This document shows, in pieces, positions 1 through 64,000 of a DNA stretch of 64,000 bases. How positions within the stretch are numbered: the stretch's first letter is position 1; every line of letters starts with the position of its first letter. The translations under genes were made by a program, and so were the position numbers. The stretch comes from Aphrocallistes beatrix (taxonomy: Eukaryota > Porifera > Hexactinellida > Sceptrulophora > Aphrocallistidae): positions 11,257,524 to 11,321,523 of the forward strand of contig OY725488.1 of the NCBI GenBank assembly GCA_963281255.1, in the 5' to 3' direction. Below the pieces are notes generated by a model that ran no database searches, had not been told where the DNA came from, and saw only the letters and a list, made by a program, of their open reading frames with translations.

Positions 1-1542
1 GGTGAAATATCTTGTCCCATTTTACTGTAGACACCTGCCGCTATCATAGTCTCTATTTTAGCTGGGACTTCATGCCCTTTTAAGGTAGCGCGTTTTGAAT
101 CAGCTGTGTTTGGAAATGGAATTATTTTGAAGTGCTGCTCCCATATAACACTACGTTGCGGGATAATAGTTGGGAGCGATTCGACTTGTTTATCGATCCA
201 ATCATCGTATAACTTATTGGAAGCATCGAAATTCTCGTCCCTCACTTTTACATGTAGTCTGAAAGCAACGACTTCATTCATTAAGAGCTGGAACACTAAG
301 TACACTTTGTATTCGCCTTCATGGGGCTTGAATATGACTGGAACCTCGAGGTACATATCCTTACCGATATCATGATCTATCAGACACCCTGTTTGGTTAT
401 CATAAAGCTTAGTGTGCAGTTGTCTTTTGTGCCCATATGATTCCCCGTGTGTCATCTGTCCGATTCTGAATTTGTTCTTATGGTTGTGGAGTATGATTGC
501 ATGTATCTGTTCTTCCTGACAGCTCGTAAACCTAAACACCCATTTTCTCTCTTCCTTACTCTGTATGCCGATCGTAATTTCTGATGGGGAATCACACTGC
601 AGGTTGATGTGTGTGGGCTGTTTCTTAAGAATTTGTCCGATGTTATTTTTAGCTATAAAACGTCTTAAACTAGTCATGAATTCCGGAACGTAATTCACTG
701 AAGGTTTGCCGTTCGAGAAAGGAGCAGGGTTTCTACCGGCACTAGTGAATTCCGGCGTACTTGGCCTTCGGTTCTTCTTCTTGGGCTTCTTCCTGGTTGG
801 AGTCGTAGGTGAGGAAAACTCTGGTCGTCTGGGGATACTATAGGATGCGTCTCTCCTCACGTCTCCCCCTTGACCCCAGGACTTATCTTCCAAGGGACTG
901 TCCGCCAACTCAGCTTCTCCTTGCATCTTCTCCGCCTCTAAGGCCTCGTTCCATGCCTCCCGTTCCTCCTCGGAATGCGCGAACTTGCACGCGTTGTGGG
1001 ACATACACCTCTTTCCCTTGGCTATTTCTTCGCACATCAAGTGTTCAGTGGTATGGATGGAGAGGTCGGGACGCTCTCTTATCGGACCACTAGCTCCTGC
1101 AGTAGGCAATAGCCTCATTTTCTCCGCTGTCCTGATATGTTCGATGCTATGCTTGTGAATGCTCTCATCCTTGCTGGAATCAAAATTAAGTTTGCACAAG
1201 TAACAGTAAAACTTTGGTTTATTCATGACTCTCTTTCCTTTCTCTGAATCCCATGCTTCCTTCTCGAGGTGATTGTGTGCGTGCACACAGTTCTGTCCTT
1301 TCGGACATTTCTTCTTGCCACCAATGGCAGAGCAGATGTTGTTCTTGCTCTTTAGAGTCCTCTCTCGGATTTGATACCATTTCTTATCCTGATGTGAGTA
1401 AGCGACGGAAATGCAATCCCAAACATTTTTGCAAGTAGGGCAAACTCTGTTTCTATTTTCTATATTACGAGTTGGGTTCATAAGGTCTTTAGTCTCTTCA
1501 AAACAATGACTGCACACTCTGTAAGTTGTTATAGAGCTCATT
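1..1542 (-). CDS. H1: 5' part of a divergent HELZ-like zinc-finger helicase gene, possible early frameshift
   Basis: This is the N-terminal third of a family member; the rest lies left of the window. The conserved start is the ATG at 1540-1542, giving MSSITTYRVCSHCF. A run of five T on the minus strand (plus 1500-1504) then puts the frame into a stop, where sister genes have one base fewer. From about 1499 the next frame is open to the window edge and carries the expected parts: the second half of the zinc ribbon (CPTC), CCCH finger C-X8-C-X5-C-X3-H (QNCVHAH), a C2H2 of C-X2-C-X12-H-X5-H type (YCYLC...HSIEH), a second CCCH (ACKFAHSEEE) and the start of the middle domain. Sequence identity to H2-H12 is clearly lower than theirs to each other, so it is an old branch. 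It is either a pseudogene, a gene using the later in-frame ATG (MNPTRN), or it holds a sequencing error in a homopolymer. Confidence 0.75.
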
Positions 1543-2929
1543 CTATGATAGATAAATATACTACATGGACATGTCAGGGATAAATTTTATGAATTATACT
1601 ACCTTGGCAAAGGCTTTTGCTGCCACGAAATTATCTATGTAAAATTAAAATACTATATAATATATTTGAAAGATTACATATTTGTGAGAGTACACAATGC
1701 TATAATCATTCTGCAACTAAAAGTATTGACTTGTCCACCTACATTTGTGACCACATGAATATGTTATACTTGTATTGGTGATAACTGATTACTGATGGGT
1801 ATCCATTAATAATTTATAGTTGAGAGTAAGAATTTAAGTTTAATATCTCAAGTAGTTCGAATGAGTGGGTGTAGTTAAATCTCTTTGAAATTAATTTTTT
1901 CTCAAAGATATGTCCACATTACGATTCCAATGTAAATTTCAAGGTGGTTCATTGTGGTCTAAAACTGTTATCCAGCTATTCTAGGTCAGGAAACTCAAGT
2001 GAAACAGGTCTAGAATGCTTTTCTCAAATCAAATGCATAACTACAATGTTATGTTCTAGCAATACAGCTTGGGACAAACGCCAATTTAAACATTACAAAT
2101 AAATTTGTCTCATCTAATTACTGACTAGAAGCTGCTAACATGAAGGTGAGAGAGTTTAGATATTGAGGGTGATGAGAAATTCCTAAACAATTTATAGTAC
2201 TGCTATATTAATTTCATGAATAATTGAAAACGCTACATATCTAATTAGAAAAAGCCCGAACAAATGGAGTTAGACCGTTGCTGTGTCTAGAGATTATTTG
2301 GATTGTTAGAATGCGATACAACACACAAACTAGTGAACAAAAATATATTAATATATTTTGCCTACCAGTGTATTGAGGCAGTGAGAAAATAGATTGAGAG
2401 AAGAGCCTAAGTTGTAGTGAAGTTAATCATTATGTGCACGTTAAACCAAAATGATAATTTGTAGGATAAGAATATCGCTATAGTATGTAATCAATTTAAA
2501 TTAATAAGTATATACTTATCCCACAGTGTTCAGTTTGAGTAATATTACAAGTATAATAATAGCTTATGAGACTAATCTTAGCTAAAGTATGACATTGTGG
2601 CTTCTTGAAATCATAACCCATTAATGAATGATAGGCTATTACATAATCAAATGATTATTGCTAAAGTTATGTGAAACTGTTTGCGAATGCATTTTAGCTG
2701 GGCTATTGAAGGCATAAATAAAACGTATTTCTGCCAGCACACAAGAATATCATTATATGTGAGTTCATAATACAGTAACATTATGATATACATACACTCG
2801 AGTGAAACTATCAAAATTATTCTGCTAATACATAACATAGATGATCTGTTTATTGGATTCACTATATAAACTACACAGAATATATCTTATTTTATAAAAT
2901 GAATTTTAGATTACACTGGAGTCACCCAA
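1543..2929. other. AT-rich spacer upstream of H1
   Basis: No gene is visible. The part at about 2385-2770 resembles 9545-9855 upstream of H2, with shared stretches such as GAGAAGAGCCTAAGTTGT and CTATTGAAGGC, so it looks like a 5' flank copied together with the genes. The rest is unremarkable AT-rich DNA. Confidence 0.5.
2385..2770 (-). repeat. Upstream block of H1, paralogous to 9545-9855
   Basis: Several collinear matches to the sequence upstream of H2 can be seen by eye, including GAGAAGAGCCTAAGTTGT and a segment around ACGTATTTCTGCC. It lies about 0.85-1.2 kb upstream of the H1 start, against about 1.0-1.35 kb for the H2 copy. It may be a distal promoter or just duplicated flank. Confidence 0.5.
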
Positions 2930-3590
2930 AATGGACACTAAACAGTGAATAATCAAATAGGTTCGAAATATGATATTCGAAATCTATGCCCTCAAAAACC
3001 CATCAACTGTTGCAATTTTCAAATGATCATTTTTTTGGAATGTGTTTACTTTATGATACCTCACATATGATGCAACTAGCATCAAAAAATGATGACTCAT
3101 CACTTTGTTATGACGTCATCATTACTCATCAAAATTTTAAAAATTGATAAATTTGTTGATTTTTCGTGCGATATAGATTACAACAGTAGGACAGACGTAG
3201 TATTTAGAGATGTTATCTCCCTTAACCAAATTAACCAATGTGACCCCAGGAGACCGAAGGGAGCCTCCAACGGACACAAAGTGTCCGCCAGCCGCGCAGT
3301 GCAAGCAAGCGAAGCGCGCTTGTATGTATATAAAAGTGTGATAATATACACATGACCTTTTTTTGTGATAACTTATACTATAAAAAATTCTATTATTATA
3401 TCGTCTTCTGTGGTATCGTATTACGAGAGTGAAGCCATATACATTATCGTCCAGTAAAAGTCTGAAAATTTTTTTTCCATTTTTTTGCAGAGGGGTGAAA
3501 ATTTCACTTAGATCTTTGAACTTGATTGCAGACAATCAATTCAGACAAACAAACAAACAAAAATCCTAGCATAACTCGTACAGAAAAAGA
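2930..3590 (+). mobile_element. Helitron/HINE-like repeat, copy M1
   Basis: A composite repeat. It starts with a unit also seen three times at 52735-53560 (ATATGATATTCGAAATCTA...). A block around TGATGACTCATCACTTTGTTATGACG follows, shared with the copies at 24402-25309 and 52082-52345. Next is a GC-rich end with the hairpin CAAGCGAAGCGCGCTTG at 3306-3322 (6-bp stem, 5-base loop). Further right, 3480-3575 matches 53780-53925 and on the minus strand reads ATGCTAGGATTTTTGTTTG, resembling the T/G-rich 5' ends of Helitrons. No coding capacity is seen. Exact borders are uncertain. Confidence 0.5.
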
Positions 3591-3842
3591 ATACTGTTCA
3601 GTGCCCAATTGCACCTTATAGTAAAATCTCATAGAAAAGTGTTAATCGGATATGATTAATCTTAATTTTCACCCAAATCTGAAGATGCACTATGTCAGCG
3701 GAAGTTTTGTACTCTGTCTTAATTGTTGAAAGTCTTGCATTTAATAGGATTTTTATATCATAGAGGAGGATAAATTTATTACTCATTTATCATTAAGTGT
3801 GTTGATGGATGGAAAGAGATATGTTAATAAGAAATATTCATA

Positions 3843-4199
3843 TTTAAACCTAAGTTGACTAATTCATGAATTAATGAATAATTCGAATAATTCATAATTC
3901 ATTAAACCTGAGAATAATTATTGAAAAATATAAAGTTTTAGCCAAGAAAAAGTCATAAATTGTAGGGATAAATTATTCGAATAATTTTTAATTCAGGAAG
4001 TGGAAACATTGTTGTCGAGGATTGATGGATCAATGCTATAGAAAATGTTTGGAACACTTTCTATAATCTTTATTAGTTAGTAATTGTTACTTTCCTTTTT
4101 ATCACACATGATTGACTAATTCATACTTGAATTATCAATTATTCGAATAATTCATAATTCTTTGCCATTTTTTAATGAAATAGTCAACTTAGATTTAAA
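3843..4199. mobile_element. MITE with about 25-bp terminal inverted repeats
   Basis: The left end reads TTTAAACCTAAGTTGACTAA and the right end, in reverse complement, TTTAAATCTAAGTTGACTAT; the match extends over about 25 bases with two differences. Internally the element is rich in inverted AATTATTCGAATAATT-type repeats. It is 357 bp with no ORF. A target-site duplication is not clear, so the superfamily is not assigned. Confidence 0.65.
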
Positions 4200-4500
4200 C
4201 GTAAATTTGAAATCTACATAGTGGAATACCCTATTGTCTCCGCTGAGATATCATCAGAGAATATGAACTAAATTCAAGGGTGTGAGTACCTGATTAATCT
4301 ATCCTGGATTGGACGGACGGACACCTATAATAGAAACTGCACTAATAATAAACGATATAACTTAGACGTTATAAAAAATACAAAGTGAATGGTGGCGATA
4401 CTATAAAATACTATAGGCTAATCGAGATAAATCCTATACTAAATTGTCCAATACGAAACTTACATTAGGAGGATAAATATATTTCGACTCGATCACTCGA

Positions 4501-7500
4501 TTATTTGGAACGGAAAGAATTGTGGTATCTATGCTGCGGGAGCTGTTGGCGTACTATTCTTTGAGGTTGCATGTATTGCATTGGAGACTGGTTTATATCC
4601 GATGATGTGTTGATTAACTGAGTATTATTCACCTGAGTGCAATCAGGAACTAATGCTACATTCGTGGGAGGATTCTGTACACGAACTGGAGGTTGCATTT
4701 GTGTCAGAATCGCTTGCTGCTCCAAGAAACGCTGTCTTTCCAAATTCTCCAAAACAAGTTTTGCAAATGCCAGCTGGTCATTAATAGCAGCTGTTATCTC
4801 TGTGTTAGCATGAACTTGAATAAGTTCCTGCTGGCAGGCGGCAATGAATGAGTATACTAGGTTAGATTTAGTTTGGTATGTCTCACCATTATGATCGTCT
4901 GGTGAAAACAGATCCTCAATCGATTCAACTGAACTACACATTTCACTTGCTTCTGGTCGTTTCACGCTTTCATTTTCTTTTCTTTTTCCCTTTTGTTCGT
5001 ATTTCATATCACCAAAATCTTCAAAATCTTCTAAAGATTTGAAGAATCCCTGATTGCCTTCACAAGCATCTAAGTACTTACTCCACACATTGGAGCAATC
5101 TCCAATGTTAGTCACACAGTCAGAGTCTCCTATCACCACAACCCATCCTCTAGCTCGAGTTAGAATAGTATTGAACTGTGTGACGTCATCTAGTAGACCT
5201 AAGTCTAGCCTTTCTTCTAATGATATGTCTTTGGGTAGATTGGTCGTTGTTCTCACAGTGTTCACAATAATGAGATCATATTGTCTACCTTGAATAGTAT
5301 CAAAGTTTGTTACTTTTACTGTACAGTAGTTAACACAGCTATTGTTTTGACAGTATTGAGTTACGTATTCGAAGTGTCCTAGATCTCTGCATTTAGTAGT
5401 TTCCCTTCTTAAAGCATCGTTGATCAACTTCATTTGAGCTCTGTATGTTGATACCACTGTCATCCTGCTTACTCGCATGCCTAAATTGGCGAACTTTTTC
5501 AGCACTCTAATAGTCACCACAGCTTCTTCTTCGTTATAAAAAGAAGGGAAACCGTGGAGACGAGCCTCTTCTCCCTTGACGTGGAGGAAGGAAAGGGAAG
5601 GAAAGTTAAGACCTTGTAAACGAGGCGGATTAGCACACAGACTACCTTCATAGAACAACTCAGATAGAAAGTTTACTATCTCTTTGCTCGATCTGTAGTT
5701 CTCTGTTAGACTTATCTTGTATTGGTATGAACTATCTGGTTGGTATTCTGGTAATGTCTCGAAACGTTCTAACAGAGACTGATCTAAGTGGAATTGACGT
5801 CCTTGTTTGGAGAGAATCAGAGGGCGAGATTGTCTGACGTCACCTGTTAGAGCTATCTTAGTGTCTAATCCAGCTAGAGACAAAGATATGCAAGCCTCTG
5901 GCTCTATCAGCTGAGCTGCTTCGTCTATGAAAATATGAGTGAATATATTTTTTGCATTATCATGATCTTTTGGATCGATTAAGTTTGAACAACCGACAGT
6001 AGTAGCAACGATAATGGAACATTTCTCAAGTTCATGCAAAGGCAATACTTCATATAATCCTTCATGGAAATTAGTGTAATCTTTAACACTCCTATCATAA
6101 TGTAGAAGTTTCCTCTTTCGTGCAAAATGTCTAAAAAGTATGTGCTTTTTACTTTCCTTTTCGCGTAACATTCCAATTGTATCGAAATCCCGCTTAAGTA
6201 ATTCAACATGCAAGTTGGCACAGCTATTTGTTTTGGCTACGATTAGTATCCTGGAACCATGGAAATTCCGTGCAATCAGTTTAGCTGCTACTGACAATAT
6301 TTTCGTCTTACCACATCCAAAAGGGCCGCAAATAATGGTGGGAAAACTAACGTATTTAGGGTTGATGATGCTTAAGATGGCTTCTTGTTGTCTAATGGAG
6401 AACGTTTCAAATCGAACCAAGTTTAATAGATGGTCTTCGTCCCATTGGTCAGATACTCTGATTGGTCTCAAGGTTGGAAATAAAATTGCCTCACTTAATG
6501 CTTCCATAACTTCCAGTCGGTCCAGAGCTTGGTGCATCTTCTCATACTCGTCACGCTCCGGTGCAAATCTAACCATGGCCAGTCCTTCATTCCATTCACA
6601 GGCCCGAATTGCATCCATTGTGATTGGAAATACGAGATAGTCAAAGCCTATGTGTATACAACTACACTCGTAGGCGGTCTTTGTATTTTTCGGAATAATG
6701 TACGCTATATTAGGAGGTCGAAAACCGCGGTAACCCTCGAAGAGTTGATGCCTCAACTGAAATTTGATTAATCTACAATTGTTCTGAGCAGTTTCAACTC
6801 TCTCTTGATCGAAACCTTTGTCAATAATAATTTCCTTATGAACGGTGTCGACATTTATCTTGTAGTCAATAAGGTCATACTTCGAAAGTACCTTCTTATG
6901 TTCAAACTCTTCTAGGTATAATAGAGTATGGAATCGAGTGAAATATTTCTCCTTCACAATCATATCATTAATTCTATCGTAGAATCCTGTTTTAACCCTT
7001 TCTTCCATATTATCAGGCATCTTATGCTTATTCTGAAAGTATTTAGCATTAATTAGTTGATAACCTTGCTCCCAATTAATTGGGAGAATGTCCTGATATG
7101 AGGAGACTTTCTTCTTGGGAATTGGTTGAGTCTCAGCTTTAAAATTTTCAGTAACTTCTCGAAATCCTGCGCCCCTCAATCTAGCTCTAATATTCCTCGC
7201 TACCAACACACCATCCTTCCATTCTACTACAAAGTTAACTTGATGCTTTCCGATACTAGGCTTGAACATTACCACGACATCTATATACGTATCCTTAGTT
7301 ACTTCTTGATGTAACTGATAATAAGCCCGATTAGGAAGATAGGGAAATTTCACCTCGTTCTTCCTACCTCCCTCAAATTCCTTATACACTTCTCCTAGTT
7401 TGAACACATTCCGATGGTCGTAAAGGAGGATTCCCTGGATTCGATCTGGTTTGGATGACTTCATTCTCAACAACCATCTGAATTCGTTAGAAGAGTCTTC

Positions 7501-8508
7501 CAATGTCTGGGTAAGGTCCTTATCACAGAGAATCTCGATATGATCAGGTCTATTGTTAATGACATCCTCTATCCCTATGAAATCAATTTCCTCATACATC
7601 CTCTTCACATACTCGGACTCGCCCTCTATATTCTCAGTCACACGTGAATATTCCTCAGCTTTTCTTTTTAAAACTGGTTTCTTTTCAAATTTAGAAGACG
7701 GATACTTACAAGCACCGCTCTTGCTTTGATGGATCACAGACTCAGATCTGCTATTACTAGCATCGTTACTAGCATCGTTACTGGCAGAGTAGCTGGCATA
7801 ACTGCTGGAACTCTGAGGATTAGAATCAGGAGGTCTCTGCCCTTTCCTTTCTCGGTTTCTTAAAAGGATCTCTTCTTCCACCATGTGAGCCTGCTTCCAC
7901 ACCTTCAACTCTTCTTCTGAGTGTGCGTTTTTACACCCAGCTCCGTATCCACATCTCCCATGTCTGGTGAAATACTTGCACAGTTCATACGTATTCGTTT
8001 TAAAAGAAGGCTTAGGCCTTGTTCTTATAGGACCCGTGTACACCAGACTAGATCCAACATCTCGTAATATCCTCATACCTTCAGTCATAATCTCATGTTC
8101 ATTACTCACCATGTGTGTCTGCAAGTTGGGTATATCTTTGAAATCAATTCGACATATGACACAACTAATTTTGTGTGCACTTAGCGTCTTTCTTTTCATT
8201 TCTAAATCTTCTTCTTCGATCCAACATTGAAGTTCCAGTTTATTATGTGCATATCTACATTGAGGTCTATAGCACTTAGCACCGAATTGGTGATTACGAC
8301 AAAGCGAATGTTTACTATCAAACGACCTGGGACGAACTTCGTACCATCTCGTGTCCTGATTGTGGTATCCGACATTTATGCCTATCCATTTATTTCCACA
8401 GGTTCTACAGTTGCCATCTCGGTGGTAAAACTGTTCTAAAGTTGGCGGATTTCTGAATTTTGTAGAAATGAAACAGTCTCTGCAAACACGATTCGTCTCA
8501 GAATTCAT
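4501..8508 (-). CDS. H2: clade A zinc-finger SF1B helicase, HELZ/HELZ2-like, 1,335 aa
   Basis: Predicted ATP-dependent RNA helicase or RNP remodeller with its own RNA-binding fingers. N-terminal cassette: zinc ribbon C9/C12/C34/C37, CCCH C70-X8-C79-X4-C84-X3-H88, matrin-type C2H2 C116/C119/H132/H138, CCCH C177-X8-C186-X5-C192-X3-H196. Ser/Asn linker about 230-270, beta-rich domain about 300-460, and a HELZ/MOV10-type stalk (RFHTLLYLEEFEHKK). Helicase: Walker A GPFGCGKT 728-735, motif II DEAA 862-865, motif III GDVRQ 889-893, motif IV NYRSS from 937, motif V IQG 1072-1074, motif VI LTRARGW from 1116. One CQQE module at 1211-1260, Pro/Gln tail to the end. Motif V reads QGRQ where sisters have QGRE or QGME. 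The start is the family-conserved Met; a YAG (minus strand, at 8530) lies 22 bases upstream. Cytoplasmic or RNA-granule location is inferred from relatives. Confidence 0.88.
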   Translation of the reverse strand: MNSETNRVCRDCFISTKFRNPPTLEQFYHRDGNCRTCGNKWIGINVGYHNQDTRWYEVRPRSFDSKHSLCRNHQFGAKCYRPQCRYAHNKLELQCWIEEEDLEMKRKTLSAHKISCVICRIDFKDIPNLQTHMVSNEHEIMTEGMRILRDVGSSLVYTGPIRTRPKPSFKTNTYELCKYFTRHGRCGYGAGCKNAHSEEELKVWKQAHMVEEEILLRNRERKGQRPPDSNPQSSSSYASYSASNDASNDASNSRSESVIHQSKSGACKYPSSKFEKKPVLKRKAEEYSRVTENIEGESEYVKRMYEEIDFIGIEDVINNRPDHIEILCDKDLTQTLEDSSNEFRWLLRMKSSKPDRIQGILLYDHRNVFKLGEVYKEFEGGRKNEVKFPYLPNRAYYQLHQEVTKDTYIDVVVMFKPSIGKHQVNFVVEWKDGVLVARNIRARLRGAGFREVTENFKAETQPIPKKKVSSYQDILPINWEQGYQLINAKYFQNKHKMPDNMEERVKTGFYDRINDMIVKEKYFTRFHTLLYLEEFEHKKVLSKYDLIDYKINVDTVHKEIIIDKGFDQERVETAQNNCRLIKFQLRHQLFEGYRGFRPPNIAYIIPKNTKTAYECSCIHIGFDYLVFPITMDAIRACEWNEGLAMVRFAPERDEYEKMHQALDRLEVMEALSEAILFPTLRPIRVSDQWDEDHLLNLVRFETFSIRQQEAILSIINPKYVSFPTIICGPFGCGKTKILSVAAKLIARNFHGSRILIVAKTNSCANLHVELLKRDFDTIGMLREKESKKHILFRHFARKRKLLHYDRSVKDYTNFHEGLYEVLPLHELEKCSIIVATTVGCSNLIDPKDHDNAKNIFTHIFIDEAAQLIEPEACISLSLAGLDTKIALTGDVRQSRPLILSKQGRQFHLDQSLLERFETLPEYQPDSSYQYKISLTENYRSSKEIVNFLSELFYEGSLCANPPRLQGLNFPSLSFLHVKGEEARLHGFPSFYNEEEAVVTIRVLKKFANLGMRVSRMTVVSTYRAQMKLINDALRRETTKCRDLGHFEYVTQYCQNNSCVNYCTVKVTNFDTIQGRQYDLIIVNTVRTTTNLPKDISLEERLDLGLLDDVTQFNTILTRARGWVVVIGDSDCVTNIGDCSNVWSKYLDACEGNQGFFKSLEDFEDFGDMKYEQKGKRKENESVKRPEASEMCSSVESIEDLFSPDDHNGETYQTKSNLVYSFIAACQQELIQVHANTEITAAINDQLAFAKLVLENLERQRFLEQQAILTQMQPPVRVQNPPTNVALVPDCTQVNNTQLINTSSDINQSPMQYMQPQRIVRQQLPQHRYHNSFRSK

Positions 8509-8599
8509 TTTAAAAATACAAGTTATTCCCTACAAATAGTAAATACTTGAAATTTTAAAACTTATCATACATAAAGGTAAGATGGGAAGGTTTGCTGAA

Positions 8600-9287
8600 A
8601 GATTTCTTAATCATTCGTATAGGCGAACCATGGATGAGGGTTTCCCGCCCAATACTTATGTTGAAACATTAGCAAGTTTAATACATTCGTAGATTTCTCA
8701 GCATTTCTATACAGGGTTTATATTCACCATAGAATACAATTTTCTACATTAGAAATCGTCTGGCAAAATTATTGATTGATACTCCTCAACATTGATTCTC
8801 AGTTGTATACATTCCTTTGGAATGGCCTGCAATATCAATCGTCGATCGGCATATTCCTAATATTTCCGACCACGAGTGCTATTTTAATAACATTATTCTT
8901 ACAGTACTATATTACACAACTTGTTTCCTCTGAGGAAAAAGGTCTCTGTTCTCCATCTTGAAGTTTCTCTTCGCTTTCAAAGGTACTTTGGCTGATTTGA
9001 TAGACACAGGATATGTTGAATTTATCAGATATTCAACGTTAGTATTATACTCATTACAATCCATCACTCGAACAGCAAATACAACACCCAGAGTATTAAG
9101 TGTGCGGAAAAATATAATTGCTTTACTCTGAAAAAAGTAGTGCAAATTGCAACTCTACTAAGTACATGACTGAGAAATCTACGACTGTATTAGAATTGCT
9201 AATTAAAGTTATGCTTCTATGTTTCAACAACTGTTTTAGTCGCAAAAATTCATCCATGGTTCGTTTATACTAATGATTAAGAAATCT
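8600..9287. mobile_element. Foldback/MITE element with long terminal inverted repeats
   Basis: The left end AGATTTCTTAATCATTCGTA and the inverted right end AGATTTCTTAATCATTAGTA open a 38-bp match that includes CGAACCATGGATGA. Looser similarity continues inward for about 100 bases (GTTGAAACAT..., TCGTAGATTTCTCAG). The element is about 690 bp without a convincing ORF. It may extend a few bases further on each side; no clear target duplication. Confidence 0.6.
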
Positions 9288-9544
9288 ATGCGACAGCCCT
9301 ATATTTGTAGTGATTAACTACATCATTTTACATAAATAATTAGCTAGGGTACTATGAACACTCTGCCTTAAGAGATTCTATGTATAAATGAATATGCCTG
9401 CTCAGTATAAATGAATAAACATAGGGTAGTAAACGCGAGTTACACAATTAGAAATAGAAAAAGTTCGAATCTGAGTTGGTTCCTGAGAACTCTGTATATA
9501 CATAGATATTCTTTAAATTGTTCTACAATACAGATACTCTTCAA

Positions 9545-9855
9545 CAAAAAATGGACTGAGAAGAGCCTAAGTTGTGATTGTAATGATCACGTGTACGATA
9601 AGAATAATGATATACTACAAGTGATTAATCAATTGGAATTACAGATGCTCAATTGTCTATTATTAATTAATGTTCAGGTTAACCAATAATATAATAATAG
9701 TTTTATTGTGACTTGAGCAAATGGCATCATGACTTCTTGTGAAATCGTAAACACAAAGTTGAAACGGTTAACGGAAGTCTTTTTAGTTGAGCTATTGAAG
9801 GCTAGTTAATAACTACGTATTTCTGCCTTTCACAAGGACATCATTATATTGAATG
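9545..9855 (-). repeat. Upstream block of H2, paralogous to 2385-2770
   Basis: Partner of the block upstream of H1. It contains an E-box CACGTG at 9589-9594, the same hexamer as in the promoter blocks of H6, H9 and H11, but sequence around it is otherwise unrelated. Confidence 0.45.
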
Positions 9856-10440
9856 GCAGAGAATTCGTCCCTGGAATTTTCGTTCCCTGAATTACTCCTT
9901 TTTGCTCTACTTATTCCTCAATTAAAATCCCTCATTTTCTCCTCTCTTTTAACACCATCCACCCCAAAGGCTCAATTCCTGCCCTTCCATATTAGTAGCG
10001 TTTATTTTAATCTCTAATGAAGCGGAAATTCCCAAGGAATTTTTCTTGCGACGAATTTTCCGATTATGCATTATATTAGAGCTAACTTTCTAACGCATCA
10101 AAATTCTCTAGACTATTAGAAAGATCCTGTGAATACTTTCAGTTGATTAGACTAATCGTAGTTAAAATATTGTGGAGTGCTGTTCAAAAATAATCTAGGT
10201 GTTTTCGACGTGTCTAGAAGCATTAGAGAAGTTGAAATCATAATGATAATTTACAAATATCAACACAATATACTAAGTATAACAATGTAAACAACGGCTT
10301 GAGAGTTTTAAGATATACCATGCATAGCTAGCCGTGTATATTGCAGGAAATGAACAGAAATATATACACACGAAAGATAACAAAATTAATCTACAATTGG
10401 CTTTATAGAAAAGTACAAAATGAATTAGCTGACTAAAAAA

Positions 10441-10460
10441 GCATTCAAGGCAAGTCCTGA
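10441..10460 (-). promoter_or_regulatory. Conserved 3' flank motif of H3
   Basis: Diverged copy of the family 20-mer GCATTAGAGACTAGTCCTGA, 93 bases past the H3 stop. Confidence 0.5.
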
Positions 10461-10552
10461 CGAAGTCCAATACTAAACTATCTTTCACTAATATCACTAC
10501 ATATGTACATACTTACATTACGTACAAAAAATATTTCCACACACTTACTATG

Positions 10553-13500
10553 TTATTTGGGATGAAGAAGATTGTAGTATCTATGCTGCGGGGGCTTTTG
10601 GCGTATCATTGGTTTCGGTTGCATGTGTTGCATTGGAGGCTGGATTATATCCGTTGAAGGAATCTTTAACTGGGGAACAGGTACTTGAGTACAATCAGGA
10701 ACTAATGTTACATTCATGAGGTGAGGATTTTGTACGCGAACTGAAGGTTGCACTTGTGTTAGGGTTGCATGTTGCTCCAAGTTACGTTGCCTTTCCAAAT
10801 TCTCCAGGAGAATATTCGCAACTTCTAGCTGATCATTGATAGCAGCTGTTATTTCTTGGCTAACTTGACTTTTCTCTTGTTGGCAGGCGGCAATGAAAGC
10901 TTGTAAATGTTTAAATTTTGTTTGGTATATCTCACTAGGAAGATCTTCAGGTGGAACCACGTCTTCATTCGATCCAACTGAACTACCTATTTCACTTGTT
11001 TCAGCTGGTTTTGCGTTTTTATTCTCTTCCCCTTTCCCCTGTTCGTATTTCTTGGCGCCAAAATCTTCAAAATCTTCTAAAGATTTGAAGAATCCCTGAT
11101 TGCTTTCACAAGCATCTACGTATTTAGTCCATACATTGGAGCAATCTCCTATGTTAGTTACACAATCAGAATCCCCTATCACTACAACCCATCCTCTAGC
11201 TCGAGTTAGTATAGTATTGAACTGTGCAGCGTCATCTAGTAGACCTAAGTCTAACCTTTCTTCCAATGATATGTCTTTAGGTATATTGCTCGTTGTTCGC
11301 ACTGTGTTCACAATAATGAGATCATTTTCTCTTCCCTGAATAGTTTCAAGGTTCGTTACTTCTATTGTGCGGTGGTTAACACAGTTATTATTTTTACAAT
11401 ATTGAGTTTCGTATTCGTAGTGGCCTAGATCTATGCATTTAGTAGTTTCCTTTCTTAAAGCATCGTTGATCAATCTGATCTGAGCTCTGTAGGTCGTTAA
11501 TACTGTTATCCTACTCGGTCGAATACCTAAATTGGCGAACTTTTTCAGCACTCTAATGGTCACCTCAGCTTCTTCTTCGTTATAAAAAGAAGGAAAGCCG
11601 TGGAGACGATCCTCTTCCCCCTTGACGTGGAGGAAGGAAAGTGAAGGGAAATTCGTAGGACCTTGTAAACGAGGTGGATTTGCACACAGACTACCTTCAT
11701 AGAACAGTTCAGATAGAAAGTTTACAATCTCTTTGCTCGATCTGTAGTTCTCTGTTAGATTTATCTTACATTCGTGTGGCATTTCAGATTGGTATTCTAG
11801 CGTATCGAAACGTTCTAACAGAGATTGATCTAAGTGGAATTGGCGTCCTTGTTTGGAGAGAATCAGAGGGCGAGATTGTCTGACGTCTCCTGCTAGAGCT
11901 ATCTTAGTGTCTAATCCAGCTAGAGACAGAGGAATGCAAGCCTCTGGCTCTATCAGCTGAGCTGCTTCATCGATGAAGATGTGAGTGAATAGGTACTTTG
12001 CTTTATCACGATCTTTGGGATGGATTATGTTTGAACAACCGACAGTAGTAGCAACGATAATGGAACATTTCTCAAGTTCATGTAAAGGCAATCTTTCATA
12101 TAAACCGCCATGAAAACTTGTGTAATCCTTAACACTCCTATCATAATGTAGAAGTTTCCTTTTTCGTGCAAAATGTCTAAAAAGTATGTGTTTTTTACTT
12201 TTCTTTTCGCGTAACATTCCAATTGTATCGAAATACCGCTTAAGTAATTCAACATGCAAGTTGGCACAGCTATTTGTTTTGGCTACAATTAGTATTCTAG
12301 ATCTTTGGAAGTGTTGTGCAATCAATTTAGCTGCTACTGACAATGTTTTCGTCTTACCACATCCGAAAGGGCCACAAATAATAGTTGGAAAGCTGATGAA
12401 TTCAGAATTGATGATGCTATAGACTCCTGTTTTCTGTGTTTTGGATAGAGTTTCCGATTTAAGTAAGCTGAGTAAATGGTCTTCGTCCCAGTGTTTAGGT
12501 ACCTGCACTTGTCTTGAAGATGGAAATAGTATTGCCTCATTTAATGTTTCCATATTGTCCAGAGCTTGGTGCATCTTTTCATACTCATCACGATCTGGTG
12601 CAAATCTAACCATGGCCAGTCCATCACTCCTCACACAGGCCTGAATTGCATCCATTGTGATTGAAAATACGAGGTTGTCAAAGCCTATGTGTATGCAACT
12701 ACACTCGTAGGCACTTTTTGTATTTTTAGGGATTATGTAGGCTATTTTAGGAGGTCGAAAACCGCGGTAACCCTCAAAGAGATGGTGCTTCAACTGAAAT
12801 TTGATGAGTCTGCAATAGTTTTCAGCATTTTCAATTCTCTCCTGACCGAAACTTTCAAGAGACATTTGTTTACTAACTGTGCTGAAATTTATCCTATAGT
12901 CAACAAGGTCATACTTTGAAAGTGCTTTCTTATGTTCGAACTCCTCTAGATACAATAAATTACGGAATCTAGTGAAGTATTTCTCCTTCACGATCATATC
13001 ATTTATCTGATCGTAGAATCCTGACTTAATCCTCTCAATGTTTTTGGGCATTTTATGCTTATTTTGGTAATCTTGAGTAGCATATATCCGATGATCTAGC
13101 TCCCAGTTAATTGGGAGAATGTCCTGAACAGAGGGGACTTTCTTAATGAGAATTGATTGAGTCTCAGCTCTAAACATTTCAGTCACTTCTTTAAATTCGG
13201 CGCCCCTCAATCTAGCTGTAATTTTCCTCGCTACCAACACACCATCCTTCCATTCTACTACAAAGTTAACTTGATGCTGTCCGATACTAGGCTTGAATAT
13301 TACCACGACGTCTATATACGAATCTTTAGTCACTTCTTGGCGTAACTGATAACAAGTCCGATTAGGGAGATAGGAAAATTTCACTTCGTCTCTCCTACCT
13401 CCTTCATAATATCCCTTATACACTTCTCCTAGTTTGAACACATTCCGATGGTCGTAAAGGAGAACTCCCTGGATTTGATCTGGTTTGGATGATTTCATCC

Positions 13501-14533
13501 TCAACAACCAACTGATTTCGTTAGAAGTGTCTTCCAGAGTCTGGGTAAGATTCTTAGGACAAAGAATCTCGATATGATCAGGTCTATTGTTAATGACATC
13601 CTCTATCCCAATGAAATCAATTTCTCCATAAATCCTCTTCACATACTCGGACTCGCCCTCTATCTTCTCAGTCACGCGTGAATATTCCTCAGCTTTCCTC
13701 TTGAAAGCTGGGTTCTTTTCAAATTTAGAAGATGGATATTTACAAGCACCGCTCTGGCTTTGAGAGAACACAGACTCAGATCTGCTACTACTCGCATCGT
13801 TATTGGCAGAGTAGCTGTCATAACTGCTGGAGCTTGGAGCATTAGGATAAGGAGGTCTCTGGCCTCTCCTTTCTCGGTTTCTCGAACGGATCTCTTCTTC
13901 TACCATGTGAGCTTGCTTCCACACCTTCAACTCTTCTTCTGAGTGTGCGTGTTTACACCCAGTCCCGTATCCACATCTCCCATGTCTAAATAAATGCTTG
14001 CACACTTCATACGTTTTCGTGTGAAAAGAGGGCTTAGGCCTTGTCCTTATAGGCCCCGTGTACTCCAGACTAGACCCAACCTCTCGTAATATCCTCATAC
14101 CTTCAGTCCTAGTCTCATGTTCATTACTTTCCATGTGTGTCCGCAAGTTAGGTATATCTTTGAAATCAATCCGACAGATGACACAACTAATTTTGTGTGC
14201 ACCTGGTCTCTTTCTTTTCATTACTAAATCTTCCTCTTCGATCCAACATTGAAGTTCCAGTTTGTTATGTGCGTATCTACAATGAGGTCTATAGCATTTA
14301 GCACCAAAAATGTGATCGCGGCATAGCGAATGTTTACTGTCAAACGGCCTGGAACGAATCACGTACCACTTCCGGTCCTGATCGTAGTATCCGACATTTA
14401 TGCCTATCCATTTGTTTCCACAAGTTTTACAGTTGCCATCTCGGTGGTAAGACTTTTCTAAAGTTGGCGGATTTCTGCATCTTGTAAGATCGAAACAATG
14501 TTTGCAAACACGATACGTCTCGTATGAATTCAT
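10553..14533 (-). CDS. H3: clade A zinc-finger SF1B helicase, HELZ/HELZ2-like, 1,326 aa
   Basis: Complete ORF starting MNSYETYRVCKHCF. It has the four-motif zinc cassette, with clade A spacing in the first CCCH (CRDHIFGAKCYRPHCRYAH, X8-X4-X3) and CKHLFRHGRCGYGTGCKHAH as the second. Walker A GPFGCGKT is at 721-728 and DEAA at 855-858; GDVRQ, ENYRSS, IQGRE and LTRARGW are all intact, so ATPase activity is plausible. One CQQE module (FIAACQQEKSQV) and the full Pro/Gln tail are present. H3 and H4 share about 400 bases of 3' flank as well as coding sequence, so they arose by tandem duplication of a whole unit. A conserved YAG on the minus strand (14552) lies 20 bases upstream of the ATG. Duplex-unwinding is family inference; the RNA target is unknown. 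Confidence 0.88.
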   Translation of the reverse strand: MNSYETYRVCKHCFDLTRCRNPPTLEKSYHRDGNCKTCGNKWIGINVGYYDQDRKWYVIRSRPFDSKHSLCRDHIFGAKCYRPHCRYAHNKLELQCWIEEEDLVMKRKRPGAHKISCVICRIDFKDIPNLRTHMESNEHETRTEGMRILREVGSSLEYTGPIRTRPKPSFHTKTYEVCKHLFRHGRCGYGTGCKHAHSEEELKVWKQAHMVEEEIRSRNRERRGQRPPYPNAPSSSSYDSYSANNDASSSRSESVFSQSQSGACKYPSSKFEKNPAFKRKAEEYSRVTEKIEGESEYVKRIYGEIDFIGIEDVINNRPDHIEILCPKNLTQTLEDTSNEISWLLRMKSSKPDQIQGVLLYDHRNVFKLGEVYKGYYEGGRRDEVKFSYLPNRTCYQLRQEVTKDSYIDVVVIFKPSIGQHQVNFVVEWKDGVLVARKITARLRGAEFKEVTEMFRAETQSILIKKVPSVQDILPINWELDHRIYATQDYQNKHKMPKNIERIKSGFYDQINDMIVKEKYFTRFRNLLYLEEFEHKKALSKYDLVDYRINFSTVSKQMSLESFGQERIENAENYCRLIKFQLKHHLFEGYRGFRPPKIAYIIPKNTKSAYECSCIHIGFDNLVFSITMDAIQACVRSDGLAMVRFAPDRDEYEKMHQALDNMETLNEAILFPSSRQVQVPKHWDEDHLLSLLKSETLSKTQKTGVYSIINSEFISFPTIICGPFGCGKTKTLSVAAKLIAQHFQRSRILIVAKTNSCANLHVELLKRYFDTIGMLREKKSKKHILFRHFARKRKLLHYDRSVKDYTSFHGGLYERLPLHELEKCSIIVATTVGCSNIIHPKDRDKAKYLFTHIFIDEAAQLIEPEACIPLSLAGLDTKIALAGDVRQSRPLILSKQGRQFHLDQSLLERFDTLEYQSEMPHECKINLTENYRSSKEIVNFLSELFYEGSLCANPPRLQGPTNFPSLSFLHVKGEEDRLHGFPSFYNEEEAEVTIRVLKKFANLGIRPSRITVLTTYRAQIRLINDALRKETTKCIDLGHYEYETQYCKNNNCVNHRTIEVTNLETIQGRENDLIIVNTVRTTSNIPKDISLEERLDLGLLDDAAQFNTILTRARGWVVVIGDSDCVTNIGDCSNVWTKYVDACESNQGFFKSLEDFEDFGAKKYEQGKGEENKNAKPAETSEIGSSVGSNEDVVPPEDLPSEIYQTKFKHLQAFIAACQQEKSQVSQEITAAINDQLEVANILLENLERQRNLEQHATLTQVQPSVRVQNPHLMNVTLVPDCTQVPVPQLKIPSTDIIQPPMQHMQPKPMIRQKPPQHRYYNLLHPK

Positions 14534-14605
14534 TTTTAAAGAGGCTATTTCCTATAAATAGTAAATATTTGAGATTTAAAAGCTTCACATTAAATAAGGC
14601 GAAAT

Positions 14606-15047
14606 ACTGAAACAGACCATGGTCATCCTCAAGCCAAGCTGATTGCAACCTTCATGGAAACCCGTGGTGTACTTGACCCATCCTTGTCCCCATTGGTCAG
14701 TGCCGGTGTCTTTCGGGACCTGGTCGGTCATGTGGGGAGACTCTATATTTTGATCAGAAAATATGTAGAATTTTAATTAGAAATATGTTCATTTGTATTA
14801 ATTAGTATTGAGATTCAACATTTCTGATGAAAATTCTAAATATTTTCTAATCAAAATTCTAATTTGGTTTTATGATCAAATTTATAAATATTTTCTGATT
14901 AAAATTCTACATTTTCTGATCAAGATATACAGTCTCCATGTGGGAAGTATCGGAGCCCTGGTGCGGATACCAACTAAAAATGCTGAGGCCCCACCTATAC
15001 TAAGAGGACTATATCACGAGGTCGTCCACCATTCTGAAATCAGATAG
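14606..15047 (+). pseudogene. Unrecognised coding-like fragment split by a MITE
   Basis: On the plus strand the frame starting TETDHGHPQAKLIATF is open up to the MITE at 14737. Allowing for the 8-bp target duplication, the same frame resumes after it (GSIGALVRIPTKNAEA...) and stops at 15045-15047. GC content is higher than the surroundings. This looks like an exon or gene fragment present before the MITE landed. I do not recognise the family, and it is on the strand opposite to the helicases. It could also be chance openness of about 80 codons. Confidence 0.35.
14737..14936. mobile_element. hAT-type foldback MITE with 8-bp target duplication
   Basis: The 200-bp element has long inverted ends: GAGACTCTATATTTTGATCA on the left and, inverted, GAGACTGTATATCTTGATCA on the right, with similarity continuing through TAGAATTTTAAT. 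It is flanked by a perfect direct repeat CATGTGGG at 14729-14736 and 14937-14944. An 8-bp duplication is the hallmark of hAT transposition. It is non-coding. Confidence 0.8.
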
Positions 15048-15609
15048 TTCCCGGTAACCAGTACAGGCCTGGCCTCGAGAGGAGTGGACGATTTTTACCT
15101 CCCTTGACCACTCCACTCTTGGCGCTGCCACTGGTCACAACTTGCGGCACCAATGGTAATTTGTGAAAAGATAGTGAACACAGTATTTTGAGGTTGTGGC
15201 CTAGGCCGCATGTGTCACAATCTGGCTACGCCTCTGGTCACAGATAACCACTAGCTTTGGCTAATATCCAATTACAGTTACCGGAAGAAGCAAAAGCTAC
15301 AGACAGATTGGGATGTTTGCTACTTCGCCATTTCCTCTTAGATTAGACTAATAGACTAAAATAAAAAAATAGTTAAATACTATTGTGGGATGCCATTCAA
15401 AATATTCTAGATATTTTCGACGTGTCTAAGTACAAGAAAAGTTGAAATCACAATGATAATTTACAAGTATCAACACAATATATATCAAAATGTAAACAGT
15501 GGCTTGGATGTTTTGGATATACAATGCATAGCTAGCCGTGTATATTGCAGACAAAAATATTATAAATACACAAAATAAAACAACAAAATGAATAGACTGA
15601 CTAAAAAAA

Positions 15610-15628
15610 GCATTCGAGGCAAGTCCTG
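15610..15628 (-). promoter_or_regulatory. Conserved 3' flank motif of H4
   Basis: Diverged copy of the family 20-mer (GCATTCGAGGCAAGTCCTGA form), about 90 bases past the H4 stop. Confidence 0.5.
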
Positions 15629-15717
15629 ACTAAGTCCTATACTAAACTATCTTTCACTAATAGCACTACATATGTACATACTTACATTGGAGAAAATCTT
15701 TTCACACACTCAATATG

Positions 15718-18700
15718 TTACAAGTATTTGGGCTGGAGAGGATTGTACTTGTAGTAGCTATGCGGGGGCTGTTGACGTATCATTGGCTGCGGTTGCATGT
15801 GTTGCATTGGAGGCTGGATTATATCCGTCGAAGGAGTCTTTAACTGGGGAGCAGCCACTCGAGTACAATCAGGAATTAATTTTACATTCATGAGATGAGG
15901 ATTCTGTACGCGAACTGAAGGTTGCACTTGTGTTAGGGTCGCTTGTTGCTCCAGGTAACGTTGCTTCTCCAAATTCTCCAAAGCAAGTTTAGCAAATCTC
16001 AGTTGATCATTAATAGCAGCTGTTATTTCTGTGCTAGCATGAACCTGTGTTATCTCGTGCTGACAGACGGTAATGAATGCGTGTAGGAGGTTATATTTGG
16101 TTTGGTATGTCTCACTAGGATGATATTCAAGTGGAACTACGTCTTCAATCGATTCAACTGAACTACCTATTTCACTTGTTTCAGATGGTTTCGCGTTTTT
16201 ATTCTCTTCTTTTTTCTCTCTTTTTTCGTATTTCTTGACGCCAAAATCTTCCAAATCTTCTAGCGATTTGAAAAAACCATTATTATCCTCACAAGCATCT
16301 ACGTACTTACTCCATACATTGGAGCAATCTCCTATGTTAGTTACACAATCTGAATCTCCGATCACCACAACCCATCCTCTAGCTCGAGTTAGAATAGTAT
16401 TGAACTGTGCAACGTCATCTAGTAGACCTAGGTCTAGCCTTTCTTCCAAAGATATGTCTTTAGGTAGATTGCTCGTTGTTCTCACTGTGTTCACAATAAT
16501 GAGATCATTTTCTCTACCCTGAATAGTTTCAAGGTTGATTACGTCTATTGTACGGTGGTTAACACAGTTATTGTTTTTACAATATTGAGTTACGTAATTG
16601 AAATGGTTGCATTTAGTAGTTTCCCTTCTTAAAGCATCGTTGATCAACTTCATTTGAGCTCTGTATGTTGATACCACTGTCATCCTGCTTACTCGCATGC
16701 CTAAATTGGCGAACTTTTTCAGTACTCTAATGGTCACCTCAGCCTCTTCTTCGTTATAAAAAGAAGGGAAACCGTGGAGACGAGCCTCTTCTCCCTTGAC
16801 GTGGAGAAAGCAAAGGGATGGAAAGTTAAGACTTTGTAAACGAGGCGGATTAGCACACAAACTACCTTCATAGAACAACTCAGATAGAAAGTTTACTATC
16901 TCTTTGCTCGATCTGTAGTTCTCTGTTAGACTTATCCTACATTTGTACGGACTTTCAGGTTGGTATTCTGGTAAAGTTTCGAAACGTTCCAACAGAGACT
17001 GATCTAAGTGGAACTGACGTCCGTGTTTGGAGAGAATCAGGGGGCGAGATTGTCTAACGTCACCTGCTAGAGCTATCTTAGTGTCTAATCCAGCTAGAGA
17101 CAGAGGTATGCAAGCCTCTGGCTCTATCAGCTGAGCTGCTTCATCGATGAAAATGTGAGTGAATAGTTTCTTTGCTTTATCACGATCTTTGGGATCGATC
17201 ATGTTTGAACAACCGACAGTAGTAGCAACGATAATGGAACATTTCTCAAGTTCATGCAAAGGCAATCCTTCATATAAACCTTCATTGATATTGGTGTAAT
17301 CCTCAACCCTCCTATCATAATGTAGAAGTTTCCTTTTACGTGCGAAATGTCTAAAAAGTACTGGCCTTTTCTTTTTTCCGTCTCGTAACATTTTTATCGT
17401 ATCGAAATACCGCTTAAGTAATTCAACATGCAAGTTGGCACAGCTATTCGTTTTGGTTACGATTAGTATTCTGGATCCAGGGAAATTCCATACAATCAGT
17501 TTAGCTGCTACTGACAATGTTTTCGTCTTACCACATCCAAAGGGACCGCAAATAATGGTGGGAAAACTAATGTATTTCGAATTGATGATGCTATAGACTG
17601 CTTCTTTCTGTGTGTCGGAGAGTTTCTCAAACCTAAGTAAGCTGAGTAGATGATCTTCGTCCCATTTGTCAGATACTTTAACTTTTCTCAAGGTTGGAAA
17701 TAAAATTGAATCACTTAATGCTTTAATATCTTCCAGAGCTTGGTGCATCTTTTCATACTCGTCACGTTCCGGTGCAAATCTAACCATGGCTAGTCCCTCA
17801 TTCCACACACAGGCCTGGACTGAGTTGAGTGGAATTGAAAATACGAGATAGTCAAAGCCTATGTGTATGCAACTACACTCGTAGGCGCTCTCTGTATTTT
17901 TCGGGATAACGTAGGCTATTTTAGGAGGTCGGAAACCGCGGTAACCCTCGAAGAGTTGATGCTTCAACTGAAATTTGATATATCTACTATCTCCATGAGC
18001 CGTTTCGACTTTCTCTTGACCGAAACCGTTTTCAAGCGTTATTTGCTTAAGAACAGTGTCGAAAGTTATCTTATAGTCAATAAGGTCATACTTCGAAAGT
18101 ACCTTCTTATGTTCAAACTCTTCTAGGTACAATAGAGTATGGAATCTAGTGAAGTATTTCTCCTTCACAATAATATCATTTATATTATCATAGAATCCTG
18201 CCTTTATCCTCCCCTCAATGTTAGTAGGCATATGATGCTTATTTAGAGAATATTGAGTGCTGAATATTTGATAACCTTGCTCCCAATTAATTGGGAGAAT
18301 GTCCTGAACGGAGGAGACTTTCTTCTTGGGAATTGGTTGAGTCTCAGCTTTAAATTTTTCAGTCACTTCTCTAAATCCTGCGCCCCTCATTCTAGCTCTA
18401 ATATTCCTCGCTACCAACACACCATCCTTCCATTCTACTACAAAGTTAACTTGATGCTGTCCGATACTAGGCTTGAATATTACCACGACATCTAGATACA
18501 TATCCTTAGTTACTTCTTGATTTAACTGATAGCAATTGCGATTAGGAAGATAGGGAAATTTCACCTCGTTCCTCTTACCTCCCTCAAATCCCTTATACAC
18601 TTCTCCTAGCTTGAACACATTCCGATGGTCGTAAAGGAGAACTCCCTGGATTTGATCTGGTTTGGATGACTTCATTCTCAACAACCATCTGAATTCGTTG

Positions 18701-19716
18701 GAGTCTTCCAATGTCTGGGTAAGGTACTTATCACAGAAAATCTCGATATGATCAGGTCTATTGTTAATGACATCCTCTATCCCTCTCATATCAATTTCTC
18801 CATACATCCTCTTCACATACTCGGACTCGCCCTCTATCTTCTCAGTCACGCGCGAATATTCTTCAGCTTTCCTCTTGAAAAATGGATTCTTTTCAAAGCC
18901 AGGAGATGGATATTTACAAGCACCACTCTGGCTTTGAGAGAACACAGACTCAGATCTGTTACTACTAGCATCGTTACTAGCATCGTTATTGGCAGAGTAG
19001 CTCGCATAACTGCTGGAGCTCGGAGGATTGGGATAAGGTCTCTGGCCTCTCCTTTCTCGGTTTCTCGAACGGATCTCTTCTTCTACCATGTGACCCTGCT
19101 TCCACACCTTCAACTCTTCTTCTGAGTGTGCATGTTTACACCCAGTCCCGTATCCACATCTCCCATGTCTAAATAAATGTTTACACAGCTCATACGTATT
19201 CGTGTGAAAAGAAGGCTTAGGCCTTTTCCTTATAGGACCCGTGTACTCCAGACTAGACCCAACATCTCGTAATATCCTCATACTGTCAGTCATAATCTCA
19301 TGTTCATTACTTTCCATGTGTGTCCGCAAGTTGGGTATATCTTTAAGAGGAATTCGACATATGACACAGCTAATTTTGTGTGCACTTGGCCTCTTTCTTT
19401 TCATTACTAAATCTTCTTCCTCGATCCAAAACTGAAGTTCCAGTTTATTATGTGCGTATCTACAGTGAGGTCTATAGCACTTAGCACCGAATTGATGATC
19501 GCGGCATAGCGAAAGTTTACTGTCAAACGGCCTGGGACGAATCACGTACCATTTCCGGTCCTCATTGTGGTATCCAACATTCATGCCTATCCATTTATTT
19601 CCGCAAGTTTTACAGTTGCCATCTCGGTGGTAATACTTTTCTAAAGTTGGCGGATTTCTGTATCTTGTAAGATCGAAACAATGTTTGCAAACACGATACG
19701 TCTCGTATGAATTCAT
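15718..19716 (-). CDS. H4: clade A zinc-finger SF1B helicase, HELZ/HELZ2-like, 1,332 aa
   Basis: Complete ORF, MNSYETYRVCKHCF start, all four zinc motifs with intact ligands. Walker A is at 724-731 and DEAA at 858-861; motif III GDVRQ, motif IV ENYRSS, motif V IQGRE and motif VI LTRARGW are present. It carries one CQQE module (FITVCQHEITQV, with H replacing the second Q) and a Pro/Gln tail that runs three residues (KYL) past the usual end because the common stop is lost. Near motif IV-V it lacks a few residues found in H2 and H3 (TKCNHFNYV instead of TKCRDLGHF...). The conserved YAG (minus strand, 19735) lies 20 bases before the ATG. Confidence 0.88.
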   Translation of the reverse strand: MNSYETYRVCKHCFDLTRYRNPPTLEKYYHRDGNCKTCGNKWIGMNVGYHNEDRKWYVIRPRPFDSKLSLCRDHQFGAKCYRPHCRYAHNKLELQFWIEEEDLVMKRKRPSAHKISCVICRIPLKDIPNLRTHMESNEHEIMTDSMRILRDVGSSLEYTGPIRKRPKPSFHTNTYELCKHLFRHGRCGYGTGCKHAHSEEELKVWKQGHMVEEEIRSRNRERRGQRPYPNPPSSSSYASYSANNDASNDASSNRSESVFSQSQSGACKYPSPGFEKNPFFKRKAEEYSRVTEKIEGESEYVKRMYGEIDMRGIEDVINNRPDHIEIFCDKYLTQTLEDSNEFRWLLRMKSSKPDQIQGVLLYDHRNVFKLGEVYKGFEGGKRNEVKFPYLPNRNCYQLNQEVTKDMYLDVVVIFKPSIGQHQVNFVVEWKDGVLVARNIRARMRGAGFREVTEKFKAETQPIPKKKVSSVQDILPINWEQGYQIFSTQYSLNKHHMPTNIEGRIKAGFYDNINDIIVKEKYFTRFHTLLYLEEFEHKKVLSKYDLIDYKITFDTVLKQITLENGFGQEKVETAHGDSRYIKFQLKHQLFEGYRGFRPPKIAYVIPKNTESAYECSCIHIGFDYLVFSIPLNSVQACVWNEGLAMVRFAPERDEYEKMHQALEDIKALSDSILFPTLRKVKVSDKWDEDHLLSLLRFEKLSDTQKEAVYSIINSKYISFPTIICGPFGCGKTKTLSVAAKLIVWNFPGSRILIVTKTNSCANLHVELLKRYFDTIKMLRDGKKKRPVLFRHFARKRKLLHYDRRVEDYTNINEGLYEGLPLHELEKCSIIVATTVGCSNMIDPKDRDKAKKLFTHIFIDEAAQLIEPEACIPLSLAGLDTKIALAGDVRQSRPLILSKHGRQFHLDQSLLERFETLPEYQPESPYKCRISLTENYRSSKEIVNFLSELFYEGSLCANPPRLQSLNFPSLCFLHVKGEEARLHGFPSFYNEEEAEVTIRVLKKFANLGMRVSRMTVVSTYRAQMKLINDALRRETTKCNHFNYVTQYCKNNNCVNHRTIDVINLETIQGRENDLIIVNTVRTTSNLPKDISLEERLDLGLLDDVAQFNTILTRARGWVVVIGDSDCVTNIGDCSNVWSKYVDACEDNNGFFKSLEDLEDFGVKKYEKREKKEENKNAKPSETSEIGSSVESIEDVVPLEYHPSETYQTKYNLLHAFITVCQHEITQVHASTEITAAINDQLRFAKLALENLEKQRYLEQQATLTQVQPSVRVQNPHLMNVKLIPDCTRVAAPQLKTPSTDIIQPPMQHMQPQPMIRQQPPHSYYKYNPLQPKYL

Positions 19717-20273
19717 TTTTAAATAGGCTATTTCCTATAAATAGTAAATATTTGAAATTTAAAATCTTCACATTAAATAAGGATAAGATGGGATATATAG
19801 ATCTATGTATGGTTGTATCCACTATTAATTAATAAGACTAATTAGCAAGACTACACCACACATTTACAAGTGATATTCCATGCATACTCAGAAATGCTTA
19901 CTCACCATGGAGAGAACCACGTAATTGTTACTTCGTCTACCACGCATATAGCATAATTGAAATTAACTACGCATTATTATAATGGCGAAAAATTTTATAA
20001 TTATGCGTTAGGGTAGAAATAATTCTGGTTAGACACATAAAATTGTATGTATTAACAAAATAACAAACTTAACTTTTAACTTCAAAAAAGTCAGAAATAA
20101 ATGGGTGCAATTAACTAAAAAGGAATGGAGTTGTGAGTATACAATAAGCATTAGAGGCTAGTCCTGAAAACCCTATTACTAAACTATCTTACACATGTCC
20201 TTACATTAGATCTTTCCGCTCAGTCACTAGGTTATTTGGGTTGGAAAGGATTGTTGCAGCTATGCTTCGGGAG
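19717..20273. other. Short spacer between H4 and H5
   Basis: H4 leader on the right-hand side of the gene, then the 3' flank of H5. Immediately past the H5 stop, 20224-20273 still encodes the old tail end (LPKHSCNNPFQPK) in frame behind the TAG. Nothing else is seen. Confidence 0.55.
20148..20167 (-). promoter_or_regulatory. Conserved 3' flank motif of H5
   Basis: Reads GCATTAGAGGCTAGTCCTGA, one base from the consensus, about 107 bases past the present stop and about 60 past the ancestral one. Confidence 0.55.
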
Positions 20274-23200
20274 CTATTGCTCCAAGTGAAGCTGTCTCTC
20301 CAAATTCTCCAAAGCAAGTTTAGCAAATCTCAGCTGATCATTAATAGCAGCTGTTATTTCTTGGCAAGCATGAACTTGACTTTTCTCTTGCTGGCAGGCG
20401 GTGATGAAAACTTGTAGAAGGTTAAATTTAGTCTGGTATGTCTCATCAGTATGCTCCTCTGGTGAAAATACGTCCGAATGATCGAATGATCCAACTGAGT
20501 TTCCTGTTCTTTTTCTATCAGCTGGTTTAGCTCGTTTAACTTCTACTTTCTCTCTCTCTTTGCACTTTTTAACTTCAAAATTTTGTTTTTCAAGATTCTC
20601 GAGAGCGACTCTCGCGAAATTCAGCTGATTAATAATGACAGCTGTTATTTCCATGTTAGCATGAACCTGAGTCATTTCTTGTTGGCAGATGGTTATGAAT
20701 ACGTGTAAAGCATTGAACTTAGTCTGATACATCTCCTCAGTATCTTCAGGTGGAGACACTCCTTCACTGACTCCAACAGAACTAGTTTTCCTTTCATTCC
20801 AATTTATTTTCGAGTTCTTCCTCTCTGCTTTCTTGACTCTTCCTTGTGACTTTTTAGCCTCAAAATCTTCCAAAGATTTGAAGAATCCCTGGTTTCCTAT
20901 GCAAGCATCTACATATTTACTCCACACATTGGAGCAATTTCCAATGTTAGTCACACAATCTGAGTCTCCTATCACAACAACCCATCCTCTAGCTCGAGTC
21001 AGAATAGTATTGAACTGTTTGACGTCATCTAACAGACCTAGGTCTAGTCTTTCTTCCAAAGATATGTCGCTAGGAACATCAGTGGTCGTTCTCACAGTAT
21101 TAACGACAATGAGATCGTATTCCATACCCTGGATACCTTCTAAGTTCCTAACATCAATCGTGCGTTTATTGACACAGTTCCTAACTCGACAAGATCGGTT
21201 CCTGTATTTAAAGTGTCCTAGGTTCCTACACTTCATTTCTTCTTCTCTTAAATAATCATATATCAACCTGACTTGAGATTTGTAGGTTGTCAGGACGGCC
21301 ATGTTTTCAACTCGAACACCTAAATTCGCGAACTTTTGCAATACTCCAACAGTCAACTCAGCTTCTTCTTCGTTATAGAAGGAAGGGAATCCGTAGAGAC
21401 GTCTCTCTTCTCCTTTCACGTGGAGGAAGGAAAGAGATGGGAAGTTAACAGGACCTTCTAAAGTGGGTGGATTAGAACGCAGACTTCCTTCATAGAACAA
21501 TTCTGATAAGAAGTGTACAATCTCCACGCTTGATCTGAAGTTTTCTAACAGAGTGATATTACATTTGTAAGGACTCCGAGGTTGGTACTCTGGTAAAGTC
21601 TCGAAACGTTCTAACAGAGACTGATCTAAGTGGAATTGGCGTCCTTGTTTGGAGAGAATCAGAGGTCGAGATTGTCTGACGTCACCTGCTAGAGCTATCT
21701 TAGTGTCTAACCCAGCTAGAGACAGAGGAATGCAAGCCTCTGGCTCTATCAGCTGAGCTGCTTCATCGATGAAGATGTGAGTGAAAAGATTCTTTGTACA
21801 GTCACGATCTTTCGGATGGATTAAACTCGAACAGCCAACAGTAGTAGTCACCACGATAGAACATCTCTTAAGTTCATTCAATGGGAGCCGTTCATATGCT
21901 CCATCTCGTATATTTGTGAAATATTGCATCTTCTTGTCCCAAGATATGTTCCTCGTAGCTGCAAAATGTCGATATAATTTCGGGCTACGACTTCGCTCGT
22001 CGTATAGCATTTCAATTCCATCGAAATAGTCAGCTAGCAAATCTATGTACAAGTTCGCACAACTGTTAGTTTTGGTTGCAATGAGAATTCCTGAGTTATA
22101 AAAATTCAGTGCAATCAATTTGGCTGCGATTGCTAACGTTATCGTCTTCCCACATCCGAATGGTCCGCAAATAATGGTGGGTAAGCTTGTGTATTCAGAG
22201 TTGATGATACTGTATACGGCTTCTTGCTGTGTCATAGTCAGAGTTTCATAATTAAGTAAGCTGAATAGATGATCTTCATCCCAGTGTCTTGGTATCTGCA
22301 CCTGTCTCAAGGTTGGAAATAGAATTATCTCTCGCAACGGTTTTATATCTTCCAGAGCTTGGTGCATCTTCTCATACTCGTCACGCTTAGGTGTAAATCT
22401 AACCATCGCCCGCCCACCGCTTTTCTCACAGCATGCATCGATAGTGTCGACTGTGATTGAAAATATTAGATAGTCAATGCCTGTACGTACACAGTAGCAT
22501 TCATAGGCAGTTTTGGTATGATTCGGGATTATGTAGGCTATCTTGGGTGGGCGGAAAGCACGGTACCCCTCAAAGAGTTGATGATTCAGGTCAAATCTGA
22601 TAAATCTACGATTGACCTCGGCGTTTTCCACTCTCTCATCGCCATAATCGTTTTCGACAAGGATTTCTTTTTGAACTGTTTTGTAGTTTATTTCGTAATT
22701 CAAAAGATCATATTTACTCAGAGACTTTCTGTGCTCAAACTCTTCTAGGTGTAATAAGGTCTGGAATCTAAGGAAGTATTTCTCCTTCACGATCATGTCG
22801 TTGATTTTATCGTAGAATCCTGTTTTAACCCTTTCTTCCATGTTATCAGGCATCTTATGCTTATTTAGAAAATCCTTAGTATTAATTAGTTGATAACCTC
22901 CCAATTCCCAATTAATTGGAAGATTATCCTCATCTGAAGGGACCTTCTTCTTGGATTTGGGAGGTGGTTTGGTCTCATCTTTGAAAGTTTTAGTCGCTTC
23001 TTTGAATGTGACCCCTTTCACCTTAACATTGACTTTCCTTGCCACTAGTCCACCATCCATCCATTCTACCACAATGTAGACTTGATGTTGTCCTATTTTA
23101 GGTTTGAATGCTAAAGCGACATCGATGAACATTGCAACATTATCTAGTTGGTGATGCAACTGATAGCAATTTCTATCCGCAATATAAGGGAACTTTATTT

Positions 23201-24299
23201 CGCTATATTTTTTCTCTTCCACCCCCTTATGAACTCCTTCTAGCTTGAACATGTTACGATCTTCGTATAACAGAATGCCGTGTAAGATCTCGCGTTTAGA
23301 TGATTTTATTCTGAACACCCATTTGAATTCTTTGGAAGACTCCTCCTCCATTGTCTGTTCCAAATCATTGTTACAAAGTATCTCGATATGTTTAGGCCTA
23401 TTCTTTACGACATCCTCTATTCTTATAAACTGAATCTCCCTTTGTACCCTCCAATAATATTCTGAATCATCTTCTATTTTCTCGGGTTCACTGGAACTCA
23501 TTTCAGATTTTCTCCAAGAATCTCGGTTCCAATTACTAGAGGATGGATATCTACAAGCTCCACCCTGACTCTGAGGAGAGAATGATTGAGATATACTTCC
23601 GCAAGTAGCAATTCTACTAGCATCGCTACAGGAACTCTGAACTCTGCTTCTCCTACGGGGATCTTCCTCTGCCTCCTGAGCTTCTAGCCATACTTTCAAC
23701 TCTTCCTCTGAATGTGCATGCTTACACCCAGTGAAAAAGTCGCATCTCCCAAACCTGTTGAAATTTCTGCACAGTTCATACGTATCTTTCGGATAAGGGA
23801 TCTTAGGTCTTGCCCTTATGGGACCGTTGTACTCCAGACTAGACCCGACTTCAGGTAGTATCTTCATGCTGTCAGTTCTACTTACGTGCTCTCTGCTTTG
23901 CAGATGTCTCTCTAAAAAGTGAACTTCTTTGAAATCCACTTTGCATGTGACACAGTGAATCTTAGTCGATTTAGGGTTTCTCATCTCCTCATACATTTTG
24001 TCTTCCGCTATCCACACCTCTAGCTCAAGTCTGTTGTGACCATATCGACATCGTTCTCCTCGATCACATATATCAGTTCTGCTGAAATGACATAGTCTAT
24101 TTACACTGATATACTTCTTACGACGAATTTCGTAATACTTGTTATCTGGGGGATAGTAGCCAACATTTATCCCTATCCATTCGCCTCTACATGTATTACA
24201 AATCCCTCTTTGTTTTGACATTTCTAAGGTTGGACGATTTCTTGTCTTTGTTTGATTGAAACATGCCTTGCACACGCGACAGGTCTCGCATCGGCTCAT
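20274..24299 (-). CDS. H5: clade B zinc-finger SF1B helicase with two CQQE modules, 1,341 aa
   Basis: Complete ORF starting MSRCETCRVCKACF. Clade B spacing in the first CCCH (CHFSRTDICDRGERCRYGH, X7-X5-X3). Walker A is at 712-719, DEAA at 845-848, with GDVRQ, ENFRSS, IQGME and LTRARGW intact. Two CQQE modules follow the core, separated by a Lys/Glu-rich spacer (KKCKEREKVEVKRAK). The protein then stops at LHLEQ: a deletion has removed most of the Pro/Gln tail and left its last residues after a TAG. The stalk (NKHKMPDNMEERVKTGFYDK) is clade A-like, unlike H6, H9 and H11. The 5' third is nearly identical to that of H7, so the two separated recently. A YAG (minus strand, 24307) lies 8-9 bases before the ATG. 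Confidence 0.87.
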   Translation of the reverse strand: MSRCETCRVCKACFNQTKTRNRPTLEMSKQRGICNTCRGEWIGINVGYYPPDNKYYEIRRKKYISVNRLCHFSRTDICDRGERCRYGHNRLELEVWIAEDKMYEEMRNPKSTKIHCVTCKVDFKEVHFLERHLQSREHVSRTDSMKILPEVGSSLEYNGPIRARPKIPYPKDTYELCRNFNRFGRCDFFTGCKHAHSEEELKVWLEAQEAEEDPRRRSRVQSSCSDASRIATCGSISQSFSPQSQGGACRYPSSSNWNRDSWRKSEMSSSEPEKIEDDSEYYWRVQREIQFIRIEDVVKNRPKHIEILCNNDLEQTMEEESSKEFKWVFRIKSSKREILHGILLYEDRNMFKLEGVHKGVEEKKYSEIKFPYIADRNCYQLHHQLDNVAMFIDVALAFKPKIGQHQVYIVVEWMDGGLVARKVNVKVKGVTFKEATKTFKDETKPPPKSKKKVPSDEDNLPINWELGGYQLINTKDFLNKHKMPDNMEERVKTGFYDKINDMIVKEKYFLRFQTLLHLEEFEHRKSLSKYDLLNYEINYKTVQKEILVENDYGDERVENAEVNRRFIRFDLNHQLFEGYRAFRPPKIAYIIPNHTKTAYECYCVRTGIDYLIFSITVDTIDACCEKSGGRAMVRFTPKRDEYEKMHQALEDIKPLREIILFPTLRQVQIPRHWDEDHLFSLLNYETLTMTQQEAVYSIINSEYTSLPTIICGPFGCGKTITLAIAAKLIALNFYNSGILIATKTNSCANLYIDLLADYFDGIEMLYDERSRSPKLYRHFAATRNISWDKKMQYFTNIRDGAYERLPLNELKRCSIVVTTTVGCSSLIHPKDRDCTKNLFTHIFIDEAAQLIEPEACIPLSLAGLDTKIALAGDVRQSRPLILSKQGRQFHLDQSLLERFETLPEYQPRSPYKCNITLLENFRSSVEIVHFLSELFYEGSLRSNPPTLEGPVNFPSLSFLHVKGEERRLYGFPSFYNEEEAELTVGVLQKFANLGVRVENMAVLTTYKSQVRLIYDYLREEEMKCRNLGHFKYRNRSCRVRNCVNKRTIDVRNLEGIQGMEYDLIVVNTVRTTTDVPSDISLEERLDLGLLDDVKQFNTILTRARGWVVVIGDSDCVTNIGNCSNVWSKYVDACIGNQGFFKSLEDFEAKKSQGRVKKAERKNSKINWNERKTSSVGVSEGVSPPEDTEEMYQTKFNALHVFITICQQEMTQVHANMEITAVIINQLNFARVALENLEKQNFEVKKCKEREKVEVKRAKPADRKRTGNSVGSFDHSDVFSPEEHTDETYQTKFNLLQVFITACQQEKSQVHACQEITAAINDQLRFAKLALENLERQLHLEQ

Positions 24300-24401
24300 T
24301 TTCAGGCTAGTTTATTGAATAAAAGAAACAAAGATTCTAAATCACTACTTCAGCTCTATGGTTGAAATAATTCTGGTTAGTCCAAATAAAAGTGTATGTA
24401 T

Positions 24402-24723
24402 CCTTACTAATAAAACTCGATTAATGTGTACAAGCGCGCTTCGCTTGCTTGTGCTGCGCGGCTGGCGGACACTTTATGTCCGCCGGAGGCGCAGGAGAAA
24501 AAAAAGTTATTTTCGAACTTGACATTTTTAAGATCAGATTATAGGAGTCCCGGGTATATAATATTTCAAAATTAAAAAAAACAACACTTTGGCGCAATAA
24601 ATAATGTTCATATTTAAACTAGAAGGGTGGTAGATTCCATAGTTGCAATTTGCAAACCGATTAACTAAATTACCTTAGTCCAATCAATGAAGCAAAATTT
24701 ATTGTTGCAGAACTTTCGGATCA

Positions 24724-24762
<39 letters not shown>

Positions 24763-25309
24763 ATAATTGAGTTTTAATAGTAAGGAAGGATGTGTGTATG
24801 TATGTATATATATATATAGTATGTATATATATATGTAACGAATTGATTGAAGAAACTGCCAGGCACAGAAAGCTGATTTTTGGCATGTAGGAGTCTTTTG
24901 GCTATGGCTCCAGTAAGTTCTGAGCTCAGACGAAAATGTCGACTCATCATGGAATTATGACATCATTGTCACATTTTTAAAAGTTAAGCAATACAGTTAT
25001 TCGAGCATAACTCGGCCATTATAGGAGATAGAAGGCTGAAATTTTAATAGAATCTGTATACTAACATACCTCACATATGATGCAACTATCATCAAAAAAT
25101 GATGACTCATCACTTTGTTATGACGTCATCATTACGCATCAAAAATTTTTAAATTGACAAATTTAGTGATTTTTCGAGTGATATCGATTATCACAGTAGG
25201 ACAGAGATATTTAGAGATGTTATCGCCCTTATAATTAACCAATGTGGCCCCACGCGACCGAAGGGTGCCTCCGTCAGCCGTGCAGCCCAAGCAAGCGAAG
25301 CGCGCTTGT
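24402..25309. mobile_element. Helitron/HINE-like repeat, copy M2, with paralogous empty site
   Basis: Both ends carry the hairpin sequence: CAAGCGCGCTTCGCTTG at 24431-24447 and its complement CAAGCGAAGCGCGCTTG at 25292-25308. Comparison with the empty site in the duplicate flank of H7 (about 35205-35215) shows that the inserted DNA starts just left of the first hairpin, at TCCTTACTAATAAAACTCGA. That resembles a Helitron 5' end (TC..., ACTAATA...). The right half shares the TGATGACTCATCAC block with M1 and M3. No ORF. A foldback DNA element is the alternative. Confidence 0.55.
24727..24840. repeat. Microsatellite (CA)n and (TA/TATG)n
   Basis: A run of about 14 CA units followed by TATG and TA tracts inside element M2. 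Internal microsatellites are common in HINE-type elements. Confidence 0.85.
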
Positions 25310-25382
25310 TAACAAAATAATAAACACAACAACTTGGAGTTAACTTTACAAAAGAAAAAATGAATAGGAGGGAATAAAATAA

Positions 25383-25402
25383 ACATTAGAGACTAGTCCT
25401 GA
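25383..25402 (-). promoter_or_regulatory. Conserved 3' flank motif of H6
   Basis: ACATTAGAGACTAGTCCTGA, 77 bases past the H6 stop. Confidence 0.55.
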
Positions 25403-25478
25403 CGAAATCCTAAAACTCTCTTACACTAAAACTAAGTACTTACATTAGGAGGATAAGATCTTTCCGCTCAATCACTCG

Positions 25479-28400
25479 TTATTTGGGATGAAGAGGATTG
25501 CAGTAGCTATGCTGCGGGGGCTGTTGACGTATCACTGGCTGCTGTTGCATGTGTTGCATTGGAGGCTGGATTATATCCGTTGAAGAGGTCTTTAACTGGG
25601 GAGCAGGCACTTGAGTACAATCAGGAACTAATGTTATATTCATGAGATGAGGATTTTGTACGCGAACTGAAGGTTGAACTTGTGTTAGGGTCGCATGTTG
25701 CTCCAACAATGGATATGTTATAGTGGTCTCCCGAGTTTGATCTTCAGGTGGAGTAATGCCTTTAGTCTCGGCGACGGAGTTATTCTTTCTATCTGTCCCA
25801 ATTATTCTTGAGCTCTTCCTCTCTGCTTTTTTCTCTCTTTCTTTGGGATTTCTAACCTCAAAAGTTTCGAAATCTTCCAAAGATTTGAAGAAACCCTGAT
25901 TGCCTTCACAAGCATTTACATACTTAGTCCATACGTTGGAACACTCCCCAATGTTAGTCACACAATGTGAATCTCCTATCACCACAACCCATCCTCTAGC
26001 TCGAGTTAGAATAGTATTGAACTGCTTAACGTCATCTAGTAGACCTAGGTCTAGCCTTTCTTCCAATGATATGTCTTTAGGAACATCAGTGGTCGTCCTT
26101 ACAGTATTAACGACAATGAGATCGTATTCCATCCCCTGAATGCCTTCTAGGTTCTTGATGTCGACCGTGCGTTTATTCACACAGTTCCTATCTCGACAGG
26201 ATTGATTCCTAAAGTGACCTAGATCCCTACACTTCCTTTCTTCTTCTCTCAAATAATCGTATATCAACATCACTTGAGATTTGTAGGTTGTCAAGACTGC
26301 CATGTTACTAACTCTAACACCTAAATTCGCAAACTTTTTCAGGACTATTATAGTCAACTCAGCTTCTTCTTCGTTATAGAAAGAAGGGAACCCGTGGAGA
26401 CGTCTCTCTTCTCCTTTCACGTGAAGGAAGGAAAGAGATGGGAAGTCAGCAGGACCTTCTAAAGTTGGCGGATTCGAACGCAGACTTCCTTCATAGAACA
26501 ATTCTGAAAGAAAGCAAACTATTTCCACGCTTGATCTGAAGTTTTCTAATAGAGTGATATTACATTTGTAAGGACTCTGAGGTTGGTACTCTGGTAAAGT
26601 CTCGAAACGTTCTAACAGAGAATTATCGAGATTAAACTGACGTCCGTGCTTGGAGAGAATCAGAGGGCGAGATTGTCTGACATCACCTGCTAGTGCTATC
26701 TTAGTGTCTAATCCAGCTAGAGACAGAGGTATGCAAGCCTCTGGCTCTATCAGCTGAGCTGCTTCATCGATGAAGATGTGAGTAAACAGATTCTTTGTAC
26801 AGTCACGATCTTTTGGTAATATTAAACTCGAACTGGCTACAGTAGTAGTCACAACTATAGAACATCTCTTAAGTTCATTCAATGGTAGCCGTTCATATGC
26901 TCCATCTCGGATATTTGTGAAAGGTTTTATCTTCTTGTCCCAAGATATATTCCTTGTAGCTGCGAAATGTCGGTATAATTTCGGCTTTCGACTTTGCTTG
27001 TCGTCGAGCATTTCGATTCCATCGAAATAATTAGCTAGCAAATCTATGTACAAGTTCGCACAACTGTTAGTTTTGGTTGCAATGAGAATTCCTGAGTTAT
27101 AAAAAGTCAACACAATCAATTTAGCTGCGATTGCTAGCGTTTTTGTCTTCCCACATCCAAATGGTCCACAAATAATGGTCGGAATGCTAGTGTACTTAGA
27201 GTTGATAATACTGTATACAGCTTCTTTCTGTGTGGTAGTCAGAGTTTCATAGTCAAGCAAGCTGAGTAGATGATCCTCATCCCAGTGTCTGGGTGTTGTT
27301 ATATCTCTCAAAGAAGGAAATAGAATAGCCTCTTTTAATGGTTTCATATAGTTTAGATTCATATAGTCTAGAGCTTGGTGCATCTTCTCATACTCATCAC
27401 GTTCAGGCATAAACCTAACCATCGCCAATCCTCCATTTTTCTCGCAGGCCTCGATCGCTTGAATTGTGATTGAAAATATGAGATAATCAATGCCTGTGCG
27501 TACACTAGAACACTCATGTGCATTTTTGGTGTGTTTCGGGATTATGTAGGCTATCTTGGGAGGTCGGAAAGCACGGTACCCCTCAAAGAGTTGATGTTTC
27601 AGATTAAATCGAATAAAACAGTGATTGTCTTTTGCAATCTCCAATTTTTCTTGACCATAGTCGTTTTCAAGAGGCATTTCTTTATCAACTGTTTTGTAAG
27701 TTATTTCATAATCATAGAGGTCATACTTTATTAGAGATTTCCTGTGCTCGTACTCTTCAAGCTCTAGCAAAGTATGGAATCTGATGGCATAAGTGTCTTT
27801 AACGATTCTATCATTGATTTTGTCAAAAAATCCTGCTTTAATCTTTTCCCCTATATTTTCAGGCATTTTATGCTTTAGAGAACTCCTAGTGTTAAAAAGT
27901 TGGTAATTTTGTTCCCAATTAACTGGCAAACTTTCTAAAGGGACTTTTTTCATGAAAGGTGGTTTAGTCTCAGCTTTGAATGTTTCACTCGCTTTTTTAA
28001 AGGTCACTCCTTTCACTTTAACCTTAACTTCCCTAGCTACTAGTCCACCATCCATGCACTCCACCACGAAGTAGACTTGATGCTGTCCTATTCGAGGCTT
28101 AAATACTAGATTGGCGTCGATATAAGTTGCAAAATCTATTTCCTGCTGCAACTGATAGCAAGTTCTATTAGGTTTATAGGGGAACTTTATTTCACTATAT
28201 TTACCACCTTCCACTCCCTTATGTACTCCTTCTAGTTTGAACATGTTAAAATCTTCGTATAACGTAATTCCGTGTAAGATCTCCTGTTTAGACGATTTTA
28301 TTCTGAAAATCCATCTGAACTCTTTAGGAGACTCCTCCATTGTCTGTTCCAGATGATTGTTACAAAGTATCTCGATATGGTTAGGCCTATTCTTAACGAC

Positions 28401-29405
28401 ATCCTCTATTGTCAAAAATTGAATTTCTCCTTGCACTCTCCAATAATATTCTGAATCTCCTTCTATTTTCTCGGGTTCACCGGAGTTCATACTAGATCCC
28501 TTATTTGCCTTTGTTTTTTTCTTATTACTAGAGGATGGATACTTACAAGCTCCACCCTGACTCTGAGAAGAGAAGGATTGAGATCTGCTACTACTCGTAT
28601 TACTATTTGCACTAGAAGTAGATTGAGATCTACCGCCACCATAACCACTGGAGGTAGAATGGGATCTGCGGGTGTTTGCATAATTACTTGCATTGGCACT
28701 TGGAAGACTACTGGAACTCTGGGATCTAGATCTGGAAGAACTTTGGCCTCTTCTGTCTCTACTTCTTTCGCGATTTTCTTCTTCCGCCATCTGAGCTTCT
28801 ATCCATACTTTTAACTCTTCGTCTGAATGTGCGTGTTTACAGCCAGTAAAAAAGTCGCACCTCCCATGCCTCATGAAATTTCGACACACTTCATACGTAT
28901 CTTTGCTAAAGGGGACTTTAGGCCTTGCCCTTATGGGGCCCTTGTACTGGAGACTAGAGCCTACTTCAGGCAGTATCTTCATGCCTTTAGTTCTAACCAC
29001 GTGTTCTCTACTTTGTAGATGTGTTTCTAGGTTGGGAACATCTCTGAACTCAACTTTACATATGACACAGCGAATCTTGTTGGAACTAGGCCTTTTCATG
29101 TCCTCGTACAGTTTCTCTTCCTCTATCCACATAGCCAGTTCAAGCCTGTTGTGAGCATACCGACACTTTTCACCTCTGTCGTTCTTGATGTAATGACACA
29201 ATCTGTTTTCGCTATAAAATAGCCTGCGACGTACTGGGTAATACCTTTTATCTGGATCATAGTAGCCAACGTTTATGCCCACCCATTCCCCTCCACAGGA
29301 GTCACAAGTGCCTTGATATCTGGACTTTTCTAAGATCGGATGGTTTCTAGTTTTCGTTTCATTGAAACAGTACTCGCAAACGCGGAATGTCTCTTGTCGG
29401 TTCAT
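25479..29405 (-). CDS. H6: clade B zinc-finger SF1B helicase lacking the CQQE module, 1,308 aa
   Basis: The start was set at the family-conserved ATG (MNRQETFRVCEYCF), not at the ATG seven codons upstream; a pyrimidine-rich YAG (minus strand, 29420) falls between them. The four zinc motifs are intact; the linker is Ser/Arg-rich with YGGGRSQSTSS-like repeats. Walker A is at 747-754, DEAA at 880-883, and motifs III-VI are intact. After the core the chain passes from PPEDQTRETTITYPLL straight to EQHATLTQVQ: the CQQE module is missing in frame, while the Pro/Gln tail is kept and is almost identical to those of H3 and H4. The tail may therefore have come from a clade A gene by exchange. It has its own TATA/E-box promoter block upstream. 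Confidence 0.87.
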   Translation of the reverse strand: MNRQETFRVCEYCFNETKTRNHPILEKSRYQGTCDSCGGEWVGINVGYYDPDKRYYPVRRRLFYSENRLCHYIKNDRGEKCRYAHNRLELAMWIEEEKLYEDMKRPSSNKIRCVICKVEFRDVPNLETHLQSREHVVRTKGMKILPEVGSSLQYKGPIRARPKVPFSKDTYEVCRNFMRHGRCDFFTGCKHAHSDEELKVWIEAQMAEEENRERSRDRRGQSSSRSRSQSSSSLPSANASNYANTRRSHSTSSGYGGGRSQSTSSANSNTSSSRSQSFSSQSQGGACKYPSSSNKKKTKANKGSSMNSGEPEKIEGDSEYYWRVQGEIQFLTIEDVVKNRPNHIEILCNNHLEQTMEESPKEFRWIFRIKSSKQEILHGITLYEDFNMFKLEGVHKGVEGGKYSEIKFPYKPNRTCYQLQQEIDFATYIDANLVFKPRIGQHQVYFVVECMDGGLVAREVKVKVKGVTFKKASETFKAETKPPFMKKVPLESLPVNWEQNYQLFNTRSSLKHKMPENIGEKIKAGFFDKINDRIVKDTYAIRFHTLLELEEYEHRKSLIKYDLYDYEITYKTVDKEMPLENDYGQEKLEIAKDNHCFIRFNLKHQLFEGYRAFRPPKIAYIIPKHTKNAHECSSVRTGIDYLIFSITIQAIEACEKNGGLAMVRFMPERDEYEKMHQALDYMNLNYMKPLKEAILFPSLRDITTPRHWDEDHLLSLLDYETLTTTQKEAVYSIINSKYTSIPTIICGPFGCGKTKTLAIAAKLIVLTFYNSGILIATKTNSCANLYIDLLANYFDGIEMLDDKQSRKPKLYRHFAATRNISWDKKIKPFTNIRDGAYERLPLNELKRCSIVVTTTVASSSLILPKDRDCTKNLFTHIFIDEAAQLIEPEACIPLSLAGLDTKIALAGDVRQSRPLILSKHGRQFNLDNSLLERFETLPEYQPQSPYKCNITLLENFRSSVEIVCFLSELFYEGSLRSNPPTLEGPADFPSLSFLHVKGEERRLHGFPSFYNEEEAELTIIVLKKFANLGVRVSNMAVLTTYKSQVMLIYDYLREEERKCRDLGHFRNQSCRDRNCVNKRTVDIKNLEGIQGMEYDLIVVNTVRTTTDVPKDISLEERLDLGLLDDVKQFNTILTRARGWVVVIGDSHCVTNIGECSNVWTKYVNACEGNQGFFKSLEDFETFEVRNPKEREKKAERKSSRIIGTDRKNNSVAETKGITPPEDQTRETTITYPLLEQHATLTQVQPSVRVQNPHLMNITLVPDCTQVPAPQLKTSSTDIIQPPMQHMQQQPVIRQQPPQHSYCNPLHPK

Positions 29406-29880
29406 CACCAGACTAGTCTCTATCAATTTAAATAAAAAACAGAAGCGATTTCTCTCACTATGTGCAAATAAATTAAAGCATAAATCAACGGATAAATAAC
29501 TCTTAATTAGTTAACTATTTGTAATTTTGACTAAATCAAAATCCTATATATATTAAAATTTACCACTTAACTTAGTGTGCATACATGCAAACTCGAGCTA
29601 TGATAAAAGCGGGACGCAGCGTCGAATTTCGCGGACATGGCGGGACGCAATAGGAAGGTACTATACAAGGAATCCAAAAAATCGGGATATATTGAAACAC
29701 TCAAAAATTAGCTAAATAGAAGAATGAAAAAAGCGGGACGTCCCGCCAAAAACGGTTGGCATGTATGATAGGAGAAATTCATAAATCTCTGAATTCACTA
29801 AAATACCTGAATTTGAGAATTCATAGTGTAATTAATAGCTAATTAACTAGAGATAGTATATTTAAATCAAACAGTATATT

Positions 29881-30040
29881 GATTGGCCTCAGTGGCTACA
29901 GTATGCTCATAAAACACATCAGTTGAGTTCTATTCAGTTATACTATTGTAATTGAACTGAACCTATTTATATCAATTTGAAAGTAATAACAATAGTCTAG
30001 TACTTAGAGACAGATAAGCCAACGGTTCAGTCACGTGCTA
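29881..30040 (-). promoter_or_regulatory. H6 core promoter block: TATA box, E-box
   Basis: On the minus strand an E-box CACGTG (30032-30037) is followed about 60 bases later by a TATAAATAG box (29963-29971), and further on by a conserved segment ATGAGCATACTGTAGCCACT (29885-29910 region). The same order occurs upstream of H9. The TATA box is about 560 bases from the start codon, leaving room for a long leader or an intron/outron. Confidence 0.55.
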
Positions 30041-30271
30041 AGAGAACAATGCAGTTAGGTTTATTGACAAGACTAATTATGTAAAGAATTTCTAAAATAC
30101 TTATTTCTGAATCTTTACACGATTCTTTATTGGGAGGATGACTATCTTAGTACTTACGTATGTAGATCAGTAATGCCATTATTTTTGCCTTAAGTAGTAT
30201 CGGAGGTCATCAATTGAATCTTTTGAAAAGAAATAACCAGTGTTAGTTTCAAATACACGATAAAACTAGAC

Positions 30272-30360
30272 CAGTACTTCATAAAATTTGGTGGCTTAGT
30301 TAGCCACCACGCTCAAATTTGGTGGCTATTGTCACCAAACCACCAGATTGTCGAGCACTG
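30272..30360. mobile_element. Possible short hAT-like MITE
   Basis: Ends read CAGTACTTCA and, inverted, CAGTGCTCGA; inside are TTGGTGGCT/AGCCACCAA inverted repeats. CAGTG-type ends suggest hAT, but the flanking 8-mers do not match well. Confidence 0.4.
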
Positions 30361-30974
30361 ATAGCCGCCTATTTCAGATAAATATAAACAAAACAATTAT
30401 GCAATTGTGGGATAGCACACACCAGAGGCGTCGCTAGTGCTCTATCACAGGTGAGGGACAGGTGGGAACAGAATGGGTGCTAGTAGAGAATAGGTGGGTA
30501 AAGCACAGGCCTCACCGGGCCCTACCCCCACACCACACAATTAAGTTAGCCATTACAATACTTACTATACTTATGTGCTCGTTTAGTTATTAAACCTATA
30601 AGATTTATGAATGACAAAAAAGTCAGATAATTGATTGGCAGTCTAAAAATAATCACGACTAGTCGGGGGAGAGGGTTACCTAACTTACCTTGTTTTTTGT
30701 CGCTAGGCCTTTATAAACATTATTGTACAAAGAAATTCCATTACAAAATAGTTGAGATTTATTATCCCTTTTTTTTTGTCCCATTGGCGATGAAATCATT
30801 TGGATAAGAAACCGACTTCCATAAATCTCTTTTCTTACAAAATACAACAGTTTACTTGAGTAAGAATATACACAATAGTGCTAATAAGGTAAAATATATA
30901 AACAAAACGCAATTAATCTGGGATTAAAATCGAAATCCAGAGTTTAGCCGTTCCCTATGTTGACTAGTTTTACT

Positions 30975-33900
30975 TTAATTGATTTTGGAGTATTTTTCTG
31001 CTCCAAATATCCTTGTTTCTCTATCTAAAGATATTTTCGTAAGTGTCAGCTGATCATTGGTAGCAGCTTTTAATTTTGTGTTGGTATGAACATGAGTTAT
31101 CTCTTGTTGACAGACTGATATGAATCGGTGTGAGGAGCTCGACTTATTCAGGTATGTCTCTTCAGTATGATCTTCTGGTGTAATGATGTGTCCAAACGGT
31201 CCAACTGAGTTTCCAGTCTTAATTATCTCAGCTGGTTTAGTTTTTACCACTGACTTTTCTCTCTCTTCACATTTTTGAATTTTGGAAGTTTGTTTTTCCA
31301 AATTCTCAAGTGCGATTCTCGCAAACGTCAGCTGATCATGAAGAGCCTCAGTAATATCATTGTTAGCATGAACCTGAGAAATCTCTTGTTGGCAGATCTT
31401 TATGAAATCGTTTAGAGAGTTAGATTTAGTCTGACATGTGTTCTGAGTATGAATATCAGGTGGATTCACGTTTTCAAACGATCCAAACAAGCCTACCTCA
31501 TTTGTATCAGGTAGTCCCTCGCTTCTATTCTCTTCATTTTTCACATTATGTTTGGCTATCTTATTCCCAAACTCTTCCAAATCTTCCAAAGATTTGAAGA
31601 ACCCTTGATTGCCTTCACAAGCATCTACGTACTTACTCCACACATTGGAGCAATTTCCAATGCTGGTCAGACAATCTGAATCTCCAATCACCACAACCCA
31701 TCCTCTAGCTCGAGTTAGAATAGTATTGAACTGTGTGACGTCATCTAGTAAACCTAGGTCTAACCCTTTCTTCCAAAGATATGTCCTTAGGAACATTAAT
31801 GATTGTTCTCACAGTATTAACGACAATGAGATCGTATTCCATACCGTCGATGCTTTCTAAGTTCTTAACATCGATCGTGCGTTTATTTACACAGTTCCTA
31901 ACTCTACAGGATTGGTCTTTGGATTTGAAGTGACCTAGATCCTTACACTTCGTTTCTTCTTTTCTCAAATAATCGTGTATCAACCTGACTTGAGATTTGT
32001 AGGTTGTCAAGACTGCCATGTTATTAACTCGAACACCTAAATTCGCAAACTTTTGCAGCACTCCAATTGTTAACTCAGCTTCTTCTTCGTTATAGAAAGA
32101 AGGGAACCCGTGGAGACGTCTCTCTTCTCCTTTCACGTGGAGGAAGGAAAGAGATGGGAAGTCTACAGGGCCCTCTAAAGTGGGTGGATTAGAACGCAGA
32201 CTTCCTTCATAGAACAGTTCTGATAAGAAGTGTACTATCTCCACACTTGATCTGAAGTTTTCTAACAGAGTGATATTACATTTGTAAGGACTCTGGGGTT
32301 GGTACTCTGGTAAAGTATCGAAACGTTCTAACAGAGACTGATCTAAGTGGAACTGACGTCCGTGTTTGGAGAGAATCAGAGGGCGAGATTGTCTGACGTC
32401 ACCTGCTAGAGCTATCTTAGTGTCTAATCCAGCTAGAGACAAAGGTATGCAAGCCTCTGGCTCTATCAGCTGAGCTGCGTGGTCAAGAAATATGTGTGTG
32501 AACAGATTCTTTGCACTATCACGATCTTTTGGATTAATTAAACTCGAACAGCCAACAGTCGTGGTCACCACGATAGGACATCTCTTAAGTTCATTCAATG
32601 GCAGTCTTTCATATGCTCCATTTCGGATATTTGTGAAAGGTTGCATCTTCTTGTCCCAAGATATGTTCCTCGAAGCTGCAAAATGTCGGTATAATTTCGG
32701 CCTTCGACTATACCTGTCGTCGAGCATATCAATTCCATCGAAATAATTAGCTAGCAAATCTATGTACAAGTTCGCACAGCTGTTTGTCTTGGTTACAATG
32801 AGAATTCCTGAGTTATAAAAAGTCAACGCAATCAATTTAGCCGCGATTGCTAGCGTTTTTGTCTTCCCACATCCGAATGGTCCACAAATAATAGTCGGAA
32901 TGCTAGTGTACTTAGAGTTGATAATACTATACACGGCTTCTTTCTGTGTGGTAGTCAGAATTTCGTATTCAAGTAAACTGAATAGATGGTCTTGATCCCA
33001 TTGTTCAGGTGCTGGCATATATCTCCAGGTCGGAAATAAAATAGCCTCTTTTAACGGTTTTATATCGTCCAGAGCTTGGTGCATCTTCTCATACTCGTCA
33101 CGCTTCGGCATAAACCTAACCATCGCTAATCCCCCACTCTCTTCACAAGCTTCAATCGTGTCGATTGTGATTGAAAATATTAGATAGTCAATGGCTGTGC
33201 GTACACAGTAGCATTCATAGGCAGTTTTGGTATGATTCGGGATTATGTAGGCTATCTTGGGAGGTCGGAAAGCACGGTAACCTTCAAAGAGTTGATGATT
33301 CAGGTCAAACCGAATAAAACAGTTATTGTCTTCTGCGGTTTCGAATTTGTCTTGGCCATAATCGTTTCCAAGAACCAAATCTTTATCAACTGTTTCGTGA
33401 GTTATTTTATAGTCCAACAGATCATATTTGCATAGAAGTTTCTTATGTTTGTATTCTTCTAAATGTAATAAAGTCTGAATCTAATAACATAACTATATTG
33501 AGTTATTCTATCATTTATTTGACTAAAAAAACCTGATTTAACCCTCTCCTCTAAGTTATCTGGCATTTTATGCCTATTCAGAGAATCTTTACTGTTAAAA
33601 AGTTGGTAGTTTTGCTCCCAATTGACTGGTAGAATGTCTTGAACTGAGGAAACCTTCTTGAAGATTGGAACAGTCTCAGATTTGAATATTTCACTCGCTT
33701 GCTTAAATGTTATTTCTTTCACTTTGATATTAACTTTCCTAGCTACTAGTCCACCATCCTTGCACTCCACCACAATGTAGACTTGATACTGTCCTATTTT
33801 AGATTTGAATAATAGATTAACGTCAATGAACATAGTGCTATCTATTTCCCGTTGCAACTGATAGCAGTTTCTGTTAGGAATATAGGGAAACTTTATCTCG

Positions 33901-35105
33901 CTATATTTACCCCCTTCCACACCTTTATGTACTCCTTCTAGCTTGAACATGTTACGATCGTTGTATAATATAATCCCATGTAATATCTCACGTTTCGATG
34001 ATTTTATCCTGAACATCCATTTGAATTCTTTAGGGGACTCATCCAATGTCTGTTGAAGATCATTGTTACAAAGTATCTCGATATGGTTAGGCCTATTCTT
34101 TACGACATCCTCTATTCTTATGAACTCAATCTCCCCTCGGACCCTCCAATAATATCCCAAATCGCTTTCTATTGGCTCCGGTTCGCTTGAGCTCATTTCA
34201 GACCTACTCCTAGAATCTTTATTCCAATTACTAGAAGATGGATTCTTGCAAGCTCCATCCTGACTCTGAGAAGAGAAGGATTGAGATCTGCTACTACTGG
34301 CATTACTACTCGAGGTAGATTGAGAGCTACTACTAGAATAACTACTTGGCGTAGATTGGGTTCGATTCCAATGACCACTGCTGTAAGCAGCACCGCCAAT
34401 AGGGCGGCTGCTGGAACTCTGGGACTTATATCTAGAAGAGCTTTGCTCTTTTTTTCTCTTACGGGCTTCTTCCTCTGCCTCCTGAGCTTCCAACCATACT
34501 TTCAGCTCCTCTTCTGAATGTGCATGCTTACACCCAGTGAAAAAGTCGCATCTCCCAAACCTGTTGAAATTTCTGCACAGTTCATACGTATCTTTCGGAT
34601 AAGGGATCTTAGGTCTTGCCCTTATGGGACCATTGTACTCCAGACTAGACCCGACTTCAGGTAGTATCTTCATGCTGTCAGTTCTACTTACGTGCTCTCT
34701 GCTTTGCAGATGTCTCTCTAAAAAGTGAACTTCTTTGAAATCCACTTTGCATATGACACAGTGAATCTTAGTCGATTTAGGGTTTCTCATCTCTACGGAC
34801 ATTTTGTCTTCCGCTATCCACACCTCTAGCTCAAGTCTGTTGTGAGCATATCGACATCGTTCTCCTCGATCACATATATCAGTTCTGCTGAAATGACATA
34901 GTCTATTTACACTGATAGGCTTCTTAAGACGAATTTCGTAATACTTGTTATCTGGGTGATAGTAGCCGACAGTTATCTCTACCCATTCGCCTCTACATGT
35001 ATTAGAAGTCCCTCTTTTTCTTGACATTTCTAAGGTTGGACGATTTCTTGTCTTTGTTTGATTGAAACATGCCTTACACACGCGATAGGTCTCGCATCGA
35101 CTCAT
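30975..35105 (-). pseudogene. H7: clade B zinc-finger helicase broken by two frameshifts, motif II DHAA
   Basis: Three overlapping frames cover one gene: 33459-35105 (zinc cassette, linker, middle domain, starting MSRCETYRVCKACF), 31741-33417 (stalk to motif V) and 30975-31796 (motif VI, two CQQE modules). At about 33477 one base is missing within RF-QTLLHLEE; at about 31764-31766 one base is extra within SLEERLDLG. Homology continues directly across both points, so introns are not the explanation. Walker A GPFGCGKT is intact, but motif II is DHAA, not DEAA (32473-32484), removing the catalytic Glu. The C-terminus ends after the second CQQE module without a Pro/Gln tail, as in H12. Its 5' third and flank are nearly identical to H5. 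Probably a recent pseudogene; two assembly errors are less likely given the active-site change. Confidence 0.82.
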
Positions 35106-35415
35106 TTTCAGGCTAGTTTATTGAAAAAAAGAAACATGAAGGTTATAAATCACTACTCCAGGTCTATGGTAGAAACAATTCTGGTTAGTACAATTAAAAG
35201 TGTATATAGTAACAAAATAATGAACAAAACAACTTCAGTTAACTTTACAAAATAAAAATGAATAGGAGGGAATAAAATAAACATTAGAGACTAGTCCTGA
35301 CGAAATCCTAAAACTCTCTTACACTAAAACTAGGTACTTACATTAGGAGGGATAAGATCTTTCCACTCAGTCACTCTGTCTGTTATTTGGGAAGGATAGG
35401 CACTCAGTCACTAAG
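35106..35415. other. Short spacer between H7 and r1
   Basis: H7 leader with YAG (CTAG, 8-9 bases upstream of the ATG), then about 120 bases almost identical to the H6 3' flank (35268-35394 versus 25368-25490). It represents the empty site of transposon M2. Confidence 0.65.
35281..35300 (-). promoter_or_regulatory. Conserved 3' flank motif of r1
   Basis: ACATTAGAGACTAGTCCTGA, identical to the H6 copy. Confidence 0.5.
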
Positions 35416-36136
35416 TTAATTGAGAAGGATAGGATTATAGTAGCTATGCTGCAGGGGCTGTTGACGTGTCATTGGTTGCTGTTGCATGTATTGTGTTGGA
35501 GGCTGGATTATATCCGTTGAAGGGGTCTTTAACTGGAGAGCAGGTACTTGAGTGCAATCAGGAACTAATGTTACATTCATGAGATTAGAATTTTGTATGC
35601 TAACTGAAGGTTGCACTTCATACGAATTCGTGTGAAAAGAGGGCTTAGGCCTTGTCCTTATAGGCCCCGTGTACTCCAGACTAGATCCAACATCTCGTAA
35701 TATCCTCATACCTTCAGTCCTAGCCTCATGTTCATTACTTACCATGTGTGTCTGCAAGTTAGGTATATCTTTGAAATCAATTCAACATATGACACAACTA
35801 ATTTTGTGTGCACTTGGTCTCTTTTTTTTCATTATTAAATCTTCTTTTTCGACCCAATACTGAAGTTCCAGTTTATTATGTGTATATCTACAATGAGGTC
35901 TATATAACTTGCCGAATTGATGATCGCGGCAAAGCGAATGTTTACTGTCAAACTGTCTGGGACGAATCACGTACCATTTCCGGTCCTCATTGTGGTATCC
36001 GGCATTCATGCCTATCCACTTATTTCCACATGTTTTACAGTTGCCATCTCCATGGTAAGACTTTTAAGTTGGCGGATTTCTGAATCTTATAAAATTGAAA
36101 CAATCTTTGTAAATATGACGTCTCGTATGAATTCAT
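35416..36136 (-). pseudogene. r1: collapsed clade A helicase, N-terminus fused to C-terminal tail
   Basis: Starts MNSYET at 36136, loses frame within the zinc ribbon, and resumes at 36009 (MNAGYHNEDRKWY) through the first CCCH and the first half of the C2H2. It is then cut by a TGA in place of the Arg codon (35782-35784) after SCVIC. The last frame, 35416-35757, runs IDFKDIPNLQTH-like through RTRPKPSFHTNSYEV and joins directly to QPSVSIQN of the Pro/Gln tail. About 1,000 codons, including the second CCCH, the whole helicase and the CQQE module, were removed at a short shared sequence (AAGTG). It is a clade A copy stranded within the clade B half of the array. Confidence 0.85.
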
Positions 36137-36570
36137 TTTTAAAGAGGCTATTTCCATTTAAATAGGATGACAAGGCTACGCTTCATCCTACTATCGGTCG
36201 ATGTTTGATTAAAACCAAGTCTCCCTTAGACAACTTTTTAAAAATTTGTCCTCATCACAACGTCTGATAGAAGTTACTTCGGTCACTTCTATCTTCCTGG
36301 ATGTCATCTATTTAAGCGTTAGGGTAGAAATCATTCTGGCTAGACACATAAAATTGTATGTATTAACAAAATAACAAACATAACTTTGCAATTAACTCAA
36401 AAACTAAGAAATGAATGGGGTATACACTTAGCATTAGAGACTAGTCCCGAAAATCCTATTACTAAACAATCCTACACTAACACTACATAAATCCTTACAC
36501 GAGAGAACCTTTCCACTCAATCACTAGGTTATTTGGGGTGGAAAGGATTGTCGTAGCTATGCTGCGGGAG
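36137..36570. other. Spacer between r1 and H8
   Basis: r1 leader remnant on one side, H8 3' flank on the other. At 36520-36570 the old tail end (LPQHSYDNPFHPK) is still readable in frame after the H8 stop. Confidence 0.55.
36431..36450 (-). promoter_or_regulatory. Conserved 3' flank motif of H8
   Basis: GCATTAGAGACTAGTCCCGA, 121 bases past the present stop and about 80 past the ancestral one. Confidence 0.55.
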
Positions 36571-39500
36571 CTATTGTTCCAAGTAACGCTGTCTTTCCAA
36601 ATTATCCAGGACAAGTTTAGCAAATCTCAGCTGATCATTAATAGCAGCTGTTATTTCTGTACTAGCATGAACTTGACTTATCTCTTGCTGGCAGACGGCA
36701 ATGAAATTTTGTAAAAGGTTAAACTTATTCTGGTATGTCTCATCAGTATGCTCCTCTGGTGGAAATACATCCTCGAATGATCCAACTGAGTTTCCAGTTC
36801 TTTTTCTGTCAGCTGGTTTGGCTCTTTTAACTGTCGCTTCCTCTCTCTCCTTGATCTTTTTAACTTCAAAAGTTTGTCTTTCCAGATTCTCACGGGCGAT
36901 TCTCGCAAAATTCAGCTGATTATTAATAGCCTGAATGACATCTGTGTTAGCATGAGGCTGAGTAATCTCCTGTTCGCAGATATTTATGAATTCGTGTAGC
37001 GCATTGAACTTAGTCTGATACATCTCCTCAGTCTGAACTTCAGGTGGAACCATTCCTCCACCGGCTCCGGTAGAGCTAGTTTTTCTATCTTTTTCGTTCA
37101 TTTTTGAGTTCTTTCTCTCTGGTTTCTTCCCTTTTTCTTTAGACCTTTTAACTTCAAAATCTTCCAAAGATGTGAAGAATCCCTGATTTCCTTCACAAGC
37201 ATCTACGTACTTACTCCACACATTGGAACAATTCCCTATGTTGGTCAGACAATCAGAGTCTCCTATCACTACAACCCATCCTCTAGCTCGAGTTAGAATA
37301 GTATTGAACTGTGTGACATCATCTAACAGACCTAAGTCTAGCCTTTCTTCTAATGATATGTCTTTAGGAACATCATTTGTTGTTCTAACAGTATTAACAA
37401 CAATAAGGTCGTATTCCATCCCCTGAATACCCTCTAAGTTTCTGACATCGATCGTGCGTTTATTTACGCAGTTCCTCTTTCGACAGGATTGGTTCTTGTA
37501 TCTAAAATGACCTAGGTCCCCACACTTTCTTTCTTCATATCTCAAATAATCGTATATCAACCTAACTTGAGATTTGTAGGTCGTCAGGACTGCCATGTTT
37601 TCAACTCGAACACCTAAATTCGCGAACTTTTGCAGTACTCCAATTGTTAACTCAGCTTCTTCTTCGTTATAGAAGGAAGGGAAACCGTAGAGACGTCTCT
37701 CTTCTCCTTTCACGTGGAGGAAGGAAAGAGATGGGAAGTCAGTAGGACCTTCTAAAGTGGGTGGATTAGAACGCAGACTTCCGTCATAGAACAGTTCAGA
37801 AAGAAAGCAAACTATCTCCACACTTGACCTGAAGTTTTCTAACAGAGTGATATTACATTTGTGAGGACTCCGAGGTTGGTACTCTGGTAAAGTCTCAAAA
37901 CGTTCTAACAGAGACTGATCTAAGTGGAATTGGCGTCCTTGTTTGGAGAGAATCAGAGGGCGAGATTGTCTGACGTCACCTGCTAGTGCTATCTTAGTGT
38001 CTAATCCAGCTAGAGACAAAGGTATGCAAGCCTCTGGCTCTATCAGCTGAGCTGCTTCGTCAATGAGGATGTGTGTGAATAGGTACTTTGTACAATCACG
38101 ATCTTTTGGTAAGATTAAATTCGAACACCCAACTATAGTGGTTACCACTATAGAACATCTCTTAAGGTCATTCAATGGGAGCCGTTCATATGCTCCATCT
38201 CGGATATTTGTGAAAGGTTGCATCTTCTTGTCCCAAGATATGTTCCTCATAGCTGCAAAATGTCGGTATAATTTTGGCTTTCGACTTCGCCTGTCGTCGA
38301 GCATATCAATTCCATCGAAATAGTCAGCTAGCAAATCTATGTACAAGTTTGCACAGGTGTTTGTTTTGGTTACAATGAGAATTCCTGAATTATAAAAAGT
38401 CAACGCAATCAATTTAGCCGCAATTGCTAACGTTTTCGTCTTACCACATCCAAATGGACCGCAAATAATGGTGGGAATGCTGGTGTATTTGGAGTTGATG
38501 ATACTATGCACTGCTTCCTTCTGTGTGGTAGTTAGAATTTCATAATTAAGTAAGCGGAGTAGATGATGTTCATCCCATTGTTCAGGTGTTCGTATATCTC
38601 TCCATGTTGGAAATAGAATTGTATCTCTCAACGGTTTTATATTGTCCAGAGCGTAGTGCATCTTCTCATACTCGTCACGCTTCGGCATAAACCTAACCAT
38701 CGCTAATCCCCCACTCTCTTCACAAGCTTCAATCGTGTCGATTGTGATTGAAAATATTAGATAGTCAATGGCTGTGCGTACACAGTAGCATTCATAGGCA
38801 GTTTTGGTATGATTCGGGATTATGTAGGCTATCTTGGGAGGTCGGAAAGCACGGTAACCTTCAAAGAGTTGATGATTCAGGTCAAACCGAATAAATCTGC
38901 GATTGACCTCAGCGGTTTCCACTCTCTCATCGCCATAATCGTTTTCAATAAGGATTTCTTTTTCGACTGTTTTGTAGGTTATTTCATAGTCCAAAAGGTC
39001 ATATTTACTCAGAGATTTTCTGTGCTCAAATTCTTCTAGGTGTAATAAGGTCTGGAATCTAAGGAAGTATTTTTCTTTAACGATCATATCATTGATTTTA
39101 TCGTAGAATCCTGTTCTAACCCTTTCTTCCATGTTATCTGGCATTCTATGCTTATTTTGAAAATATTGGGTATTAATTAGTCGATAACCTTGCTCCCAGT
39201 TGATAGGAAGAGTATCCTCAACTGAAGGGACTTGTCTCATTAGAGGCGGTTTGGTCTCAGCTTTGAATGTTTCATTTGCTTTTTTAAAGGTCACCCCTTT
39301 CACCGTAACGTTAACTTTCCTAGCTACTAGTCCACCTTCCATGAACTCCACCACAATGTAGACTTGATGCTGTCCTATTTTAGGTTTGAATAATAGATTG
39401 ACGTCGATAAGCGTAGTACTATCTATTTTCTGTTGCAACTGATGGCAATTTCTGTTAGGAATATAGGGAAACTTTATCTCACAATATTTACCACCTTCCA

Positions 39501-40893
39501 CACCCTTATGTACTCCTTCTAGCTTGAACATGTTATGATCGTTGTATAATATAATGCCGTGTAAGATCTCACGTTCAGATGATTTTATCCTGAACACCCA
39601 ATTGAACTCTTTGGGAGACTCCTCCATTGTCTGTTCTAGATGATTGTTACACAGTATCTCGATATGTTCGGGCCTATTCCTAACCACATCCTCTATTCTT
39701 ATGAACTCAATCTCCCCTCGCACCCTCCAATAATATCCCAAATCGCTTTCTGGCTCCGGTTCGCTTGAGCTCATTTCAGACCTACTCCTAGAATCTTGAT
39801 TCCAATTACTAGAAGATGGATACTTGCAAGCTCCATCCTGATTCTGAGAAGAGAAGGATTGGGGTCTGCTATTACTGGTATTACTACTTGCGCTTGAAGT
39901 AGATTGAGATCTACTGTCACTATGATAACCACTGGAGGTAGATTGAGATCTGTTGCCACTAGGATAAGCACTGGAGGTAGATTGAGATCTGTTGCCACTA
40001 TGAATACTACTGGAGGGAGACTGATATCTGCTGCTACTAGAATAACTACTGGAGGGAGATTGATATCTGCTGCTACTAGAATAACTACTGGAGGGAGATT
40101 GATATCTGCTGCTACTAGAATAACTACTTGGCGTAGATTGGGTTCTACTTCTATTCTTATTACCACTGCTGCAACTAGCACTACTACTAGAGCGGCTTTT
40201 GGAACTTTGGGACTTATATTTAGAAGAGATTTGCTCTTTTTTTATCTTACGAGCTTCTTCTTCTGCCTCCTGAGCTTCCAACCATACTTTCAGCTCCTCT
40301 TCTGAATGCGCGCGCTTACACCCAGTGAAAAAGTCGCACTTCCCATTCTTGGTGAAATCTACGCACAGTTCATACGTATCTTTCGTATTAAGGACCTTAG
40401 GCCTTGCCCTTATAGGGCCAATGTACTTCAGACTAGACCCGACTTCAGGTAGTATCCTCAGACTCTCAGTTCTCCTCACGTGCTCTCTGCTTTGCAGATG
40501 CATTTCCAGACTGGGAACATCCTTAAACACCACTTTACATATAACACAACGAAGCTGATTCCAGCTAGGGCTCTTCATATCTGTGAACATTTTCTCCTGC
40601 TCTATCCACAGTTCTAGCTCGAGTCTGTTGTGAGCATATCGACACCGATCACCTCGATCACAAAGCTCGGTTACGTTGAAGCTACACAGTCTATTTTCGC
40701 TGTAATACAGCCTGCGATGAATTTCGTAATACTTGTTATCTGGGTGATAGTAGCCGACATTTATCCCTACCCAATCCCCTCTACATGTGTTACAAATGCC
40801 TCGTTGTTTCGACTTTTCTAAGGTTGGGCGATTTCTTGCCTTTGTTCGATCGAAACATGCCTTGCACACGCGATAGGTCTCGTATCGATTCAT
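36571..40893 (-). CDS. H8: clade B zinc-finger SF1B helicase with long Ser-rich repeat linker, 1,440 aa
   Basis: The largest intact copy. Start chosen at the conserved MNRYETYRVC ATG (40891-40893); the open frame extends 24 codons further upstream, across a TTTTTTCCTTATTTAATAG that looks like a splice acceptor (AG at 40914). Zinc ribbon C10/C13/C34/C37, CCCH, C2H2 and CCCH are intact. The linker is expanded by a 13-residue repeat (YQSPSSSYSSSSR). Walker A is at 812-819, DEAA at 945-948, and GDVRQ, ENFRSS, IQGME, LTRARGW are present. Two CQQE modules follow. Like H5, the protein ends at LEQ and the tail end survives only behind the TAG. Also like H5, the stalk (NKHRMPDNMEERVRTGFYDK) is clade A-like. 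All helicase motifs look competent. Confidence 0.88.
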   Translation of the reverse strand: MNRYETYRVCKACFDRTKARNRPTLEKSKQRGICNTCRGDWVGINVGYYHPDNKYYEIHRRLYYSENRLCSFNVTELCDRGDRCRYAHNRLELELWIEQEKMFTDMKSPSWNQLRCVICKVVFKDVPSLEMHLQSREHVRRTESLRILPEVGSSLKYIGPIRARPKVLNTKDTYELCVDFTKNGKCDFFTGCKRAHSEEELKVWLEAQEAEEEARKIKKEQISSKYKSQSSKSRSSSSASCSSGNKNRSRTQSTPSSYSSSSRYQSPSSSYSSSSRYQSPSSSYSSSSRYQSPSSSIHSGNRSQSTSSAYPSGNRSQSTSSGYHSDSRSQSTSSASSNTSNSRPQSFSSQNQDGACKYPSSSNWNQDSRSRSEMSSSEPEPESDLGYYWRVRGEIEFIRIEDVVRNRPEHIEILCNNHLEQTMEESPKEFNWVFRIKSSEREILHGIILYNDHNMFKLEGVHKGVEGGKYCEIKFPYIPNRNCHQLQQKIDSTTLIDVNLLFKPKIGQHQVYIVVEFMEGGLVARKVNVTVKGVTFKKANETFKAETKPPLMRQVPSVEDTLPINWEQGYRLINTQYFQNKHRMPDNMEERVRTGFYDKINDMIVKEKYFLRFQTLLHLEEFEHRKSLSKYDLLDYEITYKTVEKEILIENDYGDERVETAEVNRRFIRFDLNHQLFEGYRAFRPPKIAYIIPNHTKTAYECYCVRTAIDYLIFSITIDTIEACEESGGLAMVRFMPKRDEYEKMHYALDNIKPLRDTILFPTWRDIRTPEQWDEHHLLRLLNYEILTTTQKEAVHSIINSKYTSIPTIICGPFGCGKTKTLAIAAKLIALTFYNSGILIVTKTNTCANLYIDLLADYFDGIDMLDDRRSRKPKLYRHFAAMRNISWDKKMQPFTNIRDGAYERLPLNDLKRCSIVVTTIVGCSNLILPKDRDCTKYLFTHILIDEAAQLIEPEACIPLSLAGLDTKIALAGDVRQSRPLILSKQGRQFHLDQSLLERFETLPEYQPRSPHKCNITLLENFRSSVEIVCFLSELFYDGSLRSNPPTLEGPTDFPSLSFLHVKGEERRLYGFPSFYNEEEAELTIGVLQKFANLGVRVENMAVLTTYKSQVRLIYDYLRYEERKCGDLGHFRYKNQSCRKRNCVNKRTIDVRNLEGIQGMEYDLIVVNTVRTTNDVPKDISLEERLDLGLLDDVTQFNTILTRARGWVVVIGDSDCLTNIGNCSNVWSKYVDACEGNQGFFTSLEDFEVKRSKEKGKKPERKNSKMNEKDRKTSSTGAGGGMVPPEVQTEEMYQTKFNALHEFINICEQEITQPHANTDVIQAINNQLNFARIARENLERQTFEVKKIKEREEATVKRAKPADRKRTGNSVGSFEDVFPPEEHTDETYQNKFNLLQNFIAVCQQEISQVHASTEITAAINDQLRFAKLVLDNLERQRYLEQ
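39890..40150 (-). repeat. 39-bp minisatellite in the H8 linker
   Basis: Three nearly perfect 39-bp units (40023-40061, 40062-40100, 40101-40139) encode YQSPSSSYSSSSR, with more degenerate units to the left (SQSTSS..., HSGNR...). The unit length is a multiple of three, so copy number can change without breaking the frame. H9 has a diverged counterpart at 45540-45745. Confidence 0.85.
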
Positions 40894-41170
40894 CGCCAAG
40901 GAAGTTATTGATTCTATTAAATAAGGAAAAAATCTCGAATCATTATGTGCAAATCGAATGAACATAAATTATTAATGATAAATTATACCAAATATTTTCC
41001 TATCGTTTTAATAATTTCGATTAAACAAACCTAGTCACACACCCAACTCTGCAATTAATACTTTAGATGTAATGAAAGTTTACAAATTTCCCTAATAGGA
41101 ATTGACTTTGAGAATTACTAGGATAATTCATAAAGAATTAACTAGAGAAGTATATTTAAAATCAGTTGTA

Positions 41171-41235
41171 ATCGATCTCAGTGCCTAACAGTATGCTCAT
41201 TAGAACATATCATATGACTTCTATCCCTTTTTATA
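41171..41235 (-). promoter_or_regulatory. H8 promoter block with TATA box
   Basis: The segment around 41171-41200 (GTGCCTAACAGTATGCTCAT on plus) matches the promoter blocks of H6, H9 and H11. Upstream of it on the minus strand is TATAAAAAGGG (41225-41235). The E-box seen in the other three is not found; sequence similarity ends near 41215. Confidence 0.5.
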
Positions 41236-41559
41236 TTAGAACCCATTTTAGTGTACCGACTATATATACTATGCAAAGTAGAAACTGCCCTATATGGGTT
41301 TTTTGTTGTTTTCTTTTCCTCGGTAACGGATCTAGAGAATAGAAAATGAGTATAGGCTTAATGAGTTTTGGGCACGAGGTTTTTTATTTATCGGCTCCCG
41401 AAATTACTATACGATTTTTGATCTAACACTTCAGGACACATTGGGACACCTAAACTCTAGACAAACTATAACTCTGAATGCAACAAAATATTTTAACGCA
41501 TGTGGTACTGAAAATTCTACCGGACCAAATCGCACAAAATTTGCGCCAAAACTTTTTAT

Positions 41560-41724
41560 TCGAGGTATATTGTACTTTATATTTGGGTAATAGTAGCTGA
41601 CACTTATTCCTAACATTCTCCTCCACATGTGCCTCGGTTTCTGTCTATATCAAGATTGAACAGTTTCGAGTTTTCTGAATGAAATAGTAACTCCAAACGC
41701 GCAATATGTCTCCTATCGACTCAT
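41560..41724 (-). pseudogene. r2: decayed 5' end of a clade B helicase
   Basis: An ATG at 41722-41724 begins MSR, followed by a stop and then ETYCAF..., the degraded zinc ribbon. Short matches to the family follow in shifted frames (a HMWRRM/SYYYPNIKYNIP stretch standing for the CGGEWVGI...YYHPDNKYYEI segment). Only about the first 60 codons are recognisable. It lies about 265 bases from the H9 stop, the usual gene spacing. Confidence 0.65.
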
Positions 41725-41897
41725 TTCCAGACTAGTTAATTGAAAACGAAGAAAACATGATGATTTAAATCACTACTTTACTACATCGATTAGAATTAAG
41801 TTAGTCCGAAATAGAAATTGTATGTATTAACAAAATAACAAACATAACTTTGCAATTAACTTTACAAATGCAACAAATGAATGGAAGGATGCAATAA

Positions 41898-41917
41898 GCA
41901 TTATAGGCTAGTCCTGA
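41898..41917 (-). promoter_or_regulatory. Conserved 3' flank motif of H9
   Basis: GCATTATAGGCTAGTCCTGA, 74 bases past the H9 stop. Confidence 0.55.
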
Positions 41918-41990
41918 AAAATCATATACAAATTAGATTACAGTAAAACTAAAATTAGGGGGACAAAGATCTTTCCACTCAATCACTAGG

Positions 41991-44900
41991 TTATTTGGGA
42001 TGGTTAGGATTGTACTTGTAGTAGCTATGCTGCGGGGGCTGTTGACGTGTCATTGGCTGCGGTTGCATGTATTGCATTGGAGGCTGGATTATATCCGATG
42101 AAGGGACGATTAACTGGAGAGCAGGCACTTGAGTGCAATCAGAAACTAATGTTACATTCATGAGATGAGGATTCTGTACACTAACTGAAGGTTGCATTTG
42201 TGTCAGAATAGCTTTTTGCTCCAAGTAACGTTGTCTCTCCAAATTCTCCAGGACAAATTTCGCAAATGTCAGCTGATCATTAATAGCAGCTGTTATTTCT
42301 GTACTAACATGAACTTGACTTATCTCTTGTTGGCAGGCGGCAATGAATGCTTGTAAAAGGTTAAACTTAGTTTGGTATGTCCCATCAGTATGCTCTTCTG
42401 GTGAAAATACGTCCGCGAATGATCCAACTGAGTCTTTTCTCTCAGCTGGTTTAGCTCTTCTAACTTCTACCTTTTCTCTCTCTTTGCACCTTTTAACTTC
42501 AAAACTTTGTCTTTCTAAATTCTCAAGTGCAATTCTCGCATATGTCAGCTGATTATTAATGACAACCGTTATTTCTGCGTTAGCATGAACCTGAGTTATT
42601 TCTTGCTGGCAGATGGTTATGATTGCGTGTAGAGCATTGCACTTATTGTGGTACATCTCCTCATATGATCTTCAGGTGGAATCATTCTTTCACTCGTCTG
42701 GACAGATCCTGTCTTCCTATTTTTTACGTTTTCTGAGTTTTTCCCCTCCGTTTTTTTGTCCTTTCTTTGGGAATTTTTAACTTCAAAAGTTTTGAATTCT
42801 TCCAAAGATTTGAAGAATCCCTGATTGCCTTCACAAGCATCAACGTATTTAGTCCACACATTAGAACAATCTCCTATGTTAGTTACACAATCTGAATCCC
42901 CTATAACTACAACCCATCCTCTAGCTCGAGTTAGAATAGTATTGAACTGTTTGACGTCATCTAACAGACCTAGGTCTAGCCTTGCTTCCAAAGATATGTC
43001 GCTAGGAACATCAGTAGTCGTTCTCACAGTATTAACGACAATGAGATCGTATTCCATACCCTGAATACCTTCTAAGTTCCTGACATCGATGGTGCGTTTA
43101 TTAACACAGTTCCTATCTCGACAAGATCGGTTCCTGTATTTGAAATGGCCTAGGTTCCTACACTTCATTTCTTCTTCTCTTAAGTAATCATTTATCAACC
43201 TGACTTGAGATTTGTAGGTTGTCAAGACTGCCATGTTTTCAACTCGAACACCTAAATTCGCGAACTTTTGCAATACTCCAACAGTTAACTCAGCTTCTTC
43301 TTCGTTATAGAAAGAAGGGAACCCGTGGAGACGTCTCTCTTCTCCTTTCACGTGGAGGAAGGAAAGAGATGGGAAGTTAGCAGGACCTTCTAAAGTGGGT
43401 GGATTAGAACGCAGACTTCCTTCATAGAACAATTCGGAAAGAAAGCAAACTATCTCCACACTTGACCTGAAATTTTCTAACAGAGTGATATTACATTTGT
43501 GAGGACTCTGGGGTTGGTACTCTGGTAGCGTATCGAGGCGTTCTAACAGAGACTGGTCTAAGTGGAATTGACGTCCGTGTTTGGAGAGAATCAGAGGGCG
43601 AGACTGTCTGACGTCACCTGCTAGAGCTATCTTAGTGTCTAATCCAGCTAGAGACAGAGGTATGCAAGCCTCTGGCTCTATCAGCTGAGCTGCTTCGTCG
43701 ATGAAAATGTGAGTGAAAAGATTCTTTGTACAGTCACGATCTTTGGGATGGATTAAACTGGAACTAGTTACAGTAGTAGTCACCACTATAGAACACCTCT
43801 CAAGTTCATTCAATGGCAGTCGTTTATATGCTCCATCTTGTATATTTGCGAAATAGTGTATCTTTTTGTCCCAAAAGATGTTCCTCGTGATTGCAAAATG
43901 TCGAAACAATTTCGGCCTTCGACTTCGCTTATCGTATAGCATATCGATGCCATCGAAAAATTCCTTTAACAGATCAATGTAGAGGTTTGCACAACTGTTG
44001 GTTTTGGTTGTGACGAGTATTCTAGAATTCTTAAATGTCAATGCAATCAATTTAGCCGCGATTGCTAACGTTTTCGTCTTACCACATCCGAATGAACCAC
44101 AAATAATGGTGGGAATGCTAGTGTATTTGGAATTGATGATGCTATACACGGCTTCCTTCTGTGTGGTGGTCAGAGTTTCATAACTGAGTAAGCTGAGTAG
44201 ATGGTCTTCATCCCAGTGTCTGGGTATTCGTATTTTTCTCAAAGTGGGAAATAGAATGGCCTCTTTTAGCGGTTTTATATCGTCCAGAGCTTGGTGCATT
44301 TTCTCATACTCGTCGCGTTCAGGCATAAACCTAACCATCGCCAATCCCCCACTCTCTTCACAGGTTTCAATCGTCTCGATCGTGATTGAAAATATGAGAT
44401 AATCAATGCCTGTGCGTACACAGGTACACTCATAGGCAACTTTTGTACGTTTCGGGATTATGTAGGCTATTCTCGGAGGTCGGAACGCACGGTAGCCCTC
44501 AAAGAGCTGATGTTTCAGATTAAATCGAATAAAATAATGATTGTGTTTTGCAGTTTCCAAATTTTCTTGGCCATATTCATTATCAAGAAGCATTTCTTTA
44601 TCGACTGTTTTGTAAGATATTTCATAATCATGGAGGTCATACTTTATTAGAGATTTCTTATGCTCGTACTCCTCAAGCTGTAACAAAGTCTGGAATCTGA
44701 TGGCATAATTTTCTTTTAAGATTCTATCATTGATTTTGTCAAAAAATCCTATTTTAATTTTCTCTCCTATATTTTCCGGCATTTTATGCTTCATAAAAGT
44801 CTTAGTGTTAAAAAGTTGAAATTTGTGTTCCCAATTAACTGGCAGAATATCTTGAACTGGAGGGACTTGTTTCATTCGAAGTGGTTTGGTCTCAGCTTTG

Positions 44901-46474
44901 AATGTTTCACTTGCTTTTTTAAAAGTCACCCCTTTCACCTTAACGTTAACTTCCCTAGCTACTAGTCCACCATCCTTGCACTCCACCACAATGTAGACTT
45001 GATGCTGTCCTATTTTAGGTTTGAATAATAAATTTATGTCGATGAACGTAGTACTGTCTATTTCCTGTTGCAAGTGATAGTAAGTTCTATTTGGAATATC
45101 GGGAAATTTTATTTCGCTATATTTACTCTTTTCTACACCCTTATAGACTCCTTTTAGTTTGAACATGTTACGATCTTCATATAATGTAATACCATGTAAG
45201 AACTCACGTTTAGTTGATTTTATCCTGAACACCCATTTGAACTCTTGAGGCAACTCATCCATTGTCTGTTCTAGATGATTGTCACAAAGTATCTCGATAT
45301 GTTTCGGCCTATTCATTACGACATCCTCTATTCTTATGAGCTGAATCTCCTCTTGCACCCTCAAATAATACTCTGAATCTTCTTCGATTTTCTGAGGTTT
45401 ACTGGAAATCACATTAGAAGCCGTTTTGTTTTTTTGTTTTTTCTTCTTACTAGAGGATGGATTCTTACAAGCTCCATCCTGACTCTGAGAAGAGAAGGAT
45501 TGAGATCTGCTACTACTGGTGTTACTACTTGTGCTTGAAGTAGATTGATATCTACCGCTACTATGATAACCGCTGGAGGTAGATTGGGATTTGTTGCCAC
45601 TATGATAACTACTGGAGGTAGATTGGGATTTATTGCCACTAGAATAACTATTTGGGGTAGATTGAGATCTGTTACTACTAGAATAACTACTTGGGGGAGA
45701 TTGAGATCTACTGCCATTAGAATAACCACTTGCATTGGCACTGGCGTGACTGCTGGAACTCTGGGACCTATATCTGGGAAAATTTTGGCCTCCTCTGTCT
45801 CTTCTGTCTCTATTGTCTCTGCTTCTTTCGCGGTTTTCTTCTTCCGCTTTCTGAGCTTGTTTCCATACTTTTAACTCTTCGTCTGAATGTGCGTACTTAC
45901 ATCCAGTAGAAAAGTCGCACCTCCCATGCCTCATGAAACTTCGACACACTTCATACGTAACTTTGCTAAAGGGGACTTTAGGCCTTGCCCTTATGGGACC
46001 CTTGTACTGGAGACTAGAGCCTACTTCAGGCAGTATCTTCATGCCTTTAGTTCTAGCCACGTGATCTCTACTTTCTAGATGTGTTACTAAGTTGGGAACA
46101 TCTCTGAACTCGACTTTACATATGACACAGCGAATTTTATCAGAACTAGGTCTCTTCATGTCCTCCAACCACTTCTCCTCCTCTATCCACAGCTCTAGCT
46201 CAAGTTGGTTGTGAGCATACCGACACTTCTCACCTCGATAACATCTGTCATCCTTAACGTAAGGACAGAATATGTGTTCGCTGTAGAACAGCCTGCGACG
46301 AACTGGATAATACCTTCTATCTGGGTCATAGTAGCCGACGTTTATACCCAACCATTCTCCTCCACAGGAGTCACAAGTACCTCGATATCTGGACTTTGCT
46401 AAGATCGGACGATTTCTAGTTTTCGTCTCATTGAAACAGTACTCGCAAACGCGATGTGTCTCATATCGATTCAT
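41991..46474 (-). pseudogene. H9: clade B zinc-finger SF1B helicase with one C-terminal frameshift
   Basis: The first frame (42617-46474, starting MNRYETHRVCEYCF) is 1,285 residues and holds the entire zinc cassette, a long Ser-rich linker (repeats like GNKSQSTSSSYHS) and a complete helicase core. Walker A is GSFGCGKT at 793-800 (Pro to Ser at a variable position, GxxGxGKT kept); DEAA is at 926-929. At about 42663 one base is missing just before the first CQQE module (PPEDH-frameshift); the rest continues in 41991-42656 with two modules and the Pro/Gln tail. The core could still be made as a protein truncated right after the helicase, so this may be a functional tail-less gene, not a dead one. 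Promoter with TATA and E-box upstream; YAG at 46487. Confidence 0.83.
45540..45745 (-). repeat. Ser-rich linker repeats in H9
   Basis: Degenerate 39-bp units encode SYSSGNKSQSTS-like repeats, homologous to the H8 minisatellite but more diverged. Confidence 0.75.
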
Positions 46475-46914
46475 TACCAGAATAGTCTATCAATTTAAAT
46501 AAAGAAACATAAACGATTTCTCTCACTATATGCAAATAAATATGCATTAATTAACGGATAAATAATAATTGATTTGTTTTTCCAGTTTTTTTGTAATTTT
46601 GACTAAATCAAAATCGCATATATATTAAAATTTGCCACTTAACTTGTCGAAATAAGAGAAATTACTATTAGAGATGCATACATTCCAACTTGAGTTGTGA
46701 TCAAAGCAGGACGCACGGGACATAATGGGTAAATTTCATGTAAAAGCAAAAATTAACGAATAGCAGAGTGAAAAAAGCGGGATGATTGGCATGTATGGTA
46801 GTGGAATTTCGTACATCACTGAATTCACTAAAATATCTGAATTTGAGAATTTGTAGTATAATTAATAGAGAATTAACTAGAGATAGTATGTATATTTTAA
46901 TCAAACAGTATATT

Positions 46915-47047
46915 GATTGGCCTCAGTGGCTACAGTATGCTCATAGTAACACATCAGTTGAGTTATATTCAGTTTATATTGTAATTGAACTGAACCTATT
47001 TATATCAATTTGTTCTTAGAGAGATAAGCCAACGGTACAGTCACGTG
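46915..47047 (-). promoter_or_regulatory. H9 core promoter block: E-box and TATA box
   Basis: On the minus strand CACGTG (47042-47047) is followed about 40 bases later by TATAAATAG (46996-47004) and then by the conserved segment at 46915-46944. The layout matches H6. The TATA box is about 520 bases from the start codon. Confidence 0.6.
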
Positions 47048-47182
47048 CTGAGAGTACAATGCAGATAGGTTTATTGGCAAGATTAATTATGTAAAGACTT
47101 ACTGAAATAATCCTTTCTGAATGTTTATTTCAGATATCACATTTAGAAAAACCTAGAATTAATATTTCCATATGTATTAAAA

Positions 47183-47403
47183 CAGGATGGAAACCTGCAA
47201 CCCCACCCTGACTCTAAAAAGAGGATAGAAATAAAACTAGGAGTCTGTTGTGAGCATATCAACACCACTCACTTCGATCATATATATCAGTTATGCTGAA
47301 ATGACATGGTTTATTTTAACTGTAATACTTCTTAAGACAAATTGTGAAACAGTACCTCAGTGAAACAGTCCCTTTGCACGCGAGATGTCTCGTATCGACT
47401 CAT
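47183..47403 (-). pseudogene. r3: deleted and decayed 5' end of a clade B helicase
   Basis: Starts MSRYETSRVQRDCF at 47403 and is out of frame within 25 codons. Nucleotide similarity to H5/H7/H10 reappears for the first CCCH (CATTTCAGCATAACTGATAT, ...ATATGCTCACAACAGACT on the minus strand), then jumps to the SQGGACRYPSS segment near the end of the linker. The C2H2 and second CCCH are deleted. It sits 265 bases from the H10 stop, exactly as r2 does from H9. Confidence 0.7.
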
Positions 47404-47572
47404 TTCCAGACTAGGTAATTGAAAACGAAAGAAGCATGAATAAATCACTACTTTACTACATCGATTAGAAATCATTCTTGTTAGTCCAAAAATAGGAATT
47501 GTATGTATCAACAAAATAACAAACAAAACTAAGTAACTTTACAAATTTCAAAAATGGCTGGAGGGATCAATA

Positions 47573-47592
47573 AGCATTAGAGACTAGTCCTG
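47573..47592 (-). promoter_or_regulatory. Conserved 3' flank motif of H10
   Basis: GCATTAGAGACTAGTCCTGA, exact consensus, 76 bases past the H10 stop. Confidence 0.55.
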
Positions 47593-47667
47593 AAAATCAT
47601 ATACAAACTAGTAGATTACACTAAAACTCAAAAAGGGGGATAAAGATCTTTCAACTCAGTCACCATG

Positions 47668-50600
47668 TTATTTGGGATAGAGAGAAAAAGACTGTTGACG
47701 TGTCATTGGTTTCGGTTGCATGTATTGTGTTGGAGGCTGGATTATATCCGTTGAAGGGGTCTTTAACTGGGGAGCAGCCACTTGAGTGCAATCAGGAACT
47801 AATGTTACATTCATGAGATGAGGATTTTGTATACTAACTGAAGGTTGCACTTGTGTTAGGGTCGCTTGTCGCTCAAAGTGATGCTGTCTCTCCAAATTCT
47901 CCAGGACAAGTTTAGCAAATCTCAGCTGATCATTAATAGCAGCTGATATTTCTGTACTGGCATGAACCTGACTTATCTCTTGTTGGCAGGCGGCAATGAA
48001 TGCTTGTAAAAGGTTAAATTTATTCTGGTATGTCCCATCAGTATGCTCCTCTGGTGAAAAGATGCCCTCAAATGATCCAGCTGAGTTTCCTGTTCTTTTT
48101 CTGTCAGCTGGTTTAGCTCTCTTAACTTCCACTTCCTCTCTATCCTTGATCTTTTTAACTTCATAAGTTTGTCTTTCCAGATTCTCACAGGCGATTCTCG
48201 CAAAATTCAGCTGATTATAAATAGCCGCACTGATATCAGTGCTAGCATGAGGCTGAGTAATCTCTTTTTGGCAGATGTTTATGAATACGTGCAGAGCATT
48301 GAACTTAGTCTGATACATCTCAGTATGAACTTCAGGTGGAGCCATTTCTCCACCGGCTCCGGTAGAACCAGTTTTTCTATCTTTTTCGTTCATTTTTGAA
48401 TTCTTTCTCTCTGCTTTCTTTCCTCTTTCTTTGGACCTTTTAACTTCAAAATCTTCCAAACACTTGAAGAACCCTTGATTTCCTTCACAAGCATCTATGT
48501 ACTTACTCCACACATTGGAGCAATTTCCAATGCTGGTCAGACAATCTGAGTCTCCTATCACCACAACCCATCCTCTAGCTCGAGTCAGAGTAGTATTGAA
48601 CTGTCTAACGTCATCTAGTAGACCTAGGTCCAACCTTTCTTCCAAAGATATGTCTTTCTGAACATCAGTGGTTGTTCTCACAGTATTAACGACAATGAGA
48701 TCGTATTCCATACCGTCGATGCTTTCTAAGTTCCTAACATCGATCGTGCGTTTATTGACACAGTTCCTATCTCGACAGGACCGGTTCCTGTATTTGAAAT
48801 GGCCTAGGTTTCTACAATTCACTTCTTCTTCTCTTAAATAATCATTTATCAACCTGACTTGAGATTTGTAGGTTGTCAAGACTGCCATGTTTTCAACTCG
48901 AACACCTAAATTCGCAAACTTTTGCAGTACTCCAACAGTTAACTCAGCTTCTTCTTCGTTATAGAAGGAAGGGAAACCGTGGAGACGTCGCTCTTCTCCT
49001 TTCACGTGGAGGAAGGAAAGAGATGGGAAGTTAGCAGGACCTTCTAAAGTGGGTGGATTAGATCGCAGACTTCCTTCATAAAACAATTCTGAAAGAAAGC
49101 AAACTATCTCCACGCTTGATCTGAAGTTTTCTAACAGAGTGATATTGCATTTGTAAGGACTCTGAGGTTGGTACTCTGGTAAAGTCTCAAAACGTTCTAA
49201 CAGAGAATTATCTAGATTAAATTGACGTCCGTGTTTGGAGAGAATCAGAGGACGAGACTGTCTGACGTCACCTGCTAGAGCTATCTTAGTGTCTAACCCA
49301 GCTAGAGACAGAGGTATGCAAGCCTCTGGCTCTATCAATTGATCTGCATGGTCAAGAAAGATGTGAGTGAACAGATTCTTTATACAATCACGATCTTTTG
49401 GTAAGATTAAACTCGAGCTGGCTACAGTAGTTGTCACCACTATATAGAACATCTCTTAAGTTCTTTCAATGGCAGTCGTTTATATGCTCCATCTTGTATA
49501 TTTGTGAATGTATGTGTCTTCTTGTTCCAATGTGTATTCCTCGTAGCAGCAAAATGTCGGTATAACTTCGGCCTTCGACTTCGCTTGTCGTCGAGCATTT
49601 CAATTCCATCGAAATATTCAGCTAGCAAATCTACGTACAAGTTTGCACAACTGTTCGCTCTGGTTGCAATAAGAATTCTAGAATTATGGAATGTCAATGC
49701 AATCAATTTAGCCGCAATTGCTAGCGTTTTCGTCTTACCACAGCCAAATGGACCACAAATAATGGTGGGGATGCTAGTGTATTTAGATTTGATGATACTA
49801 TGCACGGCTTCCTTCTGTGTGGTGGTTAGAATTTCATAATTAAGTAAGCGGAGTAGATGGTGTTCGTCCCATTGTTCAGGCTTTTGTATCTGTCTCAATG
49901 TTGGAAATAGAATTGTATCTCTCAACGGTTTTATATCGTGCAGAGCTTGGTGCATCTTCTCATACTCGTCACGCGCCGGAGTAAACCTAACCATCGCCAA
50001 ACCTCCACTCTCTTCACAAGCTTCAACCGTGTCGATTGTGATTGAAAATATTAGATAGTCAATACCTGTGCGTACACAGTAGCAGCACTCGTAGGCGTTT
50101 TTTGAGTGATTCGGGATTATGTAGGCTATTCTGGGTGGACGCAAAGTATGGTAACCCTCAAAGAGTTGATGATTCAAATTAAATCTGATAAATCTGCGAT
50201 TTTCTTCAGCAGTTTCCTGTTTTTCTTGAGCATTATCGTTTTCAATAAGCATTTCTTTATAAACTGTTTCGTGAGTTATTTTATAGTCCAACAGATCATA
50301 TTTGCTTAGAAGTTTCTTATGTTGGTACTCTTCCAGATGTAATATGGTGTGGAATCTAGTTGTATAACTATCTTTAACGATTCTATCATTTATCATATTA
50401 AAAAATCCTCCTTTAATCCTATCCTCTATGATATCAGGAATTTTATGCCTATTATCCAGGGAGCTCCCAATTGACTGGCAGAATGTCCTGAACTGAGGAA
50501 ACCTTCTTGGGGATTGGAACAGTCTCAGATTTGACTGTTTCACCCGCTTCCTTAAATGTTATTCCTTTCACTTTAACCTTAACTTCTCTAGTTACTAGTC

Positions 50601-51819
50601 CACCATCCATACACTCTATCACGAAGTAGACTCGATGCTGTCCTATTCGAGGCTTAAATACCAGAGTGACGTCGATATACGTTGCACAATTTATCTCCTG
50701 TTGCAACTGATAGCAATTTCTATTCGGAACATAGGGGAAATTTAGTTCACTATATTTACCCTCCTTCACACCCTTATGAACTCCTTCTAGCTTGAACATG
50801 TTACGATCTTCGTATAACAGAATGCCGTGTAAGATCTCGCGTTTAGATGATTTTATTCTGAACACCCATTTGAATTCTTTTGAAGACTCCTCCTCCATTG
50901 TTTGCTCCAAATCATTGTTACAAAGTATCTCGACATGGTTAGGCCTATTCTTTACGACATCCTCGATTCTTATGAACTGAATCTCCCCTTGCACCCTCCA
51001 ATAATATTCTGAATCATTTTCTATTTTTTCGGGTTCACTGGAGCTCATTTCAGATTTTCTCTTGGAATCTCGATTCCTATTACTAGAGGATGAATATCTA
51101 CAAGCTCCACCCTGACTCTGAGAAGAGAAGGATTGAGAGGCGTAACTGCTGGAAATATGGGGTTCTCTTCTCTCTATAACTTCTTTCTCTGCTATCTGAG
51201 CCTCCATCCATACCTTTAGCTCTTCGTCTGTATGTGCATGCTTACACTCAGTGGAATCTTCGCACCTCCCATGCTTCATGAAACTTCGACACAATTCATA
51301 CGTATCTTTGCTAAAGGGGACTTTAGGCCTTGCCCTTATGGGACCCTTGTACTGGAGACTAGAGCCTACTTCAGGTAGTATCTTCATGACTTTGGTTCTA
51401 GCCACGTGATCTCTACTTTCTAGATGTGTTTCTAGGTTGGGAACATCTCTGAACTCGACTTTACAGATGACACAGCGAATCTTTTCAGAACTAGGTCTCT
51501 TCATCTCTGTAAACATTTTCTCCTGCTCTATCCACACTTCTAGCTCAAGTCTGTTGTGAGCATAACGACACCGCTCACCTTGTTCACATATTTCAGTTCT
51601 ACTGAAATGACATAGTCTATTTTCAGTGTGTTCCTTTTTCCGACGAACTTCGTAATATTTGTTATCTGGGTGATAGTAGCCGACATGTATCCCTACCCAT
51701 TCCCCTCCACATGTGATACAAATGCCTCTTTGTTTTAACTTTTCTAAAGTTGGACGATTTATTGTCTTTGTTCGATCGAAACATGCCTTGCACACGCGAT
51801 AGGTCTCGTGTCGACTCAT
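47668..51819 (-). pseudogene. H10: clade B zinc-finger helicase with two breaks, motif II DHAD
   Basis: Start set at MSRHETYRVCKACF (51817-51819), six codons inside the open frame. The first frame (to 50452) covers the zinc cassette, a short linker and the middle domain, and ends after PVNWE. About 26 bases are missing near 50455-50468 relative to H7, shifting the frame. The second frame (49440 upward) covers the stalk to motif Ia. A two-base TA repeat expansion near 49441-49444 shifts it again. The third frame (47668-49452) holds motif II onward, two CQQE modules and a shortened Pro/Gln tail. Motif II reads DHAD (49342-49353), so the catalytic Glu is absent, as in H7. Probably a pseudogene. 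Confidence 0.82.
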
Positions 51820-52081
51820 GCAAAGACGGTTTATCAATTCTATTAAAATAAATATATAAACAGATTCTCCATCATTATGTGCAAATCGAATGAACAGAAA
51901 TTATTACATATACAGTATATTATAGTATTTTTAAATTGTTTAAACAAATTTGACTAAACTTAGCCACACTCAAATAGGCATTTAATTGTTTATATTGATA
52001 CATTTGATGTAATTAAGGTTTTCTATAGCCACTAAAAGGAATTGAATTTGAGTATTACTAGGATAATTCATAGAGAACAAG

Positions 52082-52345
52082 CAAGCGAAGCGTGCTTGTT
52101 CTCTGTGAATAGACACTTTGTCTCCGCTGGCGGCGCCTTTCGGGCGTCTGCGGTCACATTTCTTATAAGGGGATAACATATCTAAATAAATATGTCTGTC
52201 TTACTGTTAAAATCGCTATCACTCGAAAAATCATCAAATTTGTCAATTTTTGATGCGTAATGATGACGTCATAACAGAGTGATGAGTAAGCATTTTTTTA
52301 TGAGAGTTGCATCATGTGTGAAATATATTATTAACAAATTTGTTC
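52082..52345 (-). mobile_element. Helitron/HINE-like repeat, copy M3
   Basis: Inverted relative to M1 and M2. Hairpin CAAGCGAAGCGTGCTTG at 52082-52098, then the GC-rich segment and the ATGACGTCATAACAGAGTG block. It interrupts a stretch (52030-52078) that matches the H8 upstream region at 41100-41140. Confidence 0.55.
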
Positions 52346-52613
52346 CATTTCCCTACTCAATGGGGGATGCTAAGACATAACTCGATAAATTCTCTGGTGA
52401 ATGATTTTACCAGCTTATATATATAAAATATACAATTTAAATATGAGTATGTACAAGTACTGTTTTTAGTCAGAAGATCAAAGATATTTCGTTTACCAGG
52501 AGGTGCGAGTGTTTATTTTGAAAGCTGAAGGGACGCGGAAGTCTAAAGAAACACTGAAACATAGGGTTAGGAATAATTCCTCCTGCACCCATTTTTTTGA
52601 GTTTCAATATTAA

Positions 52614-52700
52614 CAAGTGCGCTTCGCTTGCTTGCGCTGCGCGGCTTGCAGACACTGCATGTCCGCAGAGTCGCCCTACGGGCGCCTGGAGTTACTCAAT
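52614..52700 (-). mobile_element. Helitron/HINE-like 3' end fragment
   Basis: Hairpin CAAGTGCGCTTCGCTTG at 52614-52630 followed by a GC-rich segment (GCGCTGCGCGGCTTGCAGAC). It is the reverse complement of the ends of M1 and M2. Confidence 0.55.
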
Positions 52701-52734
52701 CTAAACTATTTTTGGAATTCTTTTCTTTTATATA

Positions 52735-53560
52735 TAATTGTAAACAAAAGGGGTCAACGAAAAATTTTTCATATGGATCCGAAAATATGATATTCAAAAT
52801 CTACACCCCTGAAAACCCCATGTCAAACGTTGAAACCAAGTTTCGAGCATATTTTTGAGATTTGTTTACTTTATGTATCTAATGCAGTGATTCTCAAAGT
52901 GGGCCGTAGAGCCCCCCAGGGGGCGCTGAAAGGTTGTTGGGGGGGCGCTGAAAGGTTGTTGGAGGGGCGTTGGGGGGGCGCTATAATGTAAGGGGGCGCT
53001 GGGGGGCGCTAATGTGTTTTGTTAGCAATACATCTACGACATTTGAACTTCAAAAAAATATGTATTCCAGAATATTGATGGTCAATCTTTGAAACAAATT
53101 TCAACATTCATTGTAGTTGTTAGAGCTAGAAAGTACAATAATCACACAGTCAATGGTTTCCCGTGACTAATTAATACAATAATTACACTGTTGATGGCTT
53201 ACAGATCATGAGTAAGGGGAGGGGGCGGTGTCGACAGTAAAATCCTGATTAGGGGGCGGTGTGCTAAATTAGTTTGAGAAACACTGATCTAATGTAAACA
53301 AAAGTAAACAAATAATTTATCATATCGTTCTGAAAATATGATATTCGATATTTACACCCCTAAAAACCCCATGTCAACCGTTGGAAGCTAGTTTCTAGTC
53401 TATTTTGTAATTTGTTTACTTTATGTATCTATTGTAAACAAAAGTAAACAAATTAATTTTCAAATCTACTCGAAAATATGATATTCGAAATCTACACCCC
53501 TGAAAACCCCATATCAACCGTTGGAAGCTAGTCTTTAGCATTATTTTCAAAATTCATCTA
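52735..53560. repeat. Tandem repeat, three units of about 130 bp, split by a MITE
   Basis: Units start near GTAAACAAAAG and contain GAAAATATGATATTC, CTACACCCCTGAAAACCCCA and TTTGTTTACTTTATGTATCT. They lie at about 52735-52884, 53293-53430 and 53431-53560. A related unit is in M1 (2950-3060), so the array is probably internal to the same element family. Confidence 0.7.
52885..53286. mobile_element. hAT-type MITE with perfect 8-bp target duplication
   Basis: Terminal repeats CAGTGATTCTCAAAGT and, inverted, CAGTGTTTCTCAAACT fit the CAGTG ends of hAT elements. The flanks are a perfect duplication ATCTAATG (52877-52884 and 53287-53294). The element is 402 bp, non-coding, and rich in G runs at the left end (GGGGGCGCTG repeats). 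Good terminal repeats suggest a fairly recent insertion. Confidence 0.88.
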
Positions 53561-53779
53561 ATGGTGTGAAAATATGTATATATAGGTGTGAAAATATGCA
53601 CATAATTTTTTTAATTGCTATACACTATAATACATTTAAGATATTAATAAACATAAGTTGTAGCTTTGAAGTAGTATTAATAATGACGATCTATTGGAGT
53701 GTCGTACAATAATTTCCATTGTGATAGTGTAGTCATTAATTTTGTATAGGAAAGGTGTGAAAAATTGTTTTCCATTTTT

Positions 53780-54020
53780 TTTGCAGAGGTGTGAAAATTT
53801 CGCTTACATCTTAGAACTTAATCGTAGAAATATCATTTGACACCTACATGTAAATTTTCATATCTCTACGACTTGACAATTCTTCAATCAATTCGAACAA
53901 ACAAAAAAATCCTAGCATTTTAATATATAAGATTATAACAAGCGCGCTTCGCTTGCTTGTGCTACACGCTGAATGCTTCGTATCCTCGAGACTCGCCCTA
54001 AGGGCGCCTGAGCTAATGCA
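53780..54020 (-). mobile_element. Helitron/HINE-like repeat, copy M4, head-to-tail junction
   Basis: On the minus strand a hairpin end (53940-53956) is followed within a few bases by TCTTATATATTAAAATGCTA and a T/G-rich stretch, resembling a Helitron 5' end (TC start). This reads as one element ending against the start of another, or as one element with both features. The stretch 53780-53925 matches 3480-3575. Confidence 0.45.
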
Positions 54021-54204
54021 ATGATAATAGCCTATTTCAGAGATTGGTGCTATATTTGTTATTATATGGTGATATTTACATCTGGACTCTCGTCTGCTTT
54101 CCTCAAAATATGGTAAATTGTACTAACCATAAATTGCAGGATTTTACTAGTATAATTGGTTAATAGGGATTAATTAGAACTCAAGTGAGCATATTCATAC
54201 TGTT

Positions 54205-54345
54205 TCGTAGTTCTACTCGCATCCTCTCTACCTTGTAGAAGTTATTCCAAGTCGTAAACCTCTCTGAACTCTACATCACATATGATACAGCGAATCATAA
54301 TCGAGCCTCTCCACTTATTTTCGTACATGTCAAATTGAGAAAGTA
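54205..54345 (-). pseudogene. r4: isolated zinc-finger relic of a helicase
   Basis: On the minus strand MYENKWRGSIMIRCIICDVE and FREVYDLE followed by a stop correspond to the KIRCVICKVEFRDVPNLETH C2H2 region of H6/H9/H11. Nothing of the flanking gene is readable. About 45 codons survive. Confidence 0.6.
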
Positions 54346-54754
54346 ATGGTTCTACATTTATATTTGTTGTATAGTGTGCTCATTTATACATAAGAATTGT
54401 AATGTCATCCTTGGAGTTATAAAATTCTCAGAATTCACAAAAATAATTGATAGAATCGATTAGAAATTTACGTATTGCATTTAAGTATTGCACGTTTCGT
54501 GATTCATTATAACTTGTGTGGATAAGCATTTATAGAGTTGCACCCAGGTTAAACTTTAAACTCTTTACCATATAAGGAGTACCCAAATTTTGTGCAATTT
54601 GGCCCAAAATATATCCTATGTTTACTACACCTCTGCTCTAGGATAGTAATAATTCTGACTAGTCCGAAATAGAAATTGTATGTCTTAACAAGAAAAGAAA
54701 CAACTTTGCAATTAACTTTACAAAAAGAAAAAATGAAATGAGGGCATACAAAAA

Positions 54755-54774
54755 GCATTAGAGGCTACTCCAGT
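54755..54774 (-). promoter_or_regulatory. Conserved 3' flank motif of H11
   Basis: GCATTAGAGGCTACTCCAGT, the most diverged clade B copy. Confidence 0.45.
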
Positions 54775-54933
54775 AAAAACCATATACAAAACTATACATC
54801 AACACTATGTACTCACATTAGAGAATTTTTCCATTCAGTTACTAGCTAGGTTATTTTAGGTGGAAAAGATTGTAGTAGCTATGCTGCGGGGGCTTGCGTA
54901 CCATTGGTTGCATTTATTGGATTGGAGGACGGA

Positions 54934-57900
54934 TTATATCCGTCGAGGGCTACGTTGTTTCTTCAAATTATCCAAAGCTATTTTTGCAAATGTTAGCTGG
55001 TCCTTAATAGCAGCTGTTATTGCTCTGCTTCCATTAGTCTCTGTAATCTCCTGTTGGCATGTGGTTATGAATAGTTGTAGAGAATTGAATTTAGTCCGGT
55101 ATGACTCATTAAAATGATCTTCTGGTGGAAATACGTCTTCGAACGATCTAACTGAATCGCCTGTTATTTTGCTCTCAGTTGGTTTAGTTGTTTTCCCTTC
55201 TACCTTCTCTCTATTCTTGCACCTTTTAAGCTCGAAAGATTGCTTTTCCAAATTATCGAGAGCGATTCTTGCATATGTCAGCTGATCATTGATAACTGCA
55301 GCGATATAAGAGCTAGTATGAACTTGCGTAATTTCCTGTTGGCAGGTCGTTATAAATAGATACAGAGCATTGAACTTGGTTTGGTGCAATGCATTTGGTA
55401 TGGTGGCCTCCTCAATAGGATCTTCAGGTGGGGCCATACCTTTAGCCCCTCCAATAGGACTAGTTTCTTTTGTTCCGGTTGTTCTCGCGGTTTTTGCCTC
55501 TGTTCCAGTTGTTCTCGAGGTTTTTGTATATGTTTTCTTTTCCTTTCCTTTGGATTTTGGAACTTCAAAATCTTCCAATTCTTCTAACGATTGGAAGAAT
55601 CCCCTATTTCCTTTACAAGCACCTACGTATTTACTCCACACATTAGAACACTCCCCAATGTTAGTCACACAATCTGAATCTCCTATCACCACAACCCATC
55701 CTCTAGCCCGAGTTAGAATAGTATTGAACTGTTTAACATCATCTAGTAGACCTAGGTCTAACCTTTCTTCCAATGATATGTCCTTAGGAACATCAGTGGT
55801 CGTTCTTATAGTATTAACGACAATGAGATCGTATTCCATTCCTTGAATGCCTTCTAGGTTCTTAACAGCAATCGTGCGTTTATTAACACAGTTTCTCTTT
55901 TGACAGAATTGGTCCTTGTATCGGAAATGGCCTTGATTCATACACTTCGTTTCTTCATCTCTCAAATAATCGTATATCAACCTGACTTGAGATTTGTAGG
56001 TCGTCAGGACGGCCATGTTTTCAACTCGAACACCTAAATTCGCGAACTTTTGCAATACTCCAACAGTTAGCTCTCAGCTTCTTCTTCGTTATAGAAAGAA
56101 GGGAACCCGTGGAGACGTCTCTCTTCTCCTTTCACGTGGAGGAAAGAAAGAGATGGGAAGTCAGCAGGACCTTCTAAAGTGGGTGGATTAGAACGCAGAC
56201 TTCCTTCATAGAACAGTTCTGAAAGAAAGCAAACTATCTCCACGCTTGACCTGAAATTTTCTAACAGAGTGATATTACATTTGTAAGGACTCTGAGGTTG
56301 GTACTCTGGTAAAGTCTCGAAACGTTCTAACAGAGAATTATCTAAGTTAAACTGACGTCCGTGCTTGGAGAGAATCAGAGGTCGAGATTGTCTGACGTCA
56401 CCTGCTAGTGCTATCTTAGTGTCTAATCCAGCTAGAGACAAAGGTATGCAAGCCTCTGGCTCTATCAGCTGAGCTGCTTCGTCAATGAAGATGTGAGTGA
56501 ATAGATTCTTTGTACAGTCACGATCTTTCGGATGGATTAAACTGGAACTTGCTACAGTAGTGGTCACTACGATGGAACACCTCTCAAGTTCATCCAATGG
56601 CAGTCTTTCATATGCTCCATCTCGTATATTTGTGAATTTATGTAACTTCTTCTTCCAATGTATATTCCTCGTAGCAGCAAAATGTCGGTATAACTTCGGC
56701 CTTCGACTTCGCTTCTCGTAGAGCATATCAATTCCATCGAAATATTCAGATAGCAAATCTATGTACAAGTTCGCACAACTCTTTGTTTTGGTTACAATGA
56801 GAATTCTAGAATTATGAAATTTCAATGCAATCAATCTAGCCGCAATTGCTAAAGTTTTCGTCTTACCACATCCGAAGGGACCGCAAATAATAGTAGGGAT
56901 GCTAGTGTATTTGGAGTTGATGATACTATACACGGCTTTCTTCTGCGCGGTGGTTAGAGTTTCATCTTCAAGCAAGCTGAGTAGATAGTCTTCATCCCAG
57001 TGACTAGGTGTGTTTATATGTCTCAAAGATGGAAATAAAATAGCTTCTTTTAATGGTTTCATATCGTCTAGAGCTTGGCGCATTTTCTCATACTCGTCAC
57101 GTTCTGGCATAAACCTAACCATCGCTAATCCTCCACTCCTTTCACAGGTCTCAATCGTGTCTATCGTGACTGAAAATATGAGGTAATCAATACCTGTACG
57201 TACACAGTAACATTCATATGCATTTTTTGTATTTTTCGGGATTATGTAGGCTATTTTAGGAGGTCGGAAAGCACGGTAACCCTCAAAGAGTTGATGTTTC
57301 AGATTAAATCGGATAAAATAATGATTGTGTTTTGCAGTTTCCATTCTCTCCTGACCATAGTCGTTTTCAAGAGGAATTTCTTGATCAACTGTTTTGTAGG
57401 ATATTTCATAGTCATAGAGGTCATACTTTATTAGAGATTTCCTGTGCTCGTACTCTTCAAGCTGTAACAAAGTTTGGAATCTGATCCCGTAACTACTTTT
57501 AACGATTTTATCATTGATCTTATCAAAAAATCCTTCTTTAAGCCTTTCCTCCATATTTTCTGGTATTCTATGCTTATTCAGAGAACCTTTATTGTTAAAA
57601 AGTTGGAATTTGTGTTTCCAATTGATTGAAAGAATATCCTGAGCTGGAGGGACTTTTTTCTTTAGAGGTGGTTTGGTCTTATCTATAAATGATTCATTTG
57701 CGCCTTGAAAAGTCACCCCTTTCACCTTAACCTTGACTTCCCTAGCTACTAGTCCACCATCCATACACTCAACCACGAAGTAGACTCGATGCTGTCCTAT
57801 TTGAGACTTAAATACAAGAGTGACGTCGATATACGCTGCACGCTCTATCTCCTGTTGCAACTCATAGCAAATTCTATTAGGAGTATCGGGAAACTTTATT

Positions 57901-58967
57901 TCGCTCCAGATACCACCTTCCACACCCTTAAGCACTCTTTCCAGCTTGAACATGTTGCGATCGTCGTACAACGTAATACCATGTAAGAGCTCACGTTTAG
58001 ATGATTTTATCCTGAACACCCATTTAAACTCTTTGGTAGACCCTTCCATTGTTTGTCTTAGATTATTATTGCAAAGTATTTCGATATGTTCTGGCATATT
58101 TTTAACAATATCCTTTATCTTTTGATCCTCAATTTCTCCTTGCACTTGCCAAAAATATTCGGACTCTCCTTCTACCTCCTCGGATTCATGCTGATTCTTA
58201 GAGGAAGAAAAAGGTTTAGATTTGCTGCTAGAATGACTGCTACTAGGATTAGCATTGCCACTGGCATAACTCCTGGAACTCTGTGACTTAGATCTAGACG
58301 AACTTTGCCCTCTCCTTTTCTTACGGCTTTCTTCTTCCGCTATCTGAGCTTGTATCCATACATTTAACTCTTCCTCTGAATGTGCGTGCTTACATCCAAA
58401 AAGATAGTCACATCTCCCATGCTTCATGAAATGTCTGCACAGTTCATAGGTATCCAGACCAAAAGGGACTTTAGGTCTTTCCCTTATGGGACCCTTATAC
58501 AGCAGACTAGACCCGACTTCAGGTAGTATCTTCATGCTGGTAGTTCTACTCGCATGTTCGTTACTTCGTAGATGTGTTTGCAAATTGTAACCATCCTCGA
58601 ACTCGACTCTACATATGATACAATGAATTTTATTCGAACTAGGGTTCGTCATCTCTTCGAGCAGTTTATCTTCCTCTAGCCAAACCTCTAGCTCAAGTAT
58701 GTTGTGAGCATATCGACACCGATCTCCTCGATCACATACATCAGTTATGCTGGAATTACAAAGTATGTTCTCGCTATAATACAGTTTGCGGCGAATTTCG
58801 TAATACGTGTTATCTGGCTGATAGTAGCCTACCTTCATTCCCATCCATTCCCCTCCACATGAATTACAAGTGCCTTGTGTTTTTGTCTCTGCTAAGATTG
58901 GCTTCCCGCTTGTTTTCGTTTGATTGAAACAGTACTTGCATACGCGATATGTCTTGTATCTGCTCAT
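54934..58967 (-). pseudogene. H11: clade B zinc-finger SF1B helicase with one frameshift and lost tail
   Basis: The first frame, 56067-58967 (966 residues, MSRYKTYRVCKYCF start), holds the four zinc motifs, a short Ser/Lys linker, the middle domain, the H6/H9-type stalk (NKHRIPENMEERLKEGFFDK) and helicase motifs I-IV. Walker A is at 696-703 and DEAA at 829-832. A two-base AG expansion near 56070-56074 within EEEAELTVG ends the frame. The second frame (54934-56055) carries motifs V and VI (IQGME, LTRARGW) and two CQQE modules, then runs out of frame into the old tail, whose codons (STDIIRPP..., PPQHSYYN) remain readable at 54853-54955. Without motifs V-VI the first product would not be an active helicase. 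E-box promoter block lies upstream. Confidence 0.82.
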
Positions 58968-60602
58968 TTCTAGGCTAGTTTATTGAAGAATAGAGATAAA
59001 GAACAAGATTTTCATATCATCATGCTCAATTTGAATAAACAGAAATTATTGGGGATAAAGTACTGCTAAATATTTTCATAGTTTTATTATTTTGACCAAG
59101 CCTAAACCATTATATACGCATGCTGTCTCAATAGTTCCGCAACAAACACATTTACTTTCTTTATTAAAATGAGTAAATTGGAGAATGTATTGACTACTTA
59201 AACCCCGATTAAGCCTAAGGGTTTATTCTATTTATGGCATAGACCTCACACATTTACGTAGGGTTTCCCAGCCCAAATTGACTTATCAAAATTCCTAGAT
59301 AATATTTTAATCAATAAATGTAACTGATTTGCCATTTTAACTTATTGAAATGAAGTTATGAGAGTTTCTAGTACATCTCCGAATTCACTAATCTAGTACA
59401 TCTCCGAATTCACTAAAGGATTTTAATTCGAGAATTTCTAGTGATAATTATTAATAGAGAATTAACTAGAGATAATATATTTGAACAGAAACATTATATT
59501 GTGATGGCCTCAATGCCTAACAGTATGATCATAATAACATACTATAAGATGATTCAGTATAATCATATATTATTGAACTGAACCCGCTTCTAATTAATTA
59601 AAAAGTGCAGACAATCATCTAGTTATTAAGACAGATATGCCAATGATTCAGTCACGTGTTGAGAGTCCCGTGTGCAGTTAGGTTTATGGAAAATACCTAC
59701 CAAGTACAGAACTAGAAAACATTGATTAATTCTGAGAGTTCACTCAATCAATACATTGTTGAGGTCATGACGATTTTTATCCTTATATACATAGATCGTT
59801 GCATCGTTGCTTATATACGTATGCATGAATGTATGCCGAACGCGCGCTACTGCGAAATCTAATGGTCTGTTTTTTTAAGAAATTTCGCATCTTTATAGTG
59901 TATGTGTGCACTAGCAATATTCTTTCGCGTGATCCCATCACTTCTGGGTTTTACAATCGTATATTCACATTCAACATCTCCACTGCAAAGCTTTGTTTAA
60001 AGATACTATAAATATATAAGATCTCAATGGCATAATTATATAGGATATTTCACTATTTAGAATCCGATTTTTGCACTTTAAAAGTAATAATATGGCTATC
60101 TTATTAGTTATTAACATATATGTATATGTACATATTTTCACACCTTTTGAAATATTCATTTAAAGTTAGAGATGAGAAATAAATGGCTATATAGGGTATT
60201 CTAAGTACTATGTAGATTCCAAATTTCACACTTAGAAAGCTCTAAACGAGCATTTCCATTATATTACGATATTTACACTTTACGTTACTTCGAGTCACTT
60301 AGAGGAGCTGCACTATTGGTCTATCGACCGACATTTTTTAGTAATTCTAAGACGTGTCCCATATTATTGTGGGCTGAAGACATAAAATTGGTAAAGGGTC
60401 AAAAGTAATCATAAAATGGAGTTATTGTTCACTAACTTTAAAATACTTCAAACAATACAACAGTTTCCTTAAAAAATACACAATATTATTGTTAAAAGGT
60501 TCATATGTACACATGATGCAATTAAGTTTGAGATAAAAGTCGAAATCCACAATTTGTGTTTGAGTGTTCCTCCTGTATTACTATAGTTCTTCTTTAATTC
60601 AT
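58968..60602. other. Promoter region of H11 and 3' flank of H12
   Basis: H11 leader (CTAG at 58975), a direct repeat of about 20 bases CTAGTACATCTCCGAATTCA near 59368-59415, the conserved promoter block (about 59390-59690), then AT-rich DNA. The last 80 bases resemble the H7 3' flank. No gene is seen. Confidence 0.5.
59501..59658 (-). promoter_or_regulatory. H11 promoter block with E-box
   Basis: CACGTG at 59653-59658 and the conserved segment at about 59501-59533 match H6 and H9 in order and spacing. The TATA box position is not conserved (GGGTTC followed by no TATAAATAG), so the promoter may be weaker. Confidence 0.5.
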
Positions 60603-62366
60603 TTAAAGAGTTTTTTGCTGCTCCAAGTAACGTTGTCTCTCCAAATTCCCTAAAGATATTTTCACAAATGTCAATTGTTCATTAATAGCAGCTGCTATCT
60701 CTGTATTATCATGAACCTGAGTTATCTCTTGCTGGCAGATAGTTACGAATCTGTGTAGAGAGTTAGACTTATTCTGATATGTCTCTTCAGTTTGATTCTG
60801 AAGTGGAACCACGTCTTCAGACGGTCTAATTGAGTTTCTTGTCCTACTTGACTCAGCTGGATTAGTTTTTTGAACCAATGAATTTTCTCTCTTTTCACGT
60901 TTTTTAACTTCAAAAGTTTGTTTTTCCAAATTCTCAAGTGCGATTTTCGCAAATGTCAACTGATCATGAATAGCCGTAATTATCTCTGTGTTATCATGAA
61001 CCTGAGTTATCTCTTGCTGGCAGATAGCTACGAATCTGTGTAGAGAGTTAGACTTGTTCTGATATGTCCCTTCAGTATAACCCTGAAGTGGAACCACGTC
61101 TTCGAACGGTCTAATTGAGTTTCCTGTCTTACTTGACTCAACTGGATTAGCCTTTCGAACCATTGACTTTTCTCTATCTTTACAAGTGACCCCTTTCACC
61201 TTAACGTTAACTTTCCTTGCTACTAGTCCACCATCCATGCACTCCACTACAATGTAGACTTGATGCTGTCCTATTTTAGGTTTGAATGCTAAAGTGACAT
61301 CGATGAACGTAGTACTATTTATTTCCTGTTGCAACTGATAGCAAGTTCTATTAGGAATATAGGGGAACTTTATCTCGCAATATTTACCACCTTCCACACC
61401 CTTATGCACTCCTTCTAGCTTAAACACGTTTCGATCTTCGTATAACGTAATTCCCTGTAAGATCTCTTGTTTAGATGATTTTATCCTGAACACCCATTTA
61501 AACTCTTTAGGAGACTCATCCATTATCTGTTCCAGATGATTGTTACAAAGTATCTCGATATGTTTAGGCCTATTCTTAACAACATCCTCTATTGTCAAGA
61601 ATTGTATTTCTCCTTGCACTCCCCTATAATATTCTGAATCTCCTTCTATTTGATTCGGTATATCCCGTCTTTGAGATTTAAATCTCGAATGACTGCTGGT
61701 GTCAGTAGCTATACCGCTTGAGTAGCTACTGGAAATCGGAGGCTTAGCTCTAGAAGAATTCTCCTCAGCCATCTGAGCTTGTTTCCATACTTTTAGCTCT
61801 TCCTTTGAATGTGCGTACTTACATCCAGTAGAAAAGTCGCACCTCCCATGCCTCATGAAATTTCGACACATTTCATACGTATCTTTGCTAAAAGGGACTT
61901 TAGGCCTTGCCCTTATGGGGCCCTTGTACTGGCCGTTAGTTCTAGTCACGTGATCTCTGCTTTGTAGATGTGTTTCTAGGTTGGGAACATCTCTGAACTC
62001 GATTTTACAAATGACACAGCGAATCTTATTCGTAATAACGTTTTTCATTTCTGTGAGCAGTTTTTCCTCCTCCTCTATCCACAGCTCTAGCTCAAGTCTG
62101 TTGTGAGCATATCGACACTTCTCACCTTGATTACATTTATCTTTAATGTTCAAACGACACAGTTCATTCTCGCTGTTATACTGCCTGCGACGAACTTGAT
62201 AATACTTTTTATCTGGATTATAGTATCCGATGTTTATGCCCACCCATTCGCCTCCACATGAGATACAAGTGCCTAGATAACTTGACTCTTCTAAGACTGG
62301 AGGATTACTAGTCTTTGTCAGATTGAAACAGTACTTGCACACGGGATAAGTCTCGTATTGACTCAT
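60603..62366 (-). CDS. H12: helicase-less paralog, zinc cassette plus two CQQE modules, 587 aa
   Basis: An uninterrupted ORF starting MSQYETYPVCKYCF. Zinc ribbon C10/C13/C34/C37, CCCH (CRLNIKDKCNQGEKCRYAH), C2H2 (CVICKIEF...HLQSRDH), CCCH (CRNFMRHGRCDFSTGCKYAH) and the beta-rich middle domain are intact. At residue about 395 (plus 61183-61187) the chain passes from VNVKVKGVT straight to CKDREKSMVRK, the spacer before the CQQE modules. The stalk, Walker A, DEAA and all other helicase motifs, roughly 700-800 residues, are absent in frame. Two nearly identical halves of about 97 residues, each spacer plus CQQE module, finish the protein; no Pro/Gln tail. It could bind RNA and partners without unwinding, for instance as a competitor of full-length copies. 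That is inference; a deletion product without function is the alternative, though all ligands are kept. Confidence 0.85.
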   Translation of the reverse strand: MSQYETYPVCKYCFNLTKTSNPPVLEESSYLGTCISCGGEWVGINIGYYNPDKKYYQVRRRQYNSENELCRLNIKDKCNQGEKCRYAHNRLELELWIEEEEKLLTEMKNVITNKIRCVICKIEFRDVPNLETHLQSRDHVTRTNGQYKGPIRARPKVPFSKDTYEMCRNFMRHGRCDFSTGCKYAHSKEELKVWKQAQMAEENSSRAKPPISSSYSSGIATDTSSHSRFKSQRRDIPNQIEGDSEYYRGVQGEIQFLTIEDVVKNRPKHIEILCNNHLEQIMDESPKEFKWVFRIKSSKQEILQGITLYEDRNVFKLEGVHKGVEGGKYCEIKFPYIPNRTCYQLQQEINSTTFIDVTLAFKPKIGQHQVYIVVECMDGGLVARKVNVKVKGVTCKDREKSMVRKANPVESSKTGNSIRPFEDVVPLQGYTEGTYQNKSNSLHRFVAICQQEITQVHDNTEIITAIHDQLTFAKIALENLEKQTFEVKKREKRENSLVQKTNPAESSRTRNSIRPSEDVVPLQNQTEETYQNKSNSLHRFVTICQQEITQVHDNTEIAAAINEQLTFVKISLGNLERQRYLEQQKTL

Positions 62367-63232
62367 TTCATGCTAGTATATTAATTCTATTGGAATAAGG
62401 ATACAAAAAATTTCAAATCTTATGCAACTGTAAGAATTAAAGCAGATATTATTCCTGACAGAGTACGATTAAGGACCTTCCCAAATGCTTTGTAATTTTA
62501 ACTAAATTTATCTCAATATGGACCAGTTGTGCAGAAATATTTGTAAATTTTAAACTGAATGTTCACACATAAAAGGTAGATTGTAGTTGATGGTATTATT
62601 TGATAGATCATATATTTACCGATAATACACCTGGATAACCAAATTGACATTTTGGCAGTACAAATAATTTGCTCCATAACTTTGAAACTGTTTTATTTCA
62701 GGCAATTGAAATGTACAATCGGTGAACAGAAAATTAAAATTATCAATCAAATTGTACCATCTATTAGTGTCTAGTTTGCCATCTTTGAAATAGAACTCTA
62801 ATCAGTTAAATTACACTTACTTATGAATGCAGGAATGTGCAAACGTTCCAATGAAAATTTACGCATATTTCTAAACAACTGTTCCGTGGTGAGATCTACA
62901 CTTATTGAGCATTCATAATGTTATTCGGAATAAAATAGCCTAAATTCGTTTCAAGTATTGCTTGTTACGCAGCATGATGATAACAAACATATTTTAACAA
63001 CGGATTCGGGTACTACGATATATTGTTTGTATAATTTATTACTAGCATAAATTACTAAAGTCTATCGTACACAGAAAATGATTTCTAATATTGTGAAATC
63101 ACATTAAGTTACAATTTCGTCCTTGGTCCAAAAAATAAAACTTGTGCCACTGATTTCGTATGCTATTATCAAACAAACAAAATATAAAAGATATGTCAAA
63201 TAAAAGCACATTCTAAAATGACGGACAATATG
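62367..63232. other. Spacer between H12 and the membrane-protein gene
   Basis: H12 leader with YAG motifs at 62373 and about 62386, then AT-rich DNA. On the minus strand an AATAAA (63035-63040) lies about 195 bases past the stop of the membrane-protein gene and may be its poly(A) signal. Nothing else is seen. Confidence 0.5.
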
Positions 63233-64000
63233 CTAAGTTATGAGAAGTGGATCCGTAAGGCTGGGGGTGAATCTAGTACGAACTCTACCAAATCGATACT
63301 TCAATGCTTTCCAAAGTTTCCCACCAAAAAATGCAATTGTGACGAACAAATACTGAGAGCCAATCACGATAAATGCGATTACAATCAAAATGGTGGAGAT
63401 CCATGCTACAATCTCACTACTGATGTGTAGATACTCGATCTGTTGGTTTGAGGTCAGTAATGGTTCGTAGTATGGAGTCCCATAGAGATCATGGAATAGA
63501 CAGGGACCGTAATAAACTGCTGTCGCAATAATGAAGAAGGAAATCTGAAGAAAACCATGCACAAGTACACTTAAAAAACCTATTCCCATCAAACTCATAA
63601 TGATAGCGAAATGGTAGCAACTTTTCACTGATCTTCTGACCATCTGACTGCTCCTGCCTCTAACTTTAAATTCTACAGACCTCCATTTCAGTGTTTTGTA
63701 AAAAATTTGAGTCTGCTTTGCCCACAAATAGAAATAAACAGTGTTGACAACAGGGTAAAGCATCTTTTGAAGGATAAATAATTGAGGAACAGATCCTGCA
63801 ACGATCAGAGCAACACCGATCAAAGATGTAACCACAAGCATGCATCTTATAAATGGAAATGTTTTGCCATTTACATCATGGTATTTGACATCTAGATATC
63901 TCATGAGGCATATCACAAGTGCAAGGGAAAATATTGTTGCAGCATTTCCTAGAGAAAGAAAAACTGCTGCGATTGGATTAGCAATTACTTTTAAATCAGT
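63233..64000 (-). CDS. Multi-pass membrane protein, probably Frag1/DRAM/Sfk1 family, C-terminal part
   Basis: Open from the right window edge to a TAG at 63233-63235; at least 255 codons, with the 5' end outside. Hydrophobic segments follow one another: AAVFLSLGNAATIFSLALVI, FIRCMLVVTSLIGVALIVAG, LQKMLYPVVNTVYFYLW, YHFAIIMSLMGIGFLSVLVH/FLQISFFIIATAVYYG, and EIVAWISTILIVIAFIVIGS. The segment LGNAATIFSL...RYLDVKY, the spacing of helices and the last helix with an acidic residue followed by aromatic ones resemble DRAM/TMEM150 proteins, which act in lysosomal or plasma membranes. It is unrelated to the helicases and marks the border of the array. No intron is needed within the visible part. Confidence 0.6.
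   Translation of the reverse strand, partial: TDLKVIANPIAAVFLSLGNAATIFSLALVICLMRYLDVKYHDVNGKTFPFIRCMLVVTSLIGVALIVAGSVPQLFILQKMLYPVVNTVYFYLWAKQTQIFYKTLKWRSVEFKVRGRSSQMVRRSVKSCYHFAIIMSLMGIGFLSVLVHGFLQISFFIIATAVYYGPCLFHDLYGTPYYEPLLTSNQQIEYLHISSEIVAWISTILIVIAFIVIGSQYLFVTIAFFGGKLWKALKYRFGRVRTRFTPSLTDPLLIT

What the first reader, a model, noticed from the sequence alone, without database searches (positions are those of the whole stretch)
1..62366. Tandem array of at least 16 intronless HELZ-like zinc-finger helicase loci on one strand
Twelve substantial copies and four relics of one protein family fill 62 kb head to tail. Hallmarks seen: stalk LLYLEEFEHKK, RFAPERDEYEKMHQALD, GPFGCGKT, DEAA, ENYRSS...SELFYEGSL, and a final IGDCSNVW block; these match HELZ/HELZ2, which vertebrates have as single, multi-exon genes. 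Single-exon structure suggests a retroposed founder that was then duplicated. HELZ2 and its MOV10/ZNFX1 relatives act on viral or transposon RNA, and turnover by duplication and decay is typical of defence genes, so an expanded RNA-sensing or RNA-restricting repertoire is a reasonable hypothesis.
Basis: partly seen in the sequence, partly recalled or inferred. Interest (0 to 1): 0.82.

Follow-up and report, generated by a model that had tools for sequence, protein, structure and literature searches.

The report
Glass-sponge cluster of HELZ-like RNA helicases
An animal that is most likely a glass sponge carries a head-to-tail cluster of single-frame genes for zinc-finger RNA helicases related to HELZ, about half of them broken, a pattern seen in fast-turning defence genes although no defence role has been shown.

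Summary
The window lies in an unnamed 100.5 Mb animal genome; the nearest named relative found is the glass sponge Oopsacas minuta. On the minus strand I count 15 family loci (not 16): one of an older subfamily (c01), six full-length intact copies, one with a broken tail, three with frame breaks, one with a large internal deletion, three relics. The proteins (four zinc modules, S/R/Q-rich linker, UPF1-like helicase, repeat-containing tail) group with a HELZ-like and a demosponge protein apart from MOV10 (support 100/98); no HELZ2 sequence was available, and HELZ2's RNB domain and second helicase are absent. The single-frame state is older than the array: the five family members outside it in this genome, and many ZNFX1-like and Piwi genes, are also single-frame, so a retroposed founder of this array is not needed. 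Copies are under purifying selection (dN/dS 0.20-0.36); no positive selection was seen. A role in RNA defence is plausible but untested.

The parts
1..1541 (-). c01, first 513 codons of a complete 1404-aa gene of an older subfamily (with C12b/C12c); continues left of the window
4504..8508 (-). c02, intact copy, clade A, 1335 aa
10556..14533 (-). c03, intact copy, clade A, 1326 aa
15721..19716 (-). c04, intact copy, clade A, 1332 aa
20277..24299 (-). c05, intact copy, clade B, 1341 aa; a unit of the C-terminal tail is present twice
25482..29405 (-). c06, intact frame, clade B body with clade A-like C-terminus; one Cys of the first CCCH finger missing
30978..35105 (-). c07, clade B copy with frame breaks
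35420..36136 (-). relic: clade A N-terminus joined to a clade A-type C-terminus, middle lost
36574..40893 (-). c09, intact copy, clade B, 1440 aa, with 39-base repeats in the linker
42216..46474 (-). c10, clade B; zinc module and helicase intact (42620-46474, 1285 aa), frame break before the C-terminal tail
47175..47403 (-). relic, mainly of the zinc-finger region
47671..51819 (-). c12, clade B copy with two frame breaks
54208..54475 (-). relic of the zinc-finger region
54940..58967 (-). c14, clade B copy with a frame break inside the helicase and a rearranged tail
60606..62366 (-). c15, one frame joining about the first 470 and the last 155 codons; helicase lost; 285-base repeat in the tail

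Best explanation
The array is a lineage-specific tandem expansion, by birth and death, of a HELZ-group RNA helicase in what is most likely a glass sponge. Shown by sequence: a module of four zinc-binding motifs (Cys4, CCCH, C2H2, CCCH), a low-complexity linker, a UPF1-like SF1 helicase with its main motifs kept, and a repeat-containing C-terminal tail; intact copies are constrained, others decay, and copies exchange sequence, most clearly in the tail of c06. Inferred: the zinc module binds RNA, the helicase uses ATP to move along it or strip proteins from it, and linker and tail recruit partners. Most likely role, inferred only: recognising and silencing unwanted RNA such as viral or transposon RNA, the copies differing most in linker and tail, then in the zinc module.
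Against: No expression, induction or binding data. No positive selection: sliding windows with pN above pS are 0 of 60 (clade A), 1 of 60 (close clade B pairs, equal to three decimals) and 2 of 58 (c01/C12b/C12c). HELZ, the better-studied relative, is linked to general mRNA decay, translation and R-loop removal (listing). No HELZ2 sequence was at hand. Mov-10_helical is weak: 8 of 18 proteins at E <= 1, but only c05 among the seven array copies, E 0.66. The zinc-module model is poor (pTM 0.43) and finds no fold match at E <= 0.001.
Confidence: 0.55

Rival explanations
1. The copies do a HELZ-like housekeeping job (mRNA decay or translation control); the expansion gives dosage or stage-specific paralogues, not defence.
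For: HELZ recruits CCR4-NOT and causes decay of bound mRNA (PMC6769256, passages). Purifying selection in all 21 pairs of array copies.
Against: Array genes turn over: 8 of the 14 loci other than c01 are broken, truncated or relic. A separate, divergent HELZ-like gene, C12a, has seven relatives in the search (P0018-P0024; their copy number per genome was not seen) and could already do a conserved job. A loose hand-made PAM2 pattern matches 0 of 12 proteins, and HELZ's long C-terminal half is absent.
Confidence: 0.25
2. The array is mostly duplication noise in a region prone to tandem duplication; the copies are redundant and on their way out.
For: Both flanks hold other tandem single-frame families, of membrane-protein type. 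Aphrocallistes vastus has other tandem clusters of single-exon genes (PMC10282587, passages). 8 of the 14 loci other than c01 are damaged.
Against: Six full-length frames persist at pairwise dS 0.29-1.40 with dN/dS 0.21-0.36.
Confidence: 0.15
3. The helicases serve germline or piRNA silencing, as MOV10L1 does in other animals (recalled), and the expansion tracks transposon control in the germline.
For: The genome has many Piwi-domain genes: 24 matches, 11 of them covering nearly the whole domain in one frame, four of these in tandem. MOV10, Armitage and SDE3 act in post-transcriptional silencing (PMC6769256, passage).
Against: The family is on the HELZ side, not the MOV10 side, of the core tree. 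No link between the array and Piwi genes was tested.
Confidence: 0.15

Closest known systems
HELZ (helicase with zinc finger)
   Same: CCCH finger N-terminal to a UPF1-like SF1 helicase with a DEAA motif (PMC6769256, passages); groups with the HELZ-like protein P0036 (its HELZ label is recalled).
   Different: Array proteins have four zinc-binding motifs instead of one CCCH finger, no long C-terminal half, no match to a loose PAM2 pattern, and are multi-copy.
HELZ2
   Same: Zinc fingers with a HELZ-type helicase (recalled).
   Different: HELZ2 has two helicase domains flanking an RNB exonuclease domain (PMC9839780, passage); the seven array copies show one AAA_12 stretch each and no RNB family at E <= 1.
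Demosponge protein Em0017g107a (P0035)
   Same: Cys4 motif, CCCH fingers, C2H2-like motif, helicase; 51% identity over 92% of the 111-residue query. Species (Ephydatia muelleri) recalled from the Em prefix.
   Different: One extra CCCH finger; copy number and exon structure not seen.
MOV10
   Same: UPF1-like SF1 helicase; the Mov-10_helical profile matches weakly.
   Different: MOV10 forms its own clade (100/100) and the 13-row HELZ-like clade excludes it, 100/98.
AIG1-domain tandem cluster of Aphrocallistes vastus
   Same: Glass-sponge tandem cluster of mostly single-exon, possibly immune genes (PMC10282587, passages).
   Different: An unrelated protein family.

Membership tests
HELZ/HELZ2 group | Helicase core groups with HELZ-like proteins apart from MOV10, ZNFX1-like proteins and UPF1 | tested here: met
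   13 of 26 rows are one side of a branch, 100/98. ownL017 and ownL022 were dropped because no P-loop pattern matched. HELZ label of P0036 recalled; no HELZ2 row; P0036 is a long branch (1.42).
HELZ/HELZ2 group | CCCH zinc finger N-terminal to the helicase | tested here: met
   Pattern and aligned ligands. By profile weaker: zf-CCCH at E <= 1 in 11 of 18 proteins and in 5 of 7 array copies, above its cut-off in c10 only.
HELZ (strict) | PAM2 motif and long low-complexity C-terminal half | tested here: inconclusive
   0 of 12 proteins match a loose hand-made PAM2 pattern; the proteins are 1206-1440 aa with a short tail.
HELZ2 (strict) | RNB domain and second helicase domain | tested here: not met
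   7 of 7 array copies have one AAA_12 stretch and no RNB family at E <= 1. Feature from PMC9839780 (passage).
MOV10 | Groups with MOV10 in the core tree | tested here: not met
ZNFX1 | Groups with ZNFX1-like proteins of the same genome | tested here: not met
   ownL007, ownL021 and ownL023 lie apart. ZNFX1 is the best PDB match of L021; L007 and L023 match L021.
UPF1-like SF1 helicase with its motifs | Motifs I, II, III, V, VI present | tested here: met
   by my own patterns: I, II and VI in 7 of 7 array copies; III and V in 6 of 7 (c02 departs in both). Activity itself is not testable here.
Antiviral or transposon-restricting factor | Induction by, or binding to, viral or transposon RNA | not testable with these tools
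   No expression or binding data.

The most novel reading that the evidence does not exclude
Glass sponges keep a diversifying repertoire of single-frame RNA-recognising helicases in which the zinc-finger reader, linker and tail diverge between paralogues while gene conversion keeps resetting a shared segment of the motor: an RNA-sensing counterpart of NLR-type receptor clusters, beside multi-copy ZNFX1-like and Piwi genes in the same genome.
Probability: 0.3. Interest if true: 0.8.

Novelty: new variant of a known kind. Interest (0 to 1): 0.55.

Why it matters
The HELZ and HELZ2 work I saw passages of is in human and fly cells. A tandem, fast-turning, mosaic set in a glass sponge would suggest that HELZ-group helicases can act as a diversified RNA-recognition system, and would give natural variants to map which part reads RNA. 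I saw no paper on such an array, judged from the listed titles and starts of abstracts only: sponge + HELZ (10 of 17 papers listed), MOV10/HELZ/ZNFX1/gene family expansion (11 of 11), sponge/innate immunity/gene expansion/ZNFX1 (12 of 95), gene conversion + tandem + antiviral + helicase + invertebrate (8 of 8), glass sponge + helicase + tandem duplication (0 papers). The two glass-sponge genome papers do not contain the word helicase in their main text. Only open-licence papers were searched.

Tried and rejected
Retroposed founder of the array: set aside, since the five other family loci in the genome (C3, C12a, C12b, C12c, c01) are single-frame too. Viral or mobile origin: nothing points to it; 0 Rfam matches at the gathering threshold and 0 tRNA genes in the window; coronavirus helicases appear only as distant fold matches. 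Positive selection: not found by counting. HELZ, HELZ2 or MOV10 chains: not among the sequence hits in the PDB, which does not show that none exists. Zinc module: best PDB sequence matches are CCCH fingers, E 0.0012 and 0.0018 (tristetraprolin), on the last finger; the fold search gave nothing at E <= 0.001. RIG-I C-terminal domain: 0 matches, but no control genome rang either, so uninformative. NCBIfam gave only hits below their cut-offs. Conversion in the window is weak: of 21 pairs only c03-c09 survives correction (p 0.0003, times 21 = 0.006; next c04-c06, 0.003, times 21 = 0.063). In one search the tail tree has low support for placing c06 with clade A (64-67% bootstrap); the case rests on distances and dS. 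The AU tests were chosen, so they are post hoc, and in its segment tree the contig-wise groupings are not starred (87/84 and 92/89). Dropped rows: the tree left out P0001-P0005 and P0014 (the window's own) and P0016 (a fungal protein); one search left out C12a, P0035 and P0036; one search left out ownL017 and ownL022; one search used 18 of the 23 rows aligned.
Full report
What is there. The window (38% GC) lies at G000:C1:11257524-11321523 in a genome of 100.5 Mb in 28 contigs. On the minus strand I find 15 loci of one protein family: c01, cut by the window edge but complete in the genome (1404 aa); six intact full-length genes (c02-c06, c09); c10, whose zinc module and helicase are intact but whose tail is out of frame; c07, c12 and c14 with frame breaks; c15 with the helicase deleted; and three relics. 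Genome-wide the same search finds four further loci of the family, C3, C12a and the pair C12b/C12c (such counts are lower bounds).

How the array arose. In a tree of 21 proteins the seven array copies form one clade, 100/100, split into A (c02-c04) and B (c05, c06, c09, c10), each 100/100; c01 instead joins C12b/C12c, 100/100. Whole-gene dS is 0.29-0.37 inside clade A, 0.47-0.71 inside B and 1.25-1.42 between them. The five family members of this genome outside the array clade (c01, C3, C12a, C12b, C12c) are single-frame as well. So are the ZNFX1-like genes (seven loci at 45% identity or more, counting the query) and 11 near full-domain Piwi matches, and single-exon genes are common in the glass sponge Aphrocallistes vastus (PMC10282587, passages). 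The single-frame state is thus older than the array and does not by itself argue for a retroposed founder. In c02, c03 and c04 a TTTACTATTT(G/A)TAG stretch shortly before the ATG resembles a splice acceptor; a 5' untranslated intron, or trans-splicing as reported in A. vastus, is possible.

Exchange between copies. In the window, c06 has a clade B body, but its tail differs from c03 and c04 by 0.18 per site and from c05, c09 and c10 by 0.39, and C-terminal dS against c03, c04 and c02 falls to 0.45, 0.49 and 0.76 from whole-gene values of 1.26-1.29. The tail tree agrees only with low support. In other genomes exchange is seen inside the helicase. Four pairs whose longest-contig lengths are equal, and which therefore probably share a contig, are near identical over P0009 residues 851-930, from just behind the DEAAQ motif to just behind ENFRS: P0008/P0033 98% (43-86% in the other eight segments), P0009/P0032 100% (56-77%), P0015/P0031 100% (35-89%), P0007/P0029 95% (57-80%, three segments missing). 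Over the first 760 residues the first three pairs show 35-62%. Against a simple reading by contig, P0009/P0031, P0015/P0032 and P0015/P0009, with different contig lengths, are also 99% there, so these two contigs may belong to one species; and P0012/P0008 is 95%. For comparison P0031/P0033, an orthologue-like pair, has 71-83% in the first 760 residues and 88% in the segment. In the body (residues 1-760) P0031 with P0033 is a 100/100 pair and a P0008+P0033 pair is rejected (p-AU 3.2e-43); in residues 830-1000 the P0031+P0033 pair is rejected (p-AU 0.006), while P0008+P0033 (87/84) and P0009+P0015+P0031+P0032 (92/89) are in the best tree without strong support. These tests were chosen after seeing and rest on protein only. 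In the window, silent identity between clades A and B is 0.52 at residues 845-935 and 0.48 at 1020-1140, but also 0.50 at 600-680 and 0.45 at 500-600, against 0.27-0.37 in the other eight segments; one of 21 pairs (c03-c09, residues 873-898) has a significant run after correction. I read this as local gene conversion, well supported in the relatives' proteins and only weakly in this stretch of the window's genes.

Selection. Whole-gene dN/dS is 0.20-0.36 in all 21 pairs of the seven array copies (c10 includes a few out-of-frame tail codons). Windows with pN above pS are 0 of 60, 1 of 60 (equal to three decimals) and 2 of 58 for three groups. So the copies are constrained and there is no sign of positive selection at this resolution. 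Linker and C-terminus have the highest dN between clades A and B.

Function. HELZ2 reduces LINE-1 RNA and needs its helicase activity (PMC9839780, abstract and passages); HELZ recruits CCR4-NOT and causes decay of bound mRNA (PMC6769256, passages); two 2026 papers give HELZ an R-loop role (titles and abstract starts only). The array could serve RNA defence, general mRNA control or germline silencing. Turnover, divergence of linker, tail and zinc module, and coexistence with multi-copy ZNFX1-like and Piwi genes lean toward defence, but none of this is direct evidence. I give the identity as a HELZ-group helicase expansion about 0.9 and the defence role about 0.45; the joint statement is scored 0.55 because its role part is marked as inferred.

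Noticed in passing
L009, L010 (left of the window), L011, L012 (right), window 63233-64000: Single-frame proteins of about 310-420 aa with mostly 5-7 hydrophobic stretches lie in tandem on both sides of the array, apparently one family on each side; five scanned against Pfam, none above a cut-off.
   Followed up: partly
G000 C16:895436, C1:371953, C7:4959274, C7:4972476, C11:3422211, C4:1839139, C9:3917209: Seven ZNFX1-like loci (query included) at 45% identity or more, all in long single frames (ZNFX1 is the best PDB match of the C16 one).
   Followed up: partly
G000 C13:444877-459986 and elsewhere: Piwi-domain genes: 24 matches, 11 covering nearly the whole domain in one frame, four of them in tandem on C13.
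   Followed up: no
L014 (C12a): A divergent HELZ-like gene with one CCCH-like finger and seven relatives, each with a different longest contig; a candidate for a conserved single HELZ gene, copy number not shown.
   Followed up: partly
L016 (C12c): Recent copy of C12b (dS 0.07) with GKS in place of GKT in the P-loop and a Cys-to-Ser change in the Cys4 motif.
   Followed up: no
window just above 8508, 14533 and 19716: A conserved TTTACTATTT(G/A)TAG stretch shortly before the ATG of c02, c03 and c04 looks like a splice acceptor.
   Followed up: no
window 3056-3334, 24425-25314, 52187-52665: Inverted repeats of 45-97 bases shared between these three intergenic stretches, perhaps a small mobile element.
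   Followed up: no
P0034: An Oopsacas protein named methyltransferase-like 2A carries methyltransferase domains in front of this helicase; probably a merged gene model.
   Followed up: no
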